Part shown: positions 1 to 36,122 of the stretch, one piece after another
Position numbering within the stretch: the stretch's first letter is position 1
Layout of the letters: each line of letters starts with the position of its first letter
Source: Pseudomonadota bacterium
GTDB lineage: Bacteria > Pseudomonadota > Gammaproteobacteria > Burkholderiales > Burkholderiaceae_C
DNA length: 36,122 nt
Reading direction: 5' to 3'
Assembly: GCA_018242005.1 (NCBI GenBank)
Contig: JAFECU010000270.1
Span: forward strand, 1 to 36,122
Position numbers and translations under genes: made by a program
The notes under the pieces: generated by a model
What the model was told of the DNA's origin: nothing
What the model saw: only the letters and a program-made list of their open reading frames with translations
Database searches by the model: none

Positions 1-1
1 C

Positions 2-1381
2 ACCAGCAACCCGCGCAATGTGATTGCCGCCGCGCTGCTGGCGCGCAACGCCCGACGCCTGGGCCTTGCGCGCAAGCCCTGGGTCAAGACCTCGCTCGCG
101 CCCGGCTCCAAGGCCGTGGAGCTGTACCTGAAGGAAGCGAACCTGCTGGGCGACCTGGAGGCGCTGGGTTTCGGCATCGTCGGCTTTGCCTGCACCACCT
201 GCAACGGCATGAGCGGCGCGCTCGACCCCAAGATCCAGCAGGAGATCATCGAGCGCGACCTCTACGCCACGGCCGTGCTCTCGGGCAACCGCAACTTCGA
301 CGGGCGTATCCACCCCTATGCAAGCCAGGCCTTCCTCGCCTCGCCGCCGCTGGTGGTGGCCTATGCGATCGCGGGCACGGTGCGCTTTGACATCGAAAAC
401 GACGTGCTGGCCGTCGTGGATGGCCAGGAAATCCGCCTCAAGGACCTCTGGCCCAGCGATGAGGAGATCGACGCCATCGTCGCAAAAGCCGTCAAGCCCG
501 AGCAGTTCCGCGCCGTGTACGAGCCCATGTTCGCCATCCGCAGGGACGACGGTGACAAGGCGGCGCCGCAGTACGACTGGCGCCCCATGTCCACCTACAT
601 CCGCCGCCCGCCGTACTGGGACACGGAAGGCGTGGGCGCGCTCGCCGCCTTCCCGCGCACGAATCAAGGTATGCGCGCGCTGGCCCTGTTGGGCGACAAC
701 ATCACCACCGACCACCTCTCGCCCTCCAACGCCATCCTGGCGAGCAGCGCGGCGGGCGAATACCTGGCGAAGATGGGCTTGAGCGAGGAGGACTTCAACT
801 CCTACGCCACGCACCGCGGCGACCACCTCACCGCCATGCGCGCCACCTTTGCCAACCCGCAGCTGGTCAACGAGATGGCCGTGGTCGATGGCCAGGTGAA
901 GAAGGGTTCGCTCGCGCGCATCGAGCCCGAGGGCCGGGTGGTGCGCATGTGGGAGGCCATCGAGACCTATCTTGCGCGCCGCCAGCCGCTCATCATCATC
1001 GCCGGTGCCGACTACGGCCAGGGCTCGAGCCGCGACTGGGCCGCCAAGGGCGTGCGCCTGGCGGGCGTGGAGACCGTGGTGGCCGAGGGCTTCGAGCGCA
1101 TCCACCGCACCAACCTGATCGGCATGGGCGTGCTGCCGCTGGAGTTCAAACCCGGCACCACGCGCCTGACGCTCAAGCTCGACGGCACCGAAACCTACGA
1201 TGTGCAAGGGGCGCTGGAGCCGCGTGCCGACCTCACGCTGGTCATCCACCGCAAAAGCGGCCAGACCGAGCGCGTGCCCGTGACCTGCCGCCTGGACACG
1301 GCCGAGGAAGTCTCGGTGTACGAGGCCGGCGGCGTGCTGCAGCGCTTTGCGCAGGATTTTTTGGCATCCAATCGGGCTTGA
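2..1381 (+). CDS. acnD: Fe/S-dependent 2-methylisocitrate dehydratase AcnD, 5' truncated
   Basis: This is the C-terminal part (about 459 residues) of an aconitase-family protein; the reading frame is already open at base 2 and continues upstream. The first visible residues, TSNPRNVIAAALLARNA, follow the first cluster cysteine in this family. The other two cluster cysteines are in GFACTTCNGMSGALDP, and the CTTCNGMSG form is typical of AcnD rather than AcnA or AcnB. Further family signatures are DNITTDHLSPSNAI and the swivel-domain segment GADYGQGSSRDWAAKG. AcnD dehydrates 2-methylcitrate in the cytoplasmic 2-methylcitrate cycle for propionate and is known to need PrpF, which is the next gene. 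Full-length AcnD is about 860 residues, so roughly half is missing at the window edge. The stop is TGA at 1379. A GC-rich palindromic spacer separates it from prpF. Confidence is high because both sequence and neighbour agree. Confidence 0.95.
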   Translation, partial: TSNPRNVIAAALLARNARRLGLARKPWVKTSLAPGSKAVELYLKEANLLGDLEALGFGIVGFACTTCNGMSGALDPKIQQEIIERDLYATAVLSGNRNFDGRIHPYASQAFLASPPLVVAYAIAGTVRFDIENDVLAVVDGQEIRLKDLWPSDEEIDAIVAKAVKPEQFRAVYEPMFAIRRDDGDKAAPQYDWRPMSTYIRRPPYWDTEGVGALAAFPRTNQGMRALALLGDNITTDHLSPSNAILASSAAGEYLAKMGLSEEDFNSYATHRGDHLTAMRATFANPQLVNEMAVVDGQVKKGSLARIEPEGRVVRMWEAIETYLARRQPLIIIAGADYGQGSSRDWAAKGVRLAGVETVVAEGFERIHRTNLIGMGVLPLEFKPGTTRLTLKLDGTETYDVQGALEPRADLTLVIHRKSGQTERVPVTCRLDTAEEVSVYEAGGVLQRFAQDFLASNRA

Positions 1382-1390
1382 ACTCTTGTG

Positions 1391-1512
1391 CATTCACCCC
1401 CTCCCCCTCTGGGGGAGGGTTGGGGTGGGGGCCAACCGCGCTGCGCGTTTCAGCCAGGCTCTGTGGCCTGCCGCCCCCATCCCAGCCTTCCCCCGGAAGG
1501 GGAAGGTGCAAG
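1391..1512. repeat. GC-rich nested palindrome between acnD and prpF
   Basis: The 150-base acnD-prpF spacer is almost entirely inverted-repeat sequence. CCCTCCCCC (1399-1407) pairs with GGGGGAGGG (1411-1419) around the loop TCT, and CCTTCCCC (1486-1493) pairs with GGGGAAGG (1499-1506). In addition the segment 1417-1432 can pair with about 1472-1487 at roughly 13 of 16 positions, so the two small hairpins sit on a larger stem. It looks like a dispersed intergenic repeat rather than a terminator, because no T-run follows. It could lower read-through from acnD into prpF or protect RNA ends; that is inference. Confidence 0.6.
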
Positions 1513-1534
1513 AACAGATAGAAAGCTCGCTGAT

Positions 1535-2719
1535 ATGACACTACATCCTCCCCAGATCCGCATCCCCGCCACCTATATGCGCGGCGGCACCAGCAAGGGC
1601 GTGTTCTTCCGCCTGGCCGACCTGCCCGCTGCCGCGCAACAGCCCGGCCCGGCGCGCGACAAGCTGCTGCAGCGCGTCATCGGCAGCCCCGACCCCTATG
1701 GCGCACAGATCGACGGCATGGGCGGGGCCACGTCGAGCACCAGCAAATGCGTGATCCTCTCCAAGAGCACGCGCGCCGGGCATGACGTGGACTACCTCTA
1801 CGGCCAGGTGTCCATCGACAAGGACCTCGTGGACTGGAGCGGCAACTGCGGCAACCTCTCCACCGCCGCCGGGGCGTTTGCCCTCCACGCCGGCCTGGTC
1901 GATGCCAGCCGCATCCCGAGCGACGGCGTGTGCGTGGTGCGCATCTGGCAGGCCAACATCGGCAAGACCATCATCGCCCACGTGCCCGTGTCGGGCGGCC
2001 AGGTGCAGGAAACCGGCGACTTCGAGCTCGACGGCGTGACCTTTCCGGCCGCAGAGATCGTGCTGGAGTTTCTTGATCCGTCGGAGGAAGGCGAAGATGG
2101 CGGTGCGCTATTCCCTACAGGAAATCTGGTCGATGACCTGGAGGTGCCGGGCGTTGGTACTTTCAAGGCCACGATGATCAGCGCGGGCATTCCCACCGTG
2201 TTCGTCAACGCTCTTGATATCGGCTACCAGGGCACGGAGCTGCGCGAGGACATCAACGGCGACCCGGCGCAGCTGGCGCGCTTTGAGCAAATCCGCGTGG
2301 CGGGCGCGCTGCGCATGGGCCTGATCCAGACCCCCGAGGAGGCTGCTACGCGCCAGCACACGCCAAAAATCGCCTTCGTCAGCCCGCCCCGGGACTACAC
2401 CGCCGCCAGCGGCAAGACCATTGCGGCGGCGGATGTGGATCTGCTGGTGCGCGCCCTGTCCATGGGCAAGCTGCACCACGCCATGATGGGCACGGCCGCC
2501 GTGGCCATTGGCACGGCGGCGGCCATTCCCGGCACGCTGGTGAACCTGGCGGCCGGTGGTGGCGAACGCGCGGCGGTGCGCTTTGGCCACCCCTCGGGCC
2601 TGCTACGCGTGGGTGCCGAGGCGAAACAGGAAAACGGCCAGTGGACCGTCACCAAGGCCGTGATGAGCCGCAGCGCGCGTATCCTCATGGAAGGCTGGAT
2701 TCGGGTGCCATCCCCCTGA
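1535..2719 (+). CDS. prpF: 2-methylaconitate cis-trans isomerase PrpF
   Basis: A 394-residue PrpF-family protein, the usual length for the family (about 395). PrpF isomerises 2-methylaconitate during AcnD-dependent turnover of 2-methylcitrate in the cytoplasm. Recognisable segments are RIPATYMRGGTSKGVFF near the N-terminus, QIDGMGGATSSTSKCVIL, DWSGNCGNLS with the conserved active-site cysteine, EDGGALFPTGNLVDDL, and PGVGTFKATMISAGIPTVF. The ATG at 1535 is chosen because family homology begins right after it; the frame is open further upstream through the palindromic spacer, but that part has no homology. No clear Shine-Dalgarno site is visible. The last codons and the TGA stop (2717-2719) lie inside the left edge of a dispersed repeat (2711-2820), so the extreme C-terminus RVPSP may come from that repeat. 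Confidence 0.95.
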   Translation: MTLHPPQIRIPATYMRGGTSKGVFFRLADLPAAAQQPGPARDKLLQRVIGSPDPYGAQIDGMGGATSSTSKCVILSKSTRAGHDVDYLYGQVSIDKDLVDWSGNCGNLSTAAGAFALHAGLVDASRIPSDGVCVVRIWQANIGKTIIAHVPVSGGQVQETGDFELDGVTFPAAEIVLEFLDPSEEGEDGGALFPTGNLVDDLEVPGVGTFKATMISAGIPTVFVNALDIGYQGTELREDINGDPAQLARFEQIRVAGALRMGLIQTPEEAATRQHTPKIAFVSPPRDYTAASGKTIAAADVDLLVRALSMGKLHHAMMGTAAVAIGTAAAIPGTLVNLAAGGGERAAVRFGHPSGLLRVGAEAKQENGQWTVTKAVMSRSARILMEGWIRVPSP

Positions 2720-2820
2720 GCGACTTCGTCGCTTCCCCCTTCTCTCACGCTGCGCGTGGGAAGGGGGACGCTAGCTCAGCGCAGCGGGGCGGCCCTCGCC
2801 TGGGCCGCGCCGGTTTCAAC
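2711..2820. repeat. Dispersed hairpin repeat, family 2, copy 1
   Basis: Starts with CCCCCTGAG, then a small hairpin AGCGAC-TTC-GTCGCT, then TCCCCCTTCTCTC, an inner stem CACGC/GCGTG, and GGAAGGGGGA, which closes the outer stem. A GC-rich tail ends at GCGCCGGTTT. The same order of parts, with different but still complementary stems, is found at 12742-12860. It overlaps the prpF stop codon and fills most of the prpF to lyase spacer. Confidence 0.8.
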
Positions 2821-2853
2821 CAATGCGCGCATCAATCAATAAGGAAGCATGTG

Positions 2854-3714
2854 ATGAACACCAAGCAGCAACTCAAGCAACTCGTCGAGGCCCGCAACGG
2901 CCTGCTCGTTCCGGGCGCATTCAACGCACTGTCGGCCAAGGTCATCGCCGACCTGGGCTTCAAGGCCATCTACGTCACCGGCGCGGGCGTGACCAATATG
3001 TGGTTCGGCATGCCCGACCAGGGCTTCATGGGCCTGGCCGAGATCGCCGACCACACGGCGCGCATCCGCGACGCGGTGGACGTGCCGCTCATCGTCGATG
3101 CCGACACGGGCTTTGGCAACGCGCTCAACGTCTATCACACGGTGCGCACGCTCGAGCGCGCCGGGGCCGACTGCATCCAGCTCGAAGACCAGGTGGCGCC
3201 CAAGCGCTGCGGCCACTTCAGCGGCAAGGAGGTGATTTCCACCGAGGAGGCGGTGAGCAAGATCCGCGCCGCCGTCGATGCGCGGCGCGACAGCGATTTC
3301 CTCATCATGGCGCGCACCGACGCCGCCGCCACGCACGGCTTCGAGGCCGCCGTGGAGCGCGCGCAGCGCTTCGCCGAGGCGGGTGCGGACATCCTCTTCG
3401 TCGAAGCCGTGACCAAGCCTGAGGAAGTGCGCGCGCTGCCGCAGCGCCTGGCCAAACCCCAGCTCATGAACATGGTGATCGGCGGCAAGACGCCGATCTT
3501 CAACGCCGAGCAGCTGGGTGAGCTGGGCTTTGGCATCGTGCTCTACGCCAACGCCGCGCTGCAGGGTGCGGTGATGGGCATGCAAAAGGCGCTGACCACG
3601 CTGCGCGACGCGAAGGAAGTGCAGGAATCGAGCGGCCTGGTGACGCCATTTGCCGAGCGCCAGCGCCTCGTCAGCAAGCATGAATGGGATGCGCTGGAGA
3701 AGCGCTACACCTGA
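2854..3714 (+). CDS. Isocitrate lyase/PEP mutase superfamily protein (methylisocitrate lyase or 2,3-dimethylmalate lyase type)
   Basis: A 286-residue beta/alpha-barrel lyase. The catalytic loop KRCGH, with the nucleophilic-loop cysteine used by methylisocitrate and isocitrate lyases, is present in QLEDQVAPKRCGHFSGKEV. The metal-binding strand VDADTGFGN and the MARTDA motif are also intact. The start is ATG 2854, preceded by AAGGAAG (2841-2847); GTG 2851 is an in-frame alternative. Its position just after acnD-prpF suggests a role in the 2-methylcitrate cycle, splitting 2-methylisocitrate to pyruvate and succinate (PrpB). However, the fold is shared with 2,3-dimethylmalate lyase and oxaloacetate decarboxylases, and in related bacteria prpB normally precedes prpC upstream of acnD. 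This may therefore be a second, divergent copy, so no symbol is given. Confidence 0.85.
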   Translation: MNTKQQLKQLVEARNGLLVPGAFNALSAKVIADLGFKAIYVTGAGVTNMWFGMPDQGFMGLAEIADHTARIRDAVDVPLIVDADTGFGNALNVYHTVRTLERAGADCIQLEDQVAPKRCGHFSGKEVISTEEAVSKIRAAVDARRDSDFLIMARTDAAATHGFEAAVERAQRFAEAGADILFVEAVTKPEEVRALPQRLAKPQLMNMVIGGKTPIFNAEQLGELGFGIVLYANAALQGAVMGMQKALTTLRDAKEVQESSGLVTPFAERQRLVSKHEWDALEKRYT

Positions 3715-4109
3715 TTTGCTTCTGTAGTGATAGCTGCCTGCGCAGAGCTGTAGCGGGTTGGCTCAACTAAATCCTGCAAATAGTCTGTCTGCAGGTCCGC
3801 CTCGCCCGAGCCCAGGTGGATTGGCCTCGGGATGCCCTGCGGCCCCAGGGGCACGGCCACCACGTCCATCTTGGCCGCATCTTCCTGCGCCAGCCAGCGC
3901 GGCAGCGCCGCCAGGCCGCGGCTGCTCGCGACCATCTGCAGCATGATGTCCGTCGTCTCAATGGTCTTGTGCTGCAGCGGCGCGACGCCCGCGGGCAGGA
4001 GGAACCGGGTGTAGATGGCAACCCTGTCGGTGGCCCCGGGGTCGGTGATGGGCACCGCCTGCGCCAGCCGCTGCGGCCGGCGGACATGGGCGCTGCCCGC
4101 AAGCGCATG
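3705..4109 (-). pseudogene. Remnant of a LysR-type (MetR-like) transcriptional regulator
   Basis: On the minus strand, about 115 codons from 4109 down to 3765 match the C-terminal half of the effector-binding domain of MetR-like LysR regulators. The order is HALAGSAHVRRPQRLAQAV, then IYTRFLLPAGVAPLQHKTIETT, MLQMVASSRGLAALPRWL, VPLGPQGIPRPIHLG, and finally DYLQDLVE. The winged-helix DNA-binding domain and the first part of the effector domain are absent. The open frame continues upstream to 4217 but shows nothing LysR-like. The last residues, down to the stop at 3705, are encoded by repeat copy G. MetR activates methionine-synthesis genes in gamma- and betaproteobacteria, but no metE or metH is nearby. 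I read this as a truncated, non-functional gene left by deletion. The rest of the 3715-4353 gap (4110-4300) holds nothing I recognise. Confidence 0.75.
3718..3777 (+). repeat. Intragenic/intergenic 26-bp-module element, copy G
   Basis: The 26-base module is at 3718-3743 (GCTTC, eight bases, TAG, CTGCCTGCGC), with a tail to about 3777. It begins three bases after the stop codon of the preceding lyase gene. On the other strand it supplies the last codons of the decayed MetR-like reading frame, whose homology stops at about 3765. The module aligns without gaps to copies A-F in this window. Confidence 0.6.
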
Positions 4110-4303
4110 GGCACTATCATCAAGACTGCCGATGTCACGCTCGATTGAGGCGGCTGGCCGGCCCCGATGCAATTCGGGCGCAGGCGCCTGTCGGCCCGTC
4201 GATTTCTGCGGCACCACGCCCGCTATCGCCCCGGCAGTGGCTGCTTGCAGCGCGCCGGATGCCCGCCGGCGGCCGGGCGTTCAGGCTGTGCATGTAACCC
4301 ATT

Positions 4304-4332
4304 TTGTGCAAAAATAGAAACCCGATTACATA
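4304..4332 (+). promoter_or_regulatory. Weak candidate promoter for pyk
   Basis: TTGTGC (4304-4309) and TACATA (4327-4332) are separated by exactly 17 bases and lie in the only AT-rich stretch before pyk. Each hexamer matches its consensus at only three positions, so this is a tentative call. A start near 4339 would leave a very short leader containing GAAAGAGA, a fair ribosome-binding site for ATG 4354. Confidence 0.3.
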
Positions 4333-4353
4333 CAACGGACTCACGAAAGAGAC

Positions 4354-5796
4354 ATGACCATGCGAAGCCGCCGCGCCACCAAAATCGTCGCCACCCTGGG
4401 CCCCGCCTCCAGCGACCCGCTGCTGCTGGAGCAGATGATCGCCGCGGGAGTGAATGTGGTGCGCCTGAACTTCAGCCACGGCAAGGCACGCGACCATGTG
4501 GAGCGTGCCGCCCGGGTGCGCGAGGCGGCGCAGCGCGCCGGGCGCGAGGTGGCCATCATGGCCGACCTGCAGGGCCCCAAGATCCGTGTGGGCAAGTTTG
4601 CCGAGGGTCGCGTGATCCTGGAGGTGGGGCAGCCCTTCGTCCTCGATGCCTCGCGCACGGAGCCCGGCGACCTGCAGGGCGTAGGCCTCGACTACAAGGA
4701 GCTGCCGCGCGACGTGAAGGCCGGCGACATTCTGTTGCTCAACGATGGCCTGATCGTGCTGACCGTGAACGCCGTACGCGGCGAGGCCGTGCACACCACG
4801 GTCAAGCTCGGCGGCGAGCTGTCCAACAACAAGGGCATCAACAAGCAGGGCGGGGGCCTCACGGCGCCTGCGCTCACGGCCAAGGACATGGAAGACATCA
4901 AGACCGCGATGAGCTTTCAGGCCGACTACGTGGCCGTGAGCTTCCCGAAGAACGCCACCGACATGGAGATGGCGCGCCAGCTGTGCAACGTGGCGGCGGC
5001 CGATTTCCGCCACAAACCGGGGCTGATTGCAAAAATCGAGCGCGCCGAGGCCATCCCGCGGCTGGAGGAAATCCTGCGCGTCTCCGACGGCATCATGGTC
5101 GCGCGCGGCGACCTGGCCGTGGAGGTGGGAAATGCCGCCGTGCCCGCGCTGCAAAAGAAGATGATCCGCATGGCGCGCGAGATGGACAAGGTTGTCATCA
5201 CCGCCACGCAGATGATGGAGAGCATGATCACCAACCCCGTGCCCACGCGCGCCGAGGTCAGCGACGTGGCCAATGCCGTGCTCGACGGCACCGATGCCGT
5301 GATGCTCAGCGCCGAGACCGCAGCCGGCAAGTACCCGCTGGAGACGGTGCAGGAGATGGCCAAGATCTGCGCCGCCGCGGAGGCCGCCGAGGACCCGGAC
5401 CGCGACGCCGACTTCGACGGCGAGACCGCGGGCCGCATCGACCAGTCCGTGGCCATGGGCGCGCTGTTCACGGCTCACCACCTGGGCGCCAAGGCCATCG
5501 TGGCCATGACCGACAGCGGCTCCACGGCCCTGTGGATGAGCCGCCACCGCATCCACATTCCGATCTACGCGCTCACGCCCAAGGTGACTACGCAGCGGCG
5601 CATGGCCATGTTCCGCAACGTGCGCCCCCTGCTCATGGACACCAGCGCGGACCGCGTCACGGCGCTGGCCCAGGCCGAGAACCACTTGAAGGCGCGCAAC
5701 ATCGTGCAGCAGGGCGACCTGTACGTGATCACCTGCGGCGAGCCCATGGGCGCGCCGGGTGGCACGAACATGCTCAAGATCTGCCGGGTGCAGTAG
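4354..5796 (+). CDS. pyk: Pyruvate kinase
   Basis: A 480-residue pyruvate kinase, of normal bacterial length, which converts phosphoenolpyruvate and ADP to pyruvate and ATP as the last step of glycolysis. The N-terminal barrel starts with [24 protein letters not shown] and [10 protein letters not shown] (substrate and nucleotide contacts). [11 protein letters not shown] is the B-domain entry. The active-site helix signature is [16 protein letters not shown], followed by [15 protein letters not shown] and [11 protein letters not shown]. The C-terminal effector domain ends at [11 protein letters not shown] 4354 is favoured; ATG 4360 is two codons inside. An intrinsic-terminator-like hairpin (5884-5916) follows, before the aldolase gene, so the two glycolytic genes are adjacent but probably not simply co-transcribed. 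Confidence 0.97.
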
Positions 5797-5877
5797 GGTC
5801 TGGCGGTCATGGCGCGGTCCTGCCCGGATGGCCCGGCAGGGCGGTGGGCGATCGCGGGGGCGATGCTGGCGGGTGGG

Positions 5878-5883
5878 TAGAAT
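5878..5883 (+). promoter_or_regulatory. Candidate -10 box for the aldolase gene
   Basis: TAGAAT in the context GGGTAGAATCGG, a -10 hexamer matching five of six consensus positions. I see no acceptable -35 at 16-18 bases upstream. The same TAGAATCGG string occurs before leuS (3450-3455 of the 30-kb block, i.e. 33450-33455), which supports it as a real promoter element. A start about seven bases downstream would fall inside the hairpin at 5884-5909. Confidence 0.4.
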
Positions 5884-5916
5884 CGGCGGTTACCAAGCGG
5901 TTACCGCCGCGTTTTT
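5884..5916 (+). terminator. Terminator-like hairpin between pyk and the aldolase gene
   Basis: CGGCGGTTACC (5884-5894) pairs with GGTTACCGCCG (5899-5909) at 10 of 11 positions around the loop AAGC, followed two bases later by five T residues (5912-5916). It has the form of an intrinsic terminator for pyk, but it also lies immediately after the TAGAAT box, so it could sit at the 5' end of the aldolase mRNA. Confidence 0.6.
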
Positions 5917-5942
5917 CCCAACCTTCGAACGGACCCACCACC

Positions 5943-7007
5943 ATGCCTCTCGTCTCGATGCGCGAACTGCTCGACCATGCCGCCGACAACGGCTATGGCA
6001 TTCCCGCCTTCAACGTGAACAATCTGGAGCAGGTGCAGGCCGTGATGGCCGCCGCCGATGAGGTGGGGGCGCCCGTCATCCTGCAAGCCAGCGCCGGCGC
6101 ACGCAAATACGCGGGCGAGAGCTTCATCAAGTACCTGATTGCCGCCGCCGCCGAGGCTTACCCGCATATCCCGCTGGTCATGCACCAGGACCACGGCACT
6201 TCGCCCGCCGTCTGCCAGGGTGCCCTGCACCTGGGCTTTGGCTCGGTGATGATGGATGGCAGCCTCAAGGAAGACGGCAAGACGCCGGCCGACTTCGACT
6301 ACAACGTGGGCGTGACGCGCCAGGTGGTCGAGATGGCGCACAGGGTTGGTGCCACGGTCGAGGGCGAGCTCGGCTGCCTGGGCAGCCTGGAGACCGGTGA
6401 GGCCGGGGAAGAAGATGGCATTGGCGCGGCCGGCAAGCTCAGCCACGCCCAGATGCTGACCGACCCCGAGGAGGCCGCGCAGTTCGTGAAGGCCACGCAG
6501 CTCGACGCGCTGGCGATTGCCATCGGCACGAGCCATGGTGCCTACAAGTTCACGCGTCCGCCCACGGGCGACGTGCTGGCCATCTCGCGCGTCAAGGAAA
6601 TCCACGCCCGCATTCCCAACACCCATCTGGTGATGCATGGCTCGTCTTCCGTGCCGCAGGACCTGCTGGACATCATCAACCAGTTCGGCGGCAAGATGAA
6701 GCAGACCTACGGCGTGCCGGTCAAGGAGATCCAGGAAGCCATCAAGCATGGCGTGCGCAAAATCAACATCGACACCGACATCCGCATGGCGATGACCGGT
6801 GCGGTACGCAAATTCCAGGCCGAGAACCCCGACAAGTTCGACATGCGCGAATGGATGAAACCCGCACGCGAGGCCGCCAAGGCAATCTGCAAGCAGCGCT
6901 ACCTTGAATTCGGTTGCGAAGGCCAGGCCGCCAAGATCAAGGGCCTGCCCCTGGCCGACATGGCGGCACGCTATGCCGCCGGTGCGCTGCGCCAAGTCGT
7001 GAACTGA
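5943..7007 (+). CDS. fba: Class II fructose-1,6-bisphosphate aldolase
   Basis: A 354-residue zinc-dependent aldolase that interconverts fructose 1,6-bisphosphate with dihydroxyacetone phosphate and glyceraldehyde 3-phosphate in the cytoplasm. The start [27 protein letters not shown] is the family N-terminus. The metal-binding and catalytic segment is [10 protein letters not shown], followed by [10 protein letters not shown]. Phosphate-binding loops are in [21 protein letters not shown] and [14 protein letters not shown]. Length and features match the Calvin-cycle-like subgroup (about 350 residues) common in betaproteobacteria. ATG 5943 is the first methionine of the homologous region; the frame is open for a long way upstream in an anti-pyk frame without homology. 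A strong terminator follows at 7057-7082. Confidence 0.96.
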
Positions 7008-7056
7008 CGCCAATTCCCCCGGAAGCTGCCCGTAATTTGCGCGGGAAGACGATCTT

Positions 7057-7082
7057 CGGCAGCCATCGTGCTGCCGTTTTCT
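7057..7082 (+). terminator. Intrinsic terminator after the aldolase gene
   Basis: CGGCAGC (7057-7063) pairs perfectly with GCTGCCG (7070-7076) around the loop CATCGT and is followed directly by TTTTCTTT. It lies 50 bases after the stop codon and closes the pyk-aldolase block. Confidence 0.85.
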
Positions 7083-7160
7083 TTGGTTACGGCGCTGCAT
7101 CATGTAAGCTCATGGTCAGCATGAGCCACGCACGCTGCATGCAGGAACCCTTTTGCCTTC

Positions 7161-7877
7161 ATGAGTTTGATGATTACGACAATTCGGCGCCTGCTGCCCT
7201 GCGCCCTGGTGGTGCTGGCGGCCTGTGCACCGCTCAGCCCCGAGCCGCACTATCCCGTGGGCCGCGCGCGCCTTGCCCTGCCCCCTGGCGCCTGGCAAGA
7301 CCTAGGCGTCGCCGACGAGGCCGTTGCCACCTTGCCCGCGCCCGTGGGCCGCATTGCGCTTCAGACCCGCGCCGTGGCCCTGCGCGGCGCGCAGCAGCAA
7401 TTGCTGGCCGTGCTGCGCGTGCAGACCAATCGCGACAACTACCCCCGCGAGTCCGTGTACTGGCCCGGTGATTGCCCGCGCCAGACGGGCGTGCTGGTGG
7501 AGGACGCCACTCGCGGCAGCCCGGTGCGCGTGGACTGCCTGCGCCTCAAGCGCTGGGCAGGCAGTGCGCAATGGCTGGAGAAAAGCGAACCCGATTTCGC
7601 GCAATGGCTGGAGCAGCACAAGCTGGCGCTGGACAAACCCTATTCCTACCTGAGCTACCGCTACGCCAGCACGGGCGGAGCCCTGGTGCAGGTCGATGCC
7701 CTGGTGGACCAGCGGCTGCTGACCCCACGCGTGCGCAACAACGAGGAATTTTTGCTGGCAGGCCGGCCCGCGCTGCAATGGGGCCACGACCTGAGACAGG
7801 CCGTGCGCGTGAGCACCGGCATGATGGACGGTTACCTGGCCATTCCGCCCTTCCCGATGGCTCCACCGGTCCCATAG
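7161..7877 (+). CDS. Putative lipoprotein of unknown function
   Basis: A 238-residue protein that I do not recognise. It begins with a short basic segment and a hydrophobic stretch, [21 protein letters not shown], ending in a good lipobox (LAAC, cysteine 22), so it is probably lipid-anchored in the periplasm. The mature part has no obvious domain; it contains two further cysteines (GDCPRQ and VDCLRL) that could form a disulfide, and a proline-rich end [11 protein letters not shown]. Two starts are possible: ATG 7161 with AGGAA thirteen bases upstream, or ATG 7170 with no good site. It stands alone between the aldolase terminator and pntA, 52 bases ahead of pntA. Confidence 0.75.
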
Positions 7878-7929
7878 CGGATCGCAATGGTGGCATGGCA
7901 TAACGATCACTAAACTCGAGGAGACCCTC

Positions 7930-9537
7930 ATGCAGACCAACCCCAGCCCCCAGGCGCAACGCATAGGCGTTCCCAGGGAAATCTTCCCTGGCGAGAAGCG
8001 CGTGGCCAGCGTGCCCGACGTGGTGCAGAAACTCATCAAGCTCGGGTTCACGGTGGCCGTGGAATCGGGCGCCGGCGAGGCCGCCAACTGCAGCGACGAC
8101 GCCTATCGCGCCGCCGGCGCCGAGATCGTCAACGGGGCTGCGGCGCTGTGGGCGTCGTCGGACATCGTGCTCAAGGTGCGCCCGCCCAGCGAGGCTGAAG
8201 TGGCGCTGATGCGCGAAGGCGGCACGCTCATCGGCTTCGTCTGGCCCGCGCAGAACCCCGACCTGATGCAGCGGCTGGTTGCCCGCAACGCCACCGTGCT
8301 GGCCATCGACTGCCTGCCGCGCACGCTCTCGCGCGCGCAGAAGATGGACGCGCTGACCTCCACCGCGGGCGTCTCGGGCTATCGCGCCGTCATCGAGGCG
8401 GCCAACGCCTTTGGCCGCTACTTCAACGGCCAGATCACGGCCGCGGGCAAGGTGCCGCCGGCCAAGGTCTTCATCGCCGGCGCCGGCGTCGCGGGCCTGG
8501 CGGCCATCGGCACGGCGGCCAACCTGGGCGCCATCGTGCGCGCCAACGACACGCGCGCCGAGGTCGCCGACCAGGTCAAGTCCCTGGGCGGTGAATTCGT
8601 CAAGGTGGACTACGAGGAAGAAGGCTCGGGCGGCGGCGGTTACGCCAAGGTCATGAGCGAGGGATTCCAGGCGGCGCAGCGCAAGATGTACGCCGATCAG
8701 GCCAAGGATGTGGACATCATCATCACCACTGCCCTGATCCCCGGCAAGCCGGCTCCGAAGCTCATCACCGCCGAGATGGTGCAGAGCATGAAGCCCGGCA
8801 GCGTGATCGTGGACATGGCCGCCGAGCAGGGCGGCAACTGCGAGCTGACCGTGCCCGGCGAGGCCGTGGTGCGCCATGGCGTGACCATCATCGGCTACAC
8901 GGACCTGGCCTCGCGCCTGGCCAAGCAGTCCTCCACCCTGTACGCCACCAACCTGCAGCGGTTGATGGAGGAACTGTGCAAGGCCAAGGACGGGCAGGCC
9001 GTGGTCAACATGGAGGACGACGCCATCCGCGGCCTCACCGTCATCAAGGACGGCGCCATCACCTGGCCCGCGCCGCCACTCAAGGCCCCACCGGCACCGG
9101 CCCCCAAGGCGGCCGCCGCGCCCGTGGCCGAGAAGAAGAGCGGGCACGGACATGGCGCCGGTGCGCCCATGTCGGCCAAGGCGCTCACCATCGTCTTCGC
9201 CGTGGCCGCCGTGCTCTTCTGGCTCATAGGCGCCTATGCGCCCGCAGCCTTCCTCGGTCATTTCACGGTGTTCGTGCTGGCCTGCTTCATCGGCTACATG
9301 GTGGTGTGGAACGTCACGCCCGCGCTGCACACGCCGCTCATGAGCGTCACAAATGCCATCTCCAGCATCATCGCCATCGGCGCGCTGGTGCAGATCGCGC
9401 CACCGGAGGCCGGCGCCAACGGACGCCCGGACGGGCTCATCCTGTGGCTGGCCTTTGCCGCACTGGTGCTCACGGCCGTCAACATGTTCGGCGGCTTTGC
9501 CGTCACGCGCCGCATGCTGGCCATGTTCCGCAAATAA
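7930..9537 (+). CDS. pntA: NAD(P) transhydrogenase subunit alpha
   Basis: A 535-residue, full-length PntA of the E. coli type: the NAD(H)-binding domain I and the membrane part of the alpha subunit are one polypeptide instead of split PntAA and PntAB. The N-terminal lobe begins [23 protein letters not shown]. The Rossmann motif is [13 protein letters not shown], followed by [12 protein letters not shown] and [13 protein letters not shown]. An Ala/Pro linker with a His/Gly-rich stretch (about residues 380-410) leads to four membrane helices in the C-terminal 120 residues, including [21 protein letters not shown]. The enzyme couples proton flow to hydride transfer from NADH to NADP+ at the inner membrane. 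It starts at ATG 7930 behind GAGGAGAC (7918-7925), and pntB follows after 27 bases. Confidence 0.97.
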
Positions 9538-9564
9538 GAACGACAAGCACAAGGAAACAAGAAC

Positions 9565-10977
<1,413 letters not shown>

Positions 10978-10997
10978 CGAGGCATAATCACAAAAAA

Positions 10998-11009
10998 GAA
11001 CGATCGTGC
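10998..11009. promoter_or_regulatory. Palindromic operator-like site upstream of fadD
   Basis: GAACGATCGTGC, 11 of 12 bases identical to the perfect palindrome GAACGATCGTTC found at 18460-18471 before the esterase gene. The flanks are alike too: A-rich on the left, and CT, then ATTTAT, then CGG on the right. It lies 49 bases before the fadD start, just after a CATAAT box (10983-10988), a position suited to a repressor. A TetR-family dimer is a reasonable guess; the regulator is not in this window. Confidence 0.55.
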
Positions 11010-11057
11010 TGATTTATTTCGGCACGGTTTTACCTCAACAGCTCAGGAGACCCGAAC

Positions 11058-12737
11058 ATGACCGACCGACCGTGGCTGGCCGCCTATCCGCAAGGCGTGC
11101 CCGCCGAGATCGACCCGGCCCAATACACCTCGCTGGTGCAGCTGATGGAGCAGGCCTTCCGCGACTATGCGGGCCGCACCGCCTACAGCTTCATGGGCAA
11201 GGACATCAGCTTTGGCGAAACCGATGCGCAAAGCCGCCAGTTTGCCGCCTATCTGCAAGGCCTGGGCCTGGCGCGCGGCGACCGAGTGGCGCTGATGATG
11301 CCCAATGTGCCGCAATACCCCATCGCCGTGGCGGCGGTGCTTCGCGCCGGCTTCGTGGTGGTGAACGTGAACCCGCTGTACACGCCGCGCGAGCTCGAAC
11401 ACCAGCTCAAGGACGCGGGCGCCAAGGCCATCGTCATCATCGAAAACTTCGCCACCACGCTGCAGGCCTGCATTGCCAACACGGCCGTCAAGCATGTGGT
11501 GCTGTGTGCCATGGGCGACCGGCTCGGACCGCTGAAGGGCGCGCTCGTCAATTTCGTGGTGCGCAGCGTCAAGAAGCTGGTGCCGCCGTACCAGCTGTCG
11601 GGCGCTGTGCGCTTCAACGATGCGCTGGCCAAGGGCGCTGCGGCCACGCTCAAGCAGCCCGACCTCGGGCCTGACGACATCGCCCTGCTGCAGTACACGG
11701 GCGGCACCACGGGCGTCTCCAAGGGCGCCGTGTTGCTGCACCGCAACGTGATCGCCAACGTGCTGCAGTCCGAGGCCTGGAACGCGCCGGTGATGAGCAA
11801 GGTGCCGGCCGGCGAGCAGCCCACCGCCGTGTGCGCGCTGCCTCTCTATCACATCTTCGCCTTCACGGTGAACATGATGCTGTCCATGCGCACGGGCGGC
11901 AAGACCATCCTGATCCCAAACCCGCGCGACCTGTCCGCCGTGCTCAAGGAACTGTCCAAGCACCGCTTTCACAGCTTCCCGGCCGTCAACACCCTGTTCA
12001 ACGGCCTGGCCAACCACCCGGATTTCAAGACCGTCGATTGGAGTCATCTGAAGGTCTCGGTGGGTGGCGGCATGGCCGTGCAGGCGGCCGTGGCCAAGCT
12101 GTGGCTGGACAAGACCGGCTGCCCCATCTGCGAGGGCTACGGCCTGTCGGAGACAAGCCCCTCGGCCAGCTGCAACCCGGTGACTGCGAAGGAATTCTCG
12201 GGAACCATTGGCGTGCCGATTCCTAGCACCTCCATGCGCGTCCTCGACGACGACGGGCACGACATCTCGGCCAGCGGCCAGCCCGGCGAGATCGCCATCA
12301 AGGGCCCGCAGCTCATGGCCGGCTACTGGCAGCGTCCCGACGAAACCGCCAAGGTCATGACCGAGGACGGCTACTTCAAGACCGGTGACATCGGCGTGAT
12401 GGACGAGCGCGGCTACTTCAAGATCGTTGACCGCAAGAAGGACATGGTGCTGGTCAGCGGCTTCAACGTCTACCCCAACGAGGTCGAGGACGTGGTGGCC
12501 CTGATACCCGGCGTGCTCGAATGCGCCGTGGTCGGCGTGCCCGACGAGAAGACGGGCGAGGCCGTCAAACTCGTCATCGTCAAGAAAGACCCGACCTTGA
12601 CCGAGGCCCAGGTGCGCGACTACTGCCGCACCAACCTCACGGGCTACAAGCAGCCCAAGGTGATCGAGTTCCGCACCGAGCTGCCCAAGACCCCCGTGGG
12701 CAAGATTCTGCGCCGCGAGCTGCGCGACAAGAAGTGA
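11058..12737 (+). CDS. fadD: Long-chain fatty acid-CoA ligase
   Basis: A 559-residue acyl-CoA synthetase of the adenylate-forming family, close in length to E. coli FadD (561). It activates free fatty acids to acyl-CoA at the inner face of the cytoplasmic membrane. The AMP-binding P-loop is LQYTGGTTGVSKGAVLLHRN; GYGLSETSP is the A5-type motif; DGYFKTGDIGVMDERGYFKIVDRKKDMVLVSGFNVYPNEVE covers the hinge and the FACS signature; PKTPVGKILRRELRDK holds the catalytic C-terminal lysine. Start ATG 11058 has CAGGAGA at 11044-11050. The upstream palindrome shared with the esterase gene suggests lipid-responsive control. A dispersed hairpin repeat begins five bases after the stop codon. Confidence 0.95.
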   Translation: MTDRPWLAAYPQGVPAEIDPAQYTSLVQLMEQAFRDYAGRTAYSFMGKDISFGETDAQSRQFAAYLQGLGLARGDRVALMMPNVPQYPIAVAAVLRAGFVVVNVNPLYTPRELEHQLKDAGAKAIVIIENFATTLQACIANTAVKHVVLCAMGDRLGPLKGALVNFVVRSVKKLVPPYQLSGAVRFNDALAKGAAATLKQPDLGPDDIALLQYTGGTTGVSKGAVLLHRNVIANVLQSEAWNAPVMSKVPAGEQPTAVCALPLYHIFAFTVNMMLSMRTGGKTILIPNPRDLSAVLKELSKHRFHSFPAVNTLFNGLANHPDFKTVDWSHLKVSVGGGMAVQAAVAKLWLDKTGCPICEGYGLSETSPSASCNPVTAKEFSGTIGVPIPSTSMRVLDDDGHDISASGQPGEIAIKGPQLMAGYWQRPDETAKVMTEDGYFKTGDIGVMDERGYFKIVDRKKDMVLVSGFNVYPNEVEDVVALIPGVLECAVVGVPDEKTGEAVKLVIVKKDPTLTEAQVRDYCRTNLTGYKQPKVIEFRTELPKTPVGKILRRELRDKK

Positions 12738-12741
12738 ACAA

Positions 12742-12860
12742 CCCCCTGAGCTGCTTCGCAGCTTCCCCCTTCTCTCGGCTATCGCCGGGAAGGGGGACGA
12801 CGCCAGCGCGGCGGGGCGGCCCTTGCGCGGCGTCTGCTGAGATGGGGCGCGCCAGTTTTA
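12742..12860. repeat. Dispersed hairpin repeat, family 2, copy 2
   Basis: Same architecture as 2711-2820: CCCCCTGAG, hairpin AGCTGC-TTC-GCAGCT, TCCCCCTTCTCTC, inner stem CGGC/GCCG, GGGAAGGGGGACGA, GC-rich tail ending GCGCGCCAGTTT. Both the small hairpin and the inner stem differ from copy 1 on both sides of the stem while keeping pairing and the TTC loop. It separates fadD from the nucleosidase gene. Confidence 0.8.
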
Positions 12861-12882
12861 TGCCGGTCGCCTCTAATCGCCC

Positions 12883-13644
12883 GTGACCACCGCCATCCTC
12901 AGCGCCCTGCCGGAAGAGCAGGGCAGCCTCATGCACGCGCTGCACCACCCCGAACGTATCGAGCGCGCGGGCCGCAGGTTCTGGCGCGGCGAGCTGTACG
13001 GCCAGCCCGTGGTGCTGGCTCTGTCGGGCATAGGCAAGGTGGCGGCGGCCACTACGGCGACCTTGCTGGCCGAACGTTTTGCCGTCACGCGCATGGTGTT
13101 CACCGGCGTGGCAGGCGGCCTGGGCGATAGCGTGCAGGTGGGCGACGTGGTGGTGGCACAGGACTATCTGCAGCACGACATGGACGCCTCGCCCCTCTTC
13201 GCCCGCTGGGAACTTCCCGGCTATGGCCTGGCGCGCATGCCCTGCGATACGGCCTTGACCACTGCATTATTTGCAGCTGCAAGCGCTTATCTGGCAATGG
13301 GTGGTGCCGGTTTTGAGCCAAAGAATGCGGCCGTCACCCGCGGCCATGCGGCGCGCGCGCACCGGGGCTTGATCGTCAGCGGCGACCGCTTCGTCTGCAC
13401 CTCGGCCGAATCTGCCGCGCTGCGCCAGGCGCTCGCCGCGGCCGGCCACGCGGTGCTGGCCGTGGAGATGGAGGGCGCGTCCGTGGCGCAGGTCTGCCAC
13501 GACTACGGCCTGCCGTTTGCCGCCGTGCGCACGATCTCGGACCGCGCCGACGACAGCGCGCATGTGGACTTTCCCCATTTCGTCACCCATGTCGCCAGCC
13601 GCTATTCCGACGGGATCGTGCATGAGCTGCTCAGGTTGCTATAA
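12883..13644 (+). CDS. mtnN: 5'-methylthioadenosine/S-adenosylhomocysteine nucleosidase
   Basis: A 253-residue MTA/SAH nucleosidase, which removes adenine from methylthioadenosine and S-adenosylhomocysteine in the cytoplasm. Family motifs are AILSALPEEQGSL (catalytic Glu region), LSGIGKVAAATTATLL, FTGVAGGLGDSVQVGDVVVA, the purine-site loop LIVSGDRFV, AVEMEGASVAQVC, and AVRTISDRAD with the catalytic Asp. The start is GTG 12883; there is no convincing ribosome-binding site. It is about 20 residues longer than the E. coli enzyme, and the excess lies between LTTALFAAASAY and GLIVSG. That segment coincides with repeat copy B (13261-13319). The stop codon TAA is contributed by another copy of the same element (copy A, from 13638). 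Confidence 0.93.
   Translation: MTTAILSALPEEQGSLMHALHHPERIERAGRRFWRGELYGQPVVLALSGIGKVAAATTATLLAERFAVTRMVFTGVAGGLGDSVQVGDVVVAQDYLQHDMDASPLFARWELPGYGLARMPCDTALTTALFAAASAYLAMGGAGFEPKNAAVTRGHAARAHRGLIVSGDRFVCTSAESAALRQALAAAGHAVLAVEMEGASVAQVCHDYGLPFAAVRTISDRADDSAHVDFPHFVTHVASRYSDGIVHELLRLL
13261..13319 (+). repeat. 26-bp-module element, copy B, inside mtnN
   Basis: Module 13261-13286 (ends CAG, CTGCAAGCGC) plus tail ending at about 13319 (GGTTTTGAGCC). It aligns to copy C without gaps over the core and the whole tail. It is read in the host frame as TALFAAASAYLAMGGAGFEP, the stretch by which this enzyme exceeds its relatives. Confidence 0.6.
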
Positions 13645-13693
13645 AAACAATAGGTGCTTGCGCTTATCCATAAAGCATCAGAGCCAAAACCGG
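13638..13693 (+). repeat. 26-bp-module element, copy A, at the 3' end of mtnN
   Basis: Module 13638-13663 (GCTAT, eight bases, TAG, GTGCTTGCGC) and tail to about 13693 (ending AGAGCCAAAAC). It aligns without gaps to copy C, with about 30 of 48 bases identical. Its sixth to eighth bases form part of the TAA stop (13642-13644) of mtnN. Confidence 0.65.
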
Positions 13694-13705
13694 CTGGAAA
13701 TCGGA

Positions 13706-13728
13706 GCGGCGCCGTGAGCTGGCGCCGC
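13706..13728. terminator. GC hairpin between convergent mtnN and corA
   Basis: GCGGCGCC (13706-13713) pairs perfectly with GGCGCCGC (13721-13728) around a seven-base loop. It lies between two convergent genes, but neither strand shows a T-run, so a factor-independent terminator is only possible, not clear. Confidence 0.35.
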
Positions 13729-13748
13729 ACAGCGCCTCAAGGGGCGCG

Positions 13749-14735
13749 CTACTTCAACCAGCCGCGCTTGCGGAAATACAGCATCGGCACCACGGCGCTG
13801 GCGATCATAAGCACGATGGCGTAGATGTAGCCATGCTCCCACTCCAGCTCGGGCATGGCCTTGAAGTTCATGCCGTAGACGCTGGCGATCAGCGTGGGCG
13901 GCAGCAGCGCCACGCTGGCCACCGAGAAGATCTTGATGATCTTGTTCTGGTTGATGTTCAGGAAGCCGACCGTGGCGTCCATCAGGAAGTTGATCTTGTC
14001 GAACAGAAACTGCGTGTGGCTGTCCAGCGACTCGATGTCGCGCAGGATCTGGCGCGCGTCCTCGAACTGCCCCGAGTTCAGCATCCTGCTGCGCATCATG
14101 AAGCTGACGGCTCGGCGTGTGTCCAGCATGTTGCGCCGAATGCGGCCATTCAGGTCCTCCTGCCAGGCGATGCCCGCCAGCACGCGCTGGGCGTGGTCAT
14201 CGGTCATGTGGCCTTCGAGTACCTGGGTACTGACCTTCTTCAGGTCGTCGTAGATGCCTTCGAGCGTGTCGGCCGAATACTCCACGTCGGTGTCGAACAG
14301 TGACAGCAGCACCTCCTTGGCATCCTCGATGAGTCCCGGCGCGCGCCGCGCGCGCATTCGCAGCAGGCGGAACACGGGAATGTCCTCGTCGTGAATGGAA
14401 AACAGCACGCCGCAGCTCTTGAGCTCGGTGTTGTGCTGGTTCAGGATGAAGGCCACGCGCACCGAGCGCGGCTCCTCCTCGTCGTCCACCAGGAAGTCGC
14501 TGCGGATATGCAGCTCGCCGTTGTCTTCCTCGTAGAAGCGCGCCGACTCCTCGATGTCGTCGTCCATCACGTCTTCGGGGATGGACAGGCCGTAATGCTG
14601 CTTGACCCAGCGTTTCTCCAGCACCGTGGGCGACTCCAAGTCTACCCATATCGGCTGAAAGCGCGGCAAATCTTCCAGGGACTCGACTTCTTCCTGGACC
14701 AGCCGCCCATTGGCGAGCGAAAAGATGTTGAGCAT
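13749..14735 (-). CDS. corA: Magnesium/cobalt transporter CorA
   Basis: A 328-residue CorA-family channel for Mg2+ (also Co2+ and Ni2+) in the inner membrane. The long cytoplasmic N-terminal domain begins MLNIFSLANGRLVQEE. The pore signature YGMNF is in ASVYGMNFKAMPELEWEHG between two C-terminal membrane helices, the first ending at VALLPPTLIASV and the second being YAIVLMIASAVVPMLYF. The basic tail RKRGWLK is typical. ATG 14735 has GGGAA eight bases upstream. It lies 170 bases downstream of the UDG-like gene on the same strand. Its leader contains two mutually exclusive hairpins (14783-14838), so control by RNA structure, perhaps by Mg2+, is likely but unproven. Confidence 0.95.
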   Translation of the reverse strand: MLNIFSLANGRLVQEEVESLEDLPRFQPIWVDLESPTVLEKRWVKQHYGLSIPEDVMDDDIEESARFYEEDNGELHIRSDFLVDDEEEPRSVRVAFILNQHNTELKSCGVLFSIHDEDIPVFRLLRMRARRAPGLIEDAKEVLLSLFDTDVEYSADTLEGIYDDLKKVSTQVLEGHMTDDHAQRVLAGIAWQEDLNGRIRRNMLDTRRAVSFMMRSRMLNSGQFEDARQILRDIESLDSHTQFLFDKINFLMDATVGFLNINQNKIIKIFSVASVALLPPTLIASVYGMNFKAMPELEWEHGYIYAIVLMIASAVVPMLYFRKRGWLK

Positions 14736-14782
14736 GGCTCAAATTCCCGGTGGTTTTTCTACTGTCGGCGAGGGTGTGGGGT

Positions 14783-14838
14783 GCTTTCAGTCCCTCGGCA
14801 GTCCGGGAGGCTGAAAGCTACCGACTGGGGTAGCTTTC
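14783..14838 (-). promoter_or_regulatory. Candidate cis-regulatory RNA switch in the corA leader
   Basis: Read on the minus strand, segment A GAAAGCTACC (14838-14829) pairs perfectly over ten bases with segment B GGTAGCTTTC (14822-14813), loop CCAGTC. Segment B extended, GCTTTCAG (14818-14811), pairs perfectly over eight bases with segment C CTGAAAGC (14790-14783), the stem continuing inward with GAGG/CCTC-type pairs. B cannot pair with both, so the two hairpins exclude each other, as in attenuators and riboswitches. It lies about 50 bases upstream of the corA start codon. I do not recognise it as a known Mg2+ or Mn2+ riboswitch class. Confidence 0.5.
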
Positions 14839-14871
14839 CATGGATTGACGTCCGGTGTGTGTAAACCGGCA

Positions 14872-14880
14872 ATTATCGCA
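14872..14880 (-). promoter_or_regulatory. Candidate extended -10 promoter for corA
   Basis: On the minus strand TGCGATAAT is an extended -10 (TGn plus a hexamer matching five of six positions). No good -35 is visible, as is usual for extended -10 promoters. A start near 14865 gives a leader of about 130 bases containing the hairpin pair. Confidence 0.4.
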
Positions 14881-14904
14881 TTTGACCGCCACCGCAGCGA
14901 AGCT

Positions 14905-15654
14905 TCAGCCCGGCGCCGCCTGGCGCACCAGGGCCAGCGCATGGCACAGGTCGGCCCAGGCGGCGGCCTTGGCCCCGGGGGCCCGCAACAGGTAGGCCGG
15001 GTCGTAGCTGACCACGGCCGGTGTGCCGTCGGCCAGCCGCTGCGCGCCGGCGCGAAGGAGACCCAGCGGCTCGCGGCTGTCGAGCAGGGCGCGTGCCGGC
15101 GCCAGGCCCAGCAGCAGCACCATGGCCGGGCGCAGCGCCGCCAGCGCCTGCTGCAGGCCGGTGGCCGGCTCCAGGCCCGCGGCCGGCGGCCCGGCTGTGG
15201 GGCGCGACAGCGTGGCCACGAAGGCGCGTGGATGGTGGTGCAGGCGCATGGCACGCAGCATGTTGTCCAGCAGCCGCCCTGAATCGCCCGCCAGGGGCTG
15301 TTCCGGCGTGAGGCTTTCCAGCACGATGAGCCAGGCCCCGCCCAGTTCGGGCGGCGTGGCTGCCGGGTCGGCCTGCGGGTACAGAGCCTGAGGGGGGTGC
15401 AGCAGCAGGGCTCCGGTCGCGGCGCCGGGCGCCTTCGGGGCCGTCTGCACCACGGGCGCCACCGGCACCGCCGGTGCCGGGGGCCGCGCGGGCGGGGCCG
15501 TGGGTGCCGGCGCCTGCGTGCGCATGGGGGGGGGCTGCGGGGCGGCGGCTGCGGGGGCCGGCGCAGGGGCGGGGCGCGCCGGCGGCGCGGTCCAGACGGT
15601 GACGCCCATCTCCTGCAGCATGGCGCGTTGGCGCGCATCCAGTTCAAGGCTCAT
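14905..15654 (-). CDS. UDG-fold protein without catalytic residues; candidate DNA polymerase III psi subunit (HolD)
   Basis: A 249-residue protein in three parts. Residues 1-22 are a helix-like peptide containing RAMLQEMGVTVW (Trp21). Residues 23-85 are a proline/alanine-rich linker. Residues 100-249 resemble a family 4/5 uracil-DNA glycosylase fold: LAGDSGRLLDNMLRAM, AMVLLLGLAPARALL and SYDPAYLLRAPGAKAAAWADL. The catalytic HPS/HPA motif reads DPA, and only one cysteine is present, so the Fe-S cluster of family 4 enzymes cannot form; glycosylase activity is unlikely. In E. coli the gene before rimI is holD, and psi starts with a peptide of the form RDWQLQQLGITQW, whose tryptophan contacts the clamp loader. 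The N-terminal match plus the rimI neighbour make a betaproteobacterial psi plausible. The ATG overlaps the rimI stop by four bases. A homology tool would probably label it UDG-like or hypothetical. Confidence 0.8.
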   Translation of the reverse strand: MSLELDARQRAMLQEMGVTVWTAPPARPAPAPAPAAAAPQPPPMRTQAPAPTAPPARPPAPAVPVAPVVQTAPKAPGAATGALLLHPPQALYPQADPAATPPELGGAWLIVLESLTPEQPLAGDSGRLLDNMLRAMRLHHHPRAFVATLSRPTAGPPAAGLEPATGLQQALAALRPAMVLLLGLAPARALLDSREPLGLLRAGAQRLADGTPAVVSYDPAYLLRAPGAKAAAWADLCHALALVRQAAPG

Positions 15655-16127
15655 AGCGGCAGACTCATGACCACGGCGTCCTCGCGCTGGTCGCCCACGC
15701 CCGGGTAGTAGCGCTTGCGCAGGCCCACGCGGCGATAGCCATGGGTTTCATAGACACGCTGGGCGCGCGCGTTGCTCGCGCGCACCTCCAGCCACAGCCA
15801 TTGCGCGCCGCGGCCGCGCGCCCACAGGGCCAGGGCGTCGAGCATCACATGGGCCCAACCCTGGCGCTGGAAGGCAGGCGCCACGGTGATGTTGAGAAGA
15901 TGCGCCTCTTCCACACCGGGCATGGCGACGAAGTAGCCGAGGATCTGCGTCCCCGCCATGAGCAGCTGGGCCTGGTAGCCGGCGGCCAGCGCATCGATGA
16001 AATTGCCACGCGTCCAGGGGTGGCTGTAGGCGGCACGCTCGATCGCCATGAGCGCATCCAGGTGCGCCGGGGTCAACGCCTCGAAGCGGGCCTCGTTGGC
16101 GGCCGGTGGCAGCGCCATGGCGCTCAT
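15651..16127 (-). CDS. rimI: Ribosomal protein bS18 N-alpha-acetyltransferase RimI
   Basis: A 158-residue GNAT acetyltransferase, the usual RimI length. The acetyl-CoA loop is VAPAFQRQGWAHVMLDALALWA (Q/R-x-x-G-x-A type); LEVRASNARAQRVYETHGYRRVGLRKRYY is the characteristic C-terminal half, with the catalytic Tyr in KRYYP. It is expected to acetylate the N-terminal alanine of ribosomal protein S18 in the cytoplasm. ATG 16127 overlaps the tsaB stop in the form ATGA, and its own stop overlaps the next gene the same way, so tsaB-rimI-(UDG-like) is a tightly coupled operon. Longer upstream starts exist but would run into tsaB. Confidence 0.93.
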   Translation of the reverse strand: MSAMALPPAANEARFEALTPAHLDALMAIERAAYSHPWTRGNFIDALAAGYQAQLLMAGTQILGYFVAMPGVEEAHLLNITVAPAFQRQGWAHVMLDALALWARGRGAQWLWLEVRASNARAQRVYETHGYRRVGLRKRYYPGVGDQREDAVVMSLPL

Positions 16128-16852
16128 GGCCGTGCGTCCTGCGCAGCCAGGCGCGCGGCCTCGCGCTCGGCCGTGGTTTGCGCCACCTTGTCGCGTATGT
16201 AACGCGGCAGGGCGGCGGCGGCCGGAACGGCGGCGCCGGCGGCCAGCAGCGCGGGTGCCAGGCGCAGCAGGGCCGCGGCCGTGGGTAGCGCGGGCACATG
16301 GTGCGCACCGGGCGCCAGGCGCTCGCCATAGGCGGCGCGTGCGTTTCCGGCTACGGTCCAGCCCGCGGGCACGGTCACGGCCTCGGGTGCGCACAGGCCG
16401 AGGTCCTGCGGCGCAAGCCAGGAACCGCCCGCGGGCGCCATCGCGTCGGGCAACCATTCAAAGGGCGCCGCATAGACCTCGCCCATGCGCGCGTCGAGCG
16501 TGGCGACCACGCGCGTGCAGCCATGCGTGGCGCGGGCCTCCTCGGCCACGGCCAGCAGCGTGTCCACGGGCAGCACGGGCACACCCTGGCCGCCGCGCGC
16601 GCCAAAGGCCAGGCCCTGGGCCACGGAGCAGGCCGTGCGCAGTCCCGTGAACGAGCCCGGCCCGCGGCCGAAGACCACGGCATCGAGCTGCTCAAACCTG
16701 AGTCCGGCCTCGGCCAGCAGCGTGCGGATGGCCGGTATCAAGCCGGTCGAAGCCTGGGCGCCGCCGGGCCCGCAGTGCTCGCACACGAGCGCACCATGCT
16801 GCACGGCGATGGACAAGGTGTCGGTGCTGGTGTCGAAGGCGAGCAGGTTCAT
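16124..16852 (-). CDS. tsaB: tRNA t6A biosynthesis protein TsaB
   Basis: A 242-residue TsaB (YeaZ), the scaffold partner of TsaD in making N6-threonylcarbamoyladenosine at tRNA position 37. The family start MNLLAFDTSTDTLSIAVQHG and the hallmark VVFGRGPGSFTGLRTACSVAQGLAFG are intact. ATG 16852 is chosen by homology; the longer frame to 16894 overlaps the divergent dacB promoter region. The second half is alanine-rich and less conserved. It heads the tsaB-rimI-(UDG-like) operon. Another enzyme of the same pathway, tsaC, is in this window at 21458-22456. Confidence 0.94.
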   Translation of the reverse strand: MNLLAFDTSTDTLSIAVQHGALVCEHCGPGGAQASTGLIPAIRTLLAEAGLRFEQLDAVVFGRGPGSFTGLRTACSVAQGLAFGARGGQGVPVLPVDTLLAVAEEARATHGCTRVVATLDARMGEVYAAPFEWLPDAMAPAGGSWLAPQDLGLCAPEAVTVPAGWTVAGNARAAYGERLAPGAHHVPALPTAAALLRLAPALLAAGAAVPAAAALPRYIRDKVAQTTAEREAARLAAQDARP

Positions 16853-16900
16853 GGCGGGCCCGATTATCTGCTGCGCGCCGGGCCATGACGGCATGCGGGA

Positions 16901-16906
16901 TAGACT
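16901..16906 (+). promoter_or_regulatory. Candidate -10 box close to the dacB start
   Basis: TAGACT, eight bases before ATG 16915. A start about seven bases downstream would fall next to the ATG, giving a leaderless or nearly leaderless mRNA. No clear -35 is seen. Confidence 0.3.
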
Positions 16907-16914
16907 TTGGCGCC

Positions 16915-18405
16915 ATGTTGCTCCCGTCCCTTGCGCCTGCCTGCCGCCGCCTGCGCCGCGCGGCCCGTGCCGGCATCGCCGCCGTATCCCTTGCCGCCTG
17001 TACGGCAGCGCTCGCGGCCGCGCCGGCCGAAGTCGACGCCCTGCCTCCGGCCGTCGATGCGGCGCTGCAGCGCGCTGGCCTGCCGCCTGCGGCCCTTTCG
17101 GCCATGTTGGTGGAGGTTGCCGGGCGCACGCCGGCGCGCCTGGCCTACCAGGGCGACAAAGCCCTCAACCCGGCCTCGGTCATGAAGCTCGTGACCACCT
17201 TTGCGGCGCTGGATCTGCTGGGGCCGGCCTTCACCTGGGAAACGCCCGTCTACCTGGAAGCCCAGCCCCAGGGCGGCCGCCTGCGTGGCAATGTCTACAT
17301 CCAGGGGCAGGGCGACCCGACGCTGGTGGTGGAGCGGCTGTGGCTGCTCATGCAGCGCCTGCGCGCGAGCGGCATTGCGCAGATTGATGGCGACATCGTG
17401 CTCGACCGCACGGCCTTCCGGCTGCCTGCGCACGATCCGGCCGAGTTCGACGGCGAACCGTGGCGCCCTTACAACGCCGGGCCCGACGCGCTGCTGCTCA
17501 ATTACAAGGCTGTCCTCATGGACTTTCAGCCCGATGCCGCGGCCGGCGTGGCGCACCTGCGCTACCTTCCGCCGCTGGCCGGCGTCGATCTGCCGGCCAG
17601 CGTGCCCCTGGCGGGCCCGGATGCGGCCTGCGGCGACTGGCGTGGGGCCCTGCGCGCCGACTTTGCCGATGCCGCGCGCATCGCCTTCGAGGGCGCCTAC
17701 CCGCAGGCCTGTGGCGCGCGCGAATGGTCCGTGGTGCCGGCCGACCCGAGCGGCTTTGCGGCGCGCGCCGTGGCCGGCATGTGGCGCGAGGTCGGCGGCC
17801 AGCTCACGGGCCGCGTGCGCGACGGCCAGGTGCCCGCGGGCCTGCAGCCGGCATTCAAAATCCGTTCGCCGGCGCTGACCGAGGTGGTGCAGGCTATCAA
17901 CAAACATAGCAACAACGTCATGACCCAGCAGCTCTTGTTGACGCTGGGCCTGCAACTCGGCGGCCAGGGCAGCTTCGAGAGCGCGCGCACCGTGATCGCC
18001 CGTTGGTGGCGCGAACGCATGGGGGCCGCCGACCTGCCGACGGTGGACAACGGCGCCGGCCTTAGCCGCGAGGCCCGCATCACGGCCCGGGCGCTCACCC
18101 GCATGCTGCAGCAGGCCTGGGCCGCACCGGTGATGCCGGAATTCGTCGCCTCGCTACCGGTCTGGGGCGTGGACGGTACGCTGCGCCGCCGACCGGCCCT
18201 GGCCGCGGGAGCCGCCCACCTCAAGACCGGCAGCCTGCGCGACGTGGCGGCCATGGCCGGCTACGTGCTGGGCGCCAGCGGCCGCCGCTACGTGCTGGTG
18301 GCCATGGTCAACCATCCGAACGCGGCCGCGGCGCGGCCGGCGCTCGACGCGCTGATCGACTGGGCGGCGCGCGACGCCGGCCTTTCGAATGGCCGAAATT
18401 GGTAG
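16915..18405 (+). CDS. dacB: D-alanyl-D-alanine carboxypeptidase/endopeptidase (PBP4 family)
   Basis: A 496-residue class C penicillin-binding protein that trims or cuts peptidoglycan cross-links in the periplasm. The three catalytic motifs are visible: SVMK (Ser88, Lys91) in NPASVMKLVTTFAAL, SNN in AINKHSNNVMTQQLLL, and KTG in AHLKTGSLRDVAAMAGYV. PBP4-type signatures GDPTLVVERLWLLMQRL and GDIVLDRTAF lie between them. The signal peptide is LRRAARAGIAAVSLAACTAALAAAPAEV, with likely cleavage after ALAAA. I prefer ATG 16915 because it gives a compact signal peptide; ATG 16885 is ten codons upstream. It is divergent from tsaB with a 62-base gap. Confidence 0.93.
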   Translation: MLLPSLAPACRRLRRAARAGIAAVSLAACTAALAAAPAEVDALPPAVDAALQRAGLPPAALSAMLVEVAGRTPARLAYQGDKALNPASVMKLVTTFAALDLLGPAFTWETPVYLEAQPQGGRLRGNVYIQGQGDPTLVVERLWLLMQRLRASGIAQIDGDIVLDRTAFRLPAHDPAEFDGEPWRPYNAGPDALLLNYKAVLMDFQPDAAAGVAHLRYLPPLAGVDLPASVPLAGPDAACGDWRGALRADFADAARIAFEGAYPQACGAREWSVVPADPSGFAARAVAGMWREVGGQLTGRVRDGQVPAGLQPAFKIRSPALTEVVQAINKHSNNVMTQQLLLTLGLQLGGQGSFESARTVIARWWRERMGAADLPTVDNGAGLSREARITARALTRMLQQAWAAPVMPEFVASLPVWGVDGTLRRRPALAAGAAHLKTGSLRDVAAMAGYVLGASGRRYVLVAMVNHPNAAAARPALDALIDWAARDAGLSNGRNW

Positions 18406-18459
18406 TTTCCCCAATCCATGAAATCGAAACACAAACGCTACCATCCTTGATCCAAAAGC

Positions 18460-18471
18460 GAACGATCGTTC
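18460..18471. promoter_or_regulatory. Perfect 12-bp palindromic operator before the SGNH esterase
   Basis: GAACGATCGTTC, a perfect palindrome 22 bases before the esterase ATG. It sits between TTGATC (18447-18452) and TATTTA (18472-18477), that is, in the spacer of a possible promoter. It matches the site before fadD (10998-11009) at 11 of 12 positions and the flanks are similar. A dimeric repressor shared by the two lipid genes is inferred. Confidence 0.6.
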
Positions 18472-18492
18472 TATTTATAACCGGAGCTCTTG

Positions 18493-19632
18493 ATGAAACT
18501 ACGCCTGCACTGGGCGGCTGCGGCCGCAGTCGCCACCTTACTCACGGCCTGTGGCGGAGGTGGCAGCGACACCACGCCCGTGGCGCGCGTCACCTCGGTC
18601 AAGGTTATCGGCGACAGTCTGTCCGACAGCGGCACCTTCGGCCTGAAGTTCACGGTGCAGGGCGCGGCGCGCACGGGCCCGGGGTCCACCCCCATCTGGC
18701 CCGAGCGCGTGGCTGCCAGCTACAGCCAGACGCTGTGCCCGCACTATGTCTCCACGGGCAACAGCTTCGGCGTGCAGGCAAGCTGCACCAACTACGCGGT
18801 GGGCGGCGGGCGCATCAACAACTTCACCGGGCCCACCACGCCCGTGTCCATCGTGCAGCAGCTCAAGGACTCCGGGACCGCGGGCTATGGCGCGGGTGAC
18901 CTCGTGCTCATCGATGGCGGCGGCAACGACGCTGCCGACCTGATAGGCGCCTACCTGGCGGCCTCCAAGGACGGCGGCAAGTCCTATGCGGCGCTGCTGG
19001 GCACGGTGCTCGATGCCGCGACCGTGAACAGCCTGCTGGCGGGCGGCGCCACGGGCATGGCGCAGGCCGGTGGGGCCTATATGCAGGCCCTGGCGGCACA
19101 GTTCGCCGCCACCATACAGGCCCAAACCCTGGCCAAGGGGGCACCGCGTGTGGCGGTGCTGAACATGCCGGGCGTGACCTCGACGCCCAAGTTCCGCATG
19201 GTGCTGGCCTCCATCGCCGCATCCAGTGGCCAGGCGGCGGCGACGCAGCTGCAAACCCTGTTCGACGGCTGGATCCAGGCCTTCAACGCCAAGCTGGCGG
19301 CCTCGCTGGCCGGCGACAGCCGCCTCACCGTGGTGGACTTCTACGCCTCGTTCAAAGACCAGGCGGAACACCCTGCGCAGTACACCTACACCAACGTGAC
19401 GACGCCGGCCTGCCCGGCCACGGGCGTTGGCAGCGATGGCCTGCCCACCTACGACTTCGCCAGCTGCACGGCGGCCGCGCTGTCGGCCATGACACCGCCG
19501 GCCGGCGCCCCAAGCGGCCCCGACTGGTGGACGCACTATGGCTTCTCCGACAGCTTCCACCCCACGCCCTTTGGCCACCAGCTGATGGGGCAGCTGGTAT
19601 CGCGCTCGCTGTCTCAGGCAGGCTGGCTCTAA
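18493..19632 (+). CDS. SGNH/GDSL esterase-lipase, lipoprotein
   Basis: A 379-residue secreted hydrolase of the SGNH/GDSL family. The signal ends in a lipobox, ATLLTACGGGGS, so the mature protein is probably lipid-anchored. All four catalytic blocks are present: VIGDSLSDSGTF (Ser), the Gly block NYAVGGGRINN, LIDGGGNDAADL (Asn), and FSDSFHPTPFGHQLM (Asp-x-x-His). It most likely cleaves ester bonds of lipids or small acyl esters outside the inner membrane. ATG 18493 is favoured, with CGGAG at 18482-18486; a TTG one codon upstream is unlikely. The preceding palindrome is shared with fadD, and an OmpW-family porin follows 40 bases later, which points to lipid uptake. A catalytically degenerate paralogue lies convergently at 20459-21412. 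Confidence 0.9.
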   Translation: MKLRLHWAAAAAVATLLTACGGGGSDTTPVARVTSVKVIGDSLSDSGTFGLKFTVQGAARTGPGSTPIWPERVAASYSQTLCPHYVSTGNSFGVQASCTNYAVGGGRINNFTGPTTPVSIVQQLKDSGTAGYGAGDLVLIDGGGNDAADLIGAYLAASKDGGKSYAALLGTVLDAATVNSLLAGGATGMAQAGGAYMQALAAQFAATIQAQTLAKGAPRVAVLNMPGVTSTPKFRMVLASIAASSGQAAATQLQTLFDGWIQAFNAKLAASLAGDSRLTVVDFYASFKDQAEHPAQYTYTNVTTPACPATGVGSDGLPTYDFASCTAAALSAMTPPAGAPSGPDWWTHYGFSDSFHPTPFGHQLMGQLVSRSLSQAGWL

Positions 19633-19672
19633 GCGCTTTCGCGCACAACTCACATCAAAGGCGACTGAATCT

Positions 19673-20347
19673 ATGACACAGAAATTCTTGCGCACCGGCT
19701 GCTTGCTGGCGTTGGTGCTGGCCGGCGGCGTGGCCCAGGCACAGCAGGCAGGCACGATCAGCGTGCGTGCCGGCTTCACACGCATCATGCCGCAGACCAA
19801 GAGCGGCGACCTGACCGCGCCCAGCTTTCCGCACACGACGGTGGATGTGGGTTCGGCCACGGCGCTCACGGGCGGCATCAACTACATGCTCACCGACCAC
19901 TGGGCGCTGGACCTGCCCGTGGGCCTGCCGTTCAAGCACAATTTCTATGGCGACGGAGCCATCGCCGGCGTGGGCAAGCTCGGCGAGACCAAGGTGGTGC
20001 CGGCGACGCTGTTCGCGCAGTACCGCTTCGGCGAGGCCAATGCGGCCTTTCGCCCCTACCTGGGCCTGGGCGTGACCTACAGCAAGTTCTTCAAGAACCG
20101 CACCACGGCGGCGCTGTCGGGCGTTACCGGCGGCTCGCCCGCGAACCCGACCACGGCCTATATCGACAACAAATGGGGCCTGACGCCGCAGGTGGGCTTC
20201 GTGTGGAACTTCAGCGACCGCTGGTTCCTCGACGTGGCCTACTACAAGAGCTTCCTCAAGACCACTGCCCATTTGTCCAGCGGGCAGAGCATTTCCATGC
20301 GCCTCAATCCCAACGTGGTGGCGGTGGGCGTGGGCTATCGTTTCTGA
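19673..20347 (+). CDS. ompW: OmpW-family outer membrane protein
   Basis: A 224-residue outer-membrane beta-barrel. A clean signal peptide, FLRTGCLLALVLAGGVAQAQQA, cleaves after AQA. The barrel starts ISVRAGFTRIMPQTKSGDL, contains the OmpW-typical ALTGGINYMLTDHWALDLPVGLPFKH, RPYLGLGVTYSKFF and WGLTPQVGFVWNFSDRWFLDVAYYKSFL, and ends in VGVGYRF with the terminal Phe used for barrel assembly. OmpW and its relative AlkL form channels for small hydrophobic molecules. It follows the esterase gene by 40 bases on the same strand and is probably co-transcribed; a strong bidirectional terminator follows. The ribosome-binding site is weak (AAAGG twelve bases upstream). Confidence 0.92.
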   Translation: MTQKFLRTGCLLALVLAGGVAQAQQAGTISVRAGFTRIMPQTKSGDLTAPSFPHTTVDVGSATALTGGINYMLTDHWALDLPVGLPFKHNFYGDGAIAGVGKLGETKVVPATLFAQYRFGEANAAFRPYLGLGVTYSKFFKNRTTAALSGVTGGSPANPTTAYIDNKWGLTPQVGFVWNFSDRWFLDVAYYKSFLKTTAHLSSGQSISMRLNPNVVAVGVGYRF

Positions 20348-20396
20348 GTGCAGGCCACGGCGGGCGCTGTGCCTGCGCCGTGTCACCCGGTCAAAT

Positions 20397-20430
20397 AAAA
20401 AGGCCGGCTCCATGCGGAGCCGGCCTTTTT
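20397..20430. terminator. Bidirectional intrinsic terminator between ompW and the SGNH-like gene
   Basis: GGCCGGCTCC (20402-20411) pairs perfectly with GGAGCCGGCC (20416-20425) around ATGC. Five A residues precede it and five T residues follow, so it works for both convergent transcripts. Confidence 0.93.
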
Positions 20431-20458
20431 CTCATGGGGCCTCAGGCGAGATACAGGC

Positions 20459-21412
20459 TCACCACTGCAGGCGCAGGAAGCTGTAGGCGCTGGCGCCGAA
20501 TTGACGCTGCGCGCTGGGCGTGATGTAGACCTTGTCCGCAAACAGATAGGCGTTTTGGTTGGCACCGGACAACAGCGTGTTCACCGTGCACAGGTTCGAG
20601 TTCACCTGACCGGTGCCGATGCCGATACCCGGGCCGGGGTCCACCGAGGTACATACCGGCGTCACGCCGTCGGTGAAGCCAAAGCCGCCGGGGTTGCCCT
20701 GGTACAGGTTCACGTAATAGGCCGCATCCACATAGCGCACGGTCTTGCTCAGGTCGGAGATGCTCTTGAGCAGGTTGGTGTTGAAGCTCAGGCTGGCCTG
20801 GCTGATCAGGCTTTGCTGGTTGATGGCCAGCGCCCAGGGTGTGCGGCTCAGGTCGTAGGTGCCGGTCATCAGGATATGTTTTGCGCCGGCATTGGACAGG
20901 CGGCGCGCCTGCGTGGCCAGGTCCAGGCCTGCCTGGCCCACGGCCGCTACATACTGGTCGGCGGTGAGTGTGCCGGCCTGCACGGCGGCCATGCCGGCAA
21001 TGACATCGCTCACGCCGGCGCTGATCAGCACCAGATCGCCATCGCCAATTTTCTGGCTGGCCAGGAACTTGTCCACCTGCTGCGCCACCGTCAGCGTGCC
21101 GGCGTTGCCAGCCGCATCGGGTGTGAGGGCCACGCGTGCATTGCCCTGGGCATAGCTCAGGCCGCCGGCCGACACGGGCGCGATCGTGCCTCCGAAGCTT
21201 GAAGCCAGCTGCGACGTCCAGTTGTTGATGCTGCCATCGTTCACCGTATAGCCTGAACCATTCTGGCCGACGTCGGCCAGGCCGTCACCGAAGGCAACGA
21301 AGCGCGTGGGCGTGAAGGCCGACTCCACGGTACTGGAACCACAGGCCACCAGCAGGGTCGTCGCGGCACAGGCGGCCGCCAAGAAGCTGCGGCGCATCCA
21401 ATTTGCTGCCAT
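20459..21412 (-). CDS. SGNH-hydrolase-like lipoprotein with degenerate catalytic motifs
   Basis: A 317-residue protein with lipobox LLVACGSS and overall SGNH/GDSL organisation. Every catalytic position is altered: the GDSL block reads FGDGLADVG (Ser to Gly), the GxND block reads ISAGVSDVIAG (Asn to Ser), and the terminal Asp-x-x-His block reads ADKVYITPSAQRQFGA (His to Tyr). The rest, such as GLSYAQGNARV and GDGDLVLISAG, is well kept and the frame is open, so it is a gene under constraint and not random decay. It may bind rather than cleave a ligand at the envelope. ATG 21412 is chosen because GGAG lies six bases upstream; the TTG at 21430 extends it by six codons. It is convergent with the active paralogue-ompW pair across a shared terminator. 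Confidence 0.85.
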   Translation of the reverse strand: MAANWMRRSFLAAACAATTLLVACGSSTVESAFTPTRFVAFGDGLADVGQNGSGYTVNDGSINNWTSQLASSFGGTIAPVSAGGLSYAQGNARVALTPDAAGNAGTLTVAQQVDKFLASQKIGDGDLVLISAGVSDVIAGMAAVQAGTLTADQYVAAVGQAGLDLATQARRLSNAGAKHILMTGTYDLSRTPWALAINQQSLISQASLSFNTNLLKSISDLSKTVRYVDAAYYVNLYQGNPGGFGFTDGVTPVCTSVDPGPGIGIGTGQVNSNLCTVNTLLSGANQNAYLFADKVYITPSAQRQFGASAYSFLRLQW

Positions 21413-21457
21413 GTATTTCTCCAAATTCAAGAGTGCGAGAGTTTAAGCGGTGGGCCT

Positions 21458-22456
21458 CTATCCCGCGGCAGCGGCGCGCTGCAGGCGGTCGCGCACGCCC
21501 TCCCAGTCGGGGCTGTCGGGCGGGGTTTCTATCCAGATGAGTTTCACGCCCGCGTCGTCGAAGCCGCGCAGGGTGGCAAACAGCTGCTGCGCCGCGGCGG
21601 CGGCATCCTGGGGCATGCGGCGCAGCATGACCTTGGCGGATGCCGAGCGCAGCGCGGCGCGCGCATACACGGCCAGGTGGGCGGCGTCGGCGCCCAGCAC
21701 GTCCAGGCCGGCCTGCAGCTGCCGCGCGTCCATGAGGCGCACGCGCGCCGTTGGTGCGTAATGTGCCAAAAGCGTGCCTGAGGCACGCGGGGTATGCGCT
21801 GTAAGCTCTTCTTTCGATAGTGGTGCAATGCCGCAGACGCGCTGCACGTCGGCGCGCGAGATGGCGCCGGGGCGCAGCAGCACGGGCACGCCGCGCGTGC
21901 AGTCGATGATGGTGGACTCGATGCCCACGGCGCAGGCGCCGCCGTCGAGCACCGGCAGCGCCGCGCCAAAGGCCTCGGCCACATGCCGGGCCGTGGTCGG
22001 GCTGACCTTGCCGAACAGGTTGGCGCTGGGCGCGGCCACGCCCCAGACGGGCGGGTCAAGCCGCTGGCAGGCCGCGAGCACGGCGTGAGCCACCGGGTGG
22101 GCCGGGCAGCGCAGGCCCACGCTGTCCTGCCCGCCCGTGGCGGCGCGCGCCGCCTGCGGCAGGCGCGGCAGGATGAGGGTCAGCGGGCCGGGCCAGAAGG
22201 CGTCGATGAGCTGCTGGGCGAACAGCGGCACCTCCTTGGCGTAGTGGGTGATGGCGCCGCTGTCGGCCACATGCACGATCAGCGGGTGATTGGCGGGCCG
22301 GCCCTTGGCGGCAAAGATCTGCGCCACGGCGGCGTCGTTGTCGGCGTCGGCCGCCAGGCCGTAGACGGTCTCGGTCGGCAGGCCCAGCAGCTCGCCGCGC
22401 GCCAGCTGCTGGGCGGCGGCCTGCACCGAGGCGTCCAGGCGTCCGTCGAGAATCAT
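21458..22456 (-). CDS. tsaC: L-threonylcarbamoyladenylate synthase, Sua5 type
   Basis: A 332-residue two-domain Sua5 protein: the YrdC catalytic domain (about 1-205) and a C-terminal Sua5 domain. It makes threonylcarbamoyl-AMP from threonine, bicarbonate and ATP for t6A in tRNA. Signatures are LARGELLGLPTETVYGLAADA, IFAAKGRPANHPLIVHV, FWPGPLTLILP, VGLRCPAHPVA, VAAPSANLFGKVSPTTA and VGIESTIIDCTRGVPVLLRPGAIS; the linker then leads to PRASGTLLAHYAPTARVRLM. ATG 22456 lies twelve bases after the purK stop, so it is in the purE-purK transcript. The interdomain segment APLSKEELTAHT coincides with repeat copy F (21796-21821). Confidence 0.94.
   Translation of the reverse strand: MILDGRLDASVQAAAQQLARGELLGLPTETVYGLAADADNDAAVAQIFAAKGRPANHPLIVHVADSGAITHYAKEVPLFAQQLIDAFWPGPLTLILPRLPQAARAATGGQDSVGLRCPAHPVAHAVLAACQRLDPPVWGVAAPSANLFGKVSPTTARHVAEAFGAALPVLDGGACAVGIESTIIDCTRGVPVLLRPGAISRADVQRVCGIAPLSKEELTAHTPRASGTLLAHYAPTARVRLMDARQLQAGLDVLGADAAHLAVYARAALRSASAKVMLRRMPQDAAAAAQQLFATLRGFDDAGVKLIWIETPPDSPDWEGVRDRLQRAAAAG
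21770..21821 (-). repeat. 26-bp-module element, copy F, inside tsaC
   Basis: On the minus strand the module runs 21821 to 21796 (ACTAT, eight bases, GAG, CTTACAGCGC), keeping the exact spacing of the family, with a less certain tail to about 21770. It lies in the linker between the YrdC and Sua5 domains and is read in a different frame from copies B, C and D. Confidence 0.45.
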
Positions 22457-22467
22457 GCGCGCTCCGG

Positions 22468-23637
22468 TCAGAACGGCGCGATGCCGAGAATCGCCGCCGC
22501 CTTGAGCGCCGTGGCGCGCACGGCCTCGGGCGTGGCGCCGGTCACGTTCAGGTGGCCCATCTTGCGCCCGCGCTTGGCATCGCGCTTGCCATACAGGTGC
22601 AGATGGCAGCCGGGCAAGGCCAGCACCTGCGCCCAGTCGGGCGTGACGGGCTGCTCGCCCTGGGCGAACCACAGGTCGCCCAGCAGGTTGAGCATGATGG
22701 TCGGGCTGTGCAGGCGCGGCTGCACCAGGGGCAGGCCGGTCATGGCGCGCAGCTGCAGCTCGAACTGCGACACGTCGCAGGCGTCCTGGCTGTAGTGGCC
22801 GCTGTTGTGCGGGCGCGGGGCGATCTCGTTGACGACCAGACTACCGTCCTGCAGCACGAAGAACTCCACGCACAGCACGCCCACGTATTGCAGGCCGTTT
22901 GCTACGGATTTCGCAGCTGCCAGCGCATGGTCCATCTGTGCTGGAGGCAGATTTCCTTCAAAGACCTCGGTCACGGCCAGAATGCCGTCGCGGTGCAGGT
23001 TGCGCTGCACGGGCAGGTGCACGACGCTGCCGTCCTGGCCGCGCGCGACGATGACCGAGCATTCGTGCGCCAGCGGCAGCATCTTCTCGAGCACGCAGGG
23101 CACGCGGCCCAGGTCGTCCCAGGCGGCGGCCAGGTCGGCAAGGGTCTGCACCCGCACCTGGCCCTTGCCGTCGTAGCCCATGCGCGCGGTCTTCAGAATG
23201 CCGGGCAGCAGATCGCCCGTCACGGCCGCCAGCTGACCGGGCGTCGCTATCACCGCATGCGGCGCCACGGGCACGCCGCAGCGCACGAAATGCGCCTTCT
23301 CGGCCGCGCGGTCCTGGGCGATGGCCACGGCGCTGCCCGCGGGCGATACGCGCAGGGTCTGCGCCAGCCGGTCCAGCGATGCGGCGGGCACGTTCTCGAA
23401 TTCGGTGGTGACGGCCGCGCACAGCCGCACCATCTCGGCCAGGCCCTGCGGGTCCTCGTAGCCCGTGCGTATGTGGTGGTGGCTCACCAGACCGGCGGGG
23501 CTGGTGGGGTCGGCGTCCAGCACCACGGTGAAGTAGCCCATGGCCTGGGCCTCCTGCACCCACATGCGCCCGAGCTGCCCGCCGCCGAGCACGCCCAGCG
23601 TGGCGCCGGGCAGGATCACGTCGCCCGCGCCGCTCAT
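22468..23637 (-). CDS. purK: 5-(carboxyamino)imidazole ribonucleotide synthase PurK
   Basis: A 389-residue ATP-grasp enzyme of purine synthesis that carboxylates AIR to N5-CAIR using ATP and bicarbonate. Motifs are [42 protein letters not shown], the strand pair [11 protein letters not shown] and [18 protein letters not shown], and [16 protein letters not shown] 23637 overlaps the purE stop by four bases, as is usual for purEK. The segment [21 protein letters not shown], just before YVGVL, is on the complement of repeat copy E and is a few residues shorter than in relatives known to me. Confidence 0.95.
22901..22955 (+). repeat. 26-bp-module element, copy E, antisense in purK
   Basis: Module 22901-22926 (GCTAC, eight bases, CAG, CTGCCAGCGC) and tail to about 22955, where GCTGGAG and ATTT align without gaps to copy C. 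It is in the opposite orientation to purK, so the encoded peptide differs from that of the sense copies. Confidence 0.6.
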
Positions 23638-24131
23638 GGGGCCGCCGGGGGTAGCTGCATGGCGCGCGCGGCGGCGGTCTGCTCGGCGCGGAAGGCCTCG
23701 AGCCGCTGGCGCAGGGCCGGGTCGTTGTTGGCCAGCAGGGCCACGGCGAACAGCGCCGCGTTGGCGGCCCCGGCCGCGCCGATGGCAAAAGTGGCCACGG
23801 GCACGCCCTTGGGCATCTGCACGATGGAGTGCAGCGAGTCCACGCCCTGCAGATGGCGGCTGGCCACGGGCACGCCCAGCACCGGCACCACGGTCTTGGC
23901 GGCGATCATGCCGGGCAGGTGGGCGGCGCCACCCGCGCCCGCGATGATGGCCTTCAGGCCGCGGCCCGCGGCGGCCTCGGCGTAGCGGAACATGTCGTCG
24001 GGCATGCGGTGGGCCGAGACCACCTGCGCCTCGTGCGCGACGCCGAACTGCTCAAGAATGGCAACTGCGTGCTGCATGGTGTCCCAGTCGCTGCTGGAGC
24101 CCATGACCACGCCGATCTGTATGGGGTTCAT
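23634..24131 (-). CDS. purE: 5-(carboxyamino)imidazole ribonucleotide mutase PurE
   Basis: A 165-residue class I PurE, which converts N5-CAIR to CAIR. The signature is complete: [66 protein letters not shown] and [18 protein letters not shown]-like [21 protein letters not shown] 24131 is the homologous start; no clear ribosome-binding site precedes it. It is followed by purK with an ATGA overlap and then tsaC. The ribbon-helix-helix gene lies 62 bases upstream on the same strand. Confidence 0.96.
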
Positions 24132-24193
24132 GTGTCTGAGCGCATGGCGCGCCCGCTGGGGGGAAACCCGCGATTTTACTTTTGTCGGCTGTT

Positions 24194-24547
24194 TCAGTGC
24201 GCCAGCGCGGTTGCAACCGATCCGGGTGCGCCATCCAGGATGATCGAGCGGATGGGAATGCGCGCGTCGCGGGGGAGTTCGCCCGACAGCTGCAGCGCCA
24301 GGTAGCGCGTGCAGCACACGCGCAGGAAGGAGCTGAAGTTGTCCACCGCGCCATGCTCGGCCACCAGCTCGTCATAGAGCCGGGTGCACAGCTGGGCCAC
24401 GCTGTAGCCGTCGCGCCCGGCGATCTCCTGCAGCACCTGCCAGAACATGTTCTCCAGCCGGATGCTGGTCGCCACGCCGTGCAGCCGCACGGAGCGCGAG
24501 CGGCTGGCGTAGAGCATGGGGTCGGCGCTGACGAAGACCTGGCACAC
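24194..24547 (-). CDS. Ribbon-helix-helix domain protein
   Basis: A 117-residue protein with a C-terminal-type ribbon-helix-helix fold: [35 protein letters not shown], followed by [15 protein letters not shown]. This matches the RHH_4-like domain of small proteins found in many proteobacteria, whose targets are mostly unknown. The start is GTG 24547, giving [10 protein letters not shown] as in its relatives, because CAGGAG sits six bases upstream; the longer TTG start at 24565 would place that site inside the gene. It could be a transcriptional regulator or a small accessory protein. Same strand as the DJ-1 gene (56 bases upstream) and purE. Confidence 0.8.
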
Positions 24548-24603
24548 GGTGCACTCCTGGGGCAAGACGGGCGATGGTGGCGCCCGCTGTGCCTGGCGTC
24601 AAG

Positions 24604-25185
24604 TCAGAGGGTGATGCGCGTGCCCAGCAGCGCCAGGAACTGCGCCATCCAGGCCGGATGGGCGGGCCAGGCGGGGGCGCTGACCAGGTTGCCCTCGGTG
24701 TGGGCCTGGTCCACGGCAATGTCGGCGTAGCGGCCTCCGGCCAGTTCCACCTCGGCGCGGCAGGCGGGGTAGGCCGAGCAGGTGCGGCCCTTGAGCACGC
24801 CCGCGCCGGCCAGCAGCTGCGCGCCATGGCAGACGGCGGCCACGGGCTTGTTGGCATCGAAGAAGTGGCGCACGGCGGCGCACACGGCCGCGTCGCCCCG
24901 CAGGTATTCGGGGCCGCGGCCGCCGGGGATGACCAGAGCGTCGTAGTCCTGGGCGTCGATGTCCGCGAACGTGGCGTTGAGCGTGAAGTTGTGGCCGGGC
25001 TTCTCGCTGTAGGTCTGCGCGCCCTCGAAGTCGTGGATCGCCGTCTTGATCTGCTCGCCCGCCTTCTTGCCGGGGCAGACCGCATGCACCTGGTGGCCCA
25101 CGGCCAGCAGCGTCTGGAAGGGCACCATGGTTTCATAGTCCTCGCAGTAGTCGCCACAGATCATCAAGATTTTCCTGCCTGCCAT
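24604..25185 (-). CDS. DJ-1/PfpI family protein
   Basis: A 193-residue protein of the DJ-1/PfpI superfamily. The nucleophile elbow is [19 protein letters not shown] (Cys119, His120), and Glu15 in GDYCEDYE is the conserved acid. The family strand [15 protein letters not shown] is present. Members act as deglycases, chaperones or proteases on damaged proteins and metabolites; the exact activity here cannot be read. ATG 25185 has CAGGAGA (25198-25192) upstream. It is divergent from the thioredoxin-TPR gene, with a 179-base gap holding only a GC-rich hairpin (about 25267-25287). Confidence 0.9.
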
Positions 25186-25364
25186 ATAGGTCTCCTGGTC
25201 GGGTGGTTTCGGTGGCGGCCATTGTGGGCAGCAAGCCCGGGCTGTGGGTGTTAGCCGGCTACTACAGGGCCGCAGGGCCACCCTGTGGCAAGGGGGGGTG
25301 AATATGTCCGAGAATCCCCGTTGACCCGGCGGCGCGTGCCGCCGCATTACCAAGACTGCCATAC

Positions 25365-26273
25365 ATGATCGACGTCACCCTAGAAACCTTTGAAACCGAG
25401 GTGGTTGCCGCCTCCATGACCACCCCCGTGCTGGTGGACTTCTGGGCGCCCTGGTGTGGCCCGTGCAAGACGCTGGGCCCGGTGCTGGAGAAGCTGGAAG
25501 TCGAATACGCGGGCCGCTTCAAGCTCGCCAAGATCGACTCCGACCAGCAGCAGCAGCTCGCCGCCATGTTCGGCATCCGCAGCATCCCAACCTGCGTGCT
25601 GATGATGAACGGCCAGCCCGTCGATGGATTCATGGGCGCCCAGCCCGAGGGCCAGCTGCGCGCCTTCCTGGACAAGCATGTGCCCGCTGCGGATGAGCTG
25701 CAGGCCCAGGAGCAGGAAGAAGAGGCGCAGGACGCGCTGGCGGGCGGCGACACCGAGGGCGCGCTGGAAAAGCTCCAGGCGGCCGTGGCCACCGACCCCG
25801 CCAACGACGAGGCGCGCTTCGATTACGTCAAGCTTCTGCTGCAACTCGGCCGCGAGGACGACGCCAAGGTGGCCTTTGCGCCCGTGATCGCCAAGGCCGA
25901 GGGCTCGCGCCGCCTGGGCGCGCTCAAGGCCTGGATGGATGCTATTGACTTCGTAGCTGCTGGCGCTCATGGGGAAAGCGCTGGAGCCGAATTTGATGCA
26001 AAGATCGCCGCCAACAAACGCGACTTCGAGGCGCGCTTTGGCCGTGCGCGCTGGCTCATGGCGGGCCAGCGCTGGACGGAGGCCATGGACGAACTGCTCG
26101 AAATCCTGATGCGTGACAAGAGCTGGAACGACGAGGCCGCGCGCAAGACCTATGTGTCGGTGCTGGAGATCATCGAGCCACCCCGGGCGAAGGTGGCCGA
26201 GGGCCAGATCCCGCCCGAGGACCCGGTCGTCGCCACCTACCGCCGGCGCCTGTCCAGCGTCGTGCTCAGTTGA
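25365..26273 (+). CDS. Thioredoxin-TPR protein, CnoX/YbbN-like co-chaperone
   Basis: A 302-residue protein: an N-terminal thioredoxin fold with an intact WCGPC motif (Cys31, Cys34) in [17 protein letters not shown] and the cis-proline [10 protein letters not shown], then a helical C-terminal part with TPR-like repeats ([50 protein letters not shown], ending [14 protein letters not shown]). CnoX proteins protect substrates from aggregation and over-oxidation and pass them to GroEL. E. coli CnoX lacks the CxxC pair, so this one may be redox-active. Residues 193-211, [19 protein letters not shown], are encoded by repeat copy C and lie between two helical repeats. The following lipoprotein gene overlaps or abuts the stop. 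Confidence 0.9.
25941..25996 (+). repeat. 26-bp-module element, copy C, inside the thioredoxin-TPR gene
   Basis: The clearest intragenic copy. Module 25941-25966 (GCTAT, eight bases, TAG, CTGCTGGCGC), tail to about 25996 (AGCGCTGGAGCCGAATTTGA). It aligns without gaps to copies A, B and E over module and tail. The host reads it in frame as a 19-residue alanine/glycine-rich insert. Confidence 0.7.
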
Positions 26274-26275
26274 CG

Positions 26276-27085
26276 GTGCGCGCGTGCGCCGCGCTGGCCG
26301 CGGTGCTGCTGGGCGGTTGCGCCGTGGCGCCGGCGCCCGACGCCTTCATCACCGGAGCCGCAATCTCGCGCGAGCGGCTCTATGTGCCCCCCGGTGCGGT
26401 GTTCGACGCCAGTCTCGTCGACGTCACCCAGGCCGGAGAGCCGCCCACGGTGCTCGGGCGCCAGCGCATCGCCCCGGCCGGGCCGCCGCCCTACGCGCTG
26501 CGCATTCCCTACCACCAGGCGCGCATCCATGCCCGCGGGCGCTATGAGGTGCGCGCGGCCGTCACGCTTGAAGGGCGGCTGCTGCTGGACGCGCCGGGCT
26601 CGCATCCGGCGCTGATCGACCCGGCCTATCGCCATGCGGACGTGATCCTGGCCCGCGTGCCGCAGATTGCCGCCACGGCGGCCGCGGCCGTGCCCCTGCG
26701 CCAGACCTACTGGCAGCTCGTCGAGGTGGTGGGCGGCGCGGCCGTGTCGCCGCCCGCGGCCGATGCCGATGCGGCCCATCTGGTGCTGCAGCGCGACGGC
26801 GACCGTGCCACGGGTTCAGGCGGCTGCAATCGTTTCGTCGCGCGCTATCGGATCGACGGCGGGCGGCTGCAGTTTCACTTTCTGTCGTCGGGAATGCGGC
26901 TGTGCCTCAAGGATGGAACGAGCGAGCTGGCCTATATGCAGCAGCTGACGCTGGTTGCCGCCTACATGCAGCGGGGGCGGGCGCTGGAACTGCGCGACGC
27001 CGACGGCAAGCCGCTGCTGCGCTTCGTGGCCCAGGAACGGGGCGAGCCGCCGCCGCCCGACGATGAGCCGCCGCAGCCGGCCTGA
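26276..27085 (+). CDS. Lipoprotein with YbaY/YscW-like and META domains
   Basis: A 269-residue probable lipoprotein: short signal AALAAVLLGGCAV with lipobox LGGC. The first half (about 25-130) resembles the YbaY/YscW lipoprotein domain: RLYVPPGAVFDASLVDVTQA, then PYALRIPYHQARIHARGRYEVRAAVTLEGRLLLD. The second half (about 140-255) is a META/HslJ domain: RQTYWQLVEVVGG, ATGSGGCNRFVARYRIDGGRLQF and SGMRLCLKDGTSELAYMQQL. Both domains are linked to envelope stability and hydrophobic surfaces, but the function of the fusion is unknown. GTG 26276 is used; TTG 26270 overlaps the thioredoxin stop as TTGA and is equally possible. It probably shares a transcript with the preceding gene. Confidence 0.85.
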   Translation: MRACAALAAVLLGGCAVAPAPDAFITGAAISRERLYVPPGAVFDASLVDVTQAGEPPTVLGRQRIAPAGPPPYALRIPYHQARIHARGRYEVRAAVTLEGRLLLDAPGSHPALIDPAYRHADVILARVPQIAATAAAAVPLRQTYWQLVEVVGGAAVSPPAADADAAHLVLQRDGDRATGSGGCNRFVARYRIDGGRLQFHFLSSGMRLCLKDGTSELAYMQQLTLVAAYMQRGRALELRDADGKPLLRFVAQERGEPPPPDDEPPQPA

Positions 27086-27101
27086 GCCGCTCCCGGCGTG
27101 A

Positions 27102-28022
27102 TCAGGCCGTCAGGCGCTGCAGGGCCTCGCGGTACTTGGCGGCCGTCTTCTCCACCACCTCGCGCGGCAGGCGCGGCGCGGGGGCGGTCTTGTCCCAGGG
27201 CTTGCCGCCCACCTGGGCCTGCTCAAGCCAGTCGCGCACGAACTGCTTGTCATAGCTCGGCGGGTTCTCGCCCGTGGCCAGGGCCTCGGCATAGCCCTCC
27301 ACGGGCCAGTAGCGCGAGCTGTCGGGCGTCAGCACCTCGTCCATCAGCACCAGCTCGCCGGCCTCGGTCAGGCCGAACTCGAACTTGGTGTCGGCAATGA
27401 TCATGCCTTTCTCCAGCGCGATGGCGGCTGCGGCCTCGTAGAGCTGGATGGAGATGTCGCGGATCCTGGCCGCAAGCTCGGGGCCGACCATCTCCACCGT
27501 GCGCTCGAAGGTGATGTTCTCGTCATGCTCGCCCATGGCCGCCTTGGCCGCCGGCGTGTAGATGCTGTGCGGCAGCCTGGCGGCATTGGTCAGGCCCTCG
27601 GGTAGCGGCACGCCGCAGACCGAGCGCGACTCCTGGTACTCCTTCCAGCCGCTGCCGGCCAGGTAGCCGCGCACCACGGCCTCGATCGGGATGGGCTTGA
27701 GGCGCCGCACGAGCATGGAGCGCCCGCGCACCTGGGGCGCCTCGGCGGGCGTGACCACGCTCTCGGGCACCTCGCCCGTCAGGTGGTTGGGCACGATGTG
27801 GCCGAGCTTGTCGAACCAGAACAGCGCCATCTGCGTGAGCAACTCTCCCTTGCCGGGAATGGGTTCGCCCATGATCACGTCGAAGGCCGAAAGCCGGTCG
27901 CTGGCCACCATCAGGATGCGGTCGTCCCCCACGGCGTAGTTGTCGCGCACCTTGCCGCGCGCCAGCAGCGGCAGCGAGGTCAGGGCGGAGGTGTGCAGGG
28001 CAGAGGTGCTGGGCTGGGTCAT
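27102..28022 (-). CDS. purC: Phosphoribosylaminoimidazole-succinocarboxamide synthase PurC
   Basis: A 306-residue SAICAR synthetase, joining aspartate to CAIR in purine synthesis, next in the pathway after the PurK and PurE products encoded at 22468-24131. Motifs are [99 protein letters not shown], and [12 protein letters not shown]. The length is that of the longer, yeast-like PurC common in betaproteobacteria. The start is ATG 28022 by homology. It is convergent with the META lipoprotein gene (16-base gap). A TAGAAT box and a hairpin with a T-run lie in its leader. Confidence 0.96.
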
Positions 28023-28065
28023 GGCACTGGAACGGAAGGCGGCCGCTGTGGCGCGCCAGGTGGGC

Positions 28066-28113
28066 AAAAGAGCCGCTCCGCCATCGCCGGAGCGGCCAAA
28101 GCGCGCCATTCTA
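28066..28113 (-). promoter_or_regulatory. purC -10 box and leader hairpin
   Basis: On the minus strand TAGAAT (28113-28108) is followed after twelve bases by GCCGCTCCG (28096-28088), a seven-base loop, CGGAGCGGC (28080-28072) and TCTTTT (28071-28066). The perfect nine-base stem with T-run has terminator form but lies between the promoter and the gene, so it may be an attenuator or a 5' stabilising hairpin. The rest of the 309-base gap up to hpf holds only the hpf promoter region. Confidence 0.5.
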
Positions 28114-28210
28114 GCGGCGCGCCCAGGGGAGGAAATCCGGCCCATTGTGAGACTTTTTGGCCGGGTTGACACATGGGCGTCATATCCCGCGCGCGCCGGG
28201 AGGGCAGGCG

Positions 28211-28239
28211 TTGCGTTCGACCGGCGTCAGGCGCATAGT
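28211..28239 (+). promoter_or_regulatory. Candidate promoter for hpf
   Basis: TTGCGT (28211-28216), exactly 17 bases, CATAGT (28234-28239; four of six matches). A start near 28246 gives a leader of about 85 bases. A nearby TTGACA (28166-28171) has no partner -10 at an acceptable distance. Confidence 0.35.
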
Positions 28240-28331
28240 GAACCCAGGCATGAATGCATTCACGTTCGCCGGCCATCCCGAACCGACATCGGGGGGCATT
28301 TTTCAACCAGTGAGCCACAGGAGGCTTGTCT

Positions 28332-28682
28332 ATGAACCTGACGATCAGCGGCCATCACCTCGAAGTCACCCCTGCCTTGCGCAGCTACGTGACGTCCAAG
28401 CTCGATCGAATCATTCGCCACTTCGACCAGGTGGTGGACGTCAAGGTGCTATTGACCGTGGAGAAGCAAAAGGAGAAGGAAAAGCGCCAGCGCGCCGAAT
28501 GCACGTTGCACGTGAAAGGAAACGATCTGTTCGTGGAGAGTGCGCATTTCGACTTGTACGCGGCCGTCGATGAGCTGATGGACAAGCTCGACCGCATGGT
28601 GGTGCGCCACAAGGACCGCATGCAGGACCACCAGGCCGGCGTGCGCCGCGCCACGGTGCAGGCCGCCGCAGCGGCCACCTGA
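28332..28682 (+). CDS. hpf: Ribosome hibernation-promoting factor, short form
   Basis: A 116-residue HPF/RaiA-family protein lacking the C-terminal dimerisation domain, so of the short type that joins 70S ribosomes into 100S dimers together with RMF or only inactivates them. The family start is [32 protein letters not shown]; the basic helix [25 protein letters not shown] and [23 protein letters not shown] follow. ATG 28332 has a perfect AGGAGG (28319-28324) seven bases upstream, which settles the start against the TTG at 28326. It heads the conserved hpf-ptsN-hprK group, but rpoN, which usually precedes it, is not here; purC is divergent instead. A strong terminator follows. Confidence 0.95.
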
Positions 28683-28723
28683 AGAGGTGGACCCACGCCA
28701 CCGCCGTGAAAAGTGGTGCGGCA

Positions 28724-28746
28724 ACCGCCCCAGGGGCGGTTTTTTT
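28724..28746 (+). terminator. Intrinsic terminator after hpf
   Basis: ACCGCCC (28724-28730) pairs perfectly with GGGCGGT (28734-28740) around CAG, followed by TTTTTT. It lies 41 bases after the hpf stop, separating hpf from ptsN. Confidence 0.92.
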
Positions 28747-28786
28747 GTTGCTGGTGGATACACTTTCAGGGTTTCCGCTAGGCGTG

Positions 28787-28792
28787 CATAAT
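28787..28792 (+). promoter_or_regulatory. Candidate -10 box for ptsN
   Basis: CATAAT (five of six) in the context GTGCATAATCG, after the hpf terminator and 15 bases before ATG 28808. The -35 (TTTCAG, 28764-28769) is poor. The transcript would start only a few bases before the ATG, which has no Shine-Dalgarno site. Confidence 0.4.
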
Positions 28793-28807
28793 CGTCGCTC
28801 ACTGACC

Positions 28808-29275
28808 ATGAATCGACTTGCTTCCATACTGCCTCCCGCACAAGTGCTCGTGAGCGTTGATGCCACCAGCAAAAAGCGTGCATTCGAGGAGGCCGGCCTG
28901 CTGTTCGAAAGCCAGCACGGCCTGTCCAGAGCCCTGATCACCGACAGCCTGTTCGCGCGCGAGCGCCTGGGCTCCACCGGGCTGGGCCATGGCGTGGCCA
29001 TTCCGCACGGCCGCATCAAGGGCCTGAAGTCGCCCATGGCGGCGGTGTTCCAACTGGCCCAGCCCATAGGCTTCGACGCGCCGGACGAGCAACCCGTGGT
29101 GCTGCTGATCTTCCTGCTCGTGCCCGAGGCGGCCACGCAGAAACATCTGGAGATCCTCTCGGAGATCGCCGAACTGCTCAGCGACGGCGCGCTGCGCGAG
29201 CGCCTCAAGAGCTGCAGCGACGCCGCCAAGCTGCACGGCATGATCGCCGGCTGGCAGTCGGCCCAGGGCGCCTGA
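28808..29275 (+). CDS. ptsN: Nitrogen-PTS EIIA component PtsN
   Basis: A 155-residue EIIA-Ntr protein, the end acceptor of the PEP-PtsP-NPr phosphorelay. It regulates nitrogen, potassium and carbon functions by protein contact. The phosphorylated histidine is His67 in [46 protein letters not shown] is the standard second half. ATG 28808 is chosen by homology (family start [15 protein letters not shown]); the upstream frame crosses the hpf terminator. hprK begins 25 bases downstream and is probably co-transcribed. Confidence 0.95.
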
Positions 29276-29300
29276 CGCCGCCAGCCCACCCTCGGTCGCC

Positions 29301-30254
29301 GTGAAACCCAACGTCGTCAGCGCCGATGTGCTCTTTCAGGAGTTCCTCTCCCTGCTCAAGTGGGAGTGGGTCGCAGGCCTGGGAGCCTCGGAGCGGCGCT
29401 TTGCCGAGGTCGCCGTGCGCGCGGCACGCTCCAGTGCCGACCTGGTCGGCTACCTGAACTACATCCATCCCTATCGCACGCAGGTGCTGGGTGAGCGCGA
29501 GATCGCTTACCTGACCAACTCCACGCCCAAGGACTGCCAGCGCCGCATTGCGCGCATCGTCGAGCTGGAGCCGCCGGTGCTGGTGCTGGCCGATGGCCAG
29601 GCCGCACCCGACGAACTGCTGTCCATGTGCGAGGGTGCGCAGATTCCGCTGTTTGCCACAAGCGAGTCGGCGGCCTTCGTCATCGACGTGCTGCGCGCCT
29701 ACCTGTCCAAGCATTTTGCCGACCGCACCACCATGCACGGGGTGTTCATGGACATCCTGGGCCTGGGCGTGCTCATCACGGGCGAGTCCGGCCTGGGCAA
29801 GAGCGAGCTCGGGCTGGAGCTGATTTCGCGCGGCCAGGGCCTGGTGGCCGATGACGCGGTGGACCTGTACCGCATCAACCAGACCACCATCGAGGGCAAG
29901 TGCCCCGACCTGCTGCAAAACCTGCTGGAGGTGCGCGGCATAGGCCTCCTGGACATACGCGCCATCTTTGGCGAGACGGCGGTGCGCCGCCGCATGCGCC
30001 TGAAGCTCATCGTGCACCTGGTGCGCAAGGAGACCATGGAGCGCGACTACGAGCGCATGCCCTACGAGCCGCTGACCCAGGACGTGCTGGGCGTGCCCGT
30101 GCTCAAGGTGGTGATCCAGGTGGTGGCCGGGCGCAACATCGCCGTGCTCGTCGAAGCCGCGGTGCGCAACACCATCCTGCAGCTGCGCGGCATAGACACC
30201 TACCAGGAATTCGTCGAGCGCCACCGCCGCGCCATGGAGAGCGGCGGCTCCTGA
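29301..30254 (+). CDS. hprK: HPr kinase/phosphorylase
   Basis: A 317-residue HprK, which phosphorylates HPr-type proteins on serine and can reverse this. The Walker A loop is [18 protein letters not shown] (from residue 161), the conserved histidine is in [11 protein letters not shown], and the HprK signature is [20 protein letters not shown]. The C-terminus [22 protein letters not shown] is typical. It starts with GTG 29301; no good ribosome-binding site is seen, so translation may be coupled to ptsN. In proteobacteria HprK acts with the nitrogen-PTS rather than with sugar catabolite control. The 67 bases to the fur stop hold no clear terminator. Confidence 0.95.
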
Positions 30255-30321
30255 CAACGGCGCGTGGCCGCTACGCTACTGCGTTGGGCGCTCTGGCGGG
30301 AAGACCGACGTACGCCGCCGC

Positions 30322-30741
30322 TCAACGCTTCTTGGCGCAGTCGGCGCACTGGCCGTACAGCGCCATGGCATGGTCATGGATGACCCAGCCCTTGGCCTGG
30401 GCGATCAGGTTCTGGCGCTTCTCGATCTCGGGGTCGTAGAACTCCTCGACCTTGCCGCAGGCGGTGCACACAAAATGGTCGTGGTGCTGGCCCTCGTTGA
30501 GCTCGTAGACCGCCTTGCCGCTCTCGAAGTTGCTGCGGATCAGGATGCCGGCCTGCTCGAACTGCGTGAGCACGCGGTAGACCGTCGCCAGGCCGATGTC
30601 CGAGCGTTCGTCGAGCAACACACGGAACACGTCCTCGGCCGTCATGTGGCGCTGGGTGCCCTTCTGGAAGATCTCCAGGATCTTTAGCCGGGGCAGGGTG
30701 GCCTTGAGGCCGGTGCTCTTGAGTTCGTCGATGTTCGTCAT
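30322..30741 (-). CDS. fur: Ferric uptake regulator Fur
   Basis: A 139-residue Fur. The winged helix contains [51 protein letters not shown]; the metal/dimer region contains [23 protein letters not shown], and the C-terminal pair is CADCAKK. It represses iron-uptake genes when Fe2+ is bound. ATG 30741 is preceded by AAGGA. It is divergent from bamE, separated by about 100 bases, an arrangement (fur-omlA) conserved in Xanthomonas and Pseudomonas. Confidence 0.97.
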
Positions 30742-30814
30742 GACAAGGTCCTTCTGGTGCCAGGGCGAAACTGGCCGGGAGAGCCCTGCCGCCTGTACGC
30801 AAGGCCCCGGCCGC

Positions 30815-30820
30815 TACAAT
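30815..30820 (+). promoter_or_regulatory. Candidate -10 box for bamE
   Basis: TACAAT (five of six) in GCTACAATGGCC. It overlaps the first possible bamE ATG (30819), so a transcript starting about seven bases downstream would lack that codon; the true start must be ATG 30840 or 30852. Confidence 0.5.
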
Positions 30821-30839
30821 GGCCCGGATCATATCCCCT

Positions 30840-31403
30840 ATGCCTAAACCCATGTCTGCTCTCGCCTGTTGGGGTGCCCACCGGGGCGCCATTGTGTTGC
30901 TGGCCGCCGTAATGGCTGCCGGTATGGCCGGTTGCGCGGGCACCGGCGAGCGCATCGCAAACGTCGTCACACCCTACAAGGTGTCCGTGGTGCAGGGCAA
31001 CTTCGTCTCGCGCGAGCAGGTGCAGGCGCTGCAGCCCGGCATGGGGCGCCAGCAGGTGCGCGAGATTCTGGGCACGCCGCTCCTGGTCAGCGTGTTCCAT
31101 GGCGACCGCTGGGAATATGTCTTCACGCTCAAGCGCCCGGGCGTGGAGGCACAGATGCGCAAGCTCACCGTGTTCTTCAAGGACGGTGTGATGGACCATG
31201 TCGAGGGCGACGAAATGCCCTCCGAGTCCGAGTTCGTGGCCTCGCTGGGCTCCAAGCTGTCCAAACCCAAGGTGCCGCCGCTTGAGGCCACAGAGGAGCA
31301 GCTGGCGCGCTTCCCCAAGGCCGCCCCTGCAGCTGAGCCGGCCGCCGCGCCCACGCCGCCGCCCGTGGCCAGTTACCCGCCGCTGGAGTCTCCGCGCCGC
31401 TGA
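30840..31403 (+). CDS. bamE: Outer membrane assembly lipoprotein BamE (OmlA/SmpA)
   Basis: A 187-residue BamE, a lipoprotein of the BAM complex that inserts outer-membrane barrels. The lipobox is AAGMAGC; the BamE core follows: YKVSVVQGNFVSREQVQALQPGMGRQQVREILGTPLLVSVFHGDRWEYVFTLKR and LTVFFKDGVMDHVEGD. An acidic/proline-rich tail of about 60 residues (EATEEQLARFPKAAPAAEPAAAPTPPP) extends beyond the E. coli protein. ATG 30840 is preferred because ATG 30819 lies in the -10 box; ATG 30852 is also possible. Divergent from fur. Confidence 0.93.
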   Translation: MPKPMSALACWGAHRGAIVLLAAVMAAGMAGCAGTGERIANVVTPYKVSVVQGNFVSREQVQALQPGMGRQQVREILGTPLLVSVFHGDRWEYVFTLKRPGVEAQMRKLTVFFKDGVMDHVEGDEMPSESEFVASLGSKLSKPKVPPLEATEEQLARFPKAAPAAEPAAAPTPPPVASYPPLESPRR

Positions 31404-31466
31404 AGGCCCTTGGCCTGTGGGTCGGCCGTGCCGGGCCTTCCGTTGCTGTTTTGATTGTGAGCTGAC

Positions 31467-32288
31467 ATGACCTCTACCACTTCCCCCCCCCGCCGCGTGG
31501 CCGTCGCGGGCGCGTCCGGCCGCATGGGCCACATGCTCATCGAGGCCATCTTGGCGAGCGGCGACTGCGTTCTGGCCGGCGCGCTGGACCTGGCGGACAG
31601 CCCCGTCGTGGGCCAGGACGCCGCCGCCTTCCTGGGGCGCGCCAGTGGCGTCGCCATCACGGCCGACCTGCGCGCGGGCCTGAAGAACGCCGACGTGCTC
31701 ATAGACTTCACGCGTCCCGAGGGCACGCTGGCCCATGTGGCCATGTGCGCCGAACTCGGCGTGCAGCTGGTCATAGGCACGACGGGTTTTTCCGATGCGC
31801 AGAAGGCCGCCATCGAGGCCGCCGCGCGCCGGATCGCCATCGTGCTCGCGCCCAATATGAGCGTGGGCGTCAACGTCACGCTCAAGCTGCTGCAGATGGC
31901 GGCGCAGGCACTGGCCACGGGCTATGACATCGAGATCATCGAGGCGCACCACAGGCACAAGGTGGACGCGCCCTCGGGCACGGCCCTCAAGATGGGTGAG
32001 GTCATCGCCGAGGCCCAGGGCACGCGGCTCGCCGACCGCGCCGTGTACGAGCGCTACGGCCACACGGGCGAGCGTCAGGAGGGCAGCATAGGCTTTGCCA
32101 CGGTGCGCGGTGGCGACATCGTGGGCGACCACACCGTGCTGTTCGCCGGCACCGGCGAGCGCGTCGAAATCAGCCACAAGTCCAGCAGCCGCGCCGGCTA
32201 CGCCCAGGGCAGCCTGCGTGCCGTGGGCTTCCTGGCCGGGCAGCGCGCGGGCCTGTTCGATATGTTCGACGTGCTGAGCCTCAGGTAG
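31467..32288 (+). CDS. dapB: 4-hydroxy-tetrahydrodipicolinate reductase
   Basis: A 273-residue DapB of the lysine/diaminopimelate pathway. The dinucleotide loop is [18 protein letters not shown], the substrate/nucleotide loop is [12 protein letters not shown], and the catalytic signature [20 protein letters not shown] contains the active His and Lys. ATG 31467 has only a weak GTGAG upstream. The 63-base spacer from bamE includes an AT-rich stretch (31446-31466) that may be a worn half of the 26-bp-module element. exbB follows seven bases after the stop. Confidence 0.97.
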
Positions 32289-32295
32289 CCAGCCC

Positions 32296-32958
32296 ATGGA
32301 CGGCCTGCACTGGTTGCGCCAGGGCGATGCGGTCACGCGGGCCGCGGCGCTGTTGCTGCTGGCCATGTCGGTGGCCAGCTGGGTCATCATCTTCTGGAAG
32401 CTGTACCTCATGCGCCGCGCCCATGTGGACGTGCCACGCAGCATGGCCGCGTTCTGGCAGGCGCCCTCGCTGGCGCTGGGGGCCGAGCAAGTGCAGGCTT
32501 GCGACCGCATGGCGCTGGTGCTGCCGCTGGTGCATGCGGCACGACAGATCGGCGAGGGGCGCGTGGCCAGTGCGCTGGCCAGCCAGGGCGGCCTGTCACA
32601 GCGCCTCACGCGCGTGCTGCGCGACGCGCTGCATGGCGTGCTGGGTCGGCTGCAATTCGGACAGGTGCTGCTCGCCACCGTGGGCTCCACGGCGCCCTTC
32701 GTGGGCCTGTTGGGCACGGTGTGGGGCATCTACCATGCGCTCACGGCGCTGGCCGGGGCCGAGCAGATCAGCATAGAACGCCTGGCCGGCCCCGTGGGCG
32801 AGGCCCTCATCATGACCGCCGCGGGCCTGGCCGTGGCCATTCCCGCCGTGCTCGCCTACAACTGGTTCGGCCGCGTCATCGCCCGCATCGAGGCCGACCT
32901 CGAAGGCTTTGCGCTTGACCTGCGCGAGCTGGTCATAGACACCAACGCGGCCGACTGA
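32296..32958 (+). CDS. exbB: MotA/TolQ/ExbB proton channel family protein
   Basis: A 220-residue inner-membrane protein with three membrane helices: AALLLLAMSVASWVIIFWKLYLM near the N-terminus, then FGQVLLATVGSTAPFVGLLGTVWGIYHAL, and GEALIMTAAGLAVAIPAVLAYNWF. The last two carry the MotA/TolQ/ExbB proton-channel signature. With ExbD it forms a proton-driven motor that powers TonB-type or similar transport. No tonB is near. It lies seven bases after dapB and eleven before exbD, so the four genes dapB-exbB-exbD-leuS may be read together. Confidence 0.92.
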   Translation: MDGLHWLRQGDAVTRAAALLLLAMSVASWVIIFWKLYLMRRAHVDVPRSMAAFWQAPSLALGAEQVQACDRMALVLPLVHAARQIGEGRVASALASQGGLSQRLTRVLRDALHGVLGRLQFGQVLLATVGSTAPFVGLLGTVWGIYHALTALAGAEQISIERLAGPVGEALIMTAAGLAVAIPAVLAYNWFGRVIARIEADLEGFALDLRELVIDTNAAD

Positions 32959-32968
32959 GCAGGACGCC

Positions 32969-33397
32969 ATGCCATTCGGGCGCCTAGAACGCAACCCCGG
33001 CCCGCAGCCCATGAGCGAGATCAACGTCACGCCGCTGGTGGACGTGATGCTGGTGCTGGTGGTGATCTTCATCCTGACGGCGCCGCTGCTGGCGCACAGC
33101 ATCCGCCTGAACCTGCCGCGCGCAGAGGGTGCCCAGCCCGGCGCCCCCGCGCGCGCCGTGGTGGTGGCGCTGGACGCCGCCGGCAAGATCTACCTCGACA
33201 ATGCGCCGCTCGACGAGCAGCAGCTCCCCGAGCGCCTGCGCCTGCTGGCCGCCAGCGCCCCCGACGCCGAGCTGCAGCTGCGCGCCGACAGCGCCGTGCC
33301 CTATGGCCGCGTCGCGCAGCTCATAGGTGCGGCCCAGGCCGTGGGGTTGCAGCGCATCGCCTTCGTGACCGAGCCGCCCAAGGCGGCGAAAAAATAA
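32969..33397 (+). CDS. exbD: Biopolymer transport protein ExbD/TolR family
   Basis: A 142-residue ExbD. The N-terminal cytoplasmic stub MSEINVTPLVDVMLVLVVIFILTAPLLA holds the single membrane helix with the essential aspartate (VTPLVDVMLVLL type). The periplasmic domain ends RVAQLIGAAQAVGLQRIAFVTEPPKAAKK. It pairs with the ExbB protein encoded just upstream. ATG 32969 has AGGAC upstream; an internal ATG at the MSEINV position (14 codons in) would give a shorter protein more like ExbD relatives. The 130 bases that follow contain the leuS promoter region. Confidence 0.93.
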   Translation: MPFGRLERNPGPQPMSEINVTPLVDVMLVLVVIFILTAPLLAHSIRLNLPRAEGAQPGAPARAVVVALDAAGKIYLDNAPLDEQQLPERLRLLAASAPDAELQLRADSAVPYGRVAQLIGAAQAVGLQRIAFVTEPPKAAKK

Positions 33398-33449
33398 CCG
33401 CCCGGCCCCTGGAGCTTTCCGTAATCCGATCCCGGCGAACGACAAGTCC

Positions 33450-33455
33450 TAGAAT
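33450..33455 (+). promoter_or_regulatory. Candidate -10 box for leuS
   Basis: TAGAAT in CCTAGAATCGGGC, resembling the aldolase-gene box (5878-5883) over TAGAATCGG. No clear -35. A start near 33462 would leave a leader of about 65 bases. Confidence 0.4.
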
Positions 33456-33527
33456 CGGGCGCAGCCCAGCCCATCGTGCGCACGGCGCCGGGGCAACGTT
33501 CTCCGCAGACCCTTTTTCCCAGCCTCC

Positions 33528-36122
33528 ATGCAAGACAAATACAACCACACCGAGGTGGAGCGCGCCGCGCACGCCCACTGGAACGCCCGCGACGCCTACC
33601 GAGTGACCGAGGACGCCGCCAGGCCCAAGTTCTATGCCTGCTCCATGCTGCCCTACCCCAGCGGCAAGCTGCACATGGGCCATGTGCGCAACTACACCAT
33701 CAACGACATGCTCACGCGCAGCCTGCGCATGAAGGGCTACAACGTCCTCATGCCGATGGGCTGGGATGCCTTCGGCCTGCCGGCCGAGAACGCCGCGCTG
33801 AAAAACGGCGTGCCGCCCGCCCGGTGGACCTACGAGAACATCGCCTACATGAAAAAGCAGATGCAGGCGATGGGGCTAGCCATCGACTGGAGCCGCGAGG
33901 TCGCCACCTGCGACCCCGACTACTACAAGTGGAACCAGTGGCTGTTCCTGAAGATGCTGGACAAGGGCATCGCCTACCGCAAGACCCAGGTCGTCAACTG
34001 GGACCCGGTGGACCAGACCGTGCTGGCCAATGAGCAGGTCATAGACGGCAAGGGCTGGCGCACGGGCGCGCCGGTCGAGAAGCGCGAGATCCCCGGCTAC
34101 TACCTCAAGATCACCGACTACGCACAGGAGCTGCTCGACCACGTGCAGATCGGCAACGACAAGGCGACCCTGAACGGCTGGCCCGACAAGGTGCGCCTGA
34201 TGCAGGAAAACTGGATCGGCAAGAGCGCCGGCGTGCGCTTTGCGTTCACGCACCACATCAAGGACGCGAGCGGCGCCCTGATCCAGGACGGCCGCATGTA
34301 CGTCTTCACCACGCGCGCCGACACCATCATGGGCGTGACCTTCTGCGCCGTTGCGCCCGAGCACCCGCTGGCCCAGCATGCGGCCGCCGGCAATCCCAAG
34401 CTCGCCGCCTTCATCGAGGAATGCAAGAAGGGCGGAACGACCGAGGCCGAGCTCGCGCTCAAGGAAAAAGAGGGCATGGCCACGGGCCTGTTCGTCACCC
34501 ACCCGCTGACGGGCGAGGCCATCGAGGTCTGGGTCGGCAACTACGTGCTCATGAGCTACGGCGACGGCGCCGTCATGGGCGTGCCCGCGCACGACGAACG
34601 CGACTTTGCGTTCGCGCTCAAATACGGCCTGGACATCGAGCAGGTCATCCTCGTCGATGGCGAGGCCGCCTTCGACGAACAGCGCTGGCAGGACTGGTAC
34701 GCCGACAAGGAGCGCGGCGTCACCATCAACTCCGACAACTTCAGCGGCCTGAACCACAAGGACGCCGTGGCCGCCGTGGCCCATGCGCTGCAGCACCTGG
34801 GCCTGGGCGAACTCAAGACCACCTGGCGTCTGCGAGACTGGGGCATTTCGCGCCAGCGCTACTGGGGCACGCCCATCCCCATCATCCACTGCCAGGACTG
34901 CGGCGCCCAGCCCGTTCCCGAAAAAGATCTGCCCGTGGTGCTGCCGCAGGACCTGGTGCCCGACGGCTCGGGCAACCCGCTGGTCAAGAGCGAGGCCTTC
35001 CACGCCGGCGTCACCTGCCCCTGCTGCGGCAAGAGCGCGCGGCGCGAGACCGACACCATGGACACCTTCGTGGATTCGTCCTGGTACTTCATGCGCTACT
35101 GCGACGCGCAGAACCACGAGCAAATGGTCGGCTCGGGCACCGACTACTGGATGCGCGACCCGAAGGCCGCGACCGGCGGCAGCGGCATGGACCAGTACAT
35201 CGGCGGCATCGAGCACGCCATCCTGCACCTGCTGTATGCGCGCTTCTGGACCAAGGTCATGCGCGACCTGGGCCTGGTCAAGATCGATGAGCCCTTCACC
35301 CGCCTGCTCACCCAGGGCATGGTGCTGAACCACATCTACAGCCGCCGCACGGCCAAGGGCGCCAAGGACTACTTCTGGCCGCACGACGTCGAGCATGTCT
35401 ACGACGAGGCCGGCAAGATCGTCGGCGCCAGGCTCAAGAACCCGGCCGAAAGCGGCGACGGCCTCCTGCCCGTGGGCACGCCCATCGACTACGAGGGCGT
35501 GGGCACCATGTCCAAGTCCAAGAACAACGGCGTCGACCCGCAGCACCTGATCGAGAAATACGGCGCCGACACCGCGCGCCTGTACACCATGTTCACCGCG
35601 CCGCCCGAGCTCACGCTCGAATGGAACGACGCCGCCGTCGAAGGCAGCTACCGCTTCCTGCGCCGCGTGTGGAACTTCGGCGTCAAGCTCTCTGCTATTG
35701 ATAAAGAAGCTGCCAGCGCAAGCACAGTGCGTGCAACAAGCCTGAAAGACGTCGAATTTGGCAAGGAGGCCCGCGCGCTGCGCCTGGAGATCCACCAGGT
35801 GCTCAAGCAGGTGGACTACGACTACCAGCGCATGCAGTACAACACCGTGGTCTCGGGCGCGATGAAAATGATCAACGCGCTGGAAGACTTCAAGCAGCAC
35901 GCCGACGCCGGCGCCCAGGTGGCGCTCATCGAAGGCTTCGGCATCCTGCTGCGCGTGCTCTACCCGGCCACGCCGCACATCAGCCACGCGCTGTGGACTG
36001 AACTGGGCTACGCCGGCGCCCTGGGCGAGCTGCTGGACGCCGCCTGGCCTCAGGTAGACCCGGCCGCCCTGGTGCAGGACGAGCTGGAGCTGATGCTGCA
36101 GGTCAACGGCAAGCTGCGCGGC
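33528..36122 (+). CDS. leuS: Leucine-tRNA ligase, 3' truncated
   Basis: The first 865 codons of leucyl-tRNA synthetase; the frame is open to the window edge. The class I HIGH motif is HMGH (residues 49-52) in [17 protein letters not shown]; the KMSKS motif is MSKSK at about 661-665 in [16 protein letters not shown]. The editing domain has [12 protein letters not shown] and [12 protein letters not shown], with the conserved Asp. Zinc-ribbon-like pairs CQDCG and CPCCG flank the catalytic insertion, and [19 protein letters not shown] is intact. The segment [23 protein letters not shown] (from 35694) between the catalytic core and the anticodon-binding helices is repeat copy D. The full protein is expected to be about 880-900 residues, so little is missing. 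Confidence 0.97.
35694..35762 (+). repeat. 26-bp-module element, copy D, inside leuS
   Basis: Module 35694-35719 (GCTAT, eight bases, AAG, CTGCCAGCGC) with a longer, more diverged tail ending GTCGAATTTGGC at about 35762. It is read in the same frame as copies B and C (peptide ...EAASAS... against AAASAY and VAAGAH). Confidence 0.6.

Follow-up and report, generated by a model that had tools for sequence, protein, structure and literature searches.

The seven similar sites in the window (the whole 36,122-nucleotide stretch of DNA analyzed here) belong to a real repeat family, and the copy within purK arose in place; we hold these two conclusions jointly with high confidence. The family was evident from counts over the whole genome. 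The consensus GCTAN9TAGCTGCNNGCGC, with at most 1 mismatch, matched 77 positions, compared with 6 for the same pattern reversed. At most 2 mismatches gave 214 matches versus 80 reversed, and exactly 2 mismatches gave 137 versus 74, showing that the excess drops as the mismatch load rises (77 versus 6 at 0 or 1 mismatch). In the window only, the consensus with at most 3 mismatches found 8 matches where 3.49 were expected, and 6 of 100 shuffles also gave 8. These 8 matches include six of the seven sites in the original prediction; F is missing. The predicted family is thus upheld by the genome-wide excess, whereas the window alone is not clearly above chance, and it was the genome count that led us to reject chance as the source of the family.

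The element is an imperfect dyad of approximately 60 bp with a mean G+C content of 49%. The layout that would be recognized consists of an AT-rich arm, the half-site AGCTGCYNGCGCTT, a 7-bp spacer, a weaker mirrored half-site, and a T-run. The 26-base module first described is present at its reported sites and represents only the left half of this dyad; the ungapped tail shared by A, B, C, and E is real and corresponds to the right arm. The motif holds about 53 bits of information, while about 15.7 bits would suffice to address 150 sites. Predicted pairing was 70.5% in the copies and 70.1% in shuffled sequences, and the covariation score was matched by 45 of 500 shuffles. The left hairpin gave no pairing signal, and Rfam searched at gathering scores returned no match anywhere in the window. 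A conserved RNA or hairpin was set aside on the grounds that pairing is about as in shuffles and that tandem genes show no strand preference.

A 63-position model, R1, was built from 27 genome copies, including C and E of the window. Since R1 scored at most 150 candidates per genome (89 in a 60-genome survey), all copy counts are lower bounds; the 3.96-Mb genome contains at least roughly 150 copies by R1, with one of the 150 scored candidates being the opposite strand of another. When this profile of family copies was run over the window with filters off, the seven predicted sites ranked first, ahead of three further matches listed at E ≤ 10, and all seven lay where they had been placed (Table 1). 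C and E are strong, with scores that are not independent because both copies helped build R1; A is fair, and B, D, F, and G are individually weak. G and D fit R1 only with an internal deletion and an internal insertion, respectively.

Table 1. Copies of the element in the window, with R1 scores
Element	Coordinates	Strand	Extent	Location	R1 (bits)	E value
A	13635..13697	+		End of phosphorylase-superfamily gene	26.7	0.0012
B	13258..13320	+	Weak	Sense, inside phosphorylase-superfamily gene (ORF 12883-13644)	18.0	0.08
C	25938..26000	+	Full length	Sense, inside thioredoxin-TPR gene (ORF 25365-26273)	61	7.9e-11
D	35691..35765	+	Left half and inserted stretch	Sense, inside leucyl-tRNA synthetase gene (ORF 33528-36122)	18.3	0.072
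E	22898..22960	+	Full length	Antisense in purK (ORF 22468-23637, minus strand), residues 226-247	56	8.8e-10
F	21762..21824	-	Weak	Sense, inside Sua5/YrdC gene (ORF 21458-22456), interdomain linker	19.8	0.033
G	3715..3767	+	Left half and shortened right part	Antisense, 3' end of LysR-like ORF (3705-4217, minus strand; Pfam LysR_substrate); directly 3' of gene ending at 3714	20.6	0.023

Within the genus, element C was found in all 7 other genomes and element E in 7 others, while element A is present in some genomes and absent from others. Element A supplies the TAA stop of the phosphorylase-superfamily gene that holds B, ending the ORF at 13644. Element B occupies the same position in all 10 loci aligned from the genus (six other genomes); several of these copies are nearer the consensus, and that of genome G300 is less near.

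The best-tested genic site is purK. Anchor-to-anchor spacing was 32 residues in 108 of 110 purK orthologues, whether the element was present or absent, and this equality of length contradicts the proposal that the element invaded this gene in the manner of Rickettsia repeats. Using a codon-choice profile built from 45 intergenic copies only, we found the element spelled by codon choice (z > 3) in 44 of the 110 orthologues, with z = 8.4 at the purK of the window (L168). Among the 110 orthologues, L188 and L263 are identical over the element stretch, and the set shares descent, so the 44 carriers do not represent 44 events. For the 45 top rows, the real profile was compared with 200 column-permuted ones: its z was reached by no more than 3 of them in each of rows 1 to 41 and by 7 to 13 in the remaining four. 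At the element stretch, synonymous identity was 0.717 among 20 carriers (gene mean, 0.637) and 0.443 among 39 noncarriers (gene mean, 0.556). Element-free relatives carry similar residues with other codons. When approximately 2,200 placements were compared, the element stretch was the best fit in 35 of 35 strong carriers and in 46 of 62 noncarrier PurK proteins. Equal length, spelling by codon choice, and a spot already fitted in noncarriers together indicate that the purK copy formed in place. The original prediction was to fail if relatives bore the same residues at the genic sites; of the three sites compared outside the genus, this is the case at E and, for the most part, at C and F.

The fit of the noncarriers could also be the trace of one ancient purK copy, present in the family ancestor and lost synonymously in many lineages. 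Such a history agrees with the contrast between family noncarriers, where the stretch fits best in 46 of 62, and PurKs from other families, where it does so in only 2 of 29. We nevertheless regard it as highly improbable, since it leaves the synonymous letters retained by carriers and the other sites unexplained, and since the stretch aligns without a gap to the solved PurK 4izo and PurKs of other families in the class have just one to three residues fewer near its edge. An ancient copy would be compatible with drive and would only shift its start earlier.

Data from the thioredoxin-TPR gene point the same way as those from purK, toward in-place formation: 21 of the 23 strong carriers and 60 of the 80 noncarriers share one length, and the codon-choice z for C is 6.1 (L198). 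In Sua5, z was 5.0 in the window gene and exceeded 3 in 18 of 107 orthologues. Two Sua5 linkers (L182 and L306) have extra length where they resemble the element and are possible exceptions to the absence of protein lengthening.

Overrepresentation of the element extends to all 8 genomes of the genus and to some other Comamonadaceae genera, the assignment to this family being based on named relatives. With at most 89 candidates scored per genome, the element was missing from 43 of the 60 genomes surveyed in the family, including some from close relatives. Among the sampled genomes, the element is frequent only inside this bacterial family.

The family had been described as sitting mostly inside genes, which is true of this window alone. 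We classified 75 copies, namely, the 70 best R1 matches and five other window sites, a choice that undersamples weak copies; by our own codon-usage gene calls, 45 were intergenic, 11 were at gene edges, and 19 were inside genes. Intergenic copies lie a median of 6.5 bp past the upstream stop codon. Convergent gaps hold 9 copies and divergent gaps 2, and in tandem gaps 16 copies run with and 15 against the direction of the genes, giving no strand preference. Along the chromosome, the best listed positions show no strand split in G318 (n = 38), G302 (n = 16), or G300 (n = 37), whereas G303 (n = 21) has a split equaled by 8 of 400 shuffles. KOPS- or Chi-like polarity was set aside on these best listed positions, three of the four genomes showing no split and G303 showing one. 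In the four genomes examined, the best matches are randomly placed along the chromosome.

Several of these features would suit a chromosomal binding site for a nucleoid, replication-boundary, or termination protein, kept by selection with its genic copies included. Fixed spacing, dyad half-sites, indifference to strand, location past stop codons, the preponderance of convergent over divergent gaps, and the synonymous letters retained by purK carriers are all consistent with such a site. We consider it rather unlikely, however, because the motif carries about 53 bits where about 15.7 are needed, because a basic chromosomal function would not be expected to be missing from so many genomes of the family (43 of 60), and because the best matches in four genomes lie at random chromosomal positions.

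The largest pairwise identity among copies was 0.83, the same as in shuffles. Nearest-neighbor identity was 0.755, a value that none of 500 shuffles reached (0.735 in shuffled copies). Across columns, mutual information totaled 76.1 versus 69.6 ± 1.2. The copies are therefore nearly, though not fully, independent of each other. Patching from a template, in which single-stranded element copies anneal to partly matching sites and overwrite them without insertion, would account for the in-place change at the prefitted purK site and for the high information content. It would also be expected to leave linked blocks, yet the copies look independent by pair identity and in most pairs of columns, and we judge it very unlikely.

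The suggestion that the element is mobile or formerly mobile found neither a signature of recent copy-paste nor regular flanking by a Y1-transposase, although some intergenic copies may be insertions: in element-free relatives, the intergenic gaps are often 43 to 89 bp shorter. A Y1-transposase gene was present in 16 of 16 genomes tested, including element-free ones, and 3 of 16 such loci had an R1 match above 20 bits. A RAYT/REP system was rejected because the transposase gene is independent of element presence and is not regularly flanked by copies. Plasmid carriage was also rejected; three plasmid records match, all weakly (E = 0.06). An old miniature mobile element of the REP or Rickettsia type, which formerly jumped into gaps and a number of genes and has since decayed, is unlikely in our estimation. 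The information content hints at common descent, and the weak linkage among columns, the shorter gaps of element-free relatives, the longer element-like Sua5 linkers (L182 and L306), and location past stop codons, as for REPs in the excerpts of PMC3733652, fit such an origin; the unchanged length of purK, the absence of near-identical copies, a Y1-transposase gene found regardless of the element, and the synonymous letters retained in purK carriers do not.

Recognition probably acts at the DNA level: a protein would read the element as double-stranded DNA sequence. Fragments that match better would then reenter genomes more often, most simply through a preference in natural transformation, and under such drive the signal would accumulate wherever coding and regulation leave room for it, just past stop codons and in parts of proteins that tolerate change. 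By analogy, we tentatively propose that the element is a sequence-recognized DNA signal that spread point by point, akin to the uptake sequences of Haemophilus and Neisseria; the chance that uptake drive is the reason for the family falls somewhat short of even. That the family constitutes a third, independently evolved DNA uptake (self-recognition) system, in Comamonadaceae, whose unusually long dyad of about 60 bp recodes essential genes in place, at synonymous positions, in many genera, is a more specific proposal that we consider doubtful.

Uptake sequences, in the excerpts of PMC1939737 and PMC7811141, have a point-mutational origin, noncoding enrichment, no orientation bias, and a mismatch-graded excess. 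As far as those excerpts go, the element resembles the USS of Pasteurellaceae and the DUS of Neisseriaceae in originating by point changes in place, in an excess graded by mismatch, in being overrepresented in noncoding DNA relative to its share, with genic copies in tolerant stretches, in lacking strand preference between tandem genes, and in being confined to related lineages. It differs in being a dyad of about 60 bp rather than a 9- to 10-bp core (with AT tracts in H. influenzae) and in having about tenfold fewer copies; the excerpts of PMC7811141 give 1,465 to 2,206 copies for Haemophilus influenzae, and at least roughly 150 copies in 3.96 Mb do not reach the uptake-sequence density of order one per kb. 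Strong uptake signals are described there in two bacterial families, and the present host taxon lies outside the two named. Several observations run against the uptake reading: the low copy number (roughly 150 in 4 Mb), the residual nonindependence of copies in identity and mutual information, the shorter intergenic gaps of element-free relatives, as after insertion, the longer element-like Sua5 linkers, and the strand split in G303. The surplus of information over the bits needed is likewise explained more easily by shared descent. No description of the element was found among the literature matches listed for Comamonadaceae repeats, uptake sequences, and literal 13-base cores.

Like Rickettsia palindromic elements, the present element is a palindromic repeat that occurs within protein genes and on both strands. 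It differs from them in that purK gains no residues and most copies lie outside genes. Inserts of Rickettsia palindromic elements and REPs add residues, 20 to 30 for dimers and groups, according to the excerpts of PMC3733652. The same excerpts describe REPs as imperfect palindromes often past stop codons, in tandem or convergent gaps, and sometimes inside genes. To that extent the element is like REP/BIME sequences, being a dispersed imperfect palindrome often right after stops and sometimes genic; unlike them, it is longer, its pairing hardly covaries, it has no regular RAYT association, and it adds no residues to purK. BRE (Hot et al. 2011), a betaproteobacterial repeat of Bordetella and Comamonadaceae genera, has some copies wholly within coding sequences, as does our element, and in the excerpts of PMC3110155 it is about 90 bp long, has a mean G+C content of 69% in Bordetella, and is often tandem. 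Identity with BRE was set aside by that description, on length (about 60 versus about 90 bp) and base composition (49% versus 69% G+C) alone.

If the uptake reading is true, a third uptake signal with a different architecture would mean that such signals evolve repeatedly, and a third system would permit a direct test of molecular drive versus selection. Whichever protein reads it, a 60-bp signal superimposed on the codons of universal genes in many genera biases studies of codon usage and protein evolution in these bacteria. The purK data also correct the picture of repeats invading genes, since purK already fitted the repeat beforehand.

All seven sites of the original prediction (A to G) were found at the positions and with the sequences claimed. 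Scanning the window with ≤3 mismatches gave 8 matches, F not among them, against 3.49 expected, a count reached by 6 of 100 shuffles. The window spans all of C189, one of 313 contigs in a draft genome of 3.96 Mb, and would not by itself establish a family. The whole genome settles the question, since it contains 77 occurrences of the motif at ≤1 mismatch and 6 of a reversed control. R1, a profile of 63 positions built from 27 copies (2 from the window), puts the seven sites at the top of the window ranking. Under R1, C and E are strong and A is fair. Each of the other four sites is weak by itself (E values of 0.02 to 0.08), and aligning G and D requires a mid-element deletion or insertion.

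When 30 genome copies were inspected with their flanks, the majority aligned ungapped across about 60 bases. The predicted 26-base module corresponds to one half, the left, of a dyad that is imperfect. The left part consists of an AT-rich arm (RCTAYTGAWTNNAT) followed by the half-site AGCTGCYNGCGCTT. A spacer of seven almost unconstrained bases separates this from a weaker mirrored half-site, AAGCGCTRGAGSC, and a T-run.

R1 was applied to 150 genome candidates, the maximum scored per genome, of which all had E values of ≤1 and 139 had E values of <0.01. Together with the 70 best matches, three additional copies of >25 bits across some 175 kb of flanking sequence suggest a genome total of roughly 140 to 150 at that level. 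We classified 75 copies, namely, the 70 best R1 matches and five other window sites: 45 are intergenic, 11 lie at gene edges, and 19 are genic; by the same gene calls, coding sequence makes up 90% of the loci. A location mostly inside genes, as first proposed, is true of the window only. The intergenic copies occupy tandem (31), convergent (9), and divergent (2) gaps, with 3 flanked by a called gene on just one side. Over 50 measured distances, the copies lie a median of 6.5 bp from an upstream stop codon, and in tandem gaps 16 copies run with the genes and 15 against them. Terminator-like hairpins, judged by eye, are present at the gap in loci L240, L245, and L257. In relatives lacking the element, the doubly anchored Giesbergeria/Simplicispira gap is 43 to 89 bp shorter, or 16 to 42 bp or several hundred base pairs longer, and its sequence is unrelated. 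This comparison neither proves nor excludes insertion.

The copy in purK (see the table) allowed a comparison of length and codon choice among orthologues.

Location of the element copy in purK
Site	Location	Orientation	Assignment
E	purK residues 226-247	antisense	in-place copy

Among 30 family PurK sequences, the sole length difference at the site is three extra residues in genome G341. The anchors are 32 residues apart in 108 of 110 family orthologues, the exceptions being L174 (the G341 locus; 35 residues) and L306 (36 residues). A DNA-flank measure with the window as the query showed no length difference in 75 of 80 named purK loci; of the other five, four were alignment-edge effects, as settled by residue counts between anchors, and L306 was real. 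Genome G321, with no R1 match in 6.2 Mb, codes the similar residues AAAKSVA by GC-rich codons. Codon choice was scored (z) with a profile from the 45 intergenic copies only, against recodings drawn from the same gene's codon usage. The score exceeded 3 in 44 of 110 orthologues, with a maximum of 10. Column-permuted profiles gave mean z values of 0.6 to 2.3 and reached the real value in ≤3 of 200 cases for rows 1 to 41 of the top 45 and in 7 to 13 of 200 for rows 42 to 45. In 20 divergent carriers, synonymous identity at the site was 0.717 versus a gene mean of 0.637 (49th of 367 gene windows), which is raised, not extreme; in 39 noncarriers, it was 0.443 versus 0.556 (362nd of 367). These data indicate that the purK copy formed in place.

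Each position, frame, and strand of each protein was also scored for its ability to encode the element by synonymous choice, which gives about 2,200 placements. The actual site ranked first in all 35 of the carriers whose z exceeded 4.5. Among the 62 orthologues whose z was below 2, it held first place in 46 and a top-ten rank in 60. The class's other families supplied 29 PurKs, none with a z above 1.5; here the site came first in 2, within the top ten in 7, and within the top 5% in 17. The ranks inside and outside the family indicate that the site was pre-fitted: the PurK fold is in itself suited to the element, and the host family's residues suit it better. This better fit is either further pre-fitting or a trace of earlier occupancy.

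Other genic copies were also compared. At C, in a thioredoxin-TPR gene, z exceeded 3 in 26 of 107 orthologues; 21 of the 23 orthologues scoring z>4 kept the reference length, as did 60 of the 80 scoring z<2, and two strong carriers were longer by six residues. F, in the Sua5/YrdC linker, was weaker (z>3 in 18 of 107), and the linker varies in length. The Sua5 linkers of L182 (genome G333; 58 residues) and L306 (a Polaromonas MAG; 46 residues), versus 32 in the reference, are element-like in codon choice (z of 5.6 and 5.3) and are the best candidates for true length-adding copies. B was compared within the genus. Compared with solved homologues, copies elsewhere in the genome, in DapE and DapF, sit in loops longer by about 8 and by 10 to 11 residues, respectively, and LeuRS is 6 residues longer at D than 6q89, differences to which the element may or may not contribute.

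The copies show hardly any sign of copy-paste. Among 70 copies, the top pair identity across 54 columns was 0.83, a value that 76 of 500 column shuffles attained. Departures from full independence appear in the nearest-neighbor identity (0.755 versus 0.735; 0/500 shuffles), in the high spread of pair identity (6/500), and in the total mutual information (76.1 versus 69.6 ± 1.2), much of it from adjacent columns; R1 columns 39-40 are mostly AA or GG jointly, as if the element had two states there. Helix pairing was 70.5% versus 70.1% in shuffles, pairs changed on both sides were slightly high (29/500), as was the covariation score (45/500), and the left hairpin gave no pairing signal. A Y1-transposase gene was present in 16 of 16 genomes tested, including those without the element, and 3 of 16 such loci had an R1 match of >20 bits. 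The element-rich family genome G318 (e.g., L308 and L324-L327) carries 20 Y1_Tnp matches, including near-identical ones and ones divided between two frames, versus one in each of the other 15.

Among the genomes surveyed, only the host's own family has frequent exact occurrences of the pattern ATAGCTGCNNGCGCTT: four of nine family genomes, the host's included, have 50, 79, 17, and 5 copies and the other five none. The 291 genomes drawn from the order's other families hold ten in total, ≤1 per genome. All eight genus genomes gave at least 75 to 150 R1 matches at E values of ≤0.001. At ≤1e-4, R1 matched 17 of 60 family genomes, 8 of them with at least 38 to 89 matches listed, and found none in 43, including G321. 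The 80 purK-region loci yielded 61 matches at ≤0.5, the named records with matches coming from Giesbergeria, Simplicispira, Acidovorax, Rhodoferax, Comamonas, Polaromonas, and Curvibacter. The exact strict core pattern also occurs in 43 stretches of a viral-contig collection (L357-L399). Plasmid NC_004956.1 (Pseudomonas sp. ADP, catabolic) has a weak 77% match to C at 33899-33951 (E value of 0.06), as do two other plasmid records.

Our literature searches found no published description of the element. The nearest report, on BRE (PMC3110155), concerns a repeat whose described length, base composition, and tandem arrangement set it apart from the element, a distinction of description, not sequence. 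Two intergenic regions (window 2709-2790 and 12739-12863) carry another repeat, which is GC-rich (CCCCCTGAGCNNCTTCGNNGCTTCCCCCTTCTC...) and may be the published BRE; its 12800-12863 portion matches many places in genus genomes at 79 to 100% identity over short stretches.

Uptake sequences, in the accounts drawn on here (PMC1939737, PMC7811141), have features similar to those of the element: point-mutational origin, noncoding enrichment, no orientation bias, and graded excess. By this analogy, uptake may be the reason for the element, at somewhat less than an even chance. Its main rival is selection on a chromosomal binding site, and two properties count against uptake drive: copies are few, and the motif holds about 53 bits of information versus the roughly 15.7 enough to address 150 sites. 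Of four genomes checked for orientation along the chromosome, judged from the best hits listed, G303 shows a split and the other three show none. The element is a long fixed-spacing motif that forms pointwise in a tolerant coding position, is indifferent to strand, and is restricted to some genera, which is the trace expected of drive by a sequence-specific DNA receptor. We hold with fair confidence that the element is a recognized DNA signal formed in place.
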